A DNA stretch of 64,000 nt. It comes from a virus. The notes under the pieces are model-generated. The model was not told the origin of the DNA, did not search any database, and saw nothing but the letters and a program-made list of their open reading frames with translations. Positions within the stretch are counted from its first letter, which is position 1; each line of letters opens with the position of its first letter. The DNA lies in IMG/VR virus record IMGVR_UViG_3300021960_000027, positions 1 to 64,000 of that record. One strand, 5' to 3'. Of the stretch, positions 1 to 64,000 are shown in pieces. Both the position numbers and the translations under genes were made by a program.

Positions 1-374
1 ACGGGGAGTTTGATGCAGTGCTGTTTGACCCACCGTACAAGTTGAATGGTTCGTCGCATGGCTTTGCTAACGATGCGTCGTATGGCGTGGGCAATAAAAA
101 GCCAGTGAGCATTCAGAACAGATACCAACTGATCTTCGATGGCATGTCAGAGTGTGCGCGTGTGAGTTCTCGCTCGCTCATTGTGAAGTGCCAAGATCAG
201 GTGTCGTCTGGCAAGGTGCAGTGGCAAAGTCGAACCTTCGCTGATTACGGAGAGTCACTTGGCTTCAGGCTTGCTGACATGCTGTTTGTTTCTGGTAGCA
301 GGAAGCAACCGGCTGGTCGCAGGCAGATTCATGCTCGTCGTGATTATTCGACCGCCCTTGTCTTCCTTCGTTAG
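1..374 (+). CDS. DNA methyltransferase, C-terminal part (cut by window edge)
   Basis: The reading frame is open from base 3 without a start, so the N-terminus lies outside the window. A DPPY motif (about nt 27-38) follows an FDAVLF strand; this is catalytic motif IV of amino-methyltransferases that modify adenine N6 or cytosine N4. The C-terminus ends in a DYSTALVFLR strand, like the closing strand of phage methyltransferases. The likely role is methylation of phage DNA against host restriction. The S-adenosylmethionine-binding motif is not visible here, so the class cannot be decided. A promoter-like sequence and a hairpin follow the stop codon. Confidence 0.72.
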   Translation, partial: GEFDAVLFDPPYKLNGSSHGFANDASYGVGNKKPVSIQNRYQLIFDGMSECARVSSRSLIVKCQDQVSSGKVQWQSRTFADYGESLGFRLADMLFVSGSRKQPAGRRQIHARRDYSTALVFLR

Positions 375-380
375 CAGTTG

Positions 381-410
381 TTGACACACGCTTGAGTCTT
401 GATGTAGTGT
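381..410 (+). promoter_or_regulatory. Sigma70-like promoter
   Basis: TTGACA at 381-386 and TAGTGT at 405-410 are separated by 18 nt. No gene starts before the hairpin at 449-500. The promoter could therefore drive a short RNA, or it could be fortuitous. Confidence 0.4.
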
Positions 411-448
411 TCAATTTGTTGTTGTGCTTGCTAATACAACAGTCAATG

Positions 449-500
449 AAAGACCCTCGCTCCGGTGCTACTAACACCGGAACCAGCGGGGGTCTTTTTA
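449..500. terminator. Hairpin with U-tract, possibly bidirectional terminator
   Basis: AAAGACCC and CGCT (449-461) pair with AGCG and GGGTCTTT (485-498). An inner CCGGTG/CACCGG stem gives a long hairpin followed by a T-run. On the other strand the AAAGA end also supplies a T-run. It lies between a plus-strand gene end (374) and a minus-strand gene end (508), where a shared terminator is expected. Confidence 0.65.
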
Positions 501-507
501 TAAATGG

Positions 508-726
508 CTAACGCTCAAGTGCGTAGCGTGCGTATCGGATGAGGTCGTGGTCATCTGGGATGCGTTCACATCGCAGGACTTCTTCTGCCAGTGTCTTGAT
601 AACCATCCGCAGTTCAGAAAGTTTGTCGTCCTTCTCTTCACTGATTCGTTGCATCTCATAGAACTTTGCCCAACCGACTTTTCGGCTGGCTTCGATGAGT
701 GCGATGGGTTGCTGTGGACATTTCAT
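508..726 (-). CDS. Small hypothetical protein
   Basis: A 72-aa charged, mostly helical protein with no recognisable domain. The start ATG (complement of 724-726) is preceded on the minus strand by an AAAGGA ribosome-binding site, which supports it over the overlapping plus-strand frame. It is one of only three minus-strand genes in the window. It is transcribed away from the gene at 843, leaving a shared 116-nt promoter region between them. Function is not recognised. Confidence 0.68.
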   Translation of the reverse strand: MKCPQQPIALIEASRKVGWAKFYEMQRISEEKDDKLSELRMVIKTLAEEVLRCERIPDDHDLIRYARYALER

Positions 727-807
727 TTTGGTTCCTTTCGGTGGGGTACGAAGGGGCTGACGTTAGATGGGCATCTTTTGCACGGTTATTTTTGAAGTTT
801 TTTATTC

Positions 808-836
808 TTGACTCGGATGTTGGTTTCAGGTAACAT
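808..836 (+). promoter_or_regulatory. Sigma70-like promoter for a leaderless transcript
   Basis: TTGACT at 808-813, a 17-nt spacer and TAACAT at 831-836 are followed by exactly 6 nt and then the ATG at 843. No ribosome-binding site is present. This is the geometry of actinobacterial leaderless genes, in which transcription starts at the A of ATG. Confidence 0.65.
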
Positions 837-842
837 AGAAGT

Positions 843-1628
843 ATGACGAAGACACCAGCCCCGCAAATCGTTCTCCCCGACTGCCCCGTGTGCAACGGCA
901 CTGGTCGGGATGAAGACTTCAACTCGCCTTGCAACTGCGCCACGATTCAAGGTGCGTTCGTTCGCCCTGCATTCCGCATGACACTCAACGAGGTGACTAC
1001 GGCTACTCGCTCGGGCAACGGCAACGGCACTGGATCAAGCACCCGTCCTGAGCGTGTCTCAGGCGACGAAGTGAAGGCTCTCGCTGAATGGCTTGCTACT
1101 CAGACTTGGTCAGACTTCGCAGTGTCGATCTCCAACTTCTACTTCGACCGTGGCTACCTCAGCCAGAAGCAGTTCGATTCGGCATCAAAGATGAAGGCGA
1201 AGTGTGATGCTCGCAAGCCTGCTCCCGTCGTTGAAGAGCCAAAGGAAGTTGCTGTCGACGGAATTCCTACGGCACCTTGCGCCATCGGAACATTTACTCT
1301 TACCACCGAGTACGGTCACCGCACTTTCCGTACGGCAGTCCAGCCTGCTGATGCAAAGTTTGCTCCGGGCGAAACGATCATCTCTTACCTCGCAGGTTCA
1401 GACAACGAGTCTGACTATGTCGGGTTCGGGTTTGTCAAGCAGGGTGGTGTTGTCAAGGTGTGGAAGCGGTTCAGCGAGAATGCAGAACTTCTCCGTGAGG
1501 CAGAGGTTGCGCTCGCTGGTGGCGACGACGTTCAGTTCGCACAGCGGTGTTTGATGTGCAACCGAATGCTGACCACTCCATCAAGCATTTCTAACCTCAT
1601 CGGTCCCGAGTGCGCCAAGAAGTTGTAG
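843..1628 (+). CDS. DUF6011-like zinc-binding protein
   Basis: A 261-aa protein. The N-terminus has CPVCNGTG and a later CNC, a DnaJ-type cysteine pattern (residues 14-32). A central helical part includes a segment around DFAVSISNFYFDRGYLS. The C-terminus has CLMCNRMLT and IGPECAKKL, matching the DUF6011 pattern CxxCxxxL...GPxC that is common in actinophages. The middle contains a beta-rich domain around YGHRTFRT. There is no Shine-Dalgarno, and a promoter 6 nt upstream suggests leaderless translation. The family has no established function; DNA or protein binding through zinc is an inference. Confidence 0.8.
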   Translation: MTKTPAPQIVLPDCPVCNGTGRDEDFNSPCNCATIQGAFVRPAFRMTLNEVTTATRSGNGNGTGSSTRPERVSGDEVKALAEWLATQTWSDFAVSISNFYFDRGYLSQKQFDSASKMKAKCDARKPAPVVEEPKEVAVDGIPTAPCAIGTFTLTTEYGHRTFRTAVQPADAKFAPGETIISYLAGSDNESDYVGFGFVKQGGVVKVWKRFSENAELLREAEVALAGGDDVQFAQRCLMCNRMLTTPSSISNLIGPECAKKL

Positions 1629-1641
1629 TTGGTTGGCCGAC

Positions 1642-1672
1642 ACTGTCGATAGCAAAGATATTGCAGTAAAGA
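1642..1672 (+). promoter_or_regulatory. Candidate phage promoter motif (weak copy)
   Basis: ACTGTC at 1642-1647, then 19 nt and TAAAGA at 1667-1672. It sits 22 nt before the GTG at 1694. It resembles the stronger copies at 7781, 25432, 47344 and 47784, but the second half diverges. Confidence 0.35.
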
Positions 1673-1693
1673 AGAGATCAATGGGAGATTTCT

Positions 1694-3127
1694 GTGGCTA
1701 GAGAAGACGGAAAAATTAGATGCAACTGGTGCAAGAAGTACAAGCCTGCTGATGAAACCCATCCAGTTTCGGTATCTGGTGGTGCGAACTACAAGAGAAG
1801 CGGTCGTCCTTACGAATCTAACGTTTGCCGTCAATGCTGTATTGATGTTGCCGATTCCACTCGCGCATCTAGATACGCTAACCCACACGGTGTCCGAGAC
1901 GATGAAGTAGTCGTTTATGGGGAACGTCTTGGTGGGATCAAAGAGGCTTGCGAATATTTTGGTGTTCCAGTCGATGATTTACCTAACGAAGACAGCGACG
2001 ACGGATATGCAAATCAGGATAAGTATTCAAAACCAAAACATCCGATTGATTTTTCTATCTTTGCTAAACAATACCAGCCCGGTGATGTTGAGAAAATTAA
2101 GGCGTACTGGCGTTCAATAGGAGCAGTTGCAAGCATGAACAAGTCATCAAAGTTCAAACCAGAAAAGTTCAATCCAGACCCTGACAGCAAGACCGAGCAG
2201 TGGATTAGCGATTGGCTTCGCAGTAACCGGATTGGTCAGACTGGTGCGAGAGCAATCCGAAATTACCAAACGTACATTTACAACTACGAAAAGGCAAAGG
2301 CTGAGGGCGACTACGAAAGTGCAGAAGTGTTGCGTGGTGAGGCAATGAGAATTAGACCGCCATATTTCAGCGAGTATGAGTGGACTCAGTTTCGTGAGGA
2401 TGTTCTTCGCCAAGTTCTCAAAACAGCAAAGAAGGCAAGCATGAACGAACAAAATACGCTTTCGGACGTTGAAGTCGTTGAAATTGCAGAAGAGATGGGG
2501 ATTAAGTACGAAGGACGAATCGATAAGTTGGAATACTGGTCTATCCTTGGCTACGAAATCGTGCGTAACTACCAGACCGGCGATTATCAGATCAAAAACA
2601 GTGGCGATGTCCTTGCTGAAGGTAAAGGTGCCTCAATTAAAAATGCGCTCCGTGACTTCATCAATAATTTTGGATATTCGACAGCAAAGAATGCAAGCAT
2701 GAACAAGTCACCCAATTTCAGTTTCTTTGGTTCGGTAGATGTAGACAAGGTCAGCCTGTTTGATGAGCCAATTTCATCGACGGCATCATTGGACGAGTTC
2801 GACCCAGATGAGCCTCTGTTTGACCAACACGGTTGGCTAAATCGTCCTTGGGCGGTTGACGGGAATGACACTGATGGGTATGGGGAATCAAGGGGGCAAG
2901 CGTTGGACGATGGGTACTACCATTGCAGTGCATGTGGTTTAAAACCAGTGCCACTGGATGGCTCTGCTTATGCGTATGTGGGAGACTCTTACCCACAAAC
3001 ACAGACAGAAGATTATGCAGACGTTATTCTTTGCGAGAAGTGTAACAACGACGATCAGATTGTTAGTTGGGCGATCAAACAAGCGTCCAATATCAACGGA
3101 TATCATGGGTTTGCAGTTGAAGCGTGA
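1694..3127 (+). CDS. Modular zinc-finger protein with ASMN linkers
   Basis: A 477-aa protein with no overall match known to me. The GTG start has a GGGAGA site 5 nt upstream. The N-terminal module carries CxxC pairs (CNWCKKYK and CRQCC). A C-terminal zinc-ribbon-like module carries CSACG and CEKC. The peptide ASMN occurs at residues 146, 248 and 334, each time after a helical segment rich in A and K (GAVASMN, AKKASMN, AKNASMN). Two copies share an exact 18-bp DNA repeat. The modules between them (about 100 and 85 residues) look like independent small folds. This resembles the SRKTA-linked proteins at 7850, 9412 and 47843. Confidence 0.82.
   Translation: MAREDGKIRCNWCKKYKPADETHPVSVSGGANYKRSGRPYESNVCRQCCIDVADSTRASRYANPHGVRDDEVVVYGERLGGIKEACEYFGVPVDDLPNEDSDDGYANQDKYSKPKHPIDFSIFAKQYQPGDVEKIKAYWRSIGAVASMNKSSKFKPEKFNPDPDSKTEQWISDWLRSNRIGQTGARAIRNYQTYIYNYEKAKAEGDYESAEVLRGEAMRIRPPYFSEYEWTQFREDVLRQVLKTAKKASMNEQNTLSDVEVVEIAEEMGIKYEGRIDKLEYWSILGYEIVRNYQTGDYQIKNSGDVLAEGKGASIKNALRDFINNFGYSTAKNASMNKSPNFSFFGSVDVDKVSLFDEPISSTASLDEFDPDEPLFDQHGWLNRPWAVDGNDTDGYGESRGQALDDGYYHCSACGLKPVPLDGSAYAYVGDSYPQTQTEDYADVILCEKCNNDDQIVSWAIKQASNINGYHGFAVEA
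2129..2710 (+). repeat. 18-bp direct repeat inside the modular gene
   Basis: An identical 18-bp sequence beginning GCAAGCATGAAC occurs at 2129-2146 and 2693-2710. A partial copy lies at 2435. The repeat encodes ASMNKS at module borders. Confidence 0.8.
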
Positions 3128-3188
3128 GTAAGTCCGTTTGAAGCGTTTGATGTGTAATATTGTTCTATCTGGTTAACTGGGAGGGAAA

Positions 3189-3446
3189 ATGAATAGAAAA
3201 CTGACAGAAGAAGAGTTTCAGGCTCTTGGGGTTGATCGGGTAGAGGTCAATCGGATTCTTGCAAGCCCACACATCGTTTCTTGCTACCGAGGTAGCAGTA
3301 TTGCCTACTATGGTCCTTTCAATAATTACAATGAAGCGATCAGGTGGACTGAGAAGCGGATGGGCGAGTTCGCTATCTTGCCTTTGCGTGACCCACACAA
3401 AGAGCCACCGAGATCAATCGCTGGCGAAGTTTTACTGGGAGAGTAA
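3189..3446 (+). CDS. Small hypothetical protein
   Basis: An 85-aa protein with a GGGAGGG ribosome-binding site 4-5 nt before ATG. The central sequence YGPFNNYNEAIRWTEKRM suggests a small alpha/beta fold. It is two bases upstream of the next gene, so the pair is probably co-transcribed. No family is recognised. Confidence 0.72.
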   Translation: MNRKLTEEEFQALGVDRVEVNRILASPHIVSCYRGSSIAYYGPFNNYNEAIRWTEKRMGEFAILPLRDPHKEPPRSIAGEVLLGE

Positions 3447-3448
3447 AT

Positions 3449-3682
3449 ATGTCAAACAAAACCAAACAGAAGGCTCGCGTTAAGGGCGAGTGCCTGCACA
3501 TTGATATTCTGGGCAACAACGTTAAGGCTTGGGTGGCTTCTCCAACGGGAGACTCAACAGATTCTTTAATCTTCGATATCCCATGTCTGGATAGTGTTCA
3601 GGCAGAGTTTGTTGCCAACATTTGGAAGGACGCGTGGGAGTTGAATGAGAACAACGAAGAAGAGGATTCTTCATCCGAATAA
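3449..3682 (+). CDS. Small hypothetical protein
   Basis: A 77-aa protein with a basic N-terminus (MSNKTKQKARVKGE) and an acidic C-terminal tail (ENNEEEDSSSE). The middle looks like a beta-rich core. It follows the previous gene by 2 nt and ends just before a sigma70-like promoter. Function unknown. Confidence 0.7.
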   Translation: MSNKTKQKARVKGECLHIDILGNNVKAWVASPTGDSTDSLIFDIPCLDSVQAEFVANIWKDAWELNENNEEEDSSSE

Positions 3683-3700
3683 AATTATCTGAGAAAATAC

Positions 3701-3730
3701 TTGCAAAATAGTTTTATCTCAAGTTAAAAT
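3701..3730 (+). promoter_or_regulatory. Sigma70-like promoter
   Basis: TTGCAA (3701-3706), an 18-nt spacer and TAAAAT (3725-3730) lie in an AT-rich gap upstream of the DUF932-like gene. The ribosome-binding site AAGGAGG follows at about 3756-3762. Confidence 0.6.
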
Positions 3731-3768
3731 ACGAGTAGCCCCAGCAACCAAGACCAAGGAGGTCACAA

Positions 3769-4668
3769 ATGGGTTACATGCTTTCAACAAAGCACAAGTA
3801 TGAGGATGGCATCAACGCCATCGACGCGGCTCTTGATGCCAATGCTCTTTTTGAGCCACAGAGGGTGGGCACCATCCTCCCCAACAGGACGGAAGATGAT
3901 GAAACTTTCACCATTTACCGTGAGTACGCTGACGGCAGTCAGGTTGTCCTCAACTCTGGTGTGAGCAAGAACTATTACTCTGGCTCATACAAGTCGCTTC
4001 TCAACACTGCCGAGGCGATGTTCCCAGAGAGCGTCACCAACATGCAGACTTGGAATCACGGTGCGGTTCTTGTCTTCACACAAGACATTGACGAGCCTTA
4101 CACCTTCGCTGATGGTGACGAGGTCACTCGCTCAATCATGTACACCGCCAGCATGAACAGTGCATTCCCCACCCGTGCAATCGGGTTCACCTTCCGTGCT
4201 TTCTGCACCAACCAAGAAGGTCAGGGCGAACTTCAGTTGTCTCAGAGGCGTTCAAAGAATCACGACGAGATGCTGTTCAGCAAGTCACAGATTCTTGCCG
4301 AGGCCGCGAATCGGTTCAGCCTGTTCGTGTCGAACGCAACGATGCTCAAGGGTCTTGAGATGACTCCTTCGCTCTACCGTCGAATCTTGGACGAAGTTGC
4401 TCCGCTGGTAACTGACCCCACCGCACACGGCAAGAAGGTCATCAGCGCACAGAAGCGTCGTGACGGCATCAACTACTTCTACGGAGTTGAATCAGATACG
4501 TTCGGCAAGAACGCTTTCAGCCTGTACCAAGCGGTTCAGTCGTACGAGTTCCACTCAGCAACCTCTGGCAAGTTCCAAGAGTTCAAGCAGGCAAAGATCG
4601 TGAGCGAGCCTGAGAAGAATCAGACGCTCACCAATCGCACGGTGGAGATGCTTCTCGCCAGCGTCTAG
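3769..4668 (+). CDS. DUF932-like protein
   Basis: A 299-aa protein with a strong AAGGAGG site 6-7 nt before ATG. The segment FRAFCTNQEGQGE, followed by a histidine in SKNHDEM, matches the CTN and downstream histidine pattern of DUF932 (phage/plasmid-like protein) families. Family members occur on plasmids and phages, often under their own strong promoter, and have no agreed biochemical role. The upstream promoter and good translation signals suggest strong, probably early expression. The family assignment is from motif memory only. Confidence 0.62.
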   Translation: MGYMLSTKHKYEDGINAIDAALDANALFEPQRVGTILPNRTEDDETFTIYREYADGSQVVLNSGVSKNYYSGSYKSLLNTAEAMFPESVTNMQTWNHGAVLVFTQDIDEPYTFADGDEVTRSIMYTASMNSAFPTRAIGFTFRAFCTNQEGQGELQLSQRRSKNHDEMLFSKSQILAEAANRFSLFVSNATMLKGLEMTPSLYRRILDEVAPLVTDPTAHGKKVISAQKRRDGINYFYGVESDTFGKNAFSLYQAVQSYEFHSATSGKFQEFKQAKIVSEPEKNQTLTNRTVEMLLASV

Positions 4669-4739
4669 TTCCATAGCAGGGAGGCTGGGCACCCTTCCCA
4701 ACAAAACTGCCCACCCAACACACTCAACAGGGAGTAGGA

Positions 4740-5048
4740 ATGGATCACAAATTAATCTTCAAGCAGAACCAGTCACTGAACGGAAGCCTCACTGACTACA
4801 GTGGCTCCAGCCCAGTCCGTGCCACTATCAGGCGTAACGCCTACGACAATCAGTCATACGGCATTTCAGAAGTGTGGGAGAGCCAAGGATGGGTCACCAT
4901 TCAGCAGTTCCCTATCCAGAACCTTTCGGTATCAAGCGTGTCGTACGTTGCGAGAGACGGCGAGTGGGAGGCTTTGATGGAGGCTGACCTCAATGAACTT
5001 ATTGCATACGCACATGAGCATTTAGCGTTGGCACAGGGGGACGACTGA
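4740..5048 (+). CDS. Small hypothetical protein
   Basis: A 102-aa protein with AGGGAG upstream of ATG. It opens a run of very closely spaced small genes (4740-5964). The beta-rich centre (VWESQGWVTIQQFPIQ) and helical C-terminus suggest a single small domain. It ends GDD immediately before a TGACATG junction with the next gene. Function not recognised. Confidence 0.7.
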   Translation: MDHKLIFKQNQSLNGSLTDYSGSSPVRATIRRNAYDNQSYGISEVWESQGWVTIQQFPIQNLSVSSVSYVARDGEWEALMEADLNELIAYAHEHLALAQGDD

Positions 5049-5049
5049 C

Positions 5050-5349
5050 ATGCGTCTTCCAGCGTGGGCGGTGAAAGCCCGTAAGATTAACGAAGATAAC
5101 AACCACCATTGGTTCAGCCCAGACAGCATCCGATTCTTTGGAACAAAGTTTCATGGGGAGCCAAACGAAGATGGGGTGTTCATCACTTCGGAGTGGACGG
5201 GGTTCGACCGCACTGATCGGGCATTCAATGTTCGTCAACTTGTCTACGGGGGTGCAAGCGTTAAGACGCTCAGTGACTTTACGAACCCCTTGGAGACTCT
5301 GGCAGAAGCGAAAGCATTTATTAACGGCTTAACGGTAAAGGACAACTGA
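5050..5349 (+). CDS. Small hypothetical protein
   Basis: A 99-aa protein starting one base after the previous stop. Its ribosome-binding site (AGGGGG) lies inside the upstream gene, so translation is probably coupled. The C-terminal LAEAKAFINGL helix resembles the C-terminus of the next ORF in placement. No family is recognised. Confidence 0.7.
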   Translation: MRLPAWAVKARKINEDNNHHWFSPDSIRFFGTKFHGEPNEDGVFITSEWTGFDRTDRAFNVRQLVYGGASVKTLSDFTNPLETLAEAKAFINGLTVKDN

Positions 5350-5350
5350 C

Positions 5351-5530
5351 ATGGCATTACCCACCTACAAATTCAAAATTAACGACGAAGGTAGTGAGTC
5401 GCTGACATTCACATTCAACCCAGACGGCATCATCATCAACCTTTACAACGAACCATTCGGTGGCGAACTAGTTTGCTCGTTTGCAAAGACGTACGAGGAA
5501 GTTGCCGAGATGGTCAGGGGAGACAACTGA
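5351..5530 (+). CDS. Small hypothetical protein (59 aa)
   Basis: An open frame from ATG 5351 to TGA 5530, filling the otherwise empty space between two coupled genes. The product begins MALPTYKFKINDEG and ends VAEMVRGDN. The same GACAACTGACATG junction is found on both sides, which strongly supports this as a gene. The last helix (KTYEEVAEMV) parallels that of the preceding protein. Function unknown. Confidence 0.72.
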   Translation: MALPTYKFKINDEGSESLTFTFNPDGIIINLYNEPFGGELVCSFAKTYEEVAEMVRGDN

Positions 5531-5531
5531 C

Positions 5532-5753
5532 ATGAAACGCGGCAATCACCATCCAAAATTTGATACAAGTTATTCATACAAGAACGAAAAAACAGTGTGG
5601 TCTGGGGAGCCGTCAGGCGACACGCCGGTTCAAGAAGGCACTGATGTTAAGTGCGACCACGACTGCGAATGGGATCACTGGTTCGATGAGGACAGCAGTT
5701 TGGGCGATTACTACACATGTACCCAATGCGGTGAATTGACGCAGGTTGGATGA
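5532..5753 (+). CDS. Small acidic protein with cysteine/histidine cluster
   Basis: A 73-aa protein starting one base after the previous stop. The second half has CDHDCEWDHW and CTQCGE, a likely zinc-ribbon arrangement. The N-terminal half is polar. The GGGGAG ribosome-binding site sits in the end of the upstream gene. It is the fourth member of the coupled run. Function unknown. Confidence 0.68.
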   Translation: MKRGNHHPKFDTSYSYKNEKTVWSGEPSGDTPVQEGTDVKCDHDCEWDHWFDEDSSLGDYYTCTQCGELTQVG

Positions 5754-5754
5754 A

Positions 5755-5964
5755 ATGAAGCACATTGTTCATGTTCACCAGCAGAAAATTAAAAAGGGTG
5801 AGCCTGCGATCATTGACAGGACATACAAAGGTTCGACTCATCATCGAAGGGTTCGTATCGACGGTCCATGTACGATTGTTCAGTCTGATGTCCCTGATAG
5901 GTGCGGAGCAAGGGTGTGGATTGAGACTGAGTCTGAAGTGATCTACTTAGACAGTGGTGAGTAG
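5755..5964 (+). CDS. Small hypothetical protein
   Basis: A 69-aa protein. ATG 5755 follows the previous stop by one base. A TTG at 5746 in frame would give three extra residues. It is basic and His-rich at the start (MKHIVHVHQQK) and beta-rich later (RVRIDGPCTIVQ). No family is recognised. Confidence 0.62.
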   Translation: MKHIVHVHQQKIKKGEPAIIDRTYKGSTHHRRVRIDGPCTIVQSDVPDRCGARVWIETESEVIYLDSGE

Positions 5965-6005
5965 ATTTAGAAATAATGTTGTCGTATCCCGAAGGAGGTG
6001 GGAAG

Positions 6006-6251
6006 TTGACAAATGAGAAATTGCAGGAGTTGAGGGATACTGAAAAGTATCCGCTGACGAACGAAGAGTACATGTGCCTTGTTATCCGAGAGTGCAACAC
6101 TCGCAGTTGGTCTGGGGAGAACAACCCAACTCACCGCCGTGATTGCAGGTTCTGCGCGGAGATTCTTTTTTCCGCAAGAGAGTTGCGCGATCGTGGTATG
6201 ATTTTGAATGAGCAGGGGCAACCAGTCCCAAGGGAGGGGAAGACAAGTTGA
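6006..6251 (+). CDS. Small hypothetical protein, TTG start
   Basis: An 81-aa protein. I chose TTG 6006 because AAGGAGG lies 7 nt upstream, whereas ATG 5976 in the same frame has no site. The sequence contains CRFCAEILF and an upstream CNTRSW, a possible zinc pair. It overlaps the start of the next gene by 4 nt, which also uses TTG. Function unknown. Confidence 0.62.
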   Translation: MTNEKLQELRDTEKYPLTNEEYMCLVIRECNTRSWSGENNPTHRRDCRFCAEILFSARELRDRGMILNEQGQPVPREGKTS

Positions 6252-6547
6252 CGTTAGATAACGCAAGCAATATCGCTATCAAGACTGAGTATCAGGGGAT
6301 GAGCAATGTTGTTGACGGTGCGACAGTTATCAGTGACCTCGGAACACCACATGTGTGGATTACTGAAGTAACAGCAACCACTGAGGGTGTCACCATCAGC
6401 CTTTGGGATAACCCTGCTTATCCCAAGGAACCAGATTTGCCAGAAGACGATGGTGATGAACTTAACGAACCGTATCGGTGCATCCGAATTGATTTTGAAG
6501 ACCTTCTGAAAGACAACTGGAAAGAGTTGTTAAGGACTCTGGACTAA
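6248..6547 (+). CDS. Small hypothetical protein, TTG start
   Basis: A 99-aa acidic protein beginning at TTG with a GGGAGGGG site 7 nt upstream. The predicted strands (HVWITEVTATTEGVTISLW) suggest a beta sandwich. The C-terminus is helical (FEDLLKDNWKELLRTL). The overlap with the upstream gene indicates coupling. No family is recognised. Confidence 0.66.
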   Translation: MTLDNASNIAIKTEYQGMSNVVDGATVISDLGTPHVWITEVTATTEGVTISLWDNPAYPKEPDLPEDDGDELNEPYRCIRIDFEDLLKDNWKELLRTLD

Positions 6548-6562
6548 GGGTCGATTATTTCT

Positions 6563-7012
6563 ATGCAAACTTTTGCTCCAGAGGGTAGAAGGATCGAAGA
6601 CGGGTTTCGTGTTCTTGATTACAAGCGGTTGGGTAAACAACGAGTTGAGGCTTGGCAAATTCTCAACGTATTGCGTGGCGTAGACAACGAAGGCAAACCC
6701 AAAAATCACAAGGGTTGGGTTAACCACCCTGCCACCAAGATGTGGCGTGGTCATGTGACTGCGCTCGCGTTCTACGGCGTAAAGTGCTGTGAAGAGTGGC
6801 TGGCACGGGGTTACAACGACACCATGCTCCCGCGATTCCAGTCAGTTCTTGATGACTTGATTAGCAAAGGTGGCGATCCAACTCCACCTGAGTTTCTTGA
6901 TATGATTTTTCTTTCGCATCAGAGCAATTTGATTCGTAAATCTCCAGAGTACTATCGAACTATCTATCCAGATGTACCGGATGACATTCCGTACACTTGG
7001 CTGGATGACTAG
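6563..7012 (+). CDS. Pyrimidine dimer DNA glycosylase family protein (MSMEG_6728-like)
   Basis: A 149-aa protein. The start MQTFAPEG, the core LDYKRLGKQRVEAWQIL, then WVNHPATKMWRGH and a C-terminal FLSHQSNLIRKSPEYY with PDVPDDIPYTW closely follow the actinobacterial MSMEG_6728 family. That family is grouped with T4 DenV-like pyrimidine-dimer glycosylases (Pyr_excise). The predicted role is excision of UV photodimers, useful to a phage exposed to sunlight. The stop codon overlaps the first base of the tRNA-like element. Activity on dimers is inferred from family naming, not shown. Confidence 0.82.
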   Translation: MQTFAPEGRRIEDGFRVLDYKRLGKQRVEAWQILNVLRGVDNEGKPKNHKGWVNHPATKMWRGHVTALAFYGVKCCEEWLARGYNDTMLPRFQSVLDDLISKGGDPTPPEFLDMIFLSHQSNLIRKSPEYYRTIYPDVPDDIPYTWLDD

Positions 7013-7090
7013 GGGCAGATTGGTTTAGCCCGTGTTGAAAGCCGCATGTCGGAACTTCACGGTACGAGGGTTCGATTCCCTCCTGCTCCA
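7012..7090 (+). tRNA. tRNA-like element with atypical D and anticodon region
   Basis: GGGGCAG (7012-7018) pairs with CTGCTCC (7083-7089, one G-U). A perfect T-arm GAGGG-TTCGATT-CCCTC fills 7066-7082, and a discriminator A sits at 7090. CCA is not encoded. The middle does not fold as an ordinary D-arm plus anticodon arm. The best fold is a single long arm at 7030-7062 (CCGTG/CACGG, AAG/CTT and CCG/CGG, loop CATGT). I cannot assign an anticodon. It may be a degenerate tRNA or a tRNA mimic. Confidence 0.5.
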
Positions 7091-7092
7091 CA

Positions 7093-7197
7093 ATGAGCCA
7101 GTTTCCAAACCTTAACGACGACTTCCCTAAGCGTTTTATAAAGGCAACCTTGGTCTGGTTCGCCGCGCTGTTTGTAGTTCTTTTGTTATTGAACTGA
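7093..7197 (+). CDS. Possible 34-aa single-pass membrane peptide
   Basis: An ATG 3 nt after the tRNA-like element opens a 34-codon frame. It has a polar N-terminus (MSQFPNLNDDFPKRF) and a hydrophobic C-terminus (LVWFAALFVVLLLLN). No ribosome-binding site is visible. The clean polar-then-hydrophobic pattern argues for a real small membrane protein, but the evidence is limited. Confidence 0.4.
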   Translation: MSQFPNLNDDFPKRFIKATLVWFAALFVVLLLLN

Positions 7198-7242
7198 ACT
7201 GTGTTAAGTTTTTAGTTTTTAGGGAGGAAGGTTTAAGTTGAA

Positions 7243-7482
7243 ATGATTGGTCAAGATTCGCGCAAAACACATGTTGGGGATTTTCTTGTGTCTTCGGTTA
7301 GGGGCGACGATGAGTATGGTTTTGGTTCATTGAACGAAACTTGTGTGTTCTATTGCCCGAACGGTTTTACTGCCGTTGACAGCGATTCTTTGGTCGTGGG
7401 TTCGTACAGCGACCACGATTCTGTTGTCTCTGCCATTTCATTTGCCATGAAGTGTTTTGGACAGGTAAACGCAAGTGCCTGA
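7243..7482 (+). CDS. Small hypothetical protein
   Basis: A 79-aa protein. A purine-rich AGGGAGGAAG lies about 12 nt before ATG. The beta-rich sequence (THVGDFLVSSVRG, NETCVFYCPNGFTAV) suggests a compact fold. The C-terminal helix contains a cysteine. Function not recognised. Confidence 0.66.
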   Translation: MIGQDSRKTHVGDFLVSSVRGDDEYGFGSLNETCVFYCPNGFTAVDSDSLVVGSYSDHDSVVSAISFAMKCFGQVNASA

Positions 7483-7510
7483 TGTGTCCGCAACCAAGGA
7501 GGTTATTGAC

Positions 7511-7774
7511 ATGACAGTTGATGAGAAACAGCAAGAGCAGAACAACAAGGCAACTTTAAGGCTTGCTCAAATGTGGATGGACTTGGAAGAATGCCATTTC
7601 AGTCTTACCCACCAAAAGGAAGATACGGAAGCCAGAGGGCGGGAGTATCTTGACCAAAAGCAGATCGCTGAACGGATTCAGTCTGTAATGGACGTTCTTT
7701 ACCACGCGGCTCACTGTGAGCAGGAGCCAGACGAATACTGTCAGCGTTGCAATCCGGTGGTTTCAACACAATAG
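7511..7774 (+). CDS. Small helical hypothetical protein
   Basis: An 87-aa protein. ATG 7511 is chosen because AAGGAGG lies 7 nt upstream; an in-frame GTG at 7475 would add 12 residues. It is mostly helical and Gln-rich, ending with CEQEPDEYCQRCNP, a possible metal site. It is the last gene before a strong phage-type promoter motif. Function unknown. Confidence 0.68.
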   Translation: MTVDEKQQEQNNKATLRLAQMWMDLEECHFSLTHQKEDTEARGREYLDQKQIAERIQSVMDVLYHAAHCEQEPDEYCQRCNPVVSTQ

Positions 7775-7780
7775 TTTCTC

Positions 7781-7813
7781 ACTGTCATAGTCCCCCTCTC
7801 TCCGCTTTAAGAG
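7781..7813 (+). promoter_or_regulatory. Candidate phage late promoter motif
   Basis: ACTGTC (7781-7786), 21 nt, TAAGAG (7808-7813). It sits 36 nt before the ATG of the modular protein gene at 7850. It is one of four copies with an exact TAAGAG. Confidence 0.6.
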
Positions 7814-7849
7814 ACAGACACGATTCTTTGTTTGGAACATGGAGAAACA

Positions 7850-9415
7850 ATGGGTATTCGCCGGACTAAAAAGGTTGCATACATGTCGCATTCGTTTGAC
7901 GACGTTGAGCGTGGGTTTGGCGATGCTAAGGATGGCAAAGAACGTCTCCCCGGCGAATCATGGGAATATCTAGTTGGATACGACGCTGTTCTTGACGGCA
8001 AGTCGTTCAATCAGGCGATGGATGAGGCCGAGGCTGGCTGGGACAAAGAAGAGGCTATGTATGGTCGGGGTGGAATGAACTCTGGCTACGGTCCGACGAC
8101 GATCACTCCAAATTCTTCTCGTAAGACCGCAAGTATTGTTGATGATGCAATCGATGCATACAAAAGAGGGGAATTTGCATCTCTTTCTACCGAAGAACTT
8201 GCGATGCTGTGGAACTCAGTAAATTTTAAATTTTTTGATACTTCTGAGAAACGCTGGTGGGATGCCAACATTATGAGCAAGGCGCACGAAGAACTTATTG
8301 CCCGCGGATATTTCACAAGCAGTGCTACTGCCTCTGCTCGTAAGACCGCAAGTAATTACAACTTCCCCACTGTAACCAACGCAGAGATTCAAAAGTTTAA
8401 GAAGTTGCTGGATGCGATTGGTTACGGTGGCGAACCCGACGACGAACTCCACGACATTCTTCTTGCCAATGGTGGGTTTAAAAAGGCAATGGATAGGGCT
8501 GGGATTGTCAATGATGCCTACAACGATGCCAGAGGTGCTGGCGGTCTTGAGATAGAAGACGGCTGGGGTCTTTCTGTCCTGATCGAAACAACCAGTGGGG
8601 GAGATGTTGCCAGCGGATTTACTGGTGGATACCTCTCTTACAAGGCTTCTGATGAAGAGCGATTGGCAATTCTTGATGCCATCGTTGGTAAGTATCGAAG
8701 CAAAGAGTTTATCGAATCAGCCCAACTAAGAAAAAAATGGATTCTTGAAGAAATGAACAAGACTTCTTCTCGCAAGAACGCTGGTGTGGAGGACGTAGAT
8801 CGTTGGAACTCACTTTGGAAGTGCGACGAGTGTTGGCGTAAGGAAACCATGTACCATCCCGACACGGGTCAGGTTGACGAAGCCGAGAGCCGTGGGTGGG
8901 TTATCGAATACGACGATAATGAAGATATTGATTGGGTACTTTGTCCAGAATGTGCGGGTAATCAAAAGACTTCTTCTCGCAAGACATCTGCAACGTCAGG
9001 TGAGGTTGAGGCGATCATTGGCAAGTTTGATGGTGACCACAAGTCGCGTGTTCAAGCAATGGCAGACCTCATGGAGTACGGTCCGAATTACAACCGCAGT
9101 GTGACGGAGCATGTTCTCACCGCAATGCGCTTCCAAGGCGATGAGCGTGAATGGTTTGTTCGTCGTGCAGAAGCACAGGCAAATCTTGCTCGCACGGGCG
9201 AGTGGTTGCCTCCTATTCATCCGAGCGAAAGCGGTCAGCAGTTGACGCTGGACATTGAGTCTTCTTTTAATGGATGTATGTGTGAGCAAAAGTGTGGGCG
9301 AATTGCGTCTGTTATTGCAAGTTGCCGAACATCGGATGGCATAGAGGGTCAGTATTGTCTTGTCTGTGCAAATGCGCTTGATTTTAAAATCTCTCGTAGA
9401 AAGATTGATTCGTGA
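7850..9415 (+). CDS. Modular protein with four SRKTA-type linkers
   Basis: A 521-aa protein. ATG 7850 has GGAG 5 nt upstream; TTG 7832 is less likely. The linker peptides NSSRKTAS (from residue 88), ASARKTAS (161), TSSRKNAG (305) and TSSRKTSA (374) split it into five modules of about 70-145 residues. The fourth module has a four-cysteine zinc pattern (CDECW and CPEC), and the last has CMCEQKC and CLVC. The linkers are encoded by near-identical DNA. No overall homologue is known to me. Its position just before the prohead protease and its promoter suggest a virion role. Processing by that protease is my inference. Confidence 0.85.
   Translation: MGIRRTKKVAYMSHSFDDVERGFGDAKDGKERLPGESWEYLVGYDAVLDGKSFNQAMDEAEAGWDKEEAMYGRGGMNSGYGPTTITPNSSRKTASIVDDAIDAYKRGEFASLSTEELAMLWNSVNFKFFDTSEKRWWDANIMSKAHEELIARGYFTSSATASARKTASNYNFPTVTNAEIQKFKKLLDAIGYGGEPDDELHDILLANGGFKKAMDRAGIVNDAYNDARGAGGLEIEDGWGLSVLIETTSGGDVASGFTGGYLSYKASDEERLAILDAIVGKYRSKEFIESAQLRKKWILEEMNKTSSRKNAGVEDVDRWNSLWKCDECWRKETMYHPDTGQVDEAESRGWVIEYDDNEDIDWVLCPECAGNQKTSSRKTSATSGEVEAIIGKFDGDHKSRVQAMADLMEYGPNYNRSVTEHVLTAMRFQGDEREWFVRRAEAQANLARTGEWLPPIHPSESGQQLTLDIESSFNGCMCEQKCGRIASVIASCRTSDGIEGQYCLVCANALDFKISRRKIDS
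8118..8354 (+). repeat. 18-bp direct repeat at module borders
   Basis: An identical 18-bp sequence starting CTCGTAAGACCGC occurs at 8118-8135 and 8337-8354. It encodes the RKTAS linker twice. Confidence 0.85.
8759..8984 (+). repeat. 19-bp direct repeat at module borders
   Basis: An identical 19-bp sequence starting AAGACTTCTTCTCG occurs at 8759-8777 and 8966-8984. It encodes KTSSRK at the third and fourth linkers. Confidence 0.85.
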
Positions 9416-10470
9416 GCAAAGAACAACTGTACAAATTAGAAAACGAAGTCGAAATGTTGATGGACTTTTTTGAAGAAAACAAAGTCCCAAATGCTCTTCT
9501 TGATGTGTACGAAGGGAACATTCGTAAGGCTTTGAAGCGGGTTGATCCAGCCCTGTTTGGCGACTACGCACTGACGGGTGGAGATTTCCCAAGCATTCTT
9601 TCTGAAGCACTTTTCGTCTCTGCTAACCACGACCCGTACAATGCCTTCAACTCCATTGTTTGGAGCGACACGGTCACTGTTGTTTCTTCTTGGGTTGACA
9701 AGTTGAACAAAGAGAAGGACATGATTGTGTCACGGGGCGATGAAGTTCGTAACGAACTCTGGTCAGACCCAGTTTCCCGTGCCGTCTCATCCCGAAAGAC
9801 CGCTTCACCAAAGCCGTATCGGGGCACCTACGTCTCCGAGTATGACACCATTCGCGATATGTATCGGCGCGCCCTTGAAGACCAAGAAGATGCTGTCCGA
9901 GGGTCTACTGACGAGTATTACGAAATGTCAGATGACGAATGGGACTATGTGTGGGATTCGATGATTAGTAGCGTGGAAGATACTTTTACGATGGACATCG
10001 GAAAATATGCTGATGAGATCGTGGAGGATTTTATTGGTGTCCGACCGGGAGATTTGGCAGGCACTAGCAGTTCCATTGACATTGACATGACTCTTGACGA
10101 ATGGAACAAGCAGTTTGAGAAAGAGTCTTCTCGTAAAATTGCTTATTCCAGTTGGCTCAATGAGCAACAAGAAATTCTTCGCGTCAATGATTACAGGGCA
10201 GAAGACTCGGAGCGGAAATCGTGGCTGAAGGATTCTGGGACTGTTAGAGATGGCGTAAAAGTTGTCTACATTAACCTTGATGAAGAATCTGAGAATATCT
10301 ACTGGAGGGTTGAGAGTTTCGCCCCCGGTTGGGATTCTGACGAAGTGACGCTTGAGGCAGAGGGAGTGGAACGCTCTCTGAAAGACGTATGGCCTCAAAC
10401 CGACCGAATTACTCATCCAGAATTTTTTGGAAAAGAGTCTTCCAGTATTGATTACTGGGGATCAATCTAA
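9412..10470 (+). CDS. Modular protein with two SRKTA-type linkers
   Basis: A 352-aa acidic protein starting at GTG in a 4-nt GTGA overlap with the previous gene. SSRKTAS (residues 126-132) and SSRKIAY (239-245) divide it into three modules. The middle module is strongly acidic and aromatic (DEYYEMSDDEWDYVW). The third looks beta-rich (VKVVYINLDEESENIYWRVESF). No domain is recognised. Coupling to the 7850 gene and the shared linker suggest one pathway. Confidence 0.82.
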   Translation: MSKEQLYKLENEVEMLMDFFEENKVPNALLDVYEGNIRKALKRVDPALFGDYALTGGDFPSILSEALFVSANHDPYNAFNSIVWSDTVTVVSSWVDKLNKEKDMIVSRGDEVRNELWSDPVSRAVSSRKTASPKPYRGTYVSEYDTIRDMYRRALEDQEDAVRGSTDEYYEMSDDEWDYVWDSMISSVEDTFTMDIGKYADEIVEDFIGVRPGDLAGTSSSIDIDMTLDEWNKQFEKESSRKIAYSSWLNEQQEILRVNDYRAEDSERKSWLKDSGTVRDGVKVVYINLDEESENIYWRVESFAPGWDSDEVTLEAEGVERSLKDVWPQTDRITHPEFFGKESSSIDYWGSI

Positions 10471-10480
10471 CGAAAGGTTT

Positions 10481-10555
10481 GGTAGCAGAGTCCACCTCCT
10501 GCTTTGCTACCACGGGGGGAGCCGAGCGTTGGGTTCGGCTCCCCCCACTTTTTAA
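10481..10555 (+). terminator. Two hairpins, second an intrinsic terminator
   Basis: GGTAGC/GCTACC (10481-10486 with 10506-10511) is followed by a GC-rich 12-bp stem. GGGGGGAGCCGA (10514-10525) pairs with TCGGCTCCCCCC (10535-10546), and ACTTTTT follows. This is the strongest rho-independent terminator in the window. It closes the 7850-10470 unit. Confidence 0.85.
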
Positions 10556-10564
10556 GGAAACAAA

Positions 10565-10765
10565 ATGCAAATCATCCAGTGGACTATCGAATTTAACGAA
10601 CAAGATGGTGAGTCTGGTTGGGATGTGTTTTTTGATAACAGGGTTGTGGAGTATGCGCTTCCAGAAGAGGATGATGCGCTGGATGTCGTGAGGCAACGTG
10701 CAGGTTCCCCAACTACTGTTCTCATTATTGATGAGTTCGACGGTGAACGTCAGGTCGTTGCTTGA
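10565..10765 (+). CDS. Small hypothetical protein
   Basis: A 66-aa acidic protein with AAGGAAA upstream of ATG, directly after the terminator. The sequence alternates strands and acidic loops (WDVFFDNRVVEYALPEEDD). Function not recognised. Confidence 0.66.
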   Translation: MQIIQWTIEFNEQDGESGWDVFFDNRVVEYALPEEDDALDVVRQRAGSPTTVLIIDEFDGERQVVA

Positions 10766-10766
10766 G

Positions 10767-10799
10767 CCTGTCTTTGCGTCTGGCAATCCTCCGAAAGAG
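10767..10799 (+). promoter_or_regulatory. Candidate phage promoter motif (variant)
   Basis: CCTGTC (10767-10772), 21 nt, AAAGAG (10794-10799), just before the protease gene. The AAAGAGA could equally be its ribosome-binding site, so the promoter call is weak. Confidence 0.35.
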
Positions 10800-10804
10800 A
10801 TGAC

Positions 10805-12856
10805 ATGGCATTTACAAAGTTCGCTCGTTCAAGTGTATTAGAGGCTGAAGTCGCTGGTCGTTCCGGTGGCTTGATGAAGAACGCTCACCGACATACGTTT
10901 GATTACACCCCACGGGAGGGATACTTGTATGTTCGGTCTAGGGCGATTTCTTCCAGAACGAACGACAACTTTGACACGTTCCCTTCTGAAGAAATCAAGA
11001 AGGCGTGGGCTACGTTTGTAGGTAAGCCAGTTTTTGTTAACCACCACAATGACGATCATCGTCGTGCGCGTGGTGTTGTTATTGACGCGGCTCTGCATGA
11101 GGACATCGCTCCAGACGGCACAGATGACACTTGGGTTGAGGTGCTGATGGAAATTGATGCCATCACGTTCCCCAAGTTGGCGAAAGCAATTCTTGCTGGC
11201 GATATTGAGCGGACAAGCATGGGTTGCGACGTTGCTTTTTCTGTGTGTTCTGTGTGTGGCAACAAGGCGACGACTCCGATGGAGTATTGCTCTCATATTC
11301 CTCGCATGAAAGGTCAGCGCATTCGTCGCAGGACAGCGTCTGGTTCTGGCACTGAGGATGTGCTTGTCCATGAGTTGTGTCATGGGCTGTCGTTCTTTGA
11401 GAACAGTGTGTTAGTCGAAGACCCTGCTGACCCGACTGCATATTTTATTGGTGTTGATGATCGTGGTGTCGGGGGTGGCTACACGGGCACGGTTACCAAA
11501 GCCGCGTCTAAGGCTGATGCTAAGAACGATGGTGATTTATGTTCTCAAGTTTCTCTTGGCACAACCGCCAGTGAGTTTGGCTCATACGAGTCAAAACTGT
11601 CTCTGTTTATCGGTATGGCAGAAGAGACGATGAAACGGCAGGGACTGACTGGTCGGAAAATTGAGTTGCCAGTCGGTCGCCAAGACGATCCGCAATATCA
11701 GCGTGCTATCGGTATCTGGAATGAATGGGCAAGGAAAGTCTCTGGGCTTGGTGTTATCTACATCCGTACAGGTACATCGTATGACACAGATTACGGTTAT
11801 TTAAAAAACAATCAGGCGTTTTACCAAAACGGCACGATTGTTGCTCGCCAATCAACAGATGAATTGACGCTATTGCATGAGATTGCCCATGCGATCCAAT
11901 TTAATGAAGGGCTTGAGGCTGGGGGGCACAACGTCGACTTTGCTCGCATTGCAAGCAATTTGTACCACAAGCACTTAGGCAAACAGGCAGGGGATTTGTT
12001 TGACGAGGTGTCCGCTTGGAAAGACTTTGAGTCTGGCAAGTTGTCTAGCAAGAGTGCATCTAAGCCTAAGGTTGATGTTGAGGCCGTCCCCCTAGCAATA
12101 AGTGGCTTTGACCTGCGTTCGTTCACAGTCAACGGGGAGAACTACAGCATAAGCACGGGTGGAGATGCTGTTGGGGGTGGACAGTACAACGGATATCTCG
12201 TTGCGTACGATTCAGGTGGGCGCAAGGCTGGCTACATCGATTACATGCAGTTGGGCGATGAGGTACAGATTGCGATGATTGAGGTAGAGCCTGAGTTCCG
12301 CAGAAAAGGTATTGCAACAGGTCTGCTAGGTGCCCTGAAGGTTCACACAGGATCAGAAAAAATTGATTCTGGCATGCTGACAGACGATGGCGGTAAGTGG
12401 TGGAATTCAGTCAATTCTTCAAGGCGTGATCGGTACTCAAACATGTACTCCGCTTCGCTTATCAAGAAGAAAGCGTTGACTGAGGATTCCAAGCCCGGTG
12501 TTTGGGCATCATCGATGCTTGATGTGGCTATTAACGCTTCAAATGGTGACGGAGATTGCTTTCCCTCGGCGGTAGCCACGGCACTAAAGTTTGAATCTAA
12601 AAATCCCTTGATTTGTCATGGACAGCCAATCTTCAAGGGGAATGGCGAGATGAACGGACAGCCATACGACCATGCTTGGGTTGAAATTGGCTCTACTGTT
12701 GTTGACCGCTCAAATGGACGAAAGGGCGACGGCGAGTTCCCTAAAGAACTGTATTACGATGTGGGGAACATTGACGGTGCCTCTGTTCGTCGTTACACGA
12801 TTGAAGAGGCGATGCTCAAAATCAGTTCTAATGGTCACTGGGGACCGTGGCGATGA
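10805..12856 (+). CDS. Prohead (capsid maturation) protease fused to three further domains
   Basis: A 683-aa protein, unusually long. Residues about 1-225 resemble actinophage prohead proteases: FVNHHN carries a candidate catalytic His and GDIERTSMGCDV a candidate Ser. A CxxC insert (CSVCGN, YCSHI) interrupts this part. IRRRTASG at residues 173-180 resembles the SRKTA linkers and could be a self-processing site. Residues about 240-400 carry a zinc-peptidase HEIAH (358-362). About 430-560 is GNAT-like, with RRKGIATGL near 499. The last 110 residues hold a Cys-His-Asp set (C585, H623, D634) typical of papain-like or NlpC-like folds. The protease is expected to trim the scaffold and capsid; the other roles are unknown. 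Confidence 0.78.
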   Translation: MAFTKFARSSVLEAEVAGRSGGLMKNAHRHTFDYTPREGYLYVRSRAISSRTNDNFDTFPSEEIKKAWATFVGKPVFVNHHNDDHRRARGVVIDAALHEDIAPDGTDDTWVEVLMEIDAITFPKLAKAILAGDIERTSMGCDVAFSVCSVCGNKATTPMEYCSHIPRMKGQRIRRRTASGSGTEDVLVHELCHGLSFFENSVLVEDPADPTAYFIGVDDRGVGGGYTGTVTKAASKADAKNDGDLCSQVSLGTTASEFGSYESKLSLFIGMAEETMKRQGLTGRKIELPVGRQDDPQYQRAIGIWNEWARKVSGLGVIYIRTGTSYDTDYGYLKNNQAFYQNGTIVARQSTDELTLLHEIAHAIQFNEGLEAGGHNVDFARIASNLYHKHLGKQAGDLFDEVSAWKDFESGKLSSKSASKPKVDVEAVPLAISGFDLRSFTVNGENYSISTGGDAVGGGQYNGYLVAYDSGGRKAGYIDYMQLGDEVQIAMIEVEPEFRRKGIATGLLGALKVHTGSEKIDSGMLTDDGGKWWNSVNSSRRDRYSNMYSASLIKKKALTEDSKPGVWASSMLDVAINASNGDGDCFPSAVATALKFESKNPLICHGQPIFKGNGEMNGQPYDHAWVEIGSTVVDRSNGRKGDGEFPKELYYDVGNIDGASVRRYTIEEAMLKISSNGHWGPWR

Positions 12857-13854
12857 ACGAATTTTTTCCTCAGGAAGAGTGGGAAATTGGGGAAAAGTTT
12901 ATCCCAGTTGACGGCATCAATAAGACCGCCGACCAGCGTGACCATGAATGGCTAGAGGGCTATCGGGACGCTATTAAGTACGGCAACAACACAAGTGTTC
13001 TTGAGGCACGCTACGACAGGGGTTGGCGTTATCAAGCAGGCTTTTCAAAAGGTCTTTCGGACAGAAAGACAAGTTGGGATAGCAGTAGCAGGTTGGTCGA
13101 ACAAGAATATCAACGTGTTTTAAGGTCTGACGACCCCGACGACCGATGGCTTAGGCAGAAGATGCGCTCCGAGATGCGATATTCAGCCGGTCGGTCAGGT
13201 TTGTTTTGGAGAGTCCACGACAAGAGCAGACCTTTTACTATTGAGCAGGCATATTCGGTTGGCAATAACCCGTGGAGTCAATCCGATGATTTTTTGCGTA
13301 GTTCGTTCTACCGGCTTGGGTTCTCTGCCATTGATGATCCGTGGAGCCTGTGGGCGTATGTGATGGCTTACGGTTGGTACTGGTCGGGCTTGGTTCAGGA
13401 CGACTACGTCATCCAGTTCTCTGGTCGCCAAACAACGAAGGCTGATATGAGAAAAGTGTTTGAGGAAGACGAATTTTCGGGTGGTTTTTCTGAACAAGAA
13501 ATTCAGTACCGTCTTTCTTATTTAAGCGATCCAGTGACCGGACCGGACGGCGAGTTCTGTGTCATTCCTGATTTCTCTACGGTGAGCAAAATGTCGTGGA
13601 ATGACTTTGAAGATTTGCTTATACGCACACCGCTTCCATCTCGCCCTTCTGGTCATGGCAACGCAAAAATTATGCCGACTTGGGATGCGTACATCGGTGA
13701 GTTGTGGTCGCACTCTCAAAAACGTGGGCTAAAGCCGGGGCGTGTGCTTGAACACGCACATCGTCTGGTTTTTGGCAAGTCTTCTTCAATCAATGATCCA
13801 ATTATGGCAACCGCACTGTTGCCTTCTGTCAAAGACCTCAATAAGAGTTGGTGA
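12853..13854 (+). CDS. Hypothetical virion-region protein
   Basis: A 333-aa protein starting in an ATGA overlap with the protease gene; GTG 12847 is an alternative. It is rich in Trp, Asp and Arg. An INKTAD peptide near residue 22 resembles the linker motif. A pair of similar stretches (DHEWLEGYRDAIKYG and YDRGWRYQAGFSKG) recall short helical repeats. No family is recognised. Position between protease and scaffold suggests a head-assembly or packaged protein. Confidence 0.75.
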   Translation: MNEFFPQEEWEIGEKFIPVDGINKTADQRDHEWLEGYRDAIKYGNNTSVLEARYDRGWRYQAGFSKGLSDRKTSWDSSSRLVEQEYQRVLRSDDPDDRWLRQKMRSEMRYSAGRSGLFWRVHDKSRPFTIEQAYSVGNNPWSQSDDFLRSSFYRLGFSAIDDPWSLWAYVMAYGWYWSGLVQDDYVIQFSGRQTTKADMRKVFEEDEFSGGFSEQEIQYRLSYLSDPVTGPDGEFCVIPDFSTVSKMSWNDFEDLLIRTPLPSRPSGHGNAKIMPTWDAYIGELWSHSQKRGLKPGRVLEHAHRLVFGKSSSINDPIMATALLPSVKDLNKSW

Positions 13855-13860
13855 GACTGT

Positions 13861-15189
13861 ATGGCTGAAAAGAAAGAATTTTGGGAAAAGAAAAATCCCA
13901 AAGAAAAATCAAAGAAACTTACTCCTGAGCAAAAAGCAAAGGCGAAACGTCGTGCCAAGGAGAACGGTCGTCCGTACCCGAACATGGTGGATAATGCGTG
14001 GGCATCAAAGGAAGGCTCGGTAGACATAGAAGATTCTTCTATGAAAAGTCTTGCTTATGGAGAATTGACTGCTCCAGAAAACGTCGACACACTTCGCCTT
14101 AAAGACTGCCCTGTTTGTGGTGAGGATGATTCTTGGGATAGCGATGGACGTTGCCGTGTTTGTGGTCACATTCCACCCCCAGAACCATTCCAAGAGCCGA
14201 ATTTAGATATTGCACAAAAAGCAGACATGCGATCCGGTCCGATTAATCCAAATCTCTTTAAATCTCCTGCCTTTGAGGAAGAGGAAGAAGAAGAGGATGA
14301 GGATGATGAAGAAGAAGTTGGCGGTAACACTGTCAACGCCACGTTAAATCCACGGAAGACACAGAAGTTCTACCGTCGTCAACAAGGAGAGCGTTCAATG
14401 CGCCATACGGCTTCGACCAACAAAATGCGTAGCATCATTCAGGCTCAGGCAAATCAGATTGCTGAGTTGCAGGGACAGAATGATTCTTTGCGCCGTCGTC
14501 TAGCAGTTGCTAATCGTCGTTCAGCACAACTTCGTCGTCGTGCAGACATCGACAACCCAGCACAGCCTTGGGCAGAGGGTGCAGAAGAGGCACCAGCCGC
14601 GACCACAGAAGGAACCATCCCATCGGCTCAGAATTCTGACGTTGATGTGACGACTCCGGGTGGTTGGCAGGATGCTCCTGAAGCGATGAGCGTTGATGTA
14701 ACCGAGGCCGGTGGCGTTTCAATGGCAGAGCCTGCTGTTGACCAAGATGTTACCGCCCCAGTTGCTGGTGGTGTTGACCACGCCATTGAAGACCTTCGCA
14801 CTGAAGTTGATGTGAATGCTGATGGAGAGGGTATGGGCGAGGTCGCCTACGCCGATGGCGAGTGGGCAACAGATGCAACAACCGCATCAAAGCGCACCTT
14901 TGCTTCACTCCGTCTTGCTCGCCTCCGCATTGAGGCTGGAATTGACAGCGGTGATGACATTACGCTTGCAGAAAAGATTGCTAAGAGCAACGTTACTACT
15001 GCACAGATTCGCAACGAAATCAGCACTCTGTCAAAGGTTCAGAGTGTTTCGGCTTCTCGTCGTACGGCATCTCGTCCGCAAGCAAATGTTGTCCGCAACG
15101 TTCCTTCGCTTGTTTCGACTGCCGCGCCTGTCGTTCATGTTCCGGCTCCTTCAATTAGCCCGAACAACGACGAGTTCTTGTTCATCTGA
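13861..15189 (+). CDS. Scaffold-like head protein
   Basis: A 442-aa protein. It has a Lys-rich N-terminus, a zinc ribbon (CPVCG and CRVCG near residues 82-100) and a polyacidic run (about 139-153). A predicted coiled coil follows (about 187-220, IIQAQANQIAELQ), then a long Ala/Glu/Val-rich region. Processing-like peptides are RHTAS (181-185), SKRTFAS (343-349) and ASRRTAS (398-404). A low-complexity, acidic, coiled-coil protein right after a prohead protease and before the capsid gene is typical of scaffolds. The zinc ribbon is unusual for one. Confidence 0.7.
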   Translation: MAEKKEFWEKKNPKEKSKKLTPEQKAKAKRRAKENGRPYPNMVDNAWASKEGSVDIEDSSMKSLAYGELTAPENVDTLRLKDCPVCGEDDSWDSDGRCRVCGHIPPPEPFQEPNLDIAQKADMRSGPINPNLFKSPAFEEEEEEEDEDDEEEVGGNTVNATLNPRKTQKFYRRQQGERSMRHTASTNKMRSIIQAQANQIAELQGQNDSLRRRLAVANRRSAQLRRRADIDNPAQPWAEGAEEAPAATTEGTIPSAQNSDVDVTTPGGWQDAPEAMSVDVTEAGGVSMAEPAVDQDVTAPVAGGVDHAIEDLRTEVDVNADGEGMGEVAYADGEWATDATTASKRTFASLRLARLRIEAGIDSGDDITLAEKIAKSNVTTAQIRNEISTLSKVQSVSASRRTASRPQANVVRNVPSLVSTAAPVVHVPAPSISPNNDEFLFI

Positions 15190-15204
15190 TAAAAGGAAGC
15201 AATC

Positions 15205-15423
15205 ATGCCTGATTTCAAGTCTCTCGGTCTTCGTCTCGCCTCAGTTTTCGCGGCGAGCGCAATTCCAAACATTTTGGCTGGCGCACTTGTTGATGTTGCC
15301 GTGTGGAAGTCCAGCGTTATGGCTGGAGCCATCGCAGTCCTCGCAGTTGTTCAAAAACTGGCAGTTGGACTTCGTGACGGAAACCTTTCCTCGGCTGAAA
15401 TCACTGACGCTTTCGGAGAGTGA
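15205..15423 (+). CDS. Holin-like membrane protein 1
   Basis: A 72-aa protein with two predicted transmembrane helices (about residues 8-30 and 36-53) and a polar C-terminus DGNLSSAEITDAF. AAGGAAG lies upstream of ATG. Size and topology match small phage holins, which form the inner-membrane lesions that release endolysin. It is clearly paralogous to the next gene: both share a W-K junction between helices and a DGxLxxxEIxxAF tail. Location directly before the endolysin supports a lysis role. Confidence 0.72.
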   Translation: MPDFKSLGLRLASVFAASAIPNILAGALVDVAVWKSSVMAGAIAVLAVVQKLAVGLRDGNLSSAEITDAFGE

Positions 15424-15429
15424 TCTTTT

Positions 15430-15455
15430 ATGCCCCTCCTAAAAAATAGGGGCAT
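15430..15455 (+). promoter_or_regulatory. RNA stem-loop spanning both holin start codons
   Basis: ATGCCCCT (15430-15437) pairs perfectly with AGGGGCAT (15448-15455) around a 10-nt A-rich loop. Forming the stem would mask both ATGs. Confidence 0.65.
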
Positions 15456-15711
15456 GATTAAAGACATCTTTGTTCGCATTTTTGCGACGTTTGCCATGTC
15501 CTCTCTCGGCATCTTGTCTGGTGCATCTATTGTCGGCGGTATTCCGTTGTGGAAAGCCGCGGCTCTTGCGGGTTTTGTTGCGGTTGCTCAGGTTTTGGAG
15601 CGACTTGCCGCGGCATCTCTTGATGGCGAACTGACGCAAGAGGAAATTAACGAAGCCTTCCTTGGTGCGCGTGTCGTACGAAGCACCTCAGAAACAACAC
15701 AGGAGAAATAA
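15430..15711 (+). CDS. Holin-like membrane protein 2 with dual start
   Basis: A 93-aa protein (85 aa from the second start) with two predicted transmembrane helices and the tail DGELTQEEINEAF shared with the preceding paralogue. Two in-frame ATGs (15430 and 15454) lie at opposite ends of a perfect 8-bp inverted repeat. The longer form adds eight residues with two positive charges (MPLLKNRG). GGAGAG precedes the first ATG by 8 nt. In lambda S, a comparable dual start yields holin and antiholin; the same logic is inferred here. Confidence 0.74.
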   Translation: MPLLKNRGMIKDIFVRIFATFAMSSLGILSGASIVGGIPLWKAAALAGFVAVAQVLERLAAASLDGELTQEEINEAFLGARVVRSTSETTQEK

Positions 15712-15716
15712 TTATC

Positions 15717-16763
15717 ATGGGCTACCCCTGCATCAAGTTGCAAATGCCATCAGCGATGAATGGCCTGAAGAATGGTCAGTTGCCAGAGTCTATGCTTGCT
15801 CGCGTTAAGACGGGTGGGCGTATGTACGCTCCTGTCGTTGAAGAGTTCAACAAGATGTATGACGCGGCTCTCGCGGCAGGACACAAACTCCGTAACGTTG
15901 GTGATTACCGTTCGTTCCAAAGCCAGTTGAACATGTTCATGGATCGCTATTCGACTACCGACTTTGGTCGTTCGCCACAGGTTGCTCGCCAATATGAAGG
16001 CAAGACTTGGTATCTCAAGCCCGGTAAGGCACCGTCCGCTGTTCCAGACCCGACCGGAACCAAGGGTTCCAACCACGGTTGGGGACTTGCTATTGACCTT
16101 GCGTATGAGGACAGTGCTGGCAAACTCCGCGGCATGGGTGGAGCCTGTTTCGACTGGCTCTGCGAGAATGCGCCAAAGTACGGCTTCTATCTTCAGACTT
16201 CTGACCGTAACTCTAAGTGGTGGGAAGCATGGCACTGGCAATATTGCTTGGGTGACGCAAAACCTGACCCTAACGCACAGCCAGAGGTTGAAAGTCTTCC
16301 AGCAGAGGCACAGGGCAACCAGTCTCTTCGTAAGGGAGCAAGGGGTGAAGCAGTCAAAGAAATCCAAAAGATTGTTGGGGCAAGCCCAGTAGACGGTGAC
16401 TGGGGTTCAAAGACTGATATCGCAGTTAAGGCTTGGCAAAAGAAGCACGGTCTACAAGCGGATGGTGTATGGGGCAACATGTCCAGCGAGCATGCCGCGA
16501 ACTGTGATTGCAATAAGAAGTCAACGCCTGCTCCTGCTCCTGCTCCTAAGGTCAGTTCACATCCGTATCCCGGCAAATCAATTCGTCGTGGTAGCAAGGG
16601 TGAAAGCGTCAAACTTGTTCAGGCAAAGGTTGGGGCAAAACCGGATGGAGATTTCGGACCGGCAACTGAGCGTTCAGTCAAGGCTTGGCAAAGCAAGCAC
16701 CCAGAGTGCGGTCCGAGCGATGGAGTAGTTGGTCCGAAAACTTGGGGAGTGATGTTTTCGTGA
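15717..16763 (+). CDS. Endolysin: M15 (VanY-type) peptidase plus two peptidoglycan-binding domains
   Basis: A 348-aa protein. The N-terminal half has SNHGWGLAID (residues 118-127) and EAWHW (170-174). These are the SxHxxGxAxD and ExxHW motifs of M15 D-Ala-D-Ala carboxypeptidases and L-alanyl-D-glutamate peptidases, giving zinc ligands H120, D127, H173 and catalytic E170. Two PG_binding_1-type repeats follow (about 197-262 and 283-348), joined by an Ala-Pro linker. It cleaves peptide stems of the host wall at the end of infection. AGGAG precedes the ATG, and a membrane protein overlaps its end. No signal peptide is seen, so export depends on the holin. Confidence 0.9.
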   Translation: MGYPCIKLQMPSAMNGLKNGQLPESMLARVKTGGRMYAPVVEEFNKMYDAALAAGHKLRNVGDYRSFQSQLNMFMDRYSTTDFGRSPQVARQYEGKTWYLKPGKAPSAVPDPTGTKGSNHGWGLAIDLAYEDSAGKLRGMGGACFDWLCENAPKYGFYLQTSDRNSKWWEAWHWQYCLGDAKPDPNAQPEVESLPAEAQGNQSLRKGARGEAVKEIQKIVGASPVDGDWGSKTDIAVKAWQKKHGLQADGVWGNMSSEHAANCDCNKKSTPAPAPAPKVSSHPYPGKSIRRGSKGESVKLVQAKVGAKPDGDFGPATERSVKAWQSKHPECGPSDGVVGPKTWGVMFS

Positions 16764-16984
16764 AAGATAAAACCATGTATGTACTGTCCGTTGGTGTCAT
16801 TATTGCCATCCTCGCGGCGATTGTTGGCGACTATGTCGTTGCCGCGATTGAGACGCAAACGACCAATGAAGCGGTTGAAGTCTCATCGGATGTGATGACG
16901 CTTGTCCAAACTGCCCTCGGCGGTGTTATTGGTATCCTTGGAGGTTACTTTGGTGCGAAGGGCATGAAGAAAGATGATGAATAA
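16760..16984 (+). CDS. Small membrane protein of the lysis cassette
   Basis: A 74-aa protein whose GTG start overlaps the endolysin stop (GTGA). It has an N-terminal transmembrane helix (VGVIIAILAAIVGDYVVAA), a polar loop and a second hydrophobic Gly-rich segment (ALGGVIGILGGYFGA) with a charged tail. It could be a third holin, an antiholin or a pinholin. Order and overlap tie it to lysis; the precise role is unknown. Confidence 0.7.
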   Translation: MKDKTMYVLSVGVIIAILAAIVGDYVVAAIETQTTNEAVEVSSDVMTLVQTALGGVIGILGGYFGAKGMKKDDE

Positions 16985-17008
16985 TGCCCTCGCATTTGAT
17001 GTAGAACG

Positions 17009-18616
17009 GTGAAAAGAAAACTTGCTTTTTTAAGTAAGTTTTTATTTGCTTCTGTTCTAGCCCTTGCTTGGCTATCTCCATCTCCTGCTTACGCATTCGC
17101 TTACACGGTCACTGAAGAGTCTGACTGGTATTTCACCATTGATAACGACAGCACTCTTGTTGTTATCTACGGAAACAGCAACGAGTCATGCGAAGCAGTC
17201 ACGACCGACCCATATCTGTGGCTGTATGACGACAACCCTGAATCAACGGGTGATCTGATCGCCCAGAATGATGACGGCAACCACAACTCCAATGACCAGT
17301 GTGTGTCGTCGAAAATCTACACGACCTTGAACGCTGGCGACTATAGATTGCGCGCAGGCTACTGCTGTTCTCAGGTAGGTCTTGGTAATACGAATGATTG
17401 GGGTGACGGTACATACGAAATCGTCACGGATTTAACGTTTGATGGTGCTTCACCGAACGTCCCTACAACGACCACCACAAGTACGTCAACAACCACTAGC
17501 ACAACCACCTCTACTACAACTACGACAACCGAACCTCAAACAATCGGACCGCCGATGAATTTGGTGGCAGAGTTAACTAGCGAGGGTGTGTTGCTTGATT
17601 GGGATGCACCAAACATTGGCAACGTTGACCCTGAGCGTTACGCAATATCTTGGAGAATTCCACCCGATGCTGGCTGGGGTGTTGCCACAGGAAATGTGGG
17701 CGACGAAAACGCTCTCAATACTGAAATTACCCTTGGATTTAATTTGTTTGAATCGACTGGTGGTTTAGACAAAACGTATGTTTTCGATGTTCGTTCAGAC
17801 AACGACACTTTGTCAATGTACTCTGGCTGGTCAAACCAAGTTGAGTTATCCGTTTCTGCTCCAGTGGTTACAACTACTTCAACTACCACCAGCACAACAA
17901 CAAGTACCACTACCAGCACTACCAGCACTACTACCACCAGCACTACTACAACAACCACCACTGTCCCCCCAACAACTACTCTGCCCCCAACAACAACGAT
18001 ATGGATACCACCAACAACGACAACTATTGCCCCGGTAGTGACCTCTACCACAGTCGCTCCAACAACACTTCCACCAACGACGGTTCCGACAACTACGTCT
18101 TTACCCCCGTCAACATCAACCAGCACCATTCCACCATCGACATCTACGACGACTACTATTTTGCCAACTACTACGACGGTGCGTGTGATAAGCACCTCAT
18201 CAACCTCCACCACAACTACGACTGAAGTTCCTAAAACGGTAGTTGTTTCAGAAAGTCAAGAAATCGTCTTAGAGAAAATTGAAGACGAAGAATTGTACGA
18301 AGAGGTTGTTTCGGTTCTTCAAGATGATGTTTCTGTGGAAGACGTTGTCGCCCTTGTAACAGACGAGGGATTTGAGGATTTGGATGACGGAGTTTTGGTA
18401 ATTGTCGCAGAAGCACTGTCGGATGCGCCAAAAGAGGTTAAAGAAGAGTTTGAAGATCAAGTTGATATTTTTGGAAACGATGCTTTTAATTCTTACGTTC
18501 CAGCGGACAGTAAAGTTCCAGTAAGTACAAGAAGAAGCATTATTGCCGTAACAGCCGCGGTGACAGCCAGCAGTTCCATTTCAGGAGGATCAGTACAGAG
18601 AAGAACGAAGCATTAA
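17009..18616 (+). CDS. Secreted Thr-rich FN3 protein
   Basis: A 535-aa protein with a Sec-type signal peptide (VKRKLAFLSKFL, a hydrophobic core, then a cleavage site near AYAF). A beta domain with several Cys follows, then a Thr/Ser linker, a fibronectin type III-like domain (about 185-290) and a long TTTxP-rich linker (about 290-410). An acidic domain comes next, and a C-terminal hydrophobic stretch (SIIAVTAAVTASS) ends in basic residues. This matches actinobacterial cell-surface proteins more than phage structural ones. It may be a host-derived moron acting at the cell envelope. It is odd inside a lysis/head region. Confidence 0.78.
   Translation: MKRKLAFLSKFLFASVLALAWLSPSPAYAFAYTVTEESDWYFTIDNDSTLVVIYGNSNESCEAVTTDPYLWLYDDNPESTGDLIAQNDDGNHNSNDQCVSSKIYTTLNAGDYRLRAGYCCSQVGLGNTNDWGDGTYEIVTDLTFDGASPNVPTTTTTSTSTTTSTTTSTTTTTTEPQTIGPPMNLVAELTSEGVLLDWDAPNIGNVDPERYAISWRIPPDAGWGVATGNVGDENALNTEITLGFNLFESTGGLDKTYVFDVRSDNDTLSMYSGWSNQVELSVSAPVVTTTSTTTSTTTSTTTSTTSTTTTSTTTTTTTVPPTTTLPPTTTIWIPPTTTTIAPVVTSTTVAPTTLPPTTVPTTTSLPPSTSTSTIPPSTSTTTTILPTTTTVRVISTSSTSTTTTTEVPKTVVVSESQEIVLEKIEDEELYEEVVSVLQDDVSVEDVVALVTDEGFEDLDDGVLVIVAEALSDAPKEVKEEFEDQVDIFGNDAFNSYVPADSKVPVSTRRSIIAVTAAVTASSSISGGSVQRRTKH
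17461..18225 (+). repeat. Low-complexity Thr/Pro codon repeats
   Basis: Two ACN-rich tracts (about 17461-17535 and 17866-18225) encode Thr/Ser/Pro linkers within the secreted protein. They also create a spurious valine-rich open frame on the minus strand. Confidence 0.8.
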
Positions 18617-18626
18617 GGAAGCATCC

Positions 18627-18785
18627 ATGAAGTACATCAAAGAGTTATTAGCACTGGGATTTACTATCGGTGGAACCCTTCTCGTTCTCCTGACGCTCTC
18701 TGGGTCTACTTTGACTTGGGCTATCTGGATTTCTATTTGCTCCCTTGTCGCTCACATGATTTCGGTTGGAATGCCAGAAGATTGA
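18627..18785 (+). CDS. Small membrane protein (52 aa)
   Basis: A short frame from ATG 18627 with AAGGAAG upstream. It encodes two hydrophobic segments (LALGFTIGGTLLVLLTLSG and WAIWISICSLVAHMI) and an acidic end. It fills the gap between the secreted protein and a phage promoter motif. It is probably the last gene of the lysis cassette. Function unknown. Confidence 0.66.
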   Translation: MKYIKELLALGFTIGGTLLVLLTLSGSTLTWAIWISICSLVAHMISVGMPED

Positions 18786-18814
18786 GTTGTATTTAAAAAA
18801 ACTTTTGTCGTGAC

Positions 18815-18846
18815 ACTGTCTGAGGTGTGCAAACTCACTCAAGGAT
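18815..18846 (+). promoter_or_regulatory. Candidate phage late promoter motif
   Basis: ACACTGTC ending at 18820, 20 nt, then AAGGAT (18841-18846). It is upstream of the decoration and capsid genes, in the only gap before them. The second half is a weaker match. Confidence 0.45.
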
Positions 18847-18906
18847 GTGGAGAGGCACTTCCGCTGATCCATTTCCATTCACTGAGATTTAGAAGGGATA
18901 CGGCGC

Positions 18907-19449
18907 ATGCTTCGTACATCGCTTGACAAGGCGTACATCAAGCGCACGCTTCGCCCCCTCTACGCGTGGTCGCAGGCAACTCCGGTTGATTGCGAGTTGG
19001 ATTCGTCATGGGCAAAAGGTTCGGATATTTATCCGGGCATGGTTGCTATGCGAGCCAACAGTGCCGCGAGTGGAGCAAGCGAAGTTGTGACGCTACTGGA
19101 CGGGACTGGGACTCCGTTTGGTTTGTTCGGTCTTTACATTGCACCAACCTACGGTATTGATGAGGTTGCCGATCAGGGCGTTAACAGCGTTCCTGTTTGG
19201 GTTCTCTCGCCAGACGCAGAGTTTGAGGTTGATGCTCCTGCATTTGATTCATCGGCTACTTGGACGTTCCCGACCAACGGCACAGACCTTTTGGTTCATG
19301 CTTACACGGGTGCATCTTCAACCGATGCTGGTGTTCTTTGCCCTGCCGGTGCTACTGGTGCTTCGGCAAAGCCTGTTGCACGGGCGGTTCGTCGTCCTAG
19401 CACCAACACCCTTGTTATCCGCGGACTCGGCACCTCTGGTGCATACTGA
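18907..19449 (+). CDS. Putative head decoration protein
   Basis: A 180-aa beta-rich protein placed immediately before the major capsid gene, behind a phage-type promoter motif. The pattern of a promoter, a small beta-rich protein and then the capsid gene is common for lambda D-like stabilisers. Segments such as GMVAMRANSAASG and LLVHAYTGASSTDAGVLCP fit that fold class. No direct family match is known to me. Copy number should be high if it decorates the capsid. Confidence 0.62.
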   Translation: MLRTSLDKAYIKRTLRPLYAWSQATPVDCELDSSWAKGSDIYPGMVAMRANSAASGASEVVTLLDGTGTPFGLFGLYIAPTYGIDEVADQGVNSVPVWVLSPDAEFEVDAPAFDSSATWTFPTNGTDLLVHAYTGASSTDAGVLCPAGATGASAKPVARAVRRPSTNTLVIRGLGTSGAY

Positions 19450-19466
19450 TCTGAGAGGAAAGAATA

Positions 19467-20456
19467 ATGAGTAACCTTAACCTCGCAGGCGGTTTGAAGC
19501 CCCGTGTTGCTAAGAAGAGCGACGATTACGTTTCAGAGATTCTGAAGCGTCGTGGCAACAACGAAGGGACTGGCCTTTCAACCGAGGCCAAGATGAAGAA
19601 GATGGCTCTCATCCTTAGCGATGAGTCAAATGGCATCCGTCGTCTTGGCGTTGGAATGATCGGTCCAATCCAGTTGAAGTTGCGTTATCAGGGTATCGTC
19701 CGCAACGTTCTCATCGAAGACCCGGTGACCCCCGGTACTCCGGTTGAGTACGATGTGTTTGACGATCTTGGTCAGGCATACATCATGTCTGGTACTGACG
19801 GCGAAGTTCGCATTCAGCCATTTGAGGGCAAGCGTGTGCCAGTGCGGTTCTTCCGTATTGCTTCACAGCCTGCAATCCGTAAGGAAGACCTCTACTACCT
19901 CCGTATTAATGCGGTGGAGCAGGCGCAGGATGAGACGAAGCAGGCAATTATGAAGCAGGAAGATGCTCGTCTGATGACGCTTCTCGCTTCGGCTCTGTCT
20001 GACTATGGTAGCCGTTCGGATCACTCTGTCTCACCGACCCACACGGTCACCGAGACTGGTTCGTACTTCTCGCCAGACACGCTGTACAGCACTGTTTCGC
20101 TGATTGACCAGCACGAACTTGAGGCTTCACGGCTTCTCGTTTCACCTTCGGACTACCGTGACTTCTATCGTTGGAGCATCAACGAGACGGGCTGGGCGTT
20201 CAAGGATCGTGTTGTCGCAGGCGAAAAGGTCACGACCTTCGGTGAATTCCAGATCGCTCGTTCGATCATGGTTGACGCTGGTTCGATGTGGCTCCTGCCT
20301 TCACCAGAATTCCTCGGTGTCTTCCCCGTCCTCTACTCGTTGGACGTTGAAGAGAACCATCAGGTGGAATCCTTCTGGAAGGGCTGGGTCTTTGACGAGA
20401 TGGTGTCAATGGCTATCCTCAACCCTCGCGGTATTGCGAAGATGGTCAAGCCCTGA
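19467..20456 (+). CDS. Major capsid protein
   Basis: A 329-aa protein with GAGAGGAAAG upstream of ATG. It resembles HK97-fold capsid proteins of large actinophages. There is an acidic-basic N-arm, then a long region of strands and helices, with YYLRINAVEQAQDETKQAI as the likely spine helix. A late domain (VSPSDYRDFYRW, then FLGVFPVLYSLDVE) resembles capsid P-domains of the encapsulin-like group. The N-terminal LKPRVAKK contains an RVA peptide similar to the proposed protease sites. A strong terminator follows. Position after scaffold and decoration genes supports the call. Confidence 0.85.
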   Translation: MSNLNLAGGLKPRVAKKSDDYVSEILKRRGNNEGTGLSTEAKMKKMALILSDESNGIRRLGVGMIGPIQLKLRYQGIVRNVLIEDPVTPGTPVEYDVFDDLGQAYIMSGTDGEVRIQPFEGKRVPVRFFRIASQPAIRKEDLYYLRINAVEQAQDETKQAIMKQEDARLMTLLASALSDYGSRSDHSVSPTHTVTETGSYFSPDTLYSTVSLIDQHELEASRLLVSPSDYRDFYRWSINETGWAFKDRVVAGEKVTTFGEFQIARSIMVDAGSMWLLPSPEFLGVFPVLYSLDVEENHQVESFWKGWVFDEMVSMAILNPRGIAKMVKP

Positions 20457-20500
20457 TCGTTTAGGTCAGTAATCCCCTAGTCGTTGGGTAATCGACTAAT

Positions 20501-20545
20501 GAAGGGTCACTCTTGGTTTTACTGAGAGTGACCCTTCTGATTTTC
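20501..20545 (+). terminator. Terminator after the capsid gene
   Basis: A perfect 13-bp stem (20501-20513 with 20525-20537) with an 11-nt loop, followed by TGATTTT. A smaller hairpin TAGTCG/CGACTA lies just upstream (about 20479-20498). A new promoter motif follows at 20555. Confidence 0.8.
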
Positions 20546-20554
20546 TCTGGTCAC

Positions 20555-20586
20555 ACTGTCTTTGTGACCTCAACTGCATACAAGTA
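20555..20586 (+). promoter_or_regulatory. Candidate phage late promoter motif
   Basis: ACACTGTC ending at 20560, 20 nt, then CAAGTA (20581-20586). It sits directly after the capsid terminator and 37 nt before the next ATG. Confidence 0.5.
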
Positions 20587-20623
20587 ATGGAATCCGTTCT
20601 TCAACACAACACGGGAGTGCGAA

Positions 20624-21181
20624 ATGGCACAGATTGTTCAAGTTAAAGCAGGTCAGGATGAGGTTCGCCTTCCAGACCGTGTTACACACACTGCTACCGA
20701 CAAGGTTCTTCTAACTGATGCTCAGTTTGATTCACTCAATTCTGGTGCATTTACTTCAGTTTTGACTGACCTCGGACCGGGCATTATGGCCGCGGTTGTT
20801 GACTTGACTGACGCAGATGCAGACGCAAAGACCATTGCTACGTTCACTCCGGGCTTTGCCGGTGTCATCCGTAGCGTTGTTGCCATCGTTTCGACCGCGG
20901 CAACGACTTCAGGTAAGTCAGCAACGGTTGGTGTTTTTGTTGATGGAACCGAGATCAACGGTGGTCGCATTGCGCTCACTTCAGCAAATGCGACTCCAGT
21001 CGGCACGGTTCTTGGTGCAACCAATGTGACCTTCTCGTCGGCTAACCCGAACAACTTTAGTTCTACAGATTCGATTACAATTAAGACGGTTGCCGCGCCC
21101 ACAACTTTTGCTGAGGGAACGGTTGCTTTCGTGGTGTTCCTTGAGCCGACTGTGGCGAAGAACACTTTCGTAATTGACTGA
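20624..21181 (+). CDS. Putative head fibre or decoration protein
   Basis: A 185-aa Thr/Ala/Val-rich protein that looks wholly beta-structured (for example GFAGVIRSVVAIVSTAAT, TVGVFVDGTEINGG). It has a good start with GGGAGTG upstream. It has its own promoter motif and is bounded by strong hairpins on both sides, suggesting abundant, separately controlled expression, as expected for a capsid surface protein. A specific fold or receptor role cannot be assigned. Confidence 0.62.
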   Translation: MAQIVQVKAGQDEVRLPDRVTHTATDKVLLTDAQFDSLNSGAFTSVLTDLGPGIMAAVVDLTDADADAKTIATFTPGFAGVIRSVVAIVSTAATTSGKSATVGVFVDGTEINGGRIALTSANATPVGTVLGATNVTFSSANPNNFSSTDSITIKTVAAPTTFAEGTVAFVVFLEPTVAKNTFVID

Positions 21182-21188
21182 TAAAATC

Positions 21189-21233
21189 GCTCCCCGACTG
21201 GTACTTTGGCTGGTTGGGCACCAGTCGGGGAGC
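21189..21233 (+). terminator. 13-bp hairpin without U-tract
   Basis: GCTCCCCGACTGG (21189-21201) pairs perfectly with its complement at 21221-21233; the loop is 19 nt. No T-run follows. It may be an actinobacterial-style terminator lacking U residues or an mRNA-stabilising or processing hairpin. Confidence 0.5.
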
Positions 21234-21268
21234 AAACCAGCAAGCCCTACAGCCAAGGAGAAAATGCT

Positions 21269-21652
21269 ATGCCAGTAGCAGTGCGTAACTTGAAGAATAC
21301 GGTAACAACCTTTAATGATCCACCTTCAAAAGTGAATCTTGAGTGGGCACCGAAGGAAGACAAGAATGGAAATGACATTCAAGTTGTTCCAGATGCAGTT
21401 CTGGAGCATCCGTCATTTCTGCGTGCAGTTGGTATCGGAATCTTTGAAATTGTTGAAGATGACGATGCAATTAAGGAGTCAGTCGCGGCGCAAGCAAGCC
21501 GTTACGCCTCCAGCCAGAGCAAGGAACAGGATGCTCTTGCTGGCTTGATTGATCGGTCGCAAGACGGTCGTGACATCGTTATTTCAGAAGAGGACATGCA
21601 GACGCACATTAGTCGCATGAGCAAGGGACAAGGAACGAATCTTGATGTCTGA
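21269..21652 (+). CDS. Hypothetical head-region protein
   Basis: A 127-aa protein. ATG 21269 has AAGGAG 8 nt upstream. A beta-strand N-terminal part (MPVAVRNLKNTVTTF) is followed by VPDAVLEHPSFLRAVGIGIFEIV and a polar C-terminus. It overlaps the next gene by 8 nt. Position between head fibre and connector genes suggests a minor virion or assembly protein. No family is recognised. Confidence 0.7.
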   Translation: MPVAVRNLKNTVTTFNDPPSKVNLEWAPKEDKNGNDIQVVPDAVLEHPSFLRAVGIGIFEIVEDDDAIKESVAAQASRYASSQSKEQDALAGLIDRSQDGRDIVISEEDMQTHISRMSKGQGTNLDV

Positions 21653-21860
21653 TGGAGTTGTTGGTACAGTAGGAGCAACACCGGCTTACCCAGATGGGGA
21701 TAACACCCCCATCCAGTCTGTGGCTGTTGAAGAAGTAGAAGTGGTCGCTGAGACGGTTGTTGCTGAAGAGCCTGCCGTTGAGGAAGTTGCAGATGCTCCT
21801 GCGGAAGTTTCCGAAGAAACTGTCGCTGAGAAGCCTGCGAAGAAGACCACCAAGAAGTGA
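21645..21860 (+). CDS. Small acidic low-complexity protein
   Basis: A 71-aa protein starting inside the end of the preceding gene. It is dominated by Val, Glu and Ala (VEEVEVVAETVVAEEP) with a Lys-rich end (EKPAKKTTKK). Low complexity makes homology uninformative. The overlap suggests coupled translation. Function unknown. Confidence 0.6.
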   Translation: MSDGVVGTVGATPAYPDGDNTPIQSVAVEEVEVVAETVVAEEPAVEEVADAPAEVSEETVAEKPAKKTTKK

Positions 21861-21897
21861 TCTTCGCGGCTTCTCCTAGTATTGGGGAGCAAGCAAA

Positions 21898-22578
21898 ATG
21901 CCAAGTGTAAGTGCAAGATTGGGTCTAAGCCGACCTCTATCTAGCGATGCCTTTGCTACGACAGATTTCTACGACAACTACACGTTGTTGGACAACTATC
22001 CGGGTACTTACATTTGTACCTCAAGTACGCGTCCAACAACGTGGGGTAGTTCTCAGACAGGGATGGAAATCTTTGAAACAGATAGCCTTCTTCGTTGGTA
22101 TTGGTCTGGCACGGCATTCGTTAGGCATTCAGCCGAGGGCGTTCTTGGTCAGTCTGATGTGACTTCAGATTTTAGTACCACAGCAACTTCATCTACCTCT
22201 ACTTCCCCATCTCCTACTGCAATCACCACGACAGTAACTGTTCCTGCAACACATTCGACTTCTACAACGAAGAGAATTCGTGTTACAGCGTCGTTCTATC
22301 GAATCGATAATACTGCTGGAGTAGCAAACGCTACTATCTATGCAGATAGCGATTTGCTTTTTAGTGCTTCGGTTCGTGGAAAGACGGATGCGGAAACAGA
22401 CCCTATGGATTGGGCAAGTGGTGGTACTTTTGTTGCATACCATGCGCCCGCTGTTGCAGGTGGTTCAATAACCTACACGTTTAGGATTAACTCTCTCGCG
22501 GCATCTACGGGAACAACTACGCTAAGGGCATCTGCCACGGCTCCTGCCTTCCTCACTGTAGAGGAAGTTGGGGTCTAA
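21898..22578 (+). CDS. Putative minor virion protein
   Basis: A 226-aa Ser/Thr-rich protein with GGGGAG upstream of ATG. The N-terminal part is about 80 residues with aromatic motifs (DNYTLLDNYPGTY, LLRWYWSGTAF). A Thr linker follows, then a C-terminal beta sandwich (ASFYRIDNTAGVANATIYAD). This layout is typical of phage surface or fibre proteins. It lies directly before the connector genes. Confidence 0.65.
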   Translation: MPSVSARLGLSRPLSSDAFATTDFYDNYTLLDNYPGTYICTSSTRPTTWGSSQTGMEIFETDSLLRWYWSGTAFVRHSAEGVLGQSDVTSDFSTTATSSTSTSPSPTAITTTVTVPATHSTSTTKRIRVTASFYRIDNTAGVANATIYADSDLLFSASVRGKTDAETDPMDWASGGTFVAYHAPAVAGGSITYTFRINSLAASTGTTTLRASATAPAFLTVEEVGV

Positions 22579-23424
22579 ATGGCGAATTTCCTGTTTGTCT
22601 CTCGCTACAGCATTGCGAACGCTGACCTAACTGTTATTAACGGTTCAGGGGCAATCGTTGATGCTGATAGCGATTCAGTTACTGGAGCGTTACACAATTA
22701 CGGTGACGATTCAGAAATCTTTTCTCGCTCTGCGGTCAAGATTGACACTGGTATTTACCGAATCACTCTTTCTTCGGTTGAGACAAACACGCCCGGATTG
22801 TTCTATCTTAAGTTTTCGTACACTCTTGGGTCTGCTCAGGAGTACAGAACTGATGTAGAAATTCCTCAGACTTCTGCCCCATTGTATGAGGCTTTGTCGG
22901 AGGGCATGCGAGACATTATTGAGTCTGTTTGGATGCGTTTCTCTGACCTGTTCGATAGCGCAGTCGGCGGTCCGCACCTGAAAGAATATTCTCAATCTAA
23001 CTTTGGTCGTGAGCGCATTGCAGAGTTGCTTCGTGTCGCGGTAGGCAGGCTTAACACGGTCAGTCAGCCATATCAATCGTATGGGATTACGGGCGACAGC
23101 GAATTCCCGATTGTGCAGTGGGGAGCGTTGCTGGAGCAGGCGACAATGGTTGAGGCGATTAAGCATCTTATGCGTTCGTACGTTGAACAGCCGAGTGCCC
23201 AAGGCATTCAGTCTGCTCGTCTTGACCGACGAGATTATTTGAATCGTTGGGAAACAGTGTTGCGGATTGAAGAGTCGACGCTGACCTCTCAATTAGACAT
23301 TTTCAAGATGGCAAGCATGAATCTTGGACAGCCTTCAATTATGGTTGCTGGTGGTGTGTACGGAAATCTCCGTCGAAACGCACCTCCTGCTCGCCCACAC
23401 CACAGACCGCCTATTGTTTACTGA
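22579..23424 (+). CDS. Putative head-tail connector protein
   Basis: A 281-aa protein starting immediately after the previous stop. The N-terminal 110 residues are beta-rich. A helical core (ERIAELLRVAVGRLNTVSQ, then a long helix around EQATMVEAIKHLMRSYVEQ) resembles connector proteins of actinophages. KMASMN near residue 244 matches the ASMN peptide of the 1694 gene. Location between capsid and tail supports a neck function. Confidence 0.62.
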   Translation: MANFLFVSRYSIANADLTVINGSGAIVDADSDSVTGALHNYGDDSEIFSRSAVKIDTGIYRITLSSVETNTPGLFYLKFSYTLGSAQEYRTDVEIPQTSAPLYEALSEGMRDIIESVWMRFSDLFDSAVGGPHLKEYSQSNFGRERIAELLRVAVGRLNTVSQPYQSYGITGDSEFPIVQWGALLEQATMVEAIKHLMRSYVEQPSAQGIQSARLDRRDYLNRWETVLRIEESTLTSQLDIFKMASMNLGQPSIMVAGGVYGNLRRNAPPARPHHRPPIVY

Positions 23425-23434
23425 GGTGGTGTAA

Positions 23435-24073
23435 GTGCCTAGACCACCACTTCAAAACAGACACGCTTACGCTAGGGATCAGGAGCAGTTACGGCACGAT
23501 GATGCCGCGAACTGGTTCGGGGAAATGACCGCCTTTATTTTGTGGTGGTCAATTATTGATTTTGAGAACGGCGATGTAGAACGTTGTTCTACCTGCTACA
23601 CGCCACTTGGTGACATCGCTGATGTGTACAAGCAGGCATCAGAGTCGCATTGCACAAACTGTTATGGGACAACATTTGAGGGCGGTTACCGTGCCCTTAT
23701 TTATCGACCGGCGTTGTGGAATATTGACGATTCGTCTGAGGAAGTCAGAAAGCGTGGTCTTGCGACATCACGTTCTTGCACAATCCAGCCAGTCGGTGGA
23801 ATTCGCTTTAGAGACAATGACATAGCGGTTCGTTCAGATGGAACTAGGTGGCGTTTTAACCAGCCACAGGTTTCTCTGTTGACAACTGGGTTCGGTCCGA
23901 ACTCTGTGTATACCGACCAAATTGGTTCAGTGCTTTCTGGGTACATGGATGACGAAACAATGCCATCTCATCTGCCAACTGTTGACATGATTTTTTTGCA
24001 AAACTCTGGTTGGAATCCAGAATTGCCCTATCCATCAACTCCACCTGATGTCATCAGAGGGAGCCTTCTTTGA
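23435..24073 (+). CDS. Putative neck protein with zinc motif
   Basis: A 212-aa protein from GTG 23435 with GAGGTGG upstream. CSTCYTPLG and CTNCYGTTFEGG form a four-cysteine zinc site, followed by a beta-rich domain with RALIYRPALWN. Similar zinc-containing neck proteins occur in phage head-tail regions. It is followed after one base by the next gene. The exact position in the neck is unknown. Confidence 0.62.
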   Translation: MPRPPLQNRHAYARDQEQLRHDDAANWFGEMTAFILWWSIIDFENGDVERCSTCYTPLGDIADVYKQASESHCTNCYGTTFEGGYRALIYRPALWNIDDSSEEVRKRGLATSRSCTIQPVGGIRFRDNDIAVRSDGTRWRFNQPQVSLLTTGFGPNSVYTDQIGSVLSGYMDDETMPSHLPTVDMIFLQNSGWNPELPYPSTPPDVIRGSLL

Positions 24074-24074
24074 T

Positions 24075-24794
24075 ATGCAGTTTGTCAACTTTCCTGATCG
24101 AATTGTTATGGGGGTTCCGGGCGTTGATGAAACGCTTGCTCGCGCACTTGCAATTAACGCCACTCGCCAAGCGAGAATGTTCGCTCCAAAACTGACCGTT
24201 CAGTCGTCCAGTAACTTTGTCCCAATCTGGGGAGAAGGATGGTTCGGCATCCGCTGGGAGCATCAATACATTTGGTTTCAGGAGGCTGGAATCAAGCCGT
24301 TTACAATGCGCTCTCTTGCAGGGAAAGTAATCCCGATGTGGGTGGATGACACAGACGGTTCTGAAGCATCAAAACAAAAGCAACCAAAAACTAGAACAAC
24401 TGCCTCTGGTCGACAGCAAACATTGATCTTTCGTCGCGCGGCTCGCATTGGGCAAAGAAAAGATGTGTGGCGCAACGTGGGGGGCAGAATGGTTAAGGTC
24501 AATGTTCCAGCGTCGTATCCCGGCGCACCCGGTCGTATCGCAGTCAATCGTTCGCGAGGTTTGATTCGTCAGGGGGATGTAAGTCCCGGCGTTGGAAATC
24601 CCGGCCAGATTGCAAAGGGAAACGTTGGTGTGCGGTGGAGGCACCCCGGCCTTAATCCAAGTAGGTTTTTGGCAAGGGGAGTTCATGCCGCGGCGGTTCA
24701 GTATGGAATTCCTGTGGGGGCAGTTTCATACAGGGGCAGGGTTGCAAATGCGTCTGATCCGTCATTTATTAGGATTGTGTATTCGGGAGGCTAA
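24075..24794 (+). CDS. Putative neck/tail-completion protein
   Basis: A 239-aa basic protein. I prefer ATG 24075, one base after the preceding stop and with GAGGGAG upstream, over ATG 24048, which lacks a site. The sequence has FGIRWEHQYIWFQEAGIKPF and a Gly/Arg/Pro-rich C-terminal half. This resembles HK97 gp10-like tail-completion proteins (QFQEFGT-type motif) with an extension. TRTTASGR near residue 113 is a weak linker-like peptide. Confidence 0.6.
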   Translation: MQFVNFPDRIVMGVPGVDETLARALAINATRQARMFAPKLTVQSSSNFVPIWGEGWFGIRWEHQYIWFQEAGIKPFTMRSLAGKVIPMWVDDTDGSEASKQKQPKTRTTASGRQQTLIFRRAARIGQRKDVWRNVGGRMVKVNVPASYPGAPGRIAVNRSRGLIRQGDVSPGVGNPGQIAKGNVGVRWRHPGLNPSRFLARGVHAAAVQYGIPVGAVSYRGRVANASDPSFIRIVYSGG

Positions 24795-24799
24795 CAAAG

Positions 24800-25423
24800 A
24801 TGTATCTGGTAAAAACAAAAACTCTTTTGACTAAGGCTCTTCGTACTGTTTTTGACGACTCTGCTCCAGAAACAGATTTTCAGAACCTTCACATTTCTAT
24901 TGAATACCCAGTCGATAAGCAACATTACCCTTCAATTTGGGTTGATTTTGACCCGTCTGGTTCGTTGAGAATTGCTGGTATCGGTCATTTTGAGCAGACC
25001 GATTCTGAGTTGGCGACATCACCAGAGTTGTATCGATGGAGATTTTCTGGGATGGCGACCATGACCATTGCCGCGCTGACATCTCTGGAGCGTGACCGCC
25101 TATTTGATGCTGTCGTAAGGGTGCTTGGGTTTGGCGATAGGTCTAATAATTTAGGTCGTTTTAGGACAATGATTGAGAACAACGATTTGATTGCAATCAA
25201 CATTGACTTTGACGAAATTGAACAGCGTGGATTTGCCGCGTCTCAGGGCACTCCTTGGGGGACAGATGAGATGATTTATGAAGCAACTATTGCGATGGAA
25301 GTCATCGGAGAGTTCACTGTGGACAACACGCAGGCTCTTGTCGCCCTAGATAATGTTGAGGTTTCTTTCTGGATTGACCCAAATGAAAATGACCCAACTA
25401 CCGGCGATGGCTGGATTGGCTAG
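24800..25423 (+). CDS. Putative tail terminator protein
   Basis: A 207-aa protein with GGGAGG 9 nt before ATG. It lies directly before the sheath gene, the usual place for tail terminator genes. An alpha/beta pattern (KALRTVFDDSAPETDF, SIWVDFDPSG, ERDRLFDAVVRVLGF) fits that fold. The role would be capping the tail tube and sheath and joining the tail to the head. Confidence 0.62.
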   Translation: MYLVKTKTLLTKALRTVFDDSAPETDFQNLHISIEYPVDKQHYPSIWVDFDPSGSLRIAGIGHFEQTDSELATSPELYRWRFSGMATMTIAALTSLERDRLFDAVVRVLGFGDRSNNLGRFRTMIENNDLIAINIDFDEIEQRGFAASQGTPWGTDEMIYEATIAMEVIGEFTVDNTQALVALDNVEVSFWIDPNENDPTTGDGWIG

Positions 25424-25431
25424 TTTTTTAC

Positions 25432-25465
25432 CCTGTCTTGTGGGCAAGTTCACCCTCTGTAAGAG
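25432..25465 (+). promoter_or_regulatory. Candidate phage late promoter motif
   Basis: CCTGTC (25432-25437), 22 nt, TAAGAG (25460-25465). It is 34 nt before the GTG of the sheath gene, in a gap free of coding sequence. Its position argues against the longer sheath start at 25466. Confidence 0.55.
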
Positions 25466-25498
25466 GTGGAGAAGTGCCGTTTTAACAATGAGGTATCC

Positions 25499-26959
25499 GT
25501 GAGCGATTTGATTTACAACCCACCCGGTGTTTATGTCAACGAAGACAGTCTTTCTGTACCCAATATTGGTGCGGTAGTCGCCCTTCCCGCGAGTCGGTTG
25601 GCGATTGTCGGACCGGCGTTTGGTTATCAGACTGCAACAGAGGCGATTGCACTAACAGGAACAGACGCAGTTACCCTACAAAACCTTGGCATTGATGCTA
25701 CTTCTATCACTGTCACATCACTCAGTGGAACGTCGTACGTTGCAAGTGGTGTAGATGAAGAAGATACTCCATTTACCAACTGGATTGCGACTCAAACACC
25801 AACCGAGGGTGGCTCAGAGGCTACAACCACTATTGAACGAGCCAGTTCAAGTGTCATTGTCTCTGGTGAAACCGTTTACGTTTCTTACCGATACACCGAT
25901 TCATCGTACTATCTTCCATTCCTTTCATCTGACTATGACGAGATTCAATCTCGTTTTGGTTCAGCGTTTAATGTTTCTACTGGTGCAATTTCATCTCCGC
26001 TTACCCTTGCCGCGAAGATCGCAATGGAGCAAGGTTTGAGAGAGGTTGTTCTTGTTCCGACTGCTGGAACGGGCGTTACGTCGGTTTCTCGTACCAATTT
26101 GAGTGATGCCTATGAACATTTGGAGGCTCGCTCAGACATTGGTGTTGTTGTTCCAATGCCAGTTGGTATTGAGGGCACGGATTTGGTTGAAGGAGAAACA
26201 GTCAATATTGGTGATGACCTTGCTTCACATGTGACTAACGCCTCAGCGGATGGCAATTATCGGATTGGCGTTCTTGGTCTGGCAAAGGGAGCAGATCGAA
26301 GCCACGATGTTCTTGCTGGAGACATTGCATCAAGCCGAGTCATTCTTGCGTTCCCGAATGCGTTGACATACTACAACGGATACCTGAACACAACGATTGA
26401 TTTGGATGGTTTCTACCTTGCGGTTGCAATGGGGGCAATGATTGCTTCTCGTAACCCACAGGAGCCTCTGACTCGTAAATCTATTCGTTCATTCACTGCT
26501 ATTCCGTCACGGATTCTTTCAACGATGACTCCGACATTCAAGAATAATCTTTCGGAAAACGGTGTTGCAGTAGCAGAGCAAACGTATGACTCACGAATTG
26601 TTGTTCGTCACGGCGTTGCGACCGATACGACAAGCGTGTTTACACGGGAAGTTTCCATTACCAGAGCAAAAGACACGATGATTCGTTTGATTAATCGTTC
26701 GATTGAGAACTCTGGATTGATTGGCTCTGCTACAAGCGCAGAAACTCCGCTTCGTGTTCGTTCACTTGTTGAGGGCGTTCTTGAGCAGGCGACAAGCACC
26801 GACATGATTGTCGATTACAGCAACTTGAGTGTCCGTACCAGCCCGTCAGACAACACTGCAATCCAAGTTAAGTTTGCTTACCGTCCTGCATACCCGTTGA
26901 ATTTTGTCAACGTTTCATTCTCTATCAACACTCTGACCGGAAATACCGCGGAGGTCTAA
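25499..26959 (+). CDS. Tail sheath protein
   Basis: A 486-aa protein. I chose GTG 25499 because it gives the classic sheath N-terminus (SDLIYNPPGVYV), has GAGG 5 nt upstream and lies after the promoter motif. The middle contains a variable beta domain. The C-terminal half has the conserved sheath core, with RSFTAIPSRIL, a helix-strand pattern around VFTREVSITRAKDTMIRLINRSIE and a final VKFAYRPAYPLNFVNVSFSI. It forms the contractile outer tail layer, which defines the phage as a myovirus. The tube gene follows by 3 nt. Confidence 0.93.
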   Translation: MSDLIYNPPGVYVNEDSLSVPNIGAVVALPASRLAIVGPAFGYQTATEAIALTGTDAVTLQNLGIDATSITVTSLSGTSYVASGVDEEDTPFTNWIATQTPTEGGSEATTTIERASSSVIVSGETVYVSYRYTDSSYYLPFLSSDYDEIQSRFGSAFNVSTGAISSPLTLAAKIAMEQGLREVVLVPTAGTGVTSVSRTNLSDAYEHLEARSDIGVVVPMPVGIEGTDLVEGETVNIGDDLASHVTNASADGNYRIGVLGLAKGADRSHDVLAGDIASSRVILAFPNALTYYNGYLNTTIDLDGFYLAVAMGAMIASRNPQEPLTRKSIRSFTAIPSRILSTMTPTFKNNLSENGVAVAEQTYDSRIVVRHGVATDTTSVFTREVSITRAKDTMIRLINRSIENSGLIGSATSAETPLRVRSLVEGVLEQATSTDMIVDYSNLSVRTSPSDNTAIQVKFAYRPAYPLNFVNVSFSINTLTGNTAEV

Positions 26960-26962
26960 TTC

Positions 26963-27463
26963 ATGCCACAGTCAAGCATTCGCGTTGTTGGTTCAACCTT
27001 CACCACACTTCGGTGGAGGGGTTCCGCTATCGCATACCTAGAAGCATTTACTGACAGTGGGGTGTCGCCTATTGCTAACCCACAGGCTATTCAGCCGTTG
27101 GATTCGTTGCATCCAACCGAGTTTGTTACCCCCCGTGCATTGAACGGTGGAACACTTTCTTTTACCATCCGTGAGTTGTGGGACAAACCTGTCTGGCAAC
27201 ATTTCAGTGGATTGGCAAATGCGAACAACATCGTTGATATTTGGACAGCAATCGCTGATCTTGCTGATCCAATTACATGTCAAACAATTATTAAGCCACC
27301 TACCGGCAACGTTTGGCGAACCAAGACATACCACAATGTTATAGTTTCTGACATCGATGATTCAGAGTCTGTTTCTATCGGTGCGCTTTCTGTTTCCCGT
27401 CAGGTGACCGCACAATACACACACGCCACTCGCGGAACACTGACCCCAAGCGAAACACAGTAA
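26963..27463 (+). CDS. Tail tube protein
   Basis: A 166-aa protein with GGAGG upstream, 3 nt after the sheath gene. The strand-rich sequence and size fit contractile-tail tube proteins (VVGSTFTTLRWRGSAIAYLE at the start, SESVSIGALSVSRQVTAQYT at the end). It polymerises inside the sheath as the DNA conduit. Assignment rests mainly on position and size. Confidence 0.82.
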   Translation: MPQSSIRVVGSTFTTLRWRGSAIAYLEAFTDSGVSPIANPQAIQPLDSLHPTEFVTPRALNGGTLSFTIRELWDKPVWQHFSGLANANNIVDIWTAIADLADPITCQTIIKPPTGNVWRTKTYHNVIVSDIDDSESVSIGALSVSRQVTAQYTHATRGTLTPSETQ

Positions 27464-27531
27464 TAATCTGAGACTTACGCAAAGCGTTTAGTCAATGAGA
27501 ACCAGCCACAAACCAGCAAGTGAATCAGCCA

Positions 27532-28095
27532 ATGGATAACGAAGACAAACTTATTGAACAGCCAACCCCGTTTATTGAAGACGATTTAGCAGAAGCAGTA
27601 AGTGAGGAAGAGTACCCTCCTTTTGCAGACGATGGATCGCCCGCTCATATTCAGGAGCAACCAGTCCAAGAAATGCCTAAGTCCTTTGACGAAAAGCACA
27701 AACTTGACTTTGAGGGGCTTCTTTACATCGGTTATCTAACTCACGAATTCGTTTGGATGGGTCACCGATTTAAAATTAGGACGATCACAACAAATGAATA
27801 TCTTGAAGTGGCACTTCTCCACAAACGCTTCAAGGATTCGATTGGAGACGTTCGGGCATACACCGCGGCTGTTGTTTCGGCTTGCATTGAGACGGTAGAT
27901 GGAAAAACCCTTCCCCTTCCTCTTGACCGGCGTTCGGTTGAGTCTTCCGTCGAATATGCATTTCGCTACATCATCGATCACTGGTATCCGTGGGTTATTG
28001 ATGCGGTTTACGAGCAGTTCAGGAGTCTTGAGGGGCGCGTAGAGTCCGTGATGGAAGAAATGGGAAAAGGGGTTTCCGATTCGGACGCTTTATAG
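27532..28095 (+). CDS. Tail assembly chaperone, short form
   Basis: A 187-aa protein; GTG 27520 is an alternative start. An acidic N-terminus precedes a helical domain (FKIRTITTNEYLEVALLHKRF, DVRAYTAAVVSACIE) like T4 gp24 or G-type chaperones. It ends shortly after a slippery GGGAAAA. A second frame continues without stop. This short form is the gpG-like product that coats the tape measure during tail assembly. Confidence 0.85.
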   Translation: MDNEDKLIEQPTPFIEDDLAEAVSEEEYPPFADDGSPAHIQEQPVQEMPKSFDEKHKLDFEGLLYIGYLTHEFVWMGHRFKIRTITTNEYLEVALLHKRFKDSIGDVRAYTAAVVSACIETVDGKTLPLPLDRRSVESSVEYAFRYIIDHWYPWVIDAVYEQFRSLEGRVESVMEEMGKGVSDSDAL

Positions 28096-28481
28096 ACGGT
28101 TACGTTGAACGGTGTGTTCGGTCGGCAAACAAGAGGGGAATCTTAAACCAGAAAAATTTATCGCTCTTACAAAAGGAATGCTTGGACATCATGCTGTTCT
28201 TGGAATCAAAAGAGAAAGAAGATGCAAAGTATGAGCAATTCCGTCTTGCAATGCTTTCTGGGGCACCTCAATACGCAAATAAATTTTTCCCTGAATATTT
28301 CCCAGAGCAGGTCGAAGAGGCTGTTTCTGAAGAAGAAATTGATAATGCATTAAATCAAAGTTCTGGCACCACCCGCTTCCAAGAAATGGATAGCGCAGAT
28401 GCTGAAGAAATTATCAAAATGCTAGGGGCATCTGTAAAAATGAGCCTTGATGATCTATCTGAAGTAGACGAAAATGGCTGA
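27532..28481 (+). CDS. Tail assembly chaperone, -1 frameshift product
   Basis: A -1 shift at G GGA AAA (28062-28068) moves from the 27532 frame to the frame that ends at 28481. After the shift the sequence reads KRGFRFGRFIDGYVERC and continues into LESKEKEDAKYEQFRLAML. The downstream frame lacks a good start (only TTG 28182), and it is open across the shift, as in lambda G-GT. The product has about 316 residues. It would bridge the tube and tape measure. Confidence 0.84.
28062..28068 (+). promoter_or_regulatory. Slippery heptanucleotide for -1 frameshifting
   Basis: GGGAAAA read as G GGA AAA fits the X XXY YYZ rule and is one base from lambda GGGAAAG. The zero frame stops 21 nt later, while the -1 frame is open to 28481. 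Confidence 0.88.
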
Positions 28482-31053
28482 TCGCATTCCACCAATATCT
28501 TCTGCTCGTCCAGATACATCGGTGGGTATGGCTGGAACCCCGTTTGCTCCACCAGTTTCAGAAATTAGCACCGCTATCGCGGCGGGTTTCTCATCTGTCA
28601 TACATGACATGAGGGCAATGCACGCTGAAATGGTCAACATGAGCAGGACGATTGCTCAAAATGCAGATATCTCTGCTCGCAGGTATTCGACGGCATCTGC
28701 CATTCCAGATGGTCAGGGTGGCCTTTCTTCGCCCTCTGGAATGTCTCAAGAAGGCGCGGCGTACAGTGCAGGTCGTGCCCGTGCGGTAGCAACTGTTGCA
28801 GGGAGCCTCCCTATTGCCCCTCCTGTGGACAATGTTAGTAGGGATGCAAATGCTTTTTCCGATGCGTACGCCCGTGCAAGCAGTGGGGGAGTATTGCAAG
28901 ATGCCCGTGCGGGATTGGCTAATCGAATTGCGGAAAGGGCGCAGAACTGGGCGGGTCCGCAACCAATTCAAGACCCTCGCGATCCAAATGTTTTTTATCG
29001 TTTTGATCCAAACGTGTCGTGGAACGAAGCGGCTGGCCGTTGGCAAAACAGGGTAACCAAGCAATTTGTATCTCAATCAAGCATGGACGCAACAAGAATT
29101 GTCCAAACGCCGGGATTTAAGCAGTTGCCAAATGGCAGTTGGCAGAATATTGCAACTGGAAAGTTTGCGAGTATTTCTGAGGTAAAAGCCGCGGCAACTG
29201 GTTTGGACGAAATGGCGAGGATTGCAAGTCGTCAAAGGACTGCTGGTGCAATTAGTTCTGCTACAAATGCCTTTGCATCTGGTCAACCGCTTGGAAAGTC
29301 CTTGCTCGCGGCTCTCCCAGCAGAAAGCGCGGCAACAGTTGGTCGGGTAGCGGGAACTGCCGCGGCTGTGTACGGGATGTACCGTCAGGGCGCGGCAAAG
29401 TCACAAGAATTGTACGCAAAAGGTCAGGCGATATCGCAGTACACAGGCGGTTCTGCTTTTGAGGGCTACAAGGAAAGTTTGCGGGATGACTTCCGCTCAT
29501 ACCTTGCAGGATTTAACCTTTTTGGTCCGGGTGCGGGCGACATGAGGGCGTTACTGGGTCAAGCCAATCAGTTGGGCATGCGAGGTCAACGAAAAGACGA
29601 GTTTGTTAGTTACGGCATGGACATGATGGGCGACCTAAAGATGGGTAGCCAAGAAGTGACAAGAATTATGTCGGCAGTCATTCTGGCTGGAGATAGTTTG
29701 GGCGGGCTTTCTCAAAACCTTCAGCAACTTAATGTCGCGGCGAGAGAAGCGGGACGTTCAACGCTACAGGCAAGAGATGATTTCTTAAAGGTTTACAACT
29801 CGTATCAAACCGGAGTTCTGGCTGGTTCTGAAGGGGCAAAGGGAATTGCGTCAAGCCTTGTTTCGGAGTCACTTGGACTTGGAGAAGGGTCTGCTCAAAT
29901 TGGACTTTCAGCAACTACTGCATCTATTCAGGCGGTTGCTGGTCGATCTGGCTCCACCTATGCAGAAATAGCAACTGGGCTAAGAGGAACTGGAACTGCT
30001 CAGGCAAATGCGGTTTCTCAGTTTTACGCGTCTGCTAAACAACTTCTTGATAATCACACTGGAACTTCTGGAATATCCTTTGGTCAGTTTGCACGGCAAT
30101 GGCTAAGGGATTGGTCAGAAAACCATAAAAGAGACGCTGATTACGATGAGAATAATCCTTTTGGCAAAGTATTTACTGAACAAGTATTTAGAAATCAGGC
30201 TATTGATGCCGCGCTAAATGCCGGATTCAGAATTGAAATTATAACCCGAATCATGCAATCCGCAGGATTCACTACAGACCAGCCCAATGATGCAACAATG
30301 TTTGTGGTTGCAATTAATGTTTACTCGGATGAAATTGCAGGAGAACTAGGCGCAACATCTTCTACTGCGACTGCTGGCTCAACATTGGGACAATCTGCCG
30401 CGGCACAGCAACAGCGAATTGCCCCAACGGAAACTTCTGCAAGTGGTGGAATAGAAACATTTGGAAATTACAACGAGGCTGGCGGTCGCGCACTTGATTA
30501 TGCAATCGCCCAATACGCGAACTATGGAACCGGCAATTTTGATCCTCTAGTAAATTATCTTGGAAGTCAGGGCATCGTTCCTGAGGGGACAAATCGTGAG
30601 GACGTTGTTTCTGCTTTGCAATCGGGAACGGGCAGTAGGAGTTTCATCTTTGAGCAACTTATGACCGACGTTGGATTGTCTAGTGGTGAATTGAAGGGGA
30701 ATCTTGATGATCGGATGGTTGATTACGGGGAAGAGGGTTTTGCCGGTCTAAAGGTTGAAGTGGGCGGTCAAGAGTACACGATTGGTGAGGCCGCGATGAA
30801 CAGTGATGTTATCGCGGCTATCCAGCGTGGAGAAGGCACAATAAAAACCGGAGATCAGGCAAGTAGAACCATCAGTGAACTGTATGGAATGCCAGAGGGT
30901 GGGTATCCAAATGCTTCTGGCTCAACCGTTCAAATAAGGCTTACTCCGTGGGCAGAACGCTTTTTTGAAATTGACTCTTCATTGGTTACAACTAACTCCC
31001 CAGTTTCTTGGGATGGAAACGCCAATACGACGGCGGGGGCTAATACACGATGA
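28474..31053 (+). CDS. Tail tape measure protein
   Basis: An 859-aa protein overlapping the chaperone end by 8 nt. It is rich in Ala, Gly, Gln and Ser, with long helical stretches and a hydrophobic segment (VGRVAGTAAAVYGMYRQGAAKS near residue 290). It is the longest gene between chaperone and baseplate, where the tape measure always lies. It sets tail length and probably enters the membrane on injection. No peptidase motif was seen. Confidence 0.88.
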   Translation: MADRIPPISSARPDTSVGMAGTPFAPPVSEISTAIAAGFSSVIHDMRAMHAEMVNMSRTIAQNADISARRYSTASAIPDGQGGLSSPSGMSQEGAAYSAGRARAVATVAGSLPIAPPVDNVSRDANAFSDAYARASSGGVLQDARAGLANRIAERAQNWAGPQPIQDPRDPNVFYRFDPNVSWNEAAGRWQNRVTKQFVSQSSMDATRIVQTPGFKQLPNGSWQNIATGKFASISEVKAAATGLDEMARIASRQRTAGAISSATNAFASGQPLGKSLLAALPAESAATVGRVAGTAAAVYGMYRQGAAKSQELYAKGQAISQYTGGSAFEGYKESLRDDFRSYLAGFNLFGPGAGDMRALLGQANQLGMRGQRKDEFVSYGMDMMGDLKMGSQEVTRIMSAVILAGDSLGGLSQNLQQLNVAAREAGRSTLQARDDFLKVYNSYQTGVLAGSEGAKGIASSLVSESLGLGEGSAQIGLSATTASIQAVAGRSGSTYAEIATGLRGTGTAQANAVSQFYASAKQLLDNHTGTSGISFGQFARQWLRDWSENHKRDADYDENNPFGKVFTEQVFRNQAIDAALNAGFRIEIITRIMQSAGFTTDQPNDATMFVVAINVYSDEIAGELGATSSTATAGSTLGQSAAAQQQRIAPTETSASGGIETFGNYNEAGGRALDYAIAQYANYGTGNFDPLVNYLGSQGIVPEGTNREDVVSALQSGTGSRSFIFEQLMTDVGLSSGELKGNLDDRMVDYGEEGFAGLKVEVGGQEYTIGEAAMNSDVIAAIQRGEGTIKTGDQASRTISELYGMPEGGYPNASGSTVQIRLTPWAERFFEIDSSLVTTNSPVSWDGNANTTAGANTR

Positions 31054-31571
31054 GCGCAAGTATTGCAGGAATTCCCTTTGACATAGACCCGACTTCAATT
31101 TCTTGGGATTTTAAAATAAAAATGAATTCAGAGAAAACACTGGGTGGGAAAGTCATCCAGATATTTGGGTCTTCGTTAGGTGACCTTACCATCTCTGGTC
31201 AATCTCGTAGCCAAAAGGAACACCTTGCTTTCTTTAAAGCAATGAAGGGCTTGGTCAACAACCAAGTTCCCTCAGCAACTAATGAACTACCTGCTCCTGT
31301 TCAGTTTTTGTGGACAAGCAGAGGGTGGGATTTTTTTGTGTACATCAAATCTCTGACTCAGGATGGGGCTTCAACTTCGTACAAAGCGACCAATAAAGAT
31401 TTTGCCCCAAAATGGACTATGACTATGTTTATTGATCGTGACAACGGGGATGTCACTCGCCTAGCCGCGGAAAATGCGAAGTCAGTTTACATCAACCGCA
31501 TAAGTCAGGGTTTGGGCTGGTCGCAAACAGATTGGAACGGACCGCTTGGGAATTACGCAGATGACGAATAA
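31050..31571 (+). CDS. Baseplate/tail hub-proximal protein
   Basis: A 173-aa protein starting in an ATGA overlap with the tape measure. It begins with a beta-rich part (IAGIPFDIDPTSISWDFKI, TISGQSRSQKEHLAFFKAM). Similar small proteins follow the tape measure in contractile tails and carry LysM-like or tube-cap folds. Probably a baseplate hub or tail-tube initiator. No catalytic motif. Confidence 0.66.
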   Translation: MSASIAGIPFDIDPTSISWDFKIKMNSEKTLGGKVIQIFGSSLGDLTISGQSRSQKEHLAFFKAMKGLVNNQVPSATNELPAPVQFLWTSRGWDFFVYIKSLTQDGASTSYKATNKDFAPKWTMTMFIDRDNGDVTRLAAENAKSVYINRISQGLGWSQTDWNGPLGNYADDE

Positions 31572-31764
31572 TCGGAGAATGGTTAGAAAAGATTGGGGAG
31601 CAAACACCCGCATATCTCTTCCTGTTGCTCCAGCCGAAAGAAGAGTTGTCAAATTAGGTGCAGGTTTTGCATTTTCAGAAAACGGTTTAGTTTTTGATGT
31701 CTCAGAATCTGAAGTTGAAGAAATGTCTATCCCACCGTTCTCTCCTGACGGCGAGGCTTTCTGA
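31561..31764 (+). CDS. Small tail-region protein
   Basis: A 67-aa protein whose ATG lies inside the end of the previous gene. The core (WGANTRISLPVAPAERRVVKL) is beta-rich and the C-terminus acidic. The stop overlaps the next ATG (TGATG). Size and place match small LysM-like tail proteins, but no motif is clear. Confidence 0.66.
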   Translation: MTNNRRMVRKDWGANTRISLPVAPAERRVVKLGAGFAFSENGLVFDVSESEVEEMSIPPFSPDGEAF

Positions 31765-32369
31765 TGGCAATCGGTAACCCAAAGCACAATGCCACTCTGA
31801 AATGGAAAGGGAAAGAAACCTTTAATCTTGTTGTGACCGAACTGGGTCACGGCATGAATTTTATTTCTTCCGAATCAGAGGCTAGAGCAAAGAAATCTTT
31901 TTACCCAAAGGTTAGAACTTCGGGTGAGTGGTACGTTGTGTGCCAGTTTTACTCTTACAAAAAATTAAATCAGGACGGGGAGACGTACACAACCCTTTCT
32001 GGCTACGAGGCGTACAGAGAGTTCATTGATTGGATGGCTTTGTACATGAGTGCCATTACTGAGCCTGCCTACTCTTCTCCTTCAGCACTAGAACTAGATG
32101 TTCCATCTCAAAATTTTAAGAAAAGTGGTTTTCCTAAATTCGCAGTCGATTACGGTGATTCGTTTGGGAAGTTTATTTACACATGTCGTGTAGCACTTTC
32201 ATCTGCCTCAGACCCAATCAATCCGTATCTTGAAGCATCTAAATACGTTGCTCCCAAGAACGATGTTCAGGCAAAGTATTTTTATCCTGCTGGAACGCAA
32301 AGCGGAACCATAGTTTATGACCCAACTGTTCCCTACTATCCGTGGGACTGGGGAATCGGACCGCAATAA
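31764..32369 (+). CDS. Baseplate protein
   Basis: A 201-aa protein overlapping both neighbours by one base (TGATG and TAATG). Sequences ARAKKSFYPKVRTSGEWYVVCQF and YREFIDWMALYM suggest an alpha/beta tail-tip protein, with an aromatic C-terminus (TVPYYPWDWGIGPQ). It lies between tape measure and hub, so a baseplate hub component is likely. No direct family is recognised. Confidence 0.66.
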   Translation: MAIGNPKHNATLKWKGKETFNLVVTELGHGMNFISSESEARAKKSFYPKVRTSGEWYVVCQFYSYKKLNQDGETYTTLSGYEAYREFIDWMALYMSAITEPAYSSPSALELDVPSQNFKKSGFPKFAVDYGDSFGKFIYTCRVALSSASDPINPYLEASKYVAPKNDVQAKYFYPAGTQSGTIVYDPTVPYYPWDWGIGPQ

Positions 32370-34909
32370 TGGCAGACCTAATTTATACCCCCGGAATTAG
32401 TGTCATTATTGATAGTGCTTATTACGGCATTATTGATGTCTCTGACGACATTGTGGATGCAAATTTAAGCCTGAACGAGAATAGACCACACTCATTTAGG
32501 GTAACGCTCTCCAATACTCGTAGGAAATACGACTCTTCTTTTGCCCCCGGCGACAGAATTTCTGTCAGGATGAAAAGGGTTCAATGGGTTCAGGTGTTTA
32601 GCGGATATCTGACTGTAACACCATACTTCAGTGCATTTCCTAAGCCCGTCACTCTTGAAGCAGAATGCACTCTCAGAAATTTAAAAAACTTTTTGTGGGA
32701 TTCTGCTTCCGTAAAATCGATGGATTTTATTAATCAGATAATTAATGAAGACCCTCAAAATGAAGCAAATATTCCAAAAGTTGTTAAGGAGTTGATGCAC
32801 AGAGTTGCAGGTTGGAAAAGGGATAAAACCCATATTGGAAAGATTCCAGAAGACTGGGCAAAGAAGTTTGACCGGATTTATGCTTCTTTGGCAGAAGCGG
32901 CAGATGCTCGCGGAGCCTCACGATCTATTGGAACTGGAGGCGACATTGGCGACACAACCGCAGGCAATGTCCCATCGCTATTCACAGATAACGCAATCCT
33001 AAATGACAATCTTGTTTGGTCGAACAGCGACATGGACATTGTGCTGTCAACGATCAGATACTTGGAATCTAGGGGTGATTACACGGCACAGGCTCGTTCT
33101 GCCTCTGCATCTGGTGCCTATCAATTTGTTGACTCAACGTGGAACAACTACGGTGGGTATGTTCACGCTAAAGATGCGCCACCTTCTGTTCAAGACGAAA
33201 AGGCTCGCCAACACATCTTAGACATCGTTGAACAGCGAGGATGGACACTGTTAGCCATACCTTACACTTGGTATTATCCCGCTGTTTTTCGTGATGCCAG
33301 TTGGCTGGACAAGGTTCCGTATCCAGAAGGTAACTCTCTTACTGTTCGTGAATATGGCGCACGATGGATTGAACAGTACAAAAAGGAATACAAAGAAGCG
33401 ACTGGCAGGAATGTCACTCCCCCCGTAGGTGAAACTGGACCGAACTTTAACCGTGGTAGGGGAGGAAGTACAAATCGGGCGAGCAGTAGTGGCACTGTAA
33501 ATACGGTAAGTACCGCAAGGGGGGTTCTTTATCCTATTCCTGAAGGAGTAACGCGACTCACTAACGCAACCTCTTCTTGGGGAGGTTTTTCAAACGGCAA
33601 AATTCCGTCCAGCGCATTGAGATATTCTTCTTCTGGAGCGTACGACTCTGGTGCATTTCAGGTCGCTGGTGAAGCGTATGAGTTAATGTATGAGGCCGCG
33701 CTAGCACAGGGCTTAGACATTCAGGCATCTTGTTATAGGTCATTTGAAAACCAGCAGAAACTTTACGATGTCAATCCAGACTTTTCTGCTACGCCGGGAA
33801 CCTCAAACCACGGATGGGGGCTGGCGTTTGACATTGGAGAACTTGTTTCCCGTTACAGCACAAAGTACAACGGGTATGACAAGGCACAGATGTTCCAGAC
33901 CCCCGAGTATCTTTGGCTAAAACAAAATGCATACAAATATGGGTTTGGTCATCCAACTTGGGCGCAAGAGGGTGGTAGTCGACCAGAGCCTTGGCACTGG
34001 GAGTTCTTTGCGTTTTCAAATTACAGAAACGGTGATCCCCCAGAGGGAACTGCCGGTGTAAATCCATTTACTGGTTTAACCGACGAGTTTTTTGGGACAG
34101 CGTCTGGAAGTGCTTATGACGCGCTACAGAATTTTTTCTACTTGCAAGGGGAGGCCGAGCAAGAACAGGCTGAACTACTGAGCGGTCCACTTGCCCTTGC
34201 AAACGATGAACCCCTTCTTTCAATCATTGAAAGGTTTTTAAAAGCAAGCGGAAGAAATTTCTGTAGTGCCCCAAACGGAGACTTCATCGCTTGGTTCCCC
34301 GACTACTTTTTTGAGTACGGTGTTTCTGGAGCGATGGACGTTCAATTAATTGAATTAATGGACTTTACTGTTTCTTGGTCTGACGACACCCTTATTACCC
34401 ACCAGTATGTGACTGGAGTTTTGCTAAACAGCGATATTGGGAACACGCCATCTGGGAGTGTGTACAAGTCTCTTTTAGACACACACGGTGTTGTCACTAT
34501 TGATACCGCAGGAATGCTTACCGCGATTATCGGTGACTTAAGTGGAAGCAACTTCCCGTGGATGTCGAACCCAGAAGAAATTTTGGCTCGCTTTGGTGCG
34601 CGTGTGAGCAATGAAAAAATTGGAACTATTGTCGGCGGTGAACAAGAGTTTTGGTATGCCGTCAACAAATTCCAACGGGCGTGGGCGGGTCAATTTACAT
34701 GCTCTGCTCCAACAACATTTATGCCAGAACTTTTCCCCGGCATGGCGTTGAGAATCCCAGAACTTGGTGTTCAGTTTTACATCTCAAGCGTTTCCCACAG
34801 CATTGACATGAACGGCGGGTTCAGAACGAATGCGACACTGATGGCTCCAAGTCGGATTGGGGAAGGTGGCATTTTTATGTTGCCGAAAGGGGGTTCTTCT
34901 GATGGCTAG
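32369..34909 (+). CDS. Baseplate hub protein with two peptidoglycan-hydrolase domains
   Basis: An 846-aa protein. Residues 1-130 are a gp27/gpD-like hub part. Residues about 220-300 resemble a lytic transglycosylase, with candidate catalytic E233 in ESRGDYTA and GAYQFVDSTWNNY. Residues about 420-560 form an M15 peptidase, with SNHGWGLAFD (H481, D488) and EPWHWEF (H543). The C-terminal 270 residues return to hub sequence (NDEPLLSIIERFLKASG). The two enzyme domains would open the host wall locally as the tail contracts. The M15 domain resembles that of the endolysin at 15717, suggesting duplication within the phage. Confidence 0.86.
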   Translation: MADLIYTPGISVIIDSAYYGIIDVSDDIVDANLSLNENRPHSFRVTLSNTRRKYDSSFAPGDRISVRMKRVQWVQVFSGYLTVTPYFSAFPKPVTLEAECTLRNLKNFLWDSASVKSMDFINQIINEDPQNEANIPKVVKELMHRVAGWKRDKTHIGKIPEDWAKKFDRIYASLAEAADARGASRSIGTGGDIGDTTAGNVPSLFTDNAILNDNLVWSNSDMDIVLSTIRYLESRGDYTAQARSASASGAYQFVDSTWNNYGGYVHAKDAPPSVQDEKARQHILDIVEQRGWTLLAIPYTWYYPAVFRDASWLDKVPYPEGNSLTVREYGARWIEQYKKEYKEATGRNVTPPVGETGPNFNRGRGGSTNRASSSGTVNTVSTARGVLYPIPEGVTRLTNATSSWGGFSNGKIPSSALRYSSSGAYDSGAFQVAGEAYELMYEAALAQGLDIQASCYRSFENQQKLYDVNPDFSATPGTSNHGWGLAFDIGELVSRYSTKYNGYDKAQMFQTPEYLWLKQNAYKYGFGHPTWAQEGGSRPEPWHWEFFAFSNYRNGDPPEGTAGVNPFTGLTDEFFGTASGSAYDALQNFFYLQGEAEQEQAELLSGPLALANDEPLLSIIERFLKASGRNFCSAPNGDFIAWFPDYFFEYGVSGAMDVQLIELMDFTVSWSDDTLITHQYVTGVLLNSDIGNTPSGSVYKSLLDTHGVVTIDTAGMLTAIIGDLSGSNFPWMSNPEEILARFGARVSNEKIGTIVGGEQEFWYAVNKFQRAWAGQFTCSAPTTFMPELFPGMALRIPELGVQFYISSVSHSIDMNGGFRTNATLMAPSRIGEGGIFMLPKGGSSDG

Positions 34910-35489
34910 GCGATTTCAAAATTCATCCCAACCACTATCTCCGTCAATGGCAAGTTCAAAAATCGTTTTTGTTTCTTCAGTCGACCGTGGGTCTTATCTG
35001 GAAAAGAAAAATCGGGTTTCAGTTATCGATGTTGCATCTGGAGCAACGTTAATTGTTCCCCTCAGTCGTTCATCAAGGTTTTTCCCACGGGAGGGTGAGG
35101 TTTGGCTAATTGAGCGGTCAGAAGGAGGATGGCGATTTAATTCGATGGTTGGTGATCGAAGAAATCCAGTTGTTTCTAATTGGCTTCAGACTGGAGATTT
35201 TTTAGAAGAGTCAGGATTGTTGACTCATTCAATATTTGCGGGAAACTCTTCGTTTAACCATCCGCAGTCTAAGTCTGGTGGTTACATCGGAGAGATTAGA
35301 ACTATTTCTTACACAGTTTCTTTACCCCCCGATGGGTGGCTTCTGTGTAATGGTGCCACCTACTACAAGTGGTGGTATCCAGTTTTGTATTCGGTTATCA
35401 ACAACTATTACGGGGTTTCAACCGACGCGACATTTAGCGTTCCGTCCTTTGGTAGTTCAACTGTCAAGTACATCATTTGTGCTTATTAA
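34902..35489 (+). CDS. Baseplate spike/tail-collar protein
   Basis: A 195-aa protein starting inside the hub gene end. The N-terminal half has an OB-like pattern (NRVSVIDVASGATLIVPL, GEVWLIER). The C-terminal half matches the phage tail collar domain (PPDGWLLCNGATY, YSVINNYYG, TFSVPSFGSS). Such proteins sit at the tail tip or anchor fibres. This start is supported by the 8-nt overlap. Confidence 0.76.
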   Translation: MARRFQNSSQPLSPSMASSKIVFVSSVDRGSYLEKKNRVSVIDVASGATLIVPLSRSSRFFPREGEVWLIERSEGGWRFNSMVGDRRNPVVSNWLQTGDFLEESGLLTHSIFAGNSSFNHPQSKSGGYIGEIRTISYTVSLPPDGWLLCNGATYYKWWYPVLYSVINNYYGVSTDATFSVPSFGSSTVKYIICAY

Positions 35490-35497
35490 GGAGAGAG

Positions 35498-35932
35498 ATG
35501 AAGACGTTTGCTCTTGAATCCGGTGACCTAGTTGTATCTAACGGTTCTTATATGACTGTCTCTGGCGCGCAACGAATGCAACAGCAAATCGGACTCTCTC
35601 TGATGGAGCCGACCGGCATAGATCGATTTCACCCTCAGTGGGGTTCGATTCTTGACCAACTCATTGGTACTTCTATGACATCTGACATTACAGAGCGAGT
35701 AAAAACTGAAGTTTACCGAGTCATAAAAAACATTGCCGCGCTTCAAAACTCGGCAATCCAGCGAAGTGCAACTGTTGGGTCAAAGCCACAAGTAACTCCT
35801 GATGAACTCATCACTGGGGTTACTGGGGTTTCTGTCGAACAAGTCCGTGACGCAATCAACGTAAAAATTTCTCTTTCAACTGCTGGACGAGAAACCGTAA
35901 CTGTCAATACTTCTATTGACGGAGGAATCTGA
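35498..35932 (+). CDS. Baseplate wedge protein, gp25/gpW-like
   Basis: A 144-aa protein with AAGGAG 8 nt upstream of ATG. The conserved centre (QQQIGLSLMEPTGIDRFHPQWGS, then LIGTSMTSDITERVKTEV) fits gp25-like wedge proteins, which nucleate sheath assembly at the baseplate. It lies before the J-type protein, the standard order for gp25 and gp6. Confidence 0.85.
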   Translation: MKTFALESGDLVVSNGSYMTVSGAQRMQQQIGLSLMEPTGIDRFHPQWGSILDQLIGTSMTSDITERVKTEVYRVIKNIAALQNSAIQRSATVGSKPQVTPDELITGVTGVSVEQVRDAINVKISLSTAGRETVTVNTSIDGGI

Positions 35933-35933
35933 A

Positions 35934-38459
35934 ATGCCTACTCCATCTGACATTGTTTCCCAAATGCGAACATCGCTTTCGATTAGCGAACCTGATTTGG
36001 ATACGTCCATTGGGACACCGATTAGAAAGATTCTTGATGTTGTCGGAGAGGCAATCGCAGAGGCGTACATTGACAGTTACCTAACTTCGTATCAATATGA
36101 CATTGATGCTCGCTCAGGCTCTGACCTAGATAGTTTTGTCTCACTGTTCGGATTTTCCCGACAGCAGGCGCGTAGGTCAACGGGAACTGTTGTGCTACAG
36201 CGTAACTCACCTGCCGAATCAGCGTTTTTGATTCCTGTTGGGACGCAGTTCGCTACTTCGACCTCGCCGGTTTACGTTGTTCAAACATTGTCTGCAAACG
36301 TATTTCCTCAGGGTGCGACAAGCATTTCGGTAACCGTGCAGGCATCTGTTGCTGGTGCTACCGGCAACATCACGGCGAACTCTTTGACCAGAAGCGTGAC
36401 GAGTCTTTCTGGTATTACCGCTCTCACAAACCCAGCACCATTGTCTGGTGGTTCTGACGCTGAGTCCGATGAGCAGTTGCGCGATCGCTTTAAGAAGTCA
36501 GTGTTCCGCAACCTTTCTGGAACCGAAGACATGTTTTTGGGTGTTGCCCTTGACGATGAGGACACGATTGCCGCGACCGTTATCGGACCATCTGAAAATT
36601 GGACGGAACAAATTGAAATGGTTTCTGGCGTTGCAACTTCTATCGCGGCTCCAGTTCTTGCAAAGTACAAACTTCAAAATGTCAACAGTGTCGTTACCGG
36701 AACGGTCAATCTTGTTACAGCAGATCACGTTTTGTCTGTTGGGGATACCGTTCGTATCTATGGCATAACCTCAACTAATAGTTCGGATGTATTGCCCAAT
36801 GGTTCTTGGATTATTAGAGATGTTGGTGGTGGGGCAGGAACTGAGGCTGATATTTACTTGCAATCGCTAGATGGCGAAACTGTATGGTATGAAACGCTGG
36901 CTGGAACAATCGGTGTTGCTGATGCGTATTTGGAGAAACTTGACCGGATTAAATACATTTACCCAAGTGGATATGCATTTGGTGCCGACCTTAAGGGCGG
37001 GGATTTTTTGACCCCAAACGTGCATTATCAGTTTGATTACACGGCGGTTCCCCCGACTGTTACCAGTTTAGATTCCGACAACTGCCCAGATGGTATCTAC
37101 GAACTTTCATTTAACTATGTCCCCCAATCTTCGCGAAGCAATCCCCCTCAGGGGATTAGTAACACGGTAGACATTTACGTTTCTGGACAGCGTTCTGTTC
37201 AAGGTACTGAAATTGCAATTATTGACGGACGGGTGGTTGCGGAACTTCCATCTGAAACCAACTCATACAAGAATTTCACTAGAAACGATGGTTCGTTTGC
37301 TGAAGCGGGAAATGCGATTGCTCGCCTTTCCTTCCAGCCAACCATTAATCTTCCAAGCACACTGACTGTTCACTCTTCAACCTTGCAGTTAAACACAGAT
37401 TATTGGGCTGTTTCTGACCGAACCGTGACTTCTGGAGCATGGGATTCTTTTGGTGGAATTGAGTTTAGTGCAAGTTCTCTGCCGTTATCAGCAGAAATTT
37501 CTTCATCAACTAACGCATCTCCGATTGTTATCACCACCAATGCCTCTCATACATTTTTAACAGGAATGCGAGTTTTGGTAGAGAACCATGACAACACGGG
37601 AGCGAATGGAATTTTTACTGTCCAAGCGGTAACAAGTACAACCATCACCCTTGCTGATTCAACGGGAACTGGAACTGGAACTGCAACAGGGAACGTTTAT
37701 TTGTATCAGCCAGTAACGGTTCAGTATGACTACAACGAGATTCCGCGTGATGTTCAGTCAGAGGCAGAGTCTTGGCGAATGATTACTACAGACGTAATGG
37801 TTCACTACGGCAATCCGATTCTGTTAAAAATGAATCTTGCTGTCATTCTTCGTCCCGGCTATTCACTGTCTAGTGTTCAAAGCGCAGTTGAAAACAGCAT
37901 TAATACATATCTTGATAGCCTTGAATTTGGCGGTCAGGCTCAGATAAGTGACTTACTGAATGTGATAGGTGACGTTACCGGAATTGATGCAGTACGAATT
38001 CTTTCTTCTAGGGATGTAGATTCACTGCCCATTTCTTCCGTTGACGGAAACACATCAAGTCTTCTCAACACTGGAACTATCGACATTACTTTTTCTTCTG
38101 CCCACGGACTCAGTGAAGGAGACACCGTTTATGTCTCAGAAGCACTTTTTAACTACAACGCTGGTGGGTCTTACTATCCGATTGACGGAGCATGGGTTGT
38201 TGAATCTGTACCCGACAGCGTAACTATTCGCATGTCTGGAGACATTGGCATTTATGGTTATTTAAGTGGTGGAACGGTTTACACCGAAGACTTTGGTATC
38301 CAGCGAATGAACATAGATGGCTCTCCATCTAAAGTTCTTTATGTTACAGAAGATGCCCCTCATCGTGCCACTGACATTTTGTCTAACGGTAGAGAGTTCT
38401 TTGACCTTCACTCCGTGGTAATGACTGTGAAAGCGGCCAATACTTGGGGGAGCGCGTGA
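35934..38459 (+). CDS. Baseplate J-like protein (gp6-like wedge)
   Basis: An 841-aa protein with GGAGG 8 nt before ATG. The N-terminal part has DLDSFVSLFGFSRQQARRSTG and FLIPVGTQFATST, and later GGSDAESDEQLRDRFKKSV, all typical of Baseplate_J (P2 gpJ, T4 gp6). Residues about 240-330 and 540-620 contain inserted beta domains. It connects the wedge ring around the hub. The end overlaps the next gene by 4 nt. Confidence 0.88.
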   Translation: MPTPSDIVSQMRTSLSISEPDLDTSIGTPIRKILDVVGEAIAEAYIDSYLTSYQYDIDARSGSDLDSFVSLFGFSRQQARRSTGTVVLQRNSPAESAFLIPVGTQFATSTSPVYVVQTLSANVFPQGATSISVTVQASVAGATGNITANSLTRSVTSLSGITALTNPAPLSGGSDAESDEQLRDRFKKSVFRNLSGTEDMFLGVALDDEDTIAATVIGPSENWTEQIEMVSGVATSIAAPVLAKYKLQNVNSVVTGTVNLVTADHVLSVGDTVRIYGITSTNSSDVLPNGSWIIRDVGGGAGTEADIYLQSLDGETVWYETLAGTIGVADAYLEKLDRIKYIYPSGYAFGADLKGGDFLTPNVHYQFDYTAVPPTVTSLDSDNCPDGIYELSFNYVPQSSRSNPPQGISNTVDIYVSGQRSVQGTEIAIIDGRVVAELPSETNSYKNFTRNDGSFAEAGNAIARLSFQPTINLPSTLTVHSSTLQLNTDYWAVSDRTVTSGAWDSFGGIEFSASSLPLSAEISSSTNASPIVITTNASHTFLTGMRVLVENHDNTGANGIFTVQAVTSTTITLADSTGTGTGTATGNVYLYQPVTVQYDYNEIPRDVQSEAESWRMITTDVMVHYGNPILLKMNLAVILRPGYSLSSVQSAVENSINTYLDSLEFGGQAQISDLLNVIGDVTGIDAVRILSSRDVDSLPISSVDGNTSSLLNTGTIDITFSSAHGLSEGDTVYVSEALFNYNAGGSYYPIDGAWVVESVPDSVTIRMSGDIGIYGYLSGGTVYTEDFGIQRMNIDGSPSKVLYVTEDAPHRATDILSNGREFFDLHSVVMTVKAANTWGSA

Positions 38460-41400
38460 GTGACTTAATCCGTTACCAAACGGGCAATCAGGCTTCTCCC
38501 ACTCCAGTTGGGTTTACTGAAGTAACTAATCCACTACATCCAGCGCAAAGAATCGCTTCTCGCCTCGCGCATTTTCCAGAAAACTATAACCTGAACGCAG
38601 AATCTCACCTCAGCAAGTTGCTCAAGGTTCTTCTGGGAGATAGCGGTGTGGGTTCACTACACAAGCGAATGATGTTGACTCGCCTTCAATCGCATCTTGG
38701 TTCAACCCACTTGTTTGACCTTGATGCTTTTTACGGATCAATTTTTGGCGCATACCGACGTTCTGATGAAGACATATTGGTTGACCCAATGCTTGAGGCT
38801 CAGTCTCCAGCACAATGGGATCAAACTGTTATTCGTGATGCTTCCTATCGAAGCCGAGTAGAGCAATTTGCTAAGGCAGTAAACCTTGGGGCAACAAAGG
38901 ATGGCATTGAGGTTGCCGCGGAAGCACTGCTTGGCGTTGATGTTGAAGTTCGTGAGTCTTGGATTATCGATGACCTCATCACCAATAGGTGGAGTTCTCT
39001 TGATGGAATAAATTATTCAGTTCTAAGCGAAAATACTTATCGCCAACATGAATCATCTGCTCCGCTCTATTCGCTGTCAGCAATTCGCACTACCGGACCG
39101 ATTAAGAATCGCCATCAAATTCGTATTTTCCCAAAGAGAAAACTTTCACTTGAGGAACGTTGGGACACAGCACGGGTTTTGGATCGTATCAAGCCAGCAG
39201 GTTCAGTGGTTGAAATTGATGATTCCGGCTTTGATGCTTACTCCGATGTTCGCATCGCCTCTGTTGTTTCTGATAGCGAACACTGGAAGATAAGGACTCT
39301 TATCTCTAATTCGCTAATCGATGGAATCAATTTGTACGACGAATTGAGTGATTCGTCTGGAGAATACTCTGAGAAGCCGTACACCCCGTGGGGGGAATAC
39401 CAAGGCGAGGCGTGGTCGTACATTACTAATGCCCCAACTGCGGTTGCGTTTACTGCTAATTCCGATTTTTCTGACTCAGAAAGGGTCGATCCTTCTTCCA
39501 GCGCATTGACCGTTCAGCGGAGCATTACAGCATCTGGAACAATTAACTTTTTGCCAGAATATTCTCTTTTGCCGATTCAAAGCCTTCTTTCTGGCAGATC
39601 AGTTTCAGAGGGAGTATCTGCTTCAAACCCATATTCTGGCCTAAGAAACTCTTCTGGTTCCTCAACTGCCCCCTCTGTTTTAATTGATGGAGCAAAATCA
39701 AGTGCATTAAGCAAGGTTGCTCCGCTTAAAGAATCAATCAATAAATTGGGGGCACGATTCTGGGTTACGCCAGACAGGGACTGGTGGGACACTGCACGCG
39801 ACGCACTAGAGATTCGTTTTGCAAACCCTGAATGGGTTAACTACATCGATGGTTATGTATCAAAATTCCCGTCGAATTTTAAGGTTCAGGCGTGGGACGA
39901 AATTGAGGGAACTTGGCGAACTGTTCTGACTCGCAGAATTGTAGATTCAAACCCATCTTCTGTATTTAGCCTTCCGCACGAAGGTGAGTCGGGTGAGCAT
40001 TCAAGTTATCCAGAACACTGGCGCAGAATTAATATCAAAATTTCGCCCGTTTACACATCGCACGTTCGCATCGTGTTTTCCCGTTTTGGAGAGTTTGTGA
40101 ACGGCTATCCTCACATTACTCAAATTACTGGGACTGAGTATGGTGTATGGAAAATTGAAGGCTCTGTCCACAAAGTCCTTGTCAGCATGGATGAAAATCT
40201 TTCAATTTCTGCGCTGGAAGATAAGTACCTTTCAGGTGGGGCACTGGTCAATCCAGAGGCAGAGAAAACTCGCCTGAAGGATTTTTCCCGTCAAATATGT
40301 CGCCCACCAAAAAACAGGGGAGGGGACAACGTTGCATATTCGCTGGCAGTTAAAAATGTAGATATTGGTTTCCGATTGGCATCACTAAACGATGTCCCAT
40401 TTTCGTTCACCAACTTGAACGCCCCCGTTGCCACAGTCAAAAACATTGCAGGTCAATCGGTTAATCATTACATTGAGCGTTACCCAGCCAAAAACATTCT
40501 TTCCAATGCGGGAACATTTTGGAAGTGTTCCCCGCAGATTTCTGGTAACGCTATTGCCAACCTTTATTTAGATGTTCGGGATATTGACGGGAACGCCCAG
40601 ACAGTTTCCGCATTTGACGTTGACCCAATTACCGTTGGGGCGACGGTCAACATTTACTACAGCAACACTGAAGAGAACATTGACTTCACCAATGGTGTTC
40701 CAGACGACTCCAATATTGATCCACTATTTGTCCACGGCAACATTCTTCCCCCTCTTGAGGGCGAGCCATTTACATTCCCAATAACAGATAATGCTTGGAT
40801 TGATGTAAGCAACAGTGGAACTCAGTGGAATCCGACCACACAAAGTTGGTGGTCTGGAGTTCAGTTTGTTGCTCAAGCAGATTCGACAGCGTTTACCGAC
40901 TCAACCCCGTGGACGGCAGGAACTGGGTATTCGTCTTGGCTGGGAGAGGTTGGAACAGCAATTTCCTCTGGCTCAATCATATTTAGAGTCAACGATGTTT
41001 CTGCTTCGGGTTCAATAACTTTTTCTGAGGGTGACACCGTCACGTTTACCACAACATGTGTTGTTGGTTCCGGTAGTGAAATTAGCCTGACTCTGCGCTA
41101 TTCGGTTAATGACGGCGAAGCCACTGTTGTCACATCTTCAGGAACTTCATCACTGAACTTGTCGCCATCTTTTATTAGATTCGGGCATTCATCGAATGAC
41201 GATCTGTTAGATGCCCCGTTCCCAGCAACACTCAATCATTTCTGCCTGCAATATGGAACCGCTCCAGCAGAGTTTTTGAACACGCCAAGTCTTTGGACTC
41301 GCAACGTGATCGGATCAGATAACTTTTTCGATAACGACAACCCGTCCAGCAACATTTTGGGTTCTCTCATTCGTTTGTCTGGGGCAAACGTTTCTGATAC

Positions 41401-43315
41401 ATCGACCTTTACTCGCTCAAGCAACAAGTGGGGAATTGTTGGTGGCGCACTCAACATCTTTGACCAGATGTCTTGGACACCTATCCCCAGAGACTATGTG
41501 GTGCGACGAGGAATCCTTCGCATCCCGTCTACCCCAGCACAATTCTTTAAAATGGAATTCAGTTCGCTTAACCCAGAGCCATTTGAACCATTTTTGAAAA
41601 TCAATCGTCGTGTTAAAACAATGCCATCTTTGGGTACGGCACAGCCGGGAACGTCCGGGGTTGAGCAAACAGAACAGCAGAAAACTGCACTTGCTTTGTC
41701 AAGCCGTTCACGATTTTCTGACACCATTTTCCAGTCGTTTGGGCAATCATATTCTGGCGTTCGCCTGCCAACTGCTGGTTTTTCTTCAGACAGTCTTGAG
41801 GTTTCTGCTGATCTTCGTAGAAACGGGGGCTTCGCCTACAACATGGTTCAGTGGCAACCAAATCCGATTGCCATCACAAACCATCAGTCGGGGGTTCACT
41901 CATACAACGTCGACACTGTCCCTCACGAAAATAAGGTTGCATTTTTTGTAGCAATCAAGAGCATTAAGGCTTTGCGCTCGGACTACTCGGTTCCAGATAA
42001 CACATCCACCTACGAAGATTTGTATTGGGATACGCGATCAGTAGACGAATCACTGACTGACATGACTCACTATTCTAGTGGCTACTACTCAACTGGCAGT
42101 GATCCTGCACCACTGTTGTTGACTAACTCAGAGACTGTTCGTGGAAAAGTTTTTGAGTCACAACAGCCAGTTGTTGCAGTTCAATTCGCTACCCACCAAT
42201 CAGATTCTGTTCAAGTAATTGAAGACGACCTTTTTAAGAACCCTGAATTGTACGAATATGATTTTGACAACACGGACAGTTGGCACTCAGTTGGCAACGG
42301 GTTTGTCTATTACGACACCGATGCACGATGCGCTACTGTTGTTCGCGGTGGAAGTACGTCCTCTACAATTTTGAATGGGTCGTCGGATACGGTTGAAACC
42401 GGAAGCGTCACGATTGGCGGTATCCAGTCAAAACTCGTACCTGTTTCACCAAGCGGAATGCTTTCGGTGGCATGCCGAGTTGTTTGCCCTAAGTCGTTGC
42501 GCTCTCCGCTGTACATCCAAATTGTTGGCTCTGACTCTTCTACTGTTATTTCAGAAAAAGAGTTCACGCCAACCGCTAACTCAATTTGGGAAGAAACACA
42601 CCAGTACATTTTGGGTGCATATCCATCGCTAGACCAGTCGGTTCACGTTCGGGTTGTTCAAAAAGAGTCTTATCAAGACTCTTGGCAGGTGTTTGCCATT
42701 TCACTTTTTGACGATTCTTGTCTATGGGAGTTCAGCAACACCTCTGGCGACACTTGGGTTCCTGCCTATGGAATACGAAATAACCAGAACGGAATCATTC
42801 GATTCCCCACTCCCGGCGCATCGTTGACGTATCGATTTACGGCACACAGGAAGAACATCAACTTGTCGTATGTCAAAATTAAGCCGTGGTATCAGGGTCG
42901 TGTTTTAGGAAAGAAATCGTTCCCACAGCGTGGACCAAACATGAGCATTTACGATGACCAGTTGCCTATCACTAGCGACCCAGACTTTACGACATGGACA
43001 AATCCTGTTCCTCAATCTTGGTTCACTCGTTACGAGCGAATCTTCAACGTAGAAACAGAAACCCTCTTTGGTAATACCAGATACCTGTCGGCTTACCGTC
43101 GTGAAGCAGGCGAAACAGTATCTGTTGCGGATCAAAGCATTGTTGATTCATCTCAACTCATTCGCTCCCCACAAGAGAACGTTGGGGTCACAGATACTTC
43201 TGTCAGAACCGCACATTACACTCGCAATGCATCAGAGTCGATTACCACCTCTGATGAGTCGTCCTTCTACCTACACACGGATGGAATTGCGACTGACCCA
43301 GTTGAGCCGGTCTGA
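38456..43315 (+). CDS. Very large tail/baseplate protein, probable fibre
   Basis: A 1619-aa protein starting in a GTGA overlap with the J gene. The first 180 residues (FDLDAFYGSIFGAYRRSDED, QFAKAVNLGATKDGIEVAAEALLG) resemble gpI-like baseplate-to-fibre adaptors. The rest is beta-rich, with several jelly-roll-like segments and aromatic patches, as expected of receptor-binding proteins. The C-terminus has a short repeated pattern (ESITTSDESS). It is the last gene of the tail block. A chaperone is not seen after it. Confidence 0.76.
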   Translation: MSDLIRYQTGNQASPTPVGFTEVTNPLHPAQRIASRLAHFPENYNLNAESHLSKLLKVLLGDSGVGSLHKRMMLTRLQSHLGSTHLFDLDAFYGSIFGAYRRSDEDILVDPMLEAQSPAQWDQTVIRDASYRSRVEQFAKAVNLGATKDGIEVAAEALLGVDVEVRESWIIDDLITNRWSSLDGINYSVLSENTYRQHESSAPLYSLSAIRTTGPIKNRHQIRIFPKRKLSLEERWDTARVLDRIKPAGSVVEIDDSGFDAYSDVRIASVVSDSEHWKIRTLISNSLIDGINLYDELSDSSGEYSEKPYTPWGEYQGEAWSYITNAPTAVAFTANSDFSDSERVDPSSSALTVQRSITASGTINFLPEYSLLPIQSLLSGRSVSEGVSASNPYSGLRNSSGSSTAPSVLIDGAKSSALSKVAPLKESINKLGARFWVTPDRDWWDTARDALEIRFANPEWVNYIDGYVSKFPSNFKVQAWDEIEGTWRTVLTRRIVDSNPSSVFSLPHEGESGEHSSYPEHWRRINIKISPVYTSHVRIVFSRFGEFVNGYPHITQITGTEYGVWKIEGSVHKVLVSMDENLSISALEDKYLSGGALVNPEAEKTRLKDFSRQICRPPKNRGGDNVAYSLAVKNVDIGFRLASLNDVPFSFTNLNAPVATVKNIAGQSVNHYIERYPAKNILSNAGTFWKCSPQISGNAIANLYLDVRDIDGNAQTVSAFDVDPITVGATVNIYYSNTEENIDFTNGVPDDSNIDPLFVHGNILPPLEGEPFTFPITDNAWIDVSNSGTQWNPTTQSWWSGVQFVAQADSTAFTDSTPWTAGTGYSSWLGEVGTAISSGSIIFRVNDVSASGSITFSEGDTVTFTTTCVVGSGSEISLTLRYSVNDGEATVVTSSGTSSLNLSPSFIRFGHSSNDDLLDAPFPATLNHFCLQYGTAPAEFLNTPSLWTRNVIGSDNFFDNDNPSSNILGSLIRLSGANVSDTSTFTRSSNKWGIVGGALNIFDQMSWTPIPRDYVVRRGILRIPSTPAQFFKMEFSSLNPEPFEPFLKINRRVKTMPSLGTAQPGTSGVEQTEQQKTALALSSRSRFSDTIFQSFGQSYSGVRLPTAGFSSDSLEVSADLRRNGGFAYNMVQWQPNPIAITNHQSGVHSYNVDTVPHENKVAFFVAIKSIKALRSDYSVPDNTSTYEDLYWDTRSVDESLTDMTHYSSGYYSTGSDPAPLLLTNSETVRGKVFESQQPVVAVQFATHQSDSVQVIEDDLFKNPELYEYDFDNTDSWHSVGNGFVYYDTDARCATVVRGGSTSSTILNGSSDTVETGSVTIGGIQSKLVPVSPSGMLSVACRVVCPKSLRSPLYIQIVGSDSSTVISEKEFTPTANSIWEETHQYILGAYPSLDQSVHVRVVQKESYQDSWQVFAISLFDDSCLWEFSNTSGDTWVPAYGIRNNQNGIIRFPTPGASLTYRFTAHRKNINLSYVKIKPWYQGRVLGKKSFPQRGPNMSIYDDQLPITSDPDFTTWTNPVPQSWFTRYERIFNVETETLFGNTRYLSAYRREAGETVSVADQSIVDSSQLIRSPQENVGVTDTSVRTAHYTRNASESITTSDESSFYLHTDGIATDPVEPV

Positions 43316-43350
43316 TAGACACAATCTTTCTAAATTGATACCATAACTTA

Positions 43351-44886
43351 ATGCCGCTTTACTTTTCTGATCGCGGTTTGTACCCATTTCAGGCCGACCA
43401 CATTGCTGTCGCCATGACACGCCCAAATAACTTGATGGCTTGGGATACAGGATTGGGTAAAACTCACGGGGCAATGGCTACTGCATCTTTTCTTATTGAA
43501 GATGGAGTTATTGACTATTTGCTGATGGTTGTTGAGCGCAACAAAATGAAGGAATGGGCAGAAGACTTTAGGGCATTTACTGATCTTGAAGTTGCTATTT
43601 ACGACGGGACACCTAAGCGAAGACAAAAACTCTTAGTCGAACTCCCTCAGGTTCTCATTGCGACGTATGAAACTGCTCGCCAAGACATGGTCAAGAAAGA
43701 CCCTGCGGATTCTCGCAAACTTTCACCCAACGTGTTGACTGATGCTTACTTAGGTAAGCGAATCATGGTCGCATACGACGAGATGGCAAAGTTGGGCAAC
43801 CGAAAGAGCCTTCTTCATCGGGCGCACTCACTTGCCATTAAGAACTGGAGGGAATCAGGAGAGTGCAGAGTCCTTGGATTGACGGCAACACCAATGGAAA
43901 GAAACCCTGTCAACTACTACAACCTTGGCAGAATCCTAACTCCAGACACGATTGGCACAGTAAGCCAATTCACAAAAGAACACGTTTTGGACTACGACAT
44001 GTTTGGCAACCCTAACAAGTTCTTCAATTTGCCTTCGCTGGCTAAGAAAATGGAGCCGGTCTTGCTTCGTAAAAGAAAGACTGACCCAGATGTCATTGAC
44101 CAGTTCCCCAAAATGGTTGAGCGATTTTCGTACATTGACATGGAGCCAGAGCAAAAGCGTTTTTACGATGAGGTAAAAGATTATTTGATTTATCAGGACG
44201 ACCCATTGCTAGACCAAGTTGGATTTACCGTGCTACGAATGATCGCAGGGCACCCAGCCTCGCTTCTCTCATCGGAAGGCGAACTCGCTAATCAGTTCGT
44301 CCAATCGGTGGGAGTCGAAGCAATCAAAGGAATGGGTTCGGCAAAAATCGATGCGCTAGTCGATCATTTAAATGAGGTTGTTGTTGGTCAGGGAGCGCAG
44401 GTTGTTGTTTTCTCTTACTATGTTTCTATTATCGAACTGATTGCAAAAACTTTGAAAAAAGAAGGAATCTCTTTCTCCGTCAACCACGGGCAGATGTCTT
44501 CAACAGCAAGAGAGCAGTCAAAGAGTGAATTTCGCAGTGGCGCAGTTAATGTGTTTCTTACCAGTAGTGCTGGCGAGCGAGGAATCAATCTTCCAGAGGC
44601 AACGTACGTTGTAAACTTTGATTTGCCGACTAAGCACACTTCTTACCTTCAGCGTCTCAATCGCATCAGTCGAATTGGTAACGTAAAAAGCGACATTGTT
44701 GTCGCCCATTCGTACATTGTTAGAGACAGCATTGAAGAAGGTATTGCCAAATTGTGGCTCGGCAGAAACTATCAAAGTGACATTTTGCTTGATGGCGACC
44801 ACGACGATTTAGAGGATGAATCATTTATCTCATCTTCTGACAGAAGGGCACTGCTTCGCACCGCCGAACTCCAAGGGAAGAAGTGA
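43351..44886 (+). CDS. SNF2-family DNA helicase/translocase
   Basis: A 511-aa protein. Motif I is AWDTGLGKTHGA, motif II VAYDEMAKL (DEMA in place of DEAH) and motif III GLTATPMERN. The C-terminal RecA lobe has SSAGERGINLPEA and QRLNRISRIG (motif VI). This is a complete two-lobe SF2 core without accessory domains. Phage SNF2 proteins are usually placed in DNA remodelling, recombination or replication restart, as with T4 UvsW. It opens a new gene block after the tail genes. The 35-nt upstream gap shows no clear promoter. Confidence 0.88.
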   Translation: MPLYFSDRGLYPFQADHIAVAMTRPNNLMAWDTGLGKTHGAMATASFLIEDGVIDYLLMVVERNKMKEWAEDFRAFTDLEVAIYDGTPKRRQKLLVELPQVLIATYETARQDMVKKDPADSRKLSPNVLTDAYLGKRIMVAYDEMAKLGNRKSLLHRAHSLAIKNWRESGECRVLGLTATPMERNPVNYYNLGRILTPDTIGTVSQFTKEHVLDYDMFGNPNKFFNLPSLAKKMEPVLLRKRKTDPDVIDQFPKMVERFSYIDMEPEQKRFYDEVKDYLIYQDDPLLDQVGFTVLRMIAGHPASLLSSEGELANQFVQSVGVEAIKGMGSAKIDALVDHLNEVVVGQGAQVVVFSYYVSIIELIAKTLKKEGISFSVNHGQMSSTAREQSKSEFRSGAVNVFLTSSAGERGINLPEATYVVNFDLPTKHTSYLQRLNRISRIGNVKSDIVVAHSYIVRDSIEEGIAKLWLGRNYQSDILLDGDHDDLEDESFISSSDRRALLRTAELQGKK

Positions 44887-45212
44887 TGACAACCAACTTA
44901 ATCGAACAAGCAAGTGCTTCTATTAACCAACTGGTAAACAGGCACTCGCTGGGTGACGATATTTATTGGAGTCTTTCCCCAATGCTGGTTCCTACTCCAA
45001 ACGGACCGCAAGCCGTCTACGGGTTGATGATGCACATGCGATCCCCAGTGATTGGCAACACTCTCACAACGTTCTCCATCATTGAAAACCCGCTTGACCT
45101 GTTAAACGATGATGAATTGGAACGACACGTTCAGACCGTTTGTGAAGGACTGAAGGAAAGTCGTTCTGAAATGCTCTCTTCGACCAGCCCATTACAATCG
45201 GAGATGAAATGA
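44886..45212 (+). CDS. Hypothetical protein
   Basis: A 108-aa protein overlapping the helicase stop (TGATG); GTG 44883 is an alternative start. A helix, then IYWSLSPMLVPTPNGPQAVYGLMMHMRS, suggests a small alpha/beta fold. The pattern of a late PLDLLNDDELE acidic helix is mirrored in the next protein (PLEILSEENFR), so the two may be divergent paralogues. Function unknown. Confidence 0.7.
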   Translation: MTTNLIEQASASINQLVNRHSLGDDIYWSLSPMLVPTPNGPQAVYGLMMHMRSPVIGNTLTTFSIIENPLDLLNDDELERHVQTVCEGLKESRSEMLSSTSPLQSEMK

Positions 45213-45571
45213 CACAACGAATCACGACGATGATGGCTGAAATTGTTTGCGAGGTTGCCCAAAGGGGAATCTTAAATAGCGATTCTTTTTCTTACGAAGT
45301 TGGAGTCGGTCCGATGCCAACGTTTGATGAGGAAGAGGGCATGCAGTACGACATGCAGGCGTGGACGATTCTTCGACTTGATGAAGAAGAATCAAATACC
45401 TGCTCAACTATCTGCCTCGCCACTCCACTAGAAATTCTTTCCGAAGAGAACTTTCGGTCTGCCATTGAGAAGGCAGTCGTTGAAATCGAATTCAGTCGAC
45501 TCGCCTCGTCAATTATGGACGAGGAAGAGTTGATGGAGGTTGAGTTAATTATCTACGAAGATGAGGACTGA
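45209..45571 (+). CDS. Hypothetical protein
   Basis: A 120-aa acidic protein starting in an ATGA overlap with the previous gene. Possible distant paralogue of it, sharing helix-strand order and a PLEIL motif. Its 3' end overlaps by 19 bases the 3' end of the convergent minus-strand gene. Function unknown. Confidence 0.7.
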   Translation: MTQRITTMMAEIVCEVAQRGILNSDSFSYEVGVGPMPTFDEEEGMQYDMQAWTILRLDEEESNTCSTICLATPLEILSEENFRSAIEKAVVEIEFSRLASSIMDEEELMEVELIIYEDED

Positions 45572-46134
45572 TTGCGAGCCTTCGCCTCGCGAGCCTTAGC
45601 CATCCGCTCAACCAGAATCGCACGCTGTTCTGGAGTAAGTTCACGCTTCTTCCGTGGGGCGGTGAACTTGACCTTGAGTTTCTTGAACTCTGCCTTAAGG
45701 CTGTCGTGGGCTTCTTTGCCCATGAAGTGACGGACAAGATCAAGTTCAACCTGACAAAACCTCCAGTTGTGCTTGTTGTGCAAGCCAGCCAAGTGGTGAG
45801 CAACTTCGTGGATGACGACAAACTCTTGCCTGCCCCAAATTCCTAGCGAGATAGTTTTAACTCCCCACTCGTCGCGTGCCATCCCACCGCTTTTACCCGC
45901 TACAACCCGAATGCTCTTGCCCCACCGGATAATGCCCGAAGAGTCGTACTTCCTCTGGACGTACTTTGATGTCAGGATTTTGTCGACCATCTTCTGGCAC
46001 TCTTCGATGGTCATCGGCTGAATCTCTCGGTTGCCTACTGAACCGTACGCCGTCTTCCGATATACGGACTGCTGAATGCCAGCGTTCCGCTCTGCCTTGT
46101 AAACCTTGCTTCTCTGGCTATCTCGCTGTGACAT
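45553..46134 (-). CDS. TIGR04338-like zinc metallohydrolase
   Basis: A 193-aa minus-strand protein. I chose the ATG at 46134 because AGGGA lies just upstream and it gives MSQRDSQRSKVYKAE, the N-terminus expected of TIGR04338 proteins. HEVAHHLAGLHNKHNWRF is the metal-binding HExxH with a later histidine. The C-terminus is basic (RKKRELTPEQRAI). Family members are actinobacterial and of unknown substrate; the fold recalls SprT-like proteases. Opposite orientation to neighbours suggests independent control. Confidence 0.8.
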   Translation of the reverse strand: MSQRDSQRSKVYKAERNAGIQQSVYRKTAYGSVGNREIQPMTIEECQKMVDKILTSKYVQRKYDSSGIIRWGKSIRVVAGKSGGMARDEWGVKTISLGIWGRQEFVVIHEVAHHLAGLHNKHNWRFCQVELDLVRHFMGKEAHDSLKAEFKKLKVKFTAPRKKRELTPEQRAILVERMAKAREAKARNQSSSS

Positions 46135-46249
46135 CTTCCCTCCCGATGTGTTGGTTGATACAATGATATTATCACATGGAAAAATCTGAGTCAAATTGTA
46201 GAATGCCGTTCGCTACCAATGATTGCTGGTACGCTGTGCTAAACAATAC

Positions 46250-46278
46250 TTGCACTGACTGTCAGGGAATGCTAAAGT
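46250..46278 (+). promoter_or_regulatory. Sigma70-like promoter
   Basis: TTGCAC (46250-46255), a 17-nt spacer and TAAAGT (46273-46278). It is 21 nt upstream of ATG 46300, with AGGAGG between. Confidence 0.6.
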
Positions 46279-46299
46279 CGTCTCAGGAGGACAACCAAC

Positions 46300-46644
46300 A
46301 TGATGTACGATCCAAAGGCAATGCTCGTTTTGACCAAGCGATTGGTCGGGGAAATGAAGGGCAAGTTTTCTTCAACCCTTGACCCAGACTCAAGGCAGTA
46401 TCTCAAGGAGACGCTGGAGAATCTTTCTTCACTGAGTGGAGATCGTCAGTGCGTAAAGGTCGACCTAGAGTTCGTTACGTTCATCGACCAAGCAATGTGT
46501 CAGTGGATTGAAGAGCAGATCAGCGAGTTGTACGGCAACTACAGCGTGTCTTCAACCAAGATGCTCAACCATTTTCGTCAAGTGAAAAGCGATCTTGACG
46601 AGTCAGTCTTGGACTGGGCACGGACAGCAATTTTTACCGACTGA
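46300..46644 (+). CDS. Hypothetical protein
   Basis: A 114-aa protein with AGGAGG 9 nt before ATG. Sequence LENLSSLSGDRQCVKVDLEFVTFIDQAMCQWIEEQI resembles a STAS/DUF-like alpha-beta unit but is too short to assign. It has its own promoter and is followed by the HicA-like gene. Function not recognised. Confidence 0.72.
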   Translation: MMYDPKAMLVLTKRLVGEMKGKFSSTLDPDSRQYLKETLENLSSLSGDRQCVKVDLEFVTFIDQAMCQWIEEQISELYGNYSVSSTKMLNHFRQVKSDLDESVLDWARTAIFTD

Positions 46645-46670
46645 GAATCAACTGGGGGAAAGGAGGAACA

Positions 46671-46889
46671 GTGGCAAAAAACAATCAGCCATCAATCAAA
46701 AAGGACGTACGGAAAGTCATTCGTCGTGCTGAGGAAAGTGGATGGGTTGTTGAGTACACCCGAAATGGTCACATTAAGTGGGTGGCTCCAGACGGAGTTA
46801 CGATATTGATTTGTCCGTCAACCGGCTCTAGTCGGTCATGGAAGAATCATCTTGCTCGCTTGCGTCGACACGGGATCACAGAAAAATAA
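46671..46889 (+). CDS. HicA-like small protein
   Basis: A 72-aa basic protein from GTG with AAAGGAGG upstream. RRAEESGWVVEYTRNGHIKWV with its central His, then a Ser-rich turn and basic helix (SWKNHLARLRRHG), fits the double-stranded-RNA-binding-like fold of HicA mRNA interferases. No HicB antitoxin is next to it. Such solitary HicA-like proteins are frequent in actinophages. They may not act as toxins. Confidence 0.62.
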   Translation: MAKNNQPSIKKDVRKVIRRAEESGWVVEYTRNGHIKWVAPDGVTILICPSTGSSRSWKNHLARLRRHGITEK

Positions 46890-46900
46890 TCTGTGATTTG
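46875..46900 (+). terminator. Hairpin overlapping the HicA-like stop codon
   Basis: ATCACAG (46875-46881) pairs with CTGTGAT (46891-46897) and is followed by TTGT. It probably ends the 46300-46889 transcript. Confidence 0.5.
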
Positions 46901-46903
46901 TAT

Positions 46904-47320
46904 GGGAAGACATTCCGCGTGGTAATGTCGTCCCGTGGTTCTCAACCTCATTGGTACATCACCTTCACTCCGGTGGTCGGGGTTCGCCCGTTATAGCGAC
47001 GTACGGTCGTGGGAGGTCGTTACACCCCACCGAAAGGCTAGTCGTACCTATCAGCCATAACGAGTCGATCACCAGCGTCGGGTTCCAAGGCGTGCCCGTT
47101 CCCCGACACTGATACGAGAACCATGCTGAGTCGACATATACCGGCAACGGATGTAAAACACGGTCATCATTGACTGTGGGGTAAAGCAGGGAAACCTGTG
47201 TGACACATCTCTGGGCTGACGGGAACCCATGCGGAGTTCAGCCCCAGACCCTCTGAGCGCGAAACCAGCCAGAGAAAGATTTATCTTTCTTTGTCGCGTT
47301 CAGGGGGGTCTGGGCACCCC
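46904..47320 (+). ncRNA. Long structured non-coding RNA candidate
   Basis: This is the only stretch of more than 300 bases without a gene on either strand. It folds into many stems. GGGA-GACATT (46904-46914) pairs with AATGTC-TCCC (46924-46934). CGGTGG (46971) pairs with CCACCG (47027-47032), enclosing a CGGG/CCCG hairpin. GTCGGG (47077) pairs with CCCGAC (47102). CAGG-GAAA-CCTG (47187-47198) is a GNRA hairpin, and CTGGGCTGA (47211) has a partner at 47238-47247. A long terminal arm is CCAGACCC (47244) with GGGTCTGG (47306-47313), enclosing an 8-bp AGAAAGAT hairpin. Strand is assumed from the neighbours. I cannot match it to tmRNA, RNase P, 6S or a group I intron by eye. Confidence 0.6.
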
Positions 47321-47343
47321 ATCGGAGTTCAAGGGTAAGAGAT

Positions 47344-47375
47344 ACTGTCAATAAGATTCTTTCTACTTCTAAGAG
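47344..47375 (+). promoter_or_regulatory. Candidate phage late promoter motif
   Basis: ACTGTC (47344-47349), 20 nt, TAAGAG (47370-47375). It lies between the structured non-coding stretch and the gene at 47405. A second TAAGAG occurs at 47336. Confidence 0.6.
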
Positions 47376-47404
47376 ATGTAAGTATTTAAGTCTTTGGAGT
47401 TCTG

Positions 47405-47782
47405 ATGCCTGTTGTTCGTAATTTGGTTCGTAGTGCGTCTGGTGAAACCTATTATCATGCTTCTTTGTATGAATTCCGTCAGGGTGAGATCGTGAAGCCT
47501 GCGTCTCAGGGGTTGAAGGCGAATTGGAACGAGACGAATCCTGAGTATGCGTATGCGATGAAGTCTCTTGATGATGCGTGGCGGTGGGCTGATAAGGGTC
47601 ATCAGAATCATGTGTATTACGATCATCAGGGCGAGTATTTGGCTTGTATGCATTGGCCGATGGTGTTTGAGGTGGTTGCGGTGAATCCTGCGGATGTTGT
47701 GGATGAGGATATGCCGTGGAGTGGTGTGATGTCGAAGTCTGGGTTTCGGGTAGTTCGCCAGATGCCTGATCCTGATTTGTGA
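47405..47782 (+). CDS. Arr-like ADP-ribosyltransferase-fold protein
   Basis: A 125-aa protein with GGAG 5-6 nt before ATG. YYHASLYEFRQGEIVKPAS, then AYAMKSLDDAWRWAD and VFEVVAVNPADVVDED, follow the strand order of Arr (rifampin ADP-ribosyltransferase) proteins. In these the opening YHG-type motif binds NAD. Here GT is replaced by AS, so activity is uncertain. In a phage it could modify host proteins or nucleic acid. Size is close to Arr (about 140 aa). Confidence 0.55.
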   Translation: MPVVRNLVRSASGETYYHASLYEFRQGEIVKPASQGLKANWNETNPEYAYAMKSLDDAWRWADKGHQNHVYYDHQGEYLACMHWPMVFEVVAVNPADVVDEDMPWSGVMSKSGFRVVRQMPDPDL

Positions 47783-47783
47783 T

Positions 47784-47816
47784 ACTGTCTGCGTGGTAGT
47801 TTTAACTGGATAAGAG
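47784..47816 (+). promoter_or_regulatory. Candidate phage late promoter motif
   Basis: ACTGTC (47784-47789), 21 nt, TAAGAG (47811-47816), 26 nt before the ATG of the modular gene at 47843. Confidence 0.6.
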
Positions 47817-47842
47817 TTGTACCGCACAACCTTGAGGTCTTT

Positions 47843-49252
47843 ATGAAAACATTGTTTGATCTGATTCCTGAACCCAACGAAAGTCGTTCTGCTTCGCTCA
47901 AAACTGCGATTAGCGTTCCAAAAGATTTTCCTGTTCAGCCAGACCCAAACGGTAATGCGACTTGTGGTGTGTGTGGGTTGTCTTGGGATGACGATGTTGT
48001 GACATCGTTTACGCCCGTTCCCGCTGGTCGTTGTCCTTTTGAATATTTCCATGAAGATTGGGACGAAGAGGACGATGAGGACGATGAGTTTTCGTCTTAT
48101 GCTTCGCGCAAGACGGCGGGTGATTATTCTCATTGGAATGAAGAAGCAGATCGAATGCGGTATTTGGATGAGAAGGATTACGAGCCAGACCCGTATGACT
48201 CTTATGAATCTTCTGGCGGTTATGACCATTGGGACGAAGAGGACGAAGATGACATTGAGTCACTGAGTTCTCGCAAAGTTGCTGGCGATGCTCCCGTGTG
48301 TCAAATCTGTAGTGGCACGGGTGCAGGAGTACAATTTTCTATGTTTCCTCAGGTTGAGGGATATTCGTTTGGTGAGATTTGCGTTGATTGTGAAGAGCGG
48401 TTGGCGATTGAGCAGTCGGAACTTTCAGCGGATGACGATCTTTCTTTGATGTACGGTGCGTCACGCAAGACTGCTGGCGCAATGCTTCAGATTGTTTGGG
48501 AAAACGATAAGGGTGACCCAGAAGTCCACAGGGCTGGTTGCGGTAATCTTGCTAAGTACAAGAGGGGCGTTGACAATCCGACGGAGTATGCGTCACTGAA
48601 AGATGTGACGTTTGATATCTATCCTCCCGATGATTTTGGGTATGACGAGGGCGATTGGGAGATTTATGCTCCGAAGGTTCACAGTTGCGTGAAAGGATTG
48701 CCGAAGACTGCCGGTCTGCTTATCTACAAGATTGAGACACCTAAGGGTGTTCTTCCTTACGATTTTGAGACTGAGCAAGATGCCAAAGATTTTGCGATGG
48801 CAAGTTTGTCTTGGACAGGAACGAAGTATCGAATCATCAAGAAGCGCAGGGTCGCCGGTAGTAAAGTTTCTGCTTGGGATGCGCCTTCTGAAAATGACCA
48901 GTATGACGCACCGATGCATTCAAAGATGTATCCAGAGATTGTGATTTATGCTCCGGGCACAATGGCCGCGACAATTATTGTCCCCGATTATTACGCAGAT
49001 AAGTGGATTCCAAAAGAATTGCTTATTTCTCCAAGCGTTACTCGCGTGAAGGCTGGAGCGCATTTTGATGTCTATCCAATCAGTGTTGATGGATACGCTT
49101 TCTCTGAGGGTATGCCAATCGATATCCCTCTAGCGTTCATTCCCGGTTTGGCTGATGAGTGGAGCGGAAGTTCTCAGCAGTGGCATTTGGATGAAATGAA
49201 TCGTCTGTATGGCACTGATTACAAGTTTAAGACTGTTGCGAAGCGGAGGTAA
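47843..49252 (+). CDS. Modular protein with six SRKTA-type linkers
   Basis: A 469-aa protein under its own promoter motif. Linker peptides are SLKTAI (to A22), ASRKTAG (87-93), SSRKVAG (142-148), ASRKTAG (206-212), PKTAG (287-291) and KKRRVAG (333-339). They bound seven segments. The first large one has a zinc-ribbon pair (CGVCG and CPFEYF), the fourth CQICSGTG and CVDC. The others are acidic or beta-rich. KTVAKRR closes the protein. No family is recognised. Together with the 7850 and 9412 proteins it forms a class of beads-on-a-string proteins that I infer are substrates of the prohead protease. Confidence 0.84.
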   Translation: MKTLFDLIPEPNESRSASLKTAISVPKDFPVQPDPNGNATCGVCGLSWDDDVVTSFTPVPAGRCPFEYFHEDWDEEDDEDDEFSSYASRKTAGDYSHWNEEADRMRYLDEKDYEPDPYDSYESSGGYDHWDEEDEDDIESLSSRKVAGDAPVCQICSGTGAGVQFSMFPQVEGYSFGEICVDCEERLAIEQSELSADDDLSLMYGASRKTAGAMLQIVWENDKGDPEVHRAGCGNLAKYKRGVDNPTEYASLKDVTFDIYPPDDFGYDEGDWEIYAPKVHSCVKGLPKTAGLLIYKIETPKGVLPYDFETEQDAKDFAMASLSWTGTKYRIIKKRRVAGSKVSAWDAPSENDQYDAPMHSKMYPEIVIYAPGTMAATIIVPDYYADKWIPKELLISPSVTRVKAGAHFDVYPISVDGYAFSEGMPIDIPLAFIPGLADEWSGSSQQWHLDEMNRLYGTDYKFKTVAKRR

Positions 49253-49255
49253 GCA

Positions 49256-49546
49256 GTGGCTAACTATGAGGTTTTGAAATCAAAGCATGCTTCGTTGTCT
49301 ACTACTAACGAGGATGTTGTGACGGTGCTTGGTTCGATTCGCACGATTACCGTGCTGAACCACGATGCGTCAAACCTTTTGTATTTCAATGTTGGTGCAG
49401 TTGATCCGGGTGCAGTTACTTCTGCCGCGGACAATTCTTACTGTGTTCCCGTGAGCGGTGAGGTGACTGTTAAGTTGTCTTCACACGGTGCGGTTGTCCG
49501 TCTTATTGGAAGCGGAAACGCTTACTCTGTTCAAGCAATTCAATAA
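49256..49546 (+). CDS. Small beta-rich virion-like protein
   Basis: A 96-aa protein from GTG with GGAGG upstream. Strands such as TVLGSIRTITVLNHDASNLLYFN and VPVSGEVTVKLSSHGAVVRLIG form a likely beta sandwich, as in capsid decoration or fibre-tip proteins. It lies between two linker-containing genes. Function unknown. Confidence 0.66.
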   Translation: MANYEVLKSKHASLSTTNEDVVTVLGSIRTITVLNHDASNLLYFNVGAVDPGAVTSAADNSYCVPVSGEVTVKLSSHGAVVRLIGSGNAYSVQAIQ

Positions 49547-49557
49547 AGGAATACCTA

Positions 49558-50142
49558 ATGGCTCTTAAATTAGTTCATGCAGGTCAAAATAATAATTTGA
49601 CCATGACGGTCACTTCACAAGGTTCTTCCTTGGTAGTTGTCAATTTGACTCCCGACTTTGGTCAAATGCTTCCAAGTGGCAGTTCTTTTAGTAACAGTAT
49701 TGCTCTTGATCGGAGCAAGGGTGCCGATTTCAACGTCAAGTATGTTTTGGACATTCTTGAGAAAGAATTGCGAGCAGTTTTTTCTAAAAACGAAGAGGGT
49801 TCAACGACTGCCTCTCGCAAAACTTCAGCACAGGCCGACCAGTTTTATCAAGACCTGTTCGTCACCGCGATGGAGGGTGGAGTTAATTTTTGGGCAGAGG
49901 TACAGGACTACGATCCGAGCAATCTTACTGCCACTCTGATTGACCTCATGGACGGGAAGAAGTACGAGGTAAATCGTTCAACTCTTCTTAAAGGGTACAA
50001 GTTGGCTCAAAATACTCCTTCTCACTGGTGGTCAATCGACAACAAGCCCCCAATGATTCCTAATGAAGAATGGGATTATGACGCTTGGGATGCCAACCTC
50101 GTTGTTCAGTTGGGTCTGTTTGAAGACATGGTGTACGGCTAA
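49558..50142 (+). CDS. Hypothetical protein with one SRKTS linker
   Basis: A 194-aa protein with AAAGGAAT upstream. Residues 1-80 are beta-rich (NNNLTMTVTSQGSSLVVVNL). TTASRKTSAQ (83-92) is a linker matching the 7850 protein. The C-terminal module is about 100 residues (FWAEVQDYDPSNLTATLIDLMD). Cleavage would give two products. No family is recognised. Confidence 0.74.
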   Translation: MALKLVHAGQNNNLTMTVTSQGSSLVVVNLTPDFGQMLPSGSSFSNSIALDRSKGADFNVKYVLDILEKELRAVFSKNEEGSTTASRKTSAQADQFYQDLFVTAMEGGVNFWAEVQDYDPSNLTATLIDLMDGKKYEVNRSTLLKGYKLAQNTPSHWWSIDNKPPMIPNEEWDYDAWDANLVVQLGLFEDMVYG

Positions 50143-50144
50143 CC

Positions 50145-50387
50145 ATGTTTACTGCTCCCCGTCCATCTTTTTCTGGGGAGACAGCATGGCTAGGTTTAAT
50201 TGCTTACGTCTTTGCGTATGACATCATTGCGCTTAGGTCTGGAAGGTCAACGTTAAGCGCGGCGTTCTACAACGGTGTTCAAAAGAAGCATTCTGCGTTT
50301 CTTTTGATCTTGGCGTGGGGCGCACTCACAGGTCACCTGTTCCATCTCATCCCCAGAAAGTACGATGTGTTCCACATCCTTGATTGA
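50145..50387 (+). CDS. Small membrane protein (DUF7427-like)
   Basis: An 80-aa protein starting 2 nt after the previous stop. Two hydrophobic helices (TAWLGLIAYVFAYDIIAL and AFLLILAWGALTGHLFHL) flank a polar loop (RSGRSTLSAAFYNG). It resembles actinophage membrane proteins of unknown role; the DUF number is from memory. It is separated by a few bases from a small basic gene. Confidence 0.66.
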   Translation: MFTAPRPSFSGETAWLGLIAYVFAYDIIALRSGRSTLSAAFYNGVQKKHSAFLLILAWGALTGHLFHLIPRKYDVFHILD

Positions 50388-50392
50388 TTGCC

Positions 50393-50527
50393 ATGAAGTC
50401 GTTTATCACATTCAAAGTTGATGCCCCGAAGAAAAAGCGTCCCGGCGTTCACGCCAAACGCGGTCAATCAGCAATGCCTGCATCGAAGAAGTACAAGAAG
50501 AAGTACCGAGGTCAGGGGCGACCGTAG
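50393..50527 (+). CDS. Small very basic protein (44 aa)
   Basis: An open frame from ATG 50393 to TAG 50527 gives a 44-residue protein with 16 Lys or Arg residues (KKKRPGVHAKRGQS, SKKYKKKYRGQGR). It resembles short basic proteins seen in many phages. Nucleic-acid or ribosome binding is plausible. No ribosome-binding site is evident, but it closely follows the previous gene. Confidence 0.66.
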   Translation: MKSFITFKVDAPKKKRPGVHAKRGQSAMPASKKYKKKYRGQGRP

Positions 50528-50528
50528 T

Positions 50529-50774
50529 TCAGCGTAAGTGCCTTTCGATGCATTCACGACAACAGCGGGGATGAAGATCACCTAGCCGAGTTCCCTTTTT
50601 ATGGATAACTGGCGATACTTCTGTGTCAAGCCGGAGGCTCTTGTTGCACCTTGCGTATCGGTCTTTCCCAACCATGTTGACAATGTGATATGTTTCGTCC
50701 CAGTGGGATGCAGATGCCCAACGAGAACGTTCGGCAGGTAGAAGCCGAATCTGTTTGTAAGTTAGGTCGTTCAT
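50529..50774 (-). CDS. Small zinc-finger-like protein
   Basis: An 81-aa minus-strand protein. A late cysteine cluster (RCNKSLRL, then CCRECIERH) suggests a zinc site. A strong promoter lies directly upstream and no Shine-Dalgarno is visible, so the mRNA may be leaderless or nearly so. It is convergent with the plus gene ending at 50527, with one base between. Function unknown. Confidence 0.66.
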   Translation of the reverse strand: MNDLTYKQIRLLPAERSRWASASHWDETYHIVNMVGKDRYARCNKSLRLDTEVSPVIHKKGTRLGDLHPRCCRECIERHLR

Positions 50775-50783
50775 AATCCAAAA

Positions 50784-50812
50784 GTTTGATAGAACATTCT
50801 TGATCTTGTCAA
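50784..50812 (-). promoter_or_regulatory. Sigma70-like promoter, minus strand
   Basis: On the minus strand TTGACA (50812-50807), a 17-nt spacer and TCAAAC (50789-50784) precede the ATG at 50774 by 9 nt. The -35 is a perfect consensus; the -10 is weak. Confidence 0.55.
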
Positions 50813-50872
50813 GCGCAGTTAGTAGCGACTACCAGCAATGATTTGCACATAGGGTCTAAGGGGGGTAACATC

Positions 50873-52813
50873 TTGACCATGACAACCGCCGAACTCGTTT
50901 CATATCTTGATGCAATCGGCATCATCGCCAACGCAATGCCAGTCTACGAAGAGCGACCAGAGCAAAACCAACTTGCTCAATCTATTGAATCTGCGCTGGC
51001 AGACGAAGTTACACTGATCGCCCAAGGCGGGTGCGGGGTCGGCAAATCATTTGCCTCTCTTCTTCCAGCAATCGTGTCTCGCAAAAAGACTGTGTATGCA
51101 ACAGCGACCAAGGCTTTGCAAGATCAAATCGCCAACAAAGACTTGCCGTTCCTCTCCCAGCATTTCGATTTCAACTTTGCAATCGTCAAAGGTAGGTCGA
51201 ACTACGTCTGCATGAACGAAGTTCACAACTTGGACGACGAGTTATTGAAGTCTTCAGTCCTGAATAGCATCGAATCGAACCCAGACATGGAGGGTGTCGA
51301 AGCAGACTTTCCGAACATTGATATGGGTGAATGGAAAGACCTCACCGTTTCTGCCGAAGATTGCCTTGGCTCTGCCTGCCCATTTTTTGAAAATTGTTTT
51401 TCAGAGCGTGCCCGTCAGCGAGCAAAGACTGCCGACATCGTTGTGGTCAATCACTCGGTGCTTGTCTTTGATGCGCTCGTCGCTTCTCTGGGGGTGACCG
51501 CAAGCGGAGAGCGGTTGGGCATGATTGGCGATTACGACCAACTTATTGTTGATGAGGCTCACGAACTTGAGTCATACACAACGAACGCTCTTGGGTCGTC
51601 GCTTTCTGAGGGGACATTCTCTCAACTGTGTTCTTCGTACAACTCTGCGATGCATCGTGTTGATGAAGATGTGTCAAAGAGCGTTGGTCAAATTATGGAC
51701 TTGGTAAAGCGACTGTTTAAGTCTTTGCCAGAGGGACGGGTTACGTCTGAGTTTGCTGAAACCAAGCGCGGTCTTGTTGAGGAACTTTGCGAGTGCCTGA
51801 CTAACTCGGCAGAGAAACTTTCTCAGTCAGTACCTGTCGGTGCGCCGTCAACTGTTTCAAATCGCGTCAAGCAACTTCGGCGCAGGTTTGATTCGGCGGT
51901 GCAAAAGTTGCGTTTCTTTATTGATGGTGACGACGACAAGATTGTTCGCTTTGTAGAGATCGACCGAAACGAAAACGCCCGACTTGAAATTAAGCCCATT
52001 CACGTTGGCGAGTGGCTTAACGATTTTGTGTGGAGCCAATGCACTCCTGTTTTGATGTCTGCGACAATTCTTATCGATGGGTCACCGACATACATCGCTG
52101 ATCGGCTTGGAATCGAATCTGGTCGTGCTGTCGATTCTGGTTCTCCGTTTGATTGGAGCCGTCAAGGAATCTTGTATGTTCCGTCAACTGACGATATCTG
52201 TGAGCCACTTGGTGAGCGAGTTGCCAACTGGCGACAGCAGTCAATCAAGGTGATGGGAGAATTGATTGAAGAATCGGACGGGGGTGCGCTCGTCCTCTTT
52301 ACTTCGTACACAGATATGAAGAATGCGTATGAGGCTCTTGCTGATTCGATTCCTCACCGAGTCTTGATGCAAGGTGATGCTCCTGTCGTTCAACTTGCAG
52401 ACGAATTCCGCAAGGACAGGAACTCTGTTCTGTTCGCTACTCGCTCGTTTTTTACTGGCATGGACATTCAAGGGGATTCTCTCCGTCTTGTCATCATCAG
52501 CAAGATGCCGTTTCCCGTTCCAACTGAGCCGGTGTTTGAGGCTCGCTGTAGCCAGATTGAGCGAAACGGTGGCAACGCTTTCTTTGACATGTCTATCCCA
52601 GAGATGTCTCTTGTTCTTCAGCAGGGGTTTGGTCGGCTGATTCGCTCAAAGAATGATGACGGAGTCGTCGCCATTCTTGATCCTCGCCTGAAAACAAAGC
52701 GGTATGGCTCAACTGTACTGCGCTCCCTTCCCCCAGTTTCTATGACATCAGACCTGAACGTGACCAAGGCATACCTTCGCTCACTGTCGGGAAAAGATAG
52801 TTCTATGATTTGA
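50873..52813 (+). CDS. DinG/XPD-family helicase
   Basis: A 646-aa protein. TTG 50873 has GGGGGG about 7 nt upstream; ATG 50879 is nearly as good. Motif I is GGCGVGKSFASLL and motif II DEAHELE. The Fe-S cysteine set is VCMNEV, DCLGSACPF and NCF between motifs I and II. Motif VI is QQGFGRLIRS. Fe-S DinG helicases unwind 5'-tailed duplexes, R-loops and G-quadruplexes. It heads the replication block and could clear obstacles for phage replication. No exonuclease domain is present. Confidence 0.88.
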   Translation: MTMTTAELVSYLDAIGIIANAMPVYEERPEQNQLAQSIESALADEVTLIAQGGCGVGKSFASLLPAIVSRKKTVYATATKALQDQIANKDLPFLSQHFDFNFAIVKGRSNYVCMNEVHNLDDELLKSSVLNSIESNPDMEGVEADFPNIDMGEWKDLTVSAEDCLGSACPFFENCFSERARQRAKTADIVVVNHSVLVFDALVASLGVTASGERLGMIGDYDQLIVDEAHELESYTTNALGSSLSEGTFSQLCSSYNSAMHRVDEDVSKSVGQIMDLVKRLFKSLPEGRVTSEFAETKRGLVEELCECLTNSAEKLSQSVPVGAPSTVSNRVKQLRRRFDSAVQKLRFFIDGDDDKIVRFVEIDRNENARLEIKPIHVGEWLNDFVWSQCTPVLMSATILIDGSPTYIADRLGIESGRAVDSGSPFDWSRQGILYVPSTDDICEPLGERVANWRQQSIKVMGELIEESDGGALVLFTSYTDMKNAYEALADSIPHRVLMQGDAPVVQLADEFRKDRNSVLFATRSFFTGMDIQGDSLRLVIISKMPFPVPTEPVFEARCSQIERNGGNAFFDMSIPEMSLVLQQGFGRLIRSKNDDGVVAILDPRLKTKRYGSTVLRSLPPVSMTSDLNVTKAYLRSLSGKDSSMI

Positions 52814-52838
52814 CTCTGTCACACCCATCCTGTACTAT
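52810..52838 (+). promoter_or_regulatory. Sigma70-like promoter (leaderless geometry)
   Basis: TTGACT (52810-52815), 17 nt, TACTAT (52833-52838), then exactly 6 nt to an ATG at 52845. This duplicates the geometry at 808-843, including the same -35 hexamer. Confidence 0.65.
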
Positions 52839-52868
52839 TTGAATATGACACAAAAAGGAGACACCAGC

Positions 52869-53534
52869 ATGAATGCAACCACCGCCATCGAAGCCGTCGA
52901 AAAGGGCACGATTCCCTTTGGAGATTTTCTCCGTACGGTCGCTAAGAAAGAATCATCTGTTGAAACTTCTGTCGACCTTCCTTCACCAACGGTCATCTCA
53001 CCTGAGGTTCGTGCAGAAATTGTCAAGTTTGTTTCTGAAACTCTCGGAAACGGAATCACCCCATCTGAGCGTCGCCCGCTGACGGCAGAAGAAGTGGTGT
53101 CGCTCATGGAAGAGCGTTTGATGATTGACAAGATTGATTCAATCATTAAGGATCGCAAAGACTCTCATCGGAGTGCAATCTTCAACCACATGGACATTGA
53201 AGACGAGTCCGTTGGCAACTTTGGTGAGCGCGACAGCAAGGGTCATCTCTTGAACAAGTCCGCTGTCATTGCAAGTGGCACTGGCAAGAAGTTCACCCGT
53301 GAGATTCGTACCTCATCTCCTTCGCTCTCTGCGGAAGACCTTGAGCAGATGGTCAACGACCCATCGGTTGATTTCACTCACGACGACTACCTTGCCTGCA
53401 CCACTCAGGTTCGTGCGCTGGATGAGGCAAAGGTTTTGCTTCACCTTCGCAAGCGTCCAGAAATTGTTGACGCTCTTGCAAAGGCGACAAAGGTCGGCTC
53501 GCAAACGAGCGCACTTTACGTTCGTAAGGGTTAG
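52869..53534 (+). CDS. Hypothetical protein
   Basis: A 221-aa protein. ATG 52869 has AAGGAG 8 nt upstream; the in-frame ATG 52845 fits a leaderless start and adds eight residues, so both may be used. The protein is polar and helical with no recognised domain (EEVVSLMEERLMIDKIDSIIKDRK). It is the first gene after a host-type promoter and is followed by a double hairpin, so it is probably transcribed alone and early. Confidence 0.74.
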   Translation: MNATTAIEAVEKGTIPFGDFLRTVAKKESSVETSVDLPSPTVISPEVRAEIVKFVSETLGNGITPSERRPLTAEEVVSLMEERLMIDKIDSIIKDRKDSHRSAIFNHMDIEDESVGNFGERDSKGHLLNKSAVIASGTGKKFTREIRTSSPSLSAEDLEQMVNDPSVDFTHDDYLACTTQVRALDEAKVLLHLRKRPEIVDALAKATKVGSQTSALYVRKG

Positions 53535-53536
53535 TC

Positions 53537-53616
53537 CACTGGCGACATTTGTCGCAGTGCATTATTCTCGGCGTAGTGGGAGGTGTTTCAGTCTTCTACC
53601 TCCCACTACGTCGATT
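53537..53616 (+). terminator. Tandem hairpins, second with 13-bp stem
   Basis: CACT-GCGACA pairs with TGTCGC-AGTG (53537-53559). CGTAGTGGGAGGT (53572-53584) pairs perfectly with 53598-53610, followed by TCGATTTT. These separate the 52869 gene from the replication operon. Confidence 0.75.
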
Positions 53617-53641
53617 TTGTAGATCAGTCAGTGAGGGAAAT

Positions 53642-54004
53642 GTGAAGTCAGTAGAGCGGATGTTGATTCAGCCAGAGGGCATTGATCCATCCACCATGAT
53701 GTTTGAAAGTTTGTCAGAATCAGCAAAGCAACCGACGTTTACTACAGGAGAGGTTGCAAAATTATTCTTCGGTCGTTCAGTGCATTGGTTTCGTTGGAGA
53801 ATTCGTAAGGGCGACACCATGCTTGATGGAGTAGAGGTTGAAGTTCATCGCGATGAGTCAACAAAGATTCGTGCATACTCACTGAGCGACATTGAGAAGA
53901 TTGCTCACGGGCTGGCATCCAACAGTGCTATTAGCCCAACTCAACTGATTCAATGCCTTCGCATTTTGCGAGCGCAGGGAATCCTTCACGATTTAATTTA
54001 TTAA
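53642..54004 (+). CDS. MerR-like helix-turn-helix protein
   Basis: A 120-aa protein. GTG 53642 has GAGGGA just upstream and lies after the terminator; the longer frame would run through the hairpins. FTTGEVAKLFFGRSVHWFRWRIRKG is a winged-helix pattern, with YSLSDIEKIAHGL following as in MerR/excisionase-type proteins. It probably binds DNA and may regulate the replication operon or serve in its initiation. Confidence 0.72.
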   Translation: MKSVERMLIQPEGIDPSTMMFESLSESAKQPTFTTGEVAKLFFGRSVHWFRWRIRKGDTMLDGVEVEVHRDESTKIRAYSLSDIEKIAHGLASNSAISPTQLIQCLRILRAQGILHDLIY

Positions 54005-54014
54005 GGAGAAGCAG

Positions 54015-54590
54015 ATGGTTTCAGAATCACAGAAGTTGCCCGGACCGAGATGTAGAGAAATGGTTGACGGTGGTGTCATGTCATTTCCATGCATGCTTGA
54101 CTTGGGGCACATCGGTCCGCACGAAGCAGTAGAGGTTCCTGCGTCTGGTCGTCGTCGTCAACTTTGGCTTGAGGAAAATGTTTCTGAGCAACAGCCTGTT
54201 ACCGCAAGTCAGCCACAACAAGAACAGCCCAGCCCTAGCGTGGACATTAGGCAAACGGTCATTGACCTTTTAATGAATGATGCCAGTGTTCGTCAGATTG
54301 CTAACGGAGAGGTTTCTCATCCAGTATTAGACATTGAACACATCAACCCACAGCATGTGCGAGAGCAGGCTGTTATGGCTGTCCTCAATAATCGTGACAT
54401 TAATGCTCTTCCCGCGGCAGTTTCTTCTTGGGCGACGGGTATGGTTTCAATGACCAGCCTGTCTGCACTTTGGATGATGGCTCAAGAACACTTTAACAAT
54501 GGGCACTCCGCTGTTGTTTTAACAAAGGAATTCGTTGAGAAACTTGTTCCAACACAAATTCGACCAGCACAAACTGACGAAGGAGAATAG
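54015..54590 (+). CDS. Hypothetical protein of the replication operon
   Basis: A 191-aa protein with AAGGAG 6 nt before ATG. The N-terminal part (GPRCREMVDGGVMSFPCMLDLGHIGPHE) has a C-x-C-x-H pattern like small zinc modules in actinophages. A Gln/Pro linker is followed by a helical domain. It overlaps the next GTG (TAGTG). Position suggests a replication accessory role. Confidence 0.7.
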   Translation: MVSESQKLPGPRCREMVDGGVMSFPCMLDLGHIGPHEAVEVPASGRRRQLWLEENVSEQQPVTASQPQQEQPSPSVDIRQTVIDLLMNDASVRQIANGEVSHPVLDIEHINPQHVREQAVMAVLNNRDINALPAAVSSWATGMVSMTSLSALWMMAQEHFNNGHSAVVLTKEFVEKLVPTQIRPAQTDEGE

Positions 54591-55006
54591 TGAAACATTT
54601 CGACACTGAGTTAGACAAACAGTCTTCTTACCGCCGAGTAGTCGAAAAGGAAATCGTTCAGGAAGTAAAGCCTGAGCCACAGATCAAGCAGTCGTTTGTT
54701 GCGCCCAGCAACTCTCAGACTCACGCCTTTTCTCATCCAGAACAATGGAACTGGGAGCAATTACGAGATTACGTTGTGTCTCAAATTGAGCAACGCTTTG
54801 GGGCATTCCCACGCGATCCGGTAGTAGAAGCATCAATCTTTCGCTCGTTCTACGGTCGGTGGAAAGAGAAGTCTGGATTAATTGCTGTCGCGGCATTTGA
54901 GGCGCATGGTGGGTACTGGCGTTCTGCCCCGATTACGGTCAGTCGTTTTACCAAGGGTTCGGATGATTATTTTGCAAGCATCATTGCATCTAATATTTCC
55001 GCATGA
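54590..55006 (+). CDS. Hypothetical protein upstream of helicase loader
   Basis: A 138-aa protein from GTG overlapping the previous stop. A flexible N-terminus precedes a compact helical domain (WEQLRDYVVSQIEQRFG, EASIFRSFYGRWKEKSG). Directly before the loader, and overlapping it, it may assist initiation. No family is recognised. Confidence 0.7.
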   Translation: MKHFDTELDKQSSYRRVVEKEIVQEVKPEPQIKQSFVAPSNSQTHAFSHPEQWNWEQLRDYVVSQIEQRFGAFPRDPVVEASIFRSFYGRWKEKSGLIAVAAFEAHGGYWRSAPITVSRFTKGSDDYFASIIASNISA

Positions 55007-55830
55007 AACTCGCCCCAATCCCAAATCATATTTTGCTTCCGTCCGACATGGAGTTGAGACGGATTGCATCCAACCATCGGATTCGCAAACCAGATGACTG
55101 CAACACTTGTGGTGGTCAAAAGACTTTTAGGTTTTGGAACGAGGACAGAACAGAGGTAGTTGACTGGGAGTGCAACTGTGAGGATCAGTATGTTCTCTCG
55201 TTGTATTTTGCAAGCCGTGGAATTTCACGCAGGGACTCCACCATTTCTTGGGCTGACATGACCGCAGTTCCACAGGCAGGCATTGAGTGGCGAAACAATT
55301 ATCTTTCAAATGCAGATGCATTTGTTCGCAATGGGTTTGGTGCCGTTCTTATTGGTGATTCAGGAACTGGTAAGTCTGCATTGGTCAATCTCATGCTTCG
55401 CACACTGATGTTTTTGGGTTACGACGGATATTTCATCCGTTACCCATCTTTGCTTGATTGGGTTCCAAAGACTTGGCAAGACGAAGAGGAAGACCACTTC
55501 TTTAAGAAGAGGGTTGTTAACGCTGGGGTACTGGTCATTGATGACTTGGGTGGCTCAACTTCAGAGATTGAAAAATCTTCCCCAGAGTTTGCGATGAGGG
55601 CAATCGACAACATCCTTCGACATCGACTGAGCGTAGGCGTTCCAACATTTATTACATCTCGCCTATCGGCAGACAAATTGCAGTCAATCTTTGGTCAATC
55701 AATCAGCGACCTCATTCGTGAATCATCCAGCATTCATGTTCTTCGTGGAGAATCTTTCCGTCATACGGGGGAAGACCCGTTTGTTGCTGATATCAAGAAT
55801 GGTATGTCTCGTCCGGTGGTGTTTGGCTGA
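55003..55830 (+). CDS. DnaC/DnaI-type helicase loader
   Basis: A 275-aa protein starting in an ATGA overlap. The N-terminus has a zinc site (CNTCGG, CNCED). The AAA+ part has Walker A GDSGTGKSAL and Walker B VLVIDDLGG, then TSRLSADKLQ. It loads the hexameric helicase encoded by the next gene, which begins at its stop codon (TGATG). Confidence 0.88.
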   Translation: MKLAPIPNHILLPSDMELRRIASNHRIRKPDDCNTCGGQKTFRFWNEDRTEVVDWECNCEDQYVLSLYFASRGISRRDSTISWADMTAVPQAGIEWRNNYLSNADAFVRNGFGAVLIGDSGTGKSALVNLMLRTLMFLGYDGYFIRYPSLLDWVPKTWQDEEEDHFFKKRVVNAGVLVIDDLGGSTSEIEKSSPEFAMRAIDNILRHRLSVGVPTFITSRLSADKLQSIFGQSISDLIRESSSIHVLRGESFRHTGEDPFVADIKNGMSRPVVFG

Positions 55831-57137
55831 TGGCAACACAGTTTGAAAAGGTTTTCATTCAGCACCTCACAATTTCAGAGTCGATGGAAAAGATTGTGGA
55901 GATGGGCGTTTCTCCAGATGTCTTTGTCGATCACGAACTCAAGGCAATCTATTCATTCGCACTCCAGTATTGGCATCAGGATCATTCGGGTGGTATTGCT
56001 CCATCTTCGGATGCGCTTAAGACTCACTTTTCAAACGTGCTGGCAGAACATGAGATTGACGTTGAGTACGAGCCAGAAGATTCTTTGGAATGGTCGGTAG
56101 AGGCTCTTCGTGGTTCCTTTATTGACCGTCAGTGGCAGTCATGGGTGCGTGATTTTGCTACCGACATGTCAGGGGCAGACATTCTTGATAAGCCTGAGGT
56201 TTTGACCGAAGCACTTGACCGTCTTATGGGAATCCAAACTGCAATGTCACGAAAGACAGAGCAGGTTGACATCAGGGACGGCATGTCAGACAGGCTTACC
56301 GAGTATCTTCGTCGTGAGTCCGAGCGGGGCAACAATGTCATTCGTGGCATTCCGTTTGGAATGGAGCAAATCGATTCTCATACAAACGGTATTCTTCCCG
56401 GGGAACTCTGTGTTCTCGCGGCCGGTCCGAAAACGGGTAAATCGTTTATGCTCCTTTATTCAGCACTTCAGTATTGGAAGGCTGGTGGAGTGCCAGTCCT
56501 TTTTACGCTGGAGAACTCTGTTGAGATGACGCAAGACAGACTTGCCTGCATGGAACTCGGTATTGACGCTCGTCGTTGGAATCGGGGAGAGTGCGACGAA
56601 GGTGAACTTCAAAGAATTCGTGAGTGGACAGATGCTCTTCGCAACTCTGAGCGACCATTTTGGATTCTCCAGCCTGAACCCGGAAAGCGGACGGTCGACT
56701 TAATGATTCGTCAAGCGCGAGTTCTTGGCAACGCCGCGTTCATTGACCAGTTAACTTTTGTTGATGTACCAAAAGCAAGCGACCGCTCTCCACGGCACAT
56801 TCAAATCAGAGACATTCTCCATGACTTAAAGTCGATTATTTCTTCCGGCAATCGGATTCCATGTTTGATGGCTCATCAGATTAATCGTGAGGGAGTAAAG
56901 TCAGCAGAGCGAAGTGGGAAGTTGGAGATGTACCACTTGGCAGAATCTGCTGAGGTTGAAAGAACTGCCGACTGGGTTTTTGGACTTTGGCAGGGCGAAG
57001 GTTTGAGGCAGGCTGGTCGTGCGTACATCCAGATGCTCGCGGCTCGTCGTGAAGACCTTGTCGATTGGGAAGCAGTTTGGCGACCTCATATTGGTCAGAT
57101 TGCAGTCCGTGGTCAAGTAGATTTGAGTCAGGTGTGA
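55830..57137 (+). CDS. dnaB: Replicative DNA helicase, DnaB type
   Basis: A 435-aa protein. The N-terminal domain is short (about 130 residues). The RecA-like core has Walker A AAGPKTGKS (about residues 196-204) and ENSVEMTQDRLACMELG. The Walker B region is around NAAFIDQLTFV, and a later MAHQINREGVKSAERSGK corresponds to the H4 motif. SAEVERTADWVFGLW matches the DnaB C-terminus. It unwinds the fork with the primase and loader beside it. Confidence 0.9.
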   Translation: MATQFEKVFIQHLTISESMEKIVEMGVSPDVFVDHELKAIYSFALQYWHQDHSGGIAPSSDALKTHFSNVLAEHEIDVEYEPEDSLEWSVEALRGSFIDRQWQSWVRDFATDMSGADILDKPEVLTEALDRLMGIQTAMSRKTEQVDIRDGMSDRLTEYLRRESERGNNVIRGIPFGMEQIDSHTNGILPGELCVLAAGPKTGKSFMLLYSALQYWKAGGVPVLFTLENSVEMTQDRLACMELGIDARRWNRGECDEGELQRIREWTDALRNSERPFWILQPEPGKRTVDLMIRQARVLGNAAFIDQLTFVDVPKASDRSPRHIQIRDILHDLKSIISSGNRIPCLMAHQINREGVKSAERSGKLEMYHLAESAEVERTADWVFGLWQGEGLRQAGRAYIQMLAARREDLVDWEAVWRPHIGQIAVRGQVDLSQV

Positions 57138-58156
57138 CAAAATTTTCTCACCTTCCTGATGGCGAGAAAAAGCGTCTTTGTCTTGACCTGTTGCGTGAAT
57201 TCAACGCAAAGAACATTCGTGAATCGGGGGATGAGTTAATCCATTCCTGCCCTCTTCCATTTGGCATGCACAGAAATGGCGACTCAAATCCTTCAGCATC
57301 TTTGAACTGGCAGAAGTTGGTTTTTAATTGCTTGGGGTGCGGTGGCAAAGGCTCATTGCTTTGGTTCATCTCTGTCATGCGCGGAGAATCCACCGAAGAT
57401 GCAAGGGGATGGCTTTCCGCTCAAACTGGAGTAAACGGTGTTCAGGAAATCGGTGCGTTGATGCAGTTTCTTGATTCATTGAATGAGTCACCAGAGGATA
57501 ACGACCACTCGGTCATGCCACGCTACAACTCTCGTATCTTGGAACCGTGGCTGGTAGATCACCCATACTTTTCTTTTCGTCGCCTGCCAGAACAAAATGT
57601 CAAAGATTCAAAAATTGGATTCGATGGCTCAAGCATTATCATTCCACACTTCTGGAATGAAGAACTTGTCGGCTGGCAAGCAAGACGGTTAGTCAAGGAT
57701 CAGGGACCGAAATACAAATCGACCCCAGAGTTTCCACGGGATAGAACCCTCTACAACTACAATCGCCATTCAGACACAGTGGTGGTAGTTGAGTCTCCAA
57801 TGTCTGTCATCTCTAAGCGTCACCTCTTCCACCTAGAGGCAACATTTGGCGCGGCAGTTACCACTAAACAATGTTCTCTTATTGCAAACCATCGTGGTCG
57901 TATCATTTTGTTTTTTGATAACGATGAGGCTGGGTGGAAGGCAACAACAACGGTTGGTGATTGGCTTTGCCAACGTCAAAGCAACGTGTTCGCCGTTGAC
58001 AATCCGTACGCGGCTGACCCTGCCGACATGAGCGATGAGATGTTCAGCAGACTTGTATCAAATAATGTAGTACCGTATGTTCTTTGGAGCAGACCGTCTA
58101 GTTTAAAGGAAATGGATGATGGGTTTCACCAAGTACAGTCGTGGGAAAGTTCTTAA
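57134..58156 (+). CDS. DnaG-type primase (zinc and TOPRIM domains)
   Basis: A 340-aa protein. GTG 57134 overlaps the helicase end by 4 nt (GTGTGA). An N-terminal CHC2-like zinc finger (CPLPFGMHRNGDSNPSA and CLGCGGKG) is followed by a TOPRIM domain: VVVVESPMSV for the acidic glutamate, IILFFDNDEAGW for the DxD. The C-terminal helicase-binding domain of bacterial DnaG is absent. It makes RNA primers for the DnaE polymerase. Confidence 0.88.
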   Translation: MTKFSHLPDGEKKRLCLDLLREFNAKNIRESGDELIHSCPLPFGMHRNGDSNPSASLNWQKLVFNCLGCGGKGSLLWFISVMRGESTEDARGWLSAQTGVNGVQEIGALMQFLDSLNESPEDNDHSVMPRYNSRILEPWLVDHPYFSFRRLPEQNVKDSKIGFDGSSIIIPHFWNEELVGWQARRLVKDQGPKYKSTPEFPRDRTLYNYNRHSDTVVVVESPMSVISKRHLFHLEATFGAAVTTKQCSLIANHRGRIILFFDNDEAGWKATTTVGDWLCQRQSNVFAVDNPYAADPADMSDEMFSRLVSNNVVPYVLWSRPSSLKEMDDGFHQVQSWESS

Positions 58157-58259
58157 GAGTGAAGAAGAGTCATCCGATAATCAGGATGGATCAGAGCAAG
58201 AAAGACTCCAAAGAATTACGGATGCTCTTGCAGAAGACGGCGAGGGAACAGAGGACTGA
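58119..58259 (+). CDS. Possible small overlapping ORF
   Basis: A 46-codon frame from ATG 58119 (or 58116), with AAAGGA upstream, ending TGA 58259. The product is acidic (SEEESSDNQDGSEQERLQ). It overlaps both the primase end and the N-terminus of the next ORF in another frame. Its start signal is better than that of the next ORF. Only one of the two frames may be used in 58141-58259, or a frameshift could join them. Confidence 0.4.
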   Translation: MGFTKYSRGKVLKSEEESSDNQDGSEQERLQRITDALAEDGEGTED

Positions 58260-58884
58260 ACCCTTTCTTGTTGGGGGTCAGCCTTGGTTTTCTTCCAGCA
58301 CGGCAATAGAGCCACTTAGATTTGTTTGGGACACCAATAGTTTTTACAGAAGGCTCGGTGTTGAACCCAGCGCAACCCGTGGAGAAATTGGCGTTGCGTA
58401 TCGCGATAATCCGAATCGTGATGATCCCTACCTAACCCATATTGCCAAGACTCTAGTGGATAAGAGCATTAGGCTTCGTTACGACTGGACTCCACTCGGT
58501 ATGTTCTGGTCAGACGACCAACGGCTACAGCACGCCATTGAAGAGGCGTTAGATCAATCCGGTGAAATTGAATCCCTAGAAACTGCAACGGGGAGTGTTG
58601 CAGAGTGGGGATTTTTTGTTCTTGGAGTTGACCAAAACGATGTAGAAGAGTCTTCTGTTGTGCTGTGGCGAAGTGCGGTTATTGAGTGCCTATCTCAATT
58701 TACTGAAGTACCTCCCATCGCTGTTGGGATTGGGGCGCAGTCTTCCGACCCGACCATTGTGGTTCGGGACAAAAGAATTATTTTTTTCGCACCGAACATG
58801 CTTGACGATCAACTTGCTAGGCAGTATGCTTCAGATGTCGTCGCGTCCGTGGCGACAATCGACCCAGAATCACTCACCAATTAG
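58141..58884 (+). CDS. Hypothetical protein with J-domain-like helix
   Basis: A 247-aa protein; the start is uncertain because GTG 58141 lacks a good ribosome-binding site and ATG 58186 or 58222 are alternatives. FYRRLGVEPSATRGEIGVAYRD resembles helices I-II of DnaJ domains but the HPD tripeptide is missing. The rest is alpha/beta. Between primase and ssDNA-binding protein it may be a replisome accessory. Function not recognised. Confidence 0.62.
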   Translation: MGKFLRVKKSHPIIRMDQSKKDSKELRMLLQKTAREQRTEPFLVGGQPWFSSSTAIEPLRFVWDTNSFYRRLGVEPSATRGEIGVAYRDNPNRDDPYLTHIAKTLVDKSIRLRYDWTPLGMFWSDDQRLQHAIEEALDQSGEIESLETATGSVAEWGFFVLGVDQNDVEESSVVLWRSAVIECLSQFTEVPPIAVGIGAQSSDPTIVVRDKRIIFFAPNMLDDQLARQYASDVVASVATIDPESLTN

Positions 58885-58896
58885 GGGGTAACCAAC

Positions 58897-59820
58897 ATGT
58901 CAGATTTTGACTTCCGCTCAGGTGCGGTAGCCGCGAAAGAATCATCGGAGAAGAAGTCTCCAAGTGGCTCTGCGAAGACCGAGTATTTCAACCTGAAAGA
59001 TGGTGAAAGCACCATCCTTCGTTTCTTGACCGACGTAGATGAAATCATCACTGTCGATCAGCACACTTTTGTGTCAACTCGCCCTGCTCCATCTGGATAC
59101 ACCGGCAAGTTTCCTCAGGCAATGAATGCCATTTGCCGTCGTGACCCTGCATTCGGTGGAACCTACGCAGATTGTTTTATCTGTGACCACCTTGCAATCG
59201 AAGAAAAGAAGTTCGCGGCAAAGCCCCGTGCATGGGCACTCGCGGCAGTTCGTGAACCAGTTTACGAAAACGGAACTCTCGTTGGTTTGCGCGATGCAGT
59301 GCGTCGTGTTCCAGAAGTTATTGATGGTCGTGAAACAGGTCGGGAGATTGAAGAAAAGGCAGTCGTCATTGTGAACATGGCGTTCCATAACTTCTTCTCC
59401 CATGTCTTTGGGCATGCCAACTCCGCGGCAAACGGTGGAACCTTGCTCAATCGTGACTATGAGATTCGTCGCTCAGGTAGCGGACTGCAAACGTCATACA
59501 CCATTACTGGACTTGACAAGATTACGATGGAAGACGGCAAGATTTATGACTTGCGTGATCCCGACATCATGGCTCGCTACCGTCCATATCCTGACTTGAC
59601 TCAGATTCTTGTTGATCGTTCATCTGATGATTACTATGCACGGTTCTTTGATACCCGTGTGCCTCACCCACAGCAGGGTGCTGGCTCTTCATCTTCATCC
59701 CCCAGTGGTGAGCAAGGAATGCGTTTTGCAGTGAGCGCACCAACCAACGACATGCCTACTATGCCGACGAGTGCATCGGCAGAGGACATCATGTCTCGCG
59801 TAACTGCACGCAATGCTTGA
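58897..59820 (+). CDS. Single-stranded DNA-binding protein, gp32-like
   Basis: A 307-aa protein with AGGGGG about 8 nt before ATG. Conserved features are YFNLKDGESTILRFL, then CRRDPAFGGTYADCFICDHL (a zinc-like cysteine set), the central beta-domain and an acidic/flexible C-terminal tail. This fits large phage gp32-type SSBs. It protects ssDNA and coordinates the DnaE and RecA proteins encoded next to it. Confidence 0.82.
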   Translation: MSDFDFRSGAVAAKESSEKKSPSGSAKTEYFNLKDGESTILRFLTDVDEIITVDQHTFVSTRPAPSGYTGKFPQAMNAICRRDPAFGGTYADCFICDHLAIEEKKFAAKPRAWALAAVREPVYENGTLVGLRDAVRRVPEVIDGRETGREIEEKAVVIVNMAFHNFFSHVFGHANSAANGGTLLNRDYEIRRSGSGLQTSYTITGLDKITMEDGKIYDLRDPDIMARYRPYPDLTQILVDRSSDDYYARFFDTRVPHPQQGAGSSSSSPSGEQGMRFAVSAPTNDMPTMPTSASAEDIMSRVTARNA

Positions 59821-59859
59821 TTGAATGAAGGCGGTCATTTAATCAGGCAAAGAACGGTT

Positions 59860-59899
59860 TGCCCAGAGACACAAATCCCCCCCATCGTGTCTCTGGGCA
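59860..59899 (+). terminator. 13-bp hairpin before the polymerase gene
   Basis: TGCCCAGAGACAC (59860-59872) pairs perfectly with 59887-59899 around a 14-nt C-rich loop. No U-tract follows. It may cap the SSB transcript, giving more SSB than polymerase mRNA. It also argues that the polymerase starts at GTG 59919, downstream of it. Confidence 0.55.
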
Positions 59900-59918
59900 G
59901 ACCAACCAAGGGGGCGTT

Positions 59919-62900
59919 GTGTATTTTGTAGTTGAGTCATTTTCCGTTGACAGAGTAACCAGTGGTTTACTGTCTGGTGTGCCAGTCCCCTCAGTAATTG
60001 AGGATGCTGATGGTGGCTACAGATGGTTACTTGTACCCGATGGTTTAGTCATTACATCTCATTGGGAAAATGCCTATCGATTGGGTGCGATGGGAGTTTT
60101 GTCTATTTCTGATGGGCAACTTTTCTTTGCAACGACGAATTCTGTTATGCAGTCAAGTGGAGGCTTTTCTTTTTCTGTCCCTTCTTCTGAACTGGTTGCT
60201 GTTGAGTCACTCCCATCTTCTTCCGATTTAGCGTTGTACGAATCTCGCTCTCCGATCATTTCTGAAAGTGGATTTGTTCACCTCCATGCCCATAGCGAAT
60301 TTTCCCCACTAGATGGATTGGCGACAGTTCAAGAAATGGTTGATGAGGCGGTTCGCCACAACCAGTCCGCTATTGCTGTTACCGATCACGGAGTTTGTGC
60401 CGCGCATCCAGAGTTGGCAAAGGTTGCTCGTCGCGCTGGCATCAAGCCGGTGTTTGGAATTGAGGCGAACTTTGTTAACCATCGCAGAGTCAAGGAATCG
60501 GTTGGAGATTATTATCACCTCATTCTTTGGGCGCAAAACGAGCGTGGGCTAAGGAATCTTTGGAGTGCTTCAAGTGAGGCATACAGAGATGGTTTTTACG
60601 GCAGGGCGAGAATGGATTGGGATACTCTTTCTCGCAACAACGATGGGGTTATGTGTTCAACAGCATGCCTGCGTGGTCCGCTTTCTGACATGATTTTGGA
60701 CGGGGATGAAGACGGTGTTCGTGCAAGCCTCTCTCGCCTACAGGCATTGTTCGGGGATCGCCTTTACGTCGAACTTCACACGAATCAGTTGCCACAACAA
60801 AGGGTTGTTAACGAGGCACTGGTGCAGTTGGCGCAGGAGTTTTCTCTTCCCACTATCGCTGTTGCTGACTCTCATTATGCGTGCCAGTCAGACCACAAAG
60901 CCCATAAGGTTTGGATCGCGGCACAGACAAACAAGTCGCTACAAGATGAAGGTGATTTGTTTGCTGGGGATGAGCATTATCACATTTCTTCAGTAGATGA
61001 AATCCGTCAGTCACTGAGTTACTTGCCACAGTCAGTGGTAGATGAATCTATCTTTCAGACATCTGTTGTCGCTGATCTTTGCAACGCTGGGTTAGAGTCT
61101 CGCAAGTCAACTCCTGTCTTTCACCGCAAGGGCGAAGACAGTGGTTCAGATAAAGATGCCAGAGTGCTTCGTCAGATGTGTTTGGACGCTTGGTCAAAAG
61201 TTGCTGATAAGCCGAATCAGGAAGAGTACGTCGAAAGACTGGAAGAAGAACTTGACCTGCTGGTATCAAAAAAATTCTGTGGCTACATCCTTCTTGTTGC
61301 CGACTATTGCCGTTGGTGTAAAGAGAACATGATTCTGATGGGACCGGGGCGTGGTTCTGCCGCGGGTTCCTTGGTTTGCTATCTCACTGGTATTACTGAG
61401 GTTGACCCGATTGATGCGAGGCTTTTGTTTGAGCGGTTTTTGACTCCGGGCAGAACTTCTCTTCCAGACATTGACTCAGACTTTCCAGCATCTAAGAGGG
61501 ATGTAATTACTCAGTACATTGTTGATCGCTGGGGAGAGGATCGTGTTGTACGGGTAGGGACTCATATTCGTCTTGCCAACCGTGGTGTGATGCGCGACCT
61601 TGCCCGTGTACTTAGGGACTCTCTTTCGATTGATTACCGAGATGTTGATGCTGTCTCAAAGATTATTGAAGACGCTGAGTCTGGTACTGCCGGTCTTGGT
61701 TTAAGTTGGGATGAGTTGTGGGGTCAGGTTGGAGATGAGTTGTCTCCATATCAACTTAAGTATCCAGAATGGTTTGAGTACGCAGACAAGTTTGTAGGTC
61801 GATTGAAGTCGTACGGCAAGCACGCGGCTGGGGTTGTAATTGACCCAGAGCGTTCAATTATTGACCGTCTTCCCCTTCGTGGTGGGGAAAGTGAACAACC
61901 AATTACTGAATTTGCGATGGAAGATTTAGAGGAACTTGGGTACGTCAAGTTTGACCTGCTGACTCTTCGTACTCTGGACACAATTCAGGTGTGTTTGGAT
62001 TCAATTCGTGAAGACGAAAAACTTTCGTTAGGTTCACCTAACATTTACGAATGGAACGAAGAATACAACGACCCTCAAGTTTGGGACATGCTGTGTGAGG
62101 GAGAGACGCTTGGCGTTTTTCAAATCGAAACATCTGCTGGCACGAAACTGACAAAGAGGTTCAAGCCACGTTCGATTGATGACCTCTGCGCCATTCTCAC
62201 GTTGGTACGACCCGGACCGATTAGGTCTGGACTAACCGAAACCTACTTGTCTAGGAGAAGTGGCTCTGAACCAGTTCTCTCAATGCACCCACTGTTGGAC
62301 AACGTTTTGGATAAGACGTATCAAACAATGATTTATCAAGAGGACATCATGGCTGTCTGCCGAACTCTTGGTGGTTACACGACCGAAGAGGCAGATGAAG
62401 TACGTTCAATTCTTGGCAAGAAAAAGGTGGACAAGGTCGAATCAGAGGGTCGGCGTTTCATCAGTCGTTGTGTAGAGAATGGCGTTGAGTCAGATATTGC
62501 AATTCGTCTTTGGGATCAAATGCAAGAGTTTGCTCGCTATGCGTTCAACAGATCACACTCATGGTCATACGCTCTTCTTGCTTACTGGACTGCGTGGCTC
62601 AAGTGTCATTATCCAGTTCACTTCAGCGCGGCGGTTTTGTCTACTGTTAAAAAAGAGCGCATTCCACAGTTTGTAGAAATGACTCGCAGAATGGGTTATC
62701 AGGTTCTTCCCCCAGACATCAACGAGTCAAAAGACGGGTTCACAATTAGTGCTGACCGTATGTCGATTAGGTACGGACTTGATTCAGTTAAGAATGTTGG
62801 CTCTTCCGCAATGCAGGCAGTTTTGGTTGGTCAACCTTACGAATCAATGGATGATTTTTTGGAGCGAAAGGGTCGTGCCTGCCACATGGGGCATGTTGAG

Positions 62901-63560
62901 TTGCTTGCCCAACTGGGTGCGTTTGACAAAATCAGCGGAATGCATCGCGCACAATTAGAGCAGTGGCTTAGTGATATTCGCTCTGGTAAATCGAAGGATT
63001 GTGCGTGGAAAGATGAATCAGTTACTGGTGCGCCAAACGATTTGCCATGTACGTTTGACTGGGCAACTGAGGTTCGTATCGGTAAATCTGGTAAGCCATT
63101 GAAGACAAAGCCAGTGCCAAAGCGGTGCGGTAAAACTTGCCGAAATTACACTGAGCGTTCTGATTCAGAAATGCCAGAAAATGTTCCAGTTCATTCTGAT
63201 GCTTTGATTCGTAATCGTGAGATGGACATGCTTGGCGTGTATTTGTCTAGCACTCCGTTTGATGATGTTGATAATGAAGTTAGATCATCCGTTGTTACAG
63301 CCCACCAGTTGGAGTCTCTTCCAACTGGAACCTACATCACTCTCGGAATTGTTACCGCTGTCCGCAAGAGGAACGATAAGGCAAACCGGCAAATGGCTTT
63401 TGTTGATATTTTGACTGAGCAGGGAACGTTGTCTACTGTCACCTTTTCGGGTGAGTGGGCGAGGTATCATGGGGACATTGTTGTTAGCAAAATGATGCTG
63501 GCAAGAGTTAAGACGAACAAGCGTGGAACACAAATTATTGATGTTGCACCAATCATTTGA
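59919..63560 (+). CDS. dnaE: DNA polymerase III alpha subunit
   Basis: A 1213-aa protein. GTG 59919 has AAGGGGG upstream; TTG 59859 in the same frame would place the start inside a hairpin. An unassigned 120-residue N-terminal part precedes the PHP domain (VHLHAHSEFSPLDG). The catalytic PDIDSDF and KFDLLTLRTLD supply the aspartates of the C-family polymerase active site. A C-terminal OB fold (TYITLGIVTAVRKRNDK) follows. There is a Cys cluster (KRCGKTCRNY) near residue 1070. It is the replicative polymerase. Confidence 0.93.
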   Translation: MYFVVESFSVDRVTSGLLSGVPVPSVIEDADGGYRWLLVPDGLVITSHWENAYRLGAMGVLSISDGQLFFATTNSVMQSSGGFSFSVPSSELVAVESLPSSSDLALYESRSPIISESGFVHLHAHSEFSPLDGLATVQEMVDEAVRHNQSAIAVTDHGVCAAHPELAKVARRAGIKPVFGIEANFVNHRRVKESVGDYYHLILWAQNERGLRNLWSASSEAYRDGFYGRARMDWDTLSRNNDGVMCSTACLRGPLSDMILDGDEDGVRASLSRLQALFGDRLYVELHTNQLPQQRVVNEALVQLAQEFSLPTIAVADSHYACQSDHKAHKVWIAAQTNKSLQDEGDLFAGDEHYHISSVDEIRQSLSYLPQSVVDESIFQTSVVADLCNAGLESRKSTPVFHRKGEDSGSDKDARVLRQMCLDAWSKVADKPNQEEYVERLEEELDLLVSKKFCGYILLVADYCRWCKENMILMGPGRGSAAGSLVCYLTGITEVDPIDARLLFERFLTPGRTSLPDIDSDFPASKRDVITQYIVDRWGEDRVVRVGTHIRLANRGVMRDLARVLRDSLSIDYRDVDAVSKIIEDAESGTAGLGLSWDELWGQVGDELSPYQLKYPEWFEYADKFVGRLKSYGKHAAGVVIDPERSIIDRLPLRGGESEQPITEFAMEDLEELGYVKFDLLTLRTLDTIQVCLDSIREDEKLSLGSPNIYEWNEEYNDPQVWDMLCEGETLGVFQIETSAGTKLTKRFKPRSIDDLCAILTLVRPGPIRSGLTETYLSRRSGSEPVLSMHPLLDNVLDKTYQTMIYQEDIMAVCRTLGGYTTEEADEVRSILGKKKVDKVESEGRRFISRCVENGVESDIAIRLWDQMQEFARYAFNRSHSWSYALLAYWTAWLKCHYPVHFSAAVLSTVKKERIPQFVEMTRRMGYQVLPPDINESKDGFTISADRMSIRYGLDSVKNVGSSAMQAVLVGQPYESMDDFLERKGRACHMGHVELLAQLGAFDKISGMHRAQLEQWLSDIRSGKSKDCAWKDESVTGAPNDLPCTFDWATEVRIGKSGKPLKTKPVPKRCGKTCRNYTERSDSEMPENVPVHSDALIRNREMDMLGVYLSSTPFDDVDNEVRSSVVTAHQLESLPTGTYITLGIVTAVRKRNDKANRQMAFVDILTEQGTLSTVTFSGEWARYHGDIVVSKMMLARVKTNKRGTQIIDVAPII

Positions 63561-63574
63561 GATAGGAGAACACG

Positions 63575-64000
63575 ATGGCTTCTTCGGCAAAGCAAAAGGC
63601 ACTTGAGGCTTTTATGGCTAAGGCAAGAAAGACGTACGGAGAGGAAACTTTTGTTCTGTCGCCAACGGTGACTGCTTACGATGTCATCCCGACTGGTTCA
63701 ATCACTTTGGATTACCACTTGTCTGTTGGTGGATGGACTGTTGGTCGGTTGCATGAAGTTTGGGGAGCAGAGGGTGTTGGCAAAACAACTTTGTGCTTGC
63801 TTTCTGTTGCAGAGGCTCAGAAGAAGTTCCCTGACAAGATTGTTGCTTGGATTGATGTCGAATACCGACTTGATAAGGCATGGGCGGTAAGTCACGGAGT
63901 TGATTTGGAACGCCTTCTGCATGTTCAACCAAAGGATGCAGAGGATGTCGCAGACCAAGTTAAAGACCTTTGCCGTTCTGAACTTGTTTCACTTATCGTT
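63575..64000 (+). CDS. RecA-type recombinase, N-terminal part (cut by window edge)
   Basis: The frame is open to the window end (142 codons). ATG 63575 has AGGAG about 6 nt upstream. IPTGSITLDYHLSVGGWTVGR, Walker A WGAEGVGKTTL and Walker B VAWIDVEYRLD follow RecA; the Walker A is AEGVGKT in place of PESSGKT. It would drive recombination-dependent replication and repair together with the SSB. The DNA-binding loops are outside the window. Confidence 0.88.
   Translation, partial: MASSAKQKALEAFMAKARKTYGEETFVLSPTVTAYDVIPTGSITLDYHLSVGGWTVGRLHEVWGAEGVGKTTLCLLSVAEAQKKFPDKIVAWIDVEYRLDKAWAVSHGVDLERLLHVQPKDAEDVADQVKDLCRSELVSLIV

What the first reader, a model, noticed from the sequence alone, without database searches (positions are those of the whole stretch)
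7850..50142. A recurrent SRKTA/SRKVA linker peptide divides several proteins into cleavable modules
The peptide (A/S)-S-R-K-(T/V)-A, usually followed by S or G, occurs four times at 7850-9415 (residues 88, 161, 305, 374). It occurs twice at 9412-10470 (126, 239), about six times at 47843-49252, once at 49558-50142 and as RRTAS variants in the scaffold-like protein. It falls between compact segments, several with zinc cysteines. The proteins lie near a prohead protease that itself holds IRRRTASG at residues 173-180. I infer these are protease recognition sites and the proteins are polyprotein-like internal capsid cargo, comparable in logic to T4 internal proteins. The motif is seen; the cleavage is inference.
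Basis: partly seen in the sequence, partly recalled or inferred. Interest (0 to 1): 0.88.

Follow-up and report, generated by a model that had tools for sequence, protein, structure and literature searches.

The report
Phage head polyproteins with RKTA sites
This phage and its relatives string enzymes and other modules into long proteins separated by a short repeated sequence (basic residue–Thr–Ala), most likely the cutting site of the phage's own capsid protease, which would release a set of small proteins inside the virus head for delivery into the next host cell.

Summary
The motif is real, selected at amino-acid level, and wider than reported. In the 118-kb record S-R-K-(T/V)-(A/S)-type sites occur 15 times in head-region proteins and never elsewhere (shuffled expectation 0.13). 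Only 5 of the listed copies are exact (A/S)SRK(T/V)A; the rest are variants.

The same site, relaxed to (R/K)-T-A|(A/S/G), recurs in cultured relatives (Bxz1-type LinStu, Myrna, Stormageddon, Finch: 41 in 14,092 aa of portal/protease-neighbour proteins against 5 in 34,470 aa elsewhere) and in 73 uncultured relatives. There the prohead protease is the N-terminal part of a 463–2217-aa fusion carrying acetyltransferases, 2H, zincin and other modules, often ending in the scaffold. Sites lie just before and after the protease, before the scaffold and between cargo domains. Independent phage families matched in the phage's proteins start at the sites; no site lies inside one.

Best explanation: polyvalent virion proteins cut into modules by the fused capsid protease. 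Cleavage has not been observed. This is a new variant of known prohead-protease processing and of "polyvalent proteins", testable in culturable phages.

The parts
7850..9415 (+). 521-aa (527 from TTG 7832) orphan motif protein, cargo candidate; sites SRKTA 8117-8131, ARKTA 8336-8350, SRKNA 8768-8782, SRKTS 8975-8989
   Evidence: no Pfam, PHROG or NCBIfam family
9412..10470 (+). 352-aa orphan motif protein, cargo candidate; sites SRKTA 9790-9804, SRKIA 10129-10143
10805..12856 (+). 683-aa prohead protease-cargo fusion: protease domain (residues 26-212), SprT-like zincin (354-386), GNAT acetyltransferase (463-514), C-terminal unassigned region
   Evidence: PHROG head maturation protease 8.8e-23, Pfam SprT-like/GNAT (SprT just below its cut-off), AF2 plus BFVD prohead proteases
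10877..10885 (+). K25-N26-A27, predicted propeptide site at the start of the ordered protease domain
   Evidence: AF2 pLDDT <50 for residues 1-27; basic-x-A-H-R at this place in most relatives
11321..11344 (+). IRRRTASG (residues 173-180): beta hairpin in the folded protease domain, probably NOT a site
   Evidence: strand-turn-strand, pLDDT ~85; replaced by RADPKTG, RGADGK etc. in relatives
11498..11506 (+). K232-A-A, possible site after the protease domain (same place as K-A-A-S-K-T-A in relatives)
   Evidence: inference
12050..12058 (+). K416-S-A, possible site between zincin and GNAT domains
   Evidence: sequence; inference
12467..12475 (+). K555-K-A, possible site between GNAT and C-terminal region
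   Evidence: sequence; inference
13861..15189 (+). scaffold-like protein (fused to the protease in many relatives); site SRRTA 15055-15069
   Evidence: homology to C-terminal part of relatives' protease fusions; site conserved near scaffold C-terminus
19467..20456 (+). major capsid protein; R13-V-A (19503-19511) = conserved basic-x-A before K-x-S-D-D-Y-V, possible N-terminal trimming site
   Evidence: PHROG 2522 E 2e-104; N-terminal alignment
47843..49252 (+). 469-aa motif protein with zinc-ribbon-like segments and acidic linkers; sites SRKTA 48104-48118, SRKVA 48269-48283, SRKTA 48461-48475, and KTA 47900-47908, KTA 48704-48712, RVA 48848-48856
49558..50142 (+). 194-aa motif protein; site SRKTS 49813-49827 (residues 86-90), PHROG 2355 module matched from residue 89 to the end

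Best explanation
The motif is the recognition site of the phage's prohead (capsid maturation) protease, with specificity near (R/K)-T-A | (A/S/G), in this phage refined to S-R-K-(T/V)-A | (S/G). The motif proteins are multi-module precursors ('polyvalent' proteins) that enter the prohead with the protease and scaffold. During maturation the protease cuts itself free, cuts the scaffold and excises the modules, which stay in the head as small proteins and are injected with the DNA. Shown here: motif enrichment, its confinement to portal/protease/scaffold neighbours, its position at domain borders, its conservation across distant relatives, and fusion of the protease to cargo in relatives. Inferred: that the bond after Ala is cut, that this protease cuts it, and that the products are packaged and injected.
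For: Enrichment in the record: 15 v 0.13 shuffled; varied codons. In cultured LinStu, Myrna, Stormageddon and Finch, head genes picked by homology and position, not by motif: 41 sites in 14,092 aa v 5 in 34,470 aa, Fisher 2e-17, shuffled 2.7. 73 uncultured relatives: protease N-terminal, ORFs 463-2217 aa. In 64 non-redundant ones [RK][TV]A occurs 173 times after the protease v 64 shuffled, at 21.9 per 1000 residues at +10..24 after the protease domain, 12.4 just before the scaffold Zn module, up to 32 near the scaffold C-terminus, background 2.85. In L018's 1824-aa protein the pieces between sites give, one after another, GNAT, unassigned, GNAT + ParB-C-like, 2H, GNAT, SprT (weak), GNAT, unassigned, GNAT, unassigned. 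PHROG/Pfam modules in this phage's motif proteins: 6 of 9 start within 12 residues of a site (p 0.0017), 0 sites inside modules v 4.7 expected. The site precedes a conserved C-terminal peptide in the portal-downstream protein of nearly all lineages (RTAGRxFS..EQ). Modules swap between proteins and phages. Ordered protease fold starts right after K-N-A27. Phage G capsid protein, a homologue, is trimmed from 282 to 255 residues by N-terminal sequencing (PMC5646251); that places the cut after A-L-A27.
Against: No cleavage product has been seen. In phage G P1 is Ala but P3 is not basic. Sites vary at P2 and sometimes end in Ser. A test of [RK][TV]A against BLAST-defined homologous cores across phages was only weakly positive (p 0.03-0.24). 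Single-sequence AF2 of the 7850-9415 protein is too poor to use (pLDDT 42). No PDB match for the protease model; the protease call rests on PHROG and BFVD matches. Not every predicted domain border carries a site.
Confidence: 0.78

Rival explanations
1. The motif is a packaging or docking tag (binds scaffold, portal or capsid) that loads the proteins into the prohead, without being cut.
For: It is confined to head-neighbour proteins and sits in linkers; several copies per protein would give avidity.
Against: It also lies at both ends of the protease domain, before the scaffold and, as basic-x-Ala, at the capsid protein N-terminus; conservation narrows to three or four residues with Ala at the end, typical of a protease site; one copy per domain border is not needed for a tag.
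Confidence: 0.1
2. The modules are separated by another protease: the zincin metallopeptidases carried in the fusions (as proposed for polyvalent proteins by Iyer et al. 2017) or a host protease after injection.
For: SprT-like domains are present in the window's protease fusion and weakly in L018; PMC5512222 proposes this role for zincins.
Against: The sites flank the prohead protease domain itself and the scaffold. I did not scan the cultured relatives for zincins, so whether any site-bearing phage lacks one is untested.
Confidence: 0.08
3. It is a flexible basic linker, a phosphorylation site or a DNA-binding patch with no processing role.
For: Basic plus Thr looks like kinase or DNA-binding motifs; the sites lie in linker-like stretches.
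Against: Invariant Ala and small P1' (Ala 3.6x, Ser 3.5x) are not needed for either; Val replaces Thr often in this phage; fixed position relative to protease and scaffold.
Confidence: 0.03
4. Chance or composition.
For: The motif is short.
Against: Shuffles, gene-set contrast and independent phages all reject it.
Confidence: 0.01

Closest known systems
T4 / phiKZ / SPN3US prohead-protease processing of internal head proteins
   Same: A herpes-assemblin-like head protease cuts scaffold, capsid, itself and internal ejected proteins at a short X-containing motif; SPN3US gp245 cuts after AXE in many head proteins, with multiple cuts in propeptides (PMC10052503; T4 and phiKZ rules from general knowledge).
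   Different: Here the predicted rule is basic-Thr-Ala, not X-Glu; sites separate many different modules rather than trimming N-terminal propeptides, and the protease itself is the N-terminus of a cargo fusion.
Polyvalent proteins (Iyer et al. 2017, PMC5512222)
   Same: Long phage proteins joining zincin, ART, GNAT, 2H and other enzyme domains, placed near virion genes and thought to be injected; that paper already names a mycobacteriophage Alice GNAT.
   Different: [quoted passage not shown] here it is N-terminal and a shared cleavage motif between domains is proposed.
Ceeclamvirinae (Bxz1, Myrna) and Stormageddonvirus/Finchvirus head modules
   Same: Homologous capsid protein, protease and protein order; (R/K)TA(G/A/S) sites in the same genes.
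   Different: The window phage splits protease+cargo and scaffold into two ORFs and uses the longer S-R-K-(T/V)-A form many times.
Phage G head (MCP trimmed 282 to 255)
   Same: Homologous capsid protein and protease; the reported mature length puts the cut after Ala.
   Different: P3 is Ala, not basic; the protease ORF is only 300 aa.

Membership tests
Prohead protease (assemblin-like / S78 type) | Sequence similarity to head maturation proteases | tested here: met
   PHROG 18299 head maturation protease, all 17 aligned members, best 4e-28
Prohead protease (assemblin-like / S78 type) | Fold of prohead proteases | tested here: met
   BFVD: 123 matches E<=0.001, among them named prohead proteases, XkdF and COG3740; no PDB match
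Prohead protease (assemblin-like / S78 type) | Conserved catalytic His and Ser | tested here: met
   Invariant His80 and Ser138 in 17 sequences; their catalytic role is inferred
Prohead protease (assemblin-like / S78 type) | Proteolytic activity on head proteins | not testable with these tools
   needs biochemistry or virion proteomics
Polyvalent proteins | Two or more unrelated enzyme domains in one phage protein | tested here: met
   window 10805: protease, SprT-like, GNAT; L018: GNATs, ParB-C-like, 2H, weak SprT
Polyvalent proteins | Encoded beside virion structural genes | tested here: met
   portal, scaffold and capsid neighbours
Polyvalent proteins | Packaged and injected with the DNA | not testable with these tools
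   one module is like part of a PHROG annotated 'released from the phage upon host infection', a hint only
T4-type internal head proteins | Cut by head protease at (I/L/A/S)-X-Glu | tested here: not met
   the enriched sites end in Ala (or Ser) after basic-Thr/Val; works like them, is not one of them

The most novel reading that the evidence does not exclude
A general cargo-loading code: in a broad group of actinobacterial myoviruses any protein module placed between (R/K)TA sites in a few head polyproteins is carried into the prohead and cut free by the fused protease, so that enzymes are exchanged between phages as cassettes bounded by protease sites - a true polyprotein system in tailed phages.
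Probability: 0.5. Interest if true: 0.82.

Novelty: new variant of a known kind. Interest (0 to 1): 0.68.

Why it matters
It gives a concrete predicted cleavage rule for a large, much studied group of actinobacterial phages whose big head-neighbour proteins are mostly annotated 'hypothetical', and predicts the exact ends of a hidden set of probably injected proteins (acetyltransferases, 2H, zincin and other modules). It would offer an alternative to the zincin-only model of how polyvalent proteins are processed in this group, and could suggest a way to load foreign proteins into phage heads.

Tried and rejected
Site inside the protease (IRRRTASG): rejected, folded hairpin and not conserved. 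BLAST-core exclusion test across phages: weak, because shared architectures align through linkers; replaced by the PHROG/Pfam module-start test. AF2 of 7850-9415 without alignment: too poor. PDB fold and sequence searches for the protease: nothing. Close relatives of the 784-aa and 469-aa motif proteins in IMG/VR: none. Papers on SRKTA, on cleavage motifs in this phage group, and on virion proteomics of Bxz1-type phages: none found in the open library. Strict SRKTA in relatives: absent in most; the shared part is (R/K)TA(A/S/G). A DNA-repeat origin: rejected by codon variety. Phage G: P1 Ala fits but P3 does not; a post hoc K-x-A-(S/A/G) pattern is modestly enriched and is not used as proof. 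The site statistics for G001 and G002 are not relied on, because their head sets were picked after seeing the motif.
Full report
OBSERVATION. Exact (A/S)SRK(T/V)A occurs five times in the listed ORFs; the remaining listed copies are one- or two-residue variants. The record behind the window is a 117,937-bp virus contig. In its called plus-strand genes the pattern S[RK][RK][TV][AS] occurs 15 times in 6,818 aa of head-region proteins and never in the other 29,624 aa; shuffling gives 0.13. The head-region set was chosen partly with the motif in view, so the shuffle, not the Fisher value, is the fair test here. Copies use different codons: selection acts on the peptide. The richest proteins lie outside the window around the portal gene (105072-107171): 97337-98140, 98137-100491, 100460-103090 and 107313-109898. 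The contig is probably a permuted genome, so these lie upstream of the window's left end (inference).

WHAT THE PHAGE IS. Capsid protein and protease relate it to actinobacterial myoviruses: Bxz1-type (Ceeclamvirinae), Myrna, Gordonia phages Stormageddon, Skog and Pupper, Rhodococcus phage Finch. Relatives of the protease are also found in two Streptomyces genome records.

THE PROTEASE IS FUSED TO CARGO. The 683-aa product of 10805-12856 starts with a head maturation protease domain (fold matches to prohead proteases in BFVD; invariant His80 and Ser138) and continues with a SprT-like zincin and a GNAT acetyltransferase (SprT slightly below its cut-off). In 73 IMG/VR relatives the protease is at the N-terminus of ORFs of 463-2217 aa, median 1070. 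Many run on into the scaffold, which in the window is the separate ORF 13861-15189. The extreme case, L018, is 1824 aa; cut at the sites (and two weaker look-alikes, RTQA and HTAA) its pieces hold, in order, GNAT, unassigned, GNAT plus a ParB-C-like domain, 2H phosphoesterase, GNAT, SprT-like (weak), GNAT, unassigned, GNAT, unassigned.

WHERE THE SITES ARE. In relatives the core is (R/K)-T-A followed by Ala, Ser or Gly. In 64 non-redundant fusions [RK][TV]A is found 173 times after the protease against 64 expected, and not evenly: 21.9 per 1000 residues at 10-24 residues after the protease domain, 12.4 in the 12 residues before the VDTLR scaffold module, 15-32 per 1000 behind the scaffold core helix, 9.4 at the start of the protease, background 2.85. 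In four cultured phages, with head genes chosen by homology and position, 41 sites fall in 14,092 aa against 5 in 34,470 aa elsewhere, Fisher 2e-17, 2.7 expected from shuffles. In the portal-downstream protein the site stands immediately before a conserved C-terminal peptide in nearly all lineages. The capsid protein N-terminus has a conserved basic-x-Ala before K-x-S-D-D-Y-V.

SITES BOUND MODULES IN THIS PHAGE. Scanning its motif proteins against PHROGs and Pfam gives nine modules known as separate or differently joined proteins. Six of nine start within 12 residues of a site (permutation p 0.0017) and no site lies inside a module against 4.7 expected (p 0.002). Examples: PHROG 30974 starts at residue 438 of the 861-aa protein, directly after A-R-R-V-A437; PHROG 2355 starts at residue 89 of the 49558 protein at its single site. 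Single modules are shared with other phages in other contexts, e.g. a 44-residue module of 100460 lies inside the protease fusion of G002.

STRUCTURE. AF2 of the protease domain with 15 relatives (mean pLDDT 75) leaves residues 1-27 disordered and the fold starts right after K25-N-A27, where most relatives have basic-x-A-H-R. IRRRTASG is a strand-turn-strand hairpin within the fold and varies in relatives: probably not a site. AF2 of the 7850-9415 protein alone is uninformative.

MECHANISM. The most likely working is: precursors co-assemble in the prohead with the fused protease; on maturation the protease frees itself and cuts scaffold and cargo after (R/K)-T-A; the excised modules remain in the head and are injected. 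Support from outside this group: the homologous capsid protein of phage G is shortened from 282 to 255 residues by N-terminal sequencing (PMC5646251), which puts the cut after A-L-A: Ala at P1 agrees, P3 does not. That the products are injected is inferred from the enzyme types and from the polyvalent protein literature (PMC5512222). A module of 100460 resembles part of a PHROG annotated as released upon infection, a hint only. No call here measured cleavage.

COMPARISON. In logic this is T4/phiKZ/SPN3US head processing (SPN3US cuts after AXE; PMC10052503) joined to polyvalent proteins. It differs in the sequence rule, in separating many modules rather than removing propeptides, and in the N-terminal position of the protease; Iyer et al. 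reported assemblin-like peptidases only at C-termini and gave the processing role mainly to zincins. I found no paper describing the motif, but the library searched is open-access only.

Noticed in passing
L018:6780-12251: 1824-aa protease-headed polyprotein with at least five GNAT acetyltransferase domains, a 2H phosphoesterase, a ParB-C-like domain and a weak SprT match in one chain.
   Followed up: partly
window 17009-18616: Secreted-looking protein (N-terminal hydrophobic segment) with long Thr/Ser-rich repeats, placed between endolysin and capsid genes.
   Followed up: no
window 15717-16763: Endolysin (VanY peptidase plus peptidoglycan-binding) sits between scaffold and major capsid genes.
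   Followed up: no
G000:C1:80383-82260 (L002): 625-aa protein with many N-H-H-H-H repeats.
   Followed up: no
phage G (L135) gp7, gp14, gp19: K-x-A-(S/A/G) is modestly enriched in portal/protease neighbours of Bacillus phage G (15 v 2.4 expected), suggesting a related but looser site; pattern chosen post hoc.
   Followed up: partly
G001 (L024-L031) motif proteins: Met follows KTA more often than expected (4.8x), as if whole genes with their start codons had been inserted behind a site; not seen in the wider IMG/VR set.
   Followed up: partly
window 10805 protein, residues 148-164: Invariant Cys148/Cys151/Cys162/His164 in the protease domain: a likely zinc site inside the prohead protease.
   Followed up: no
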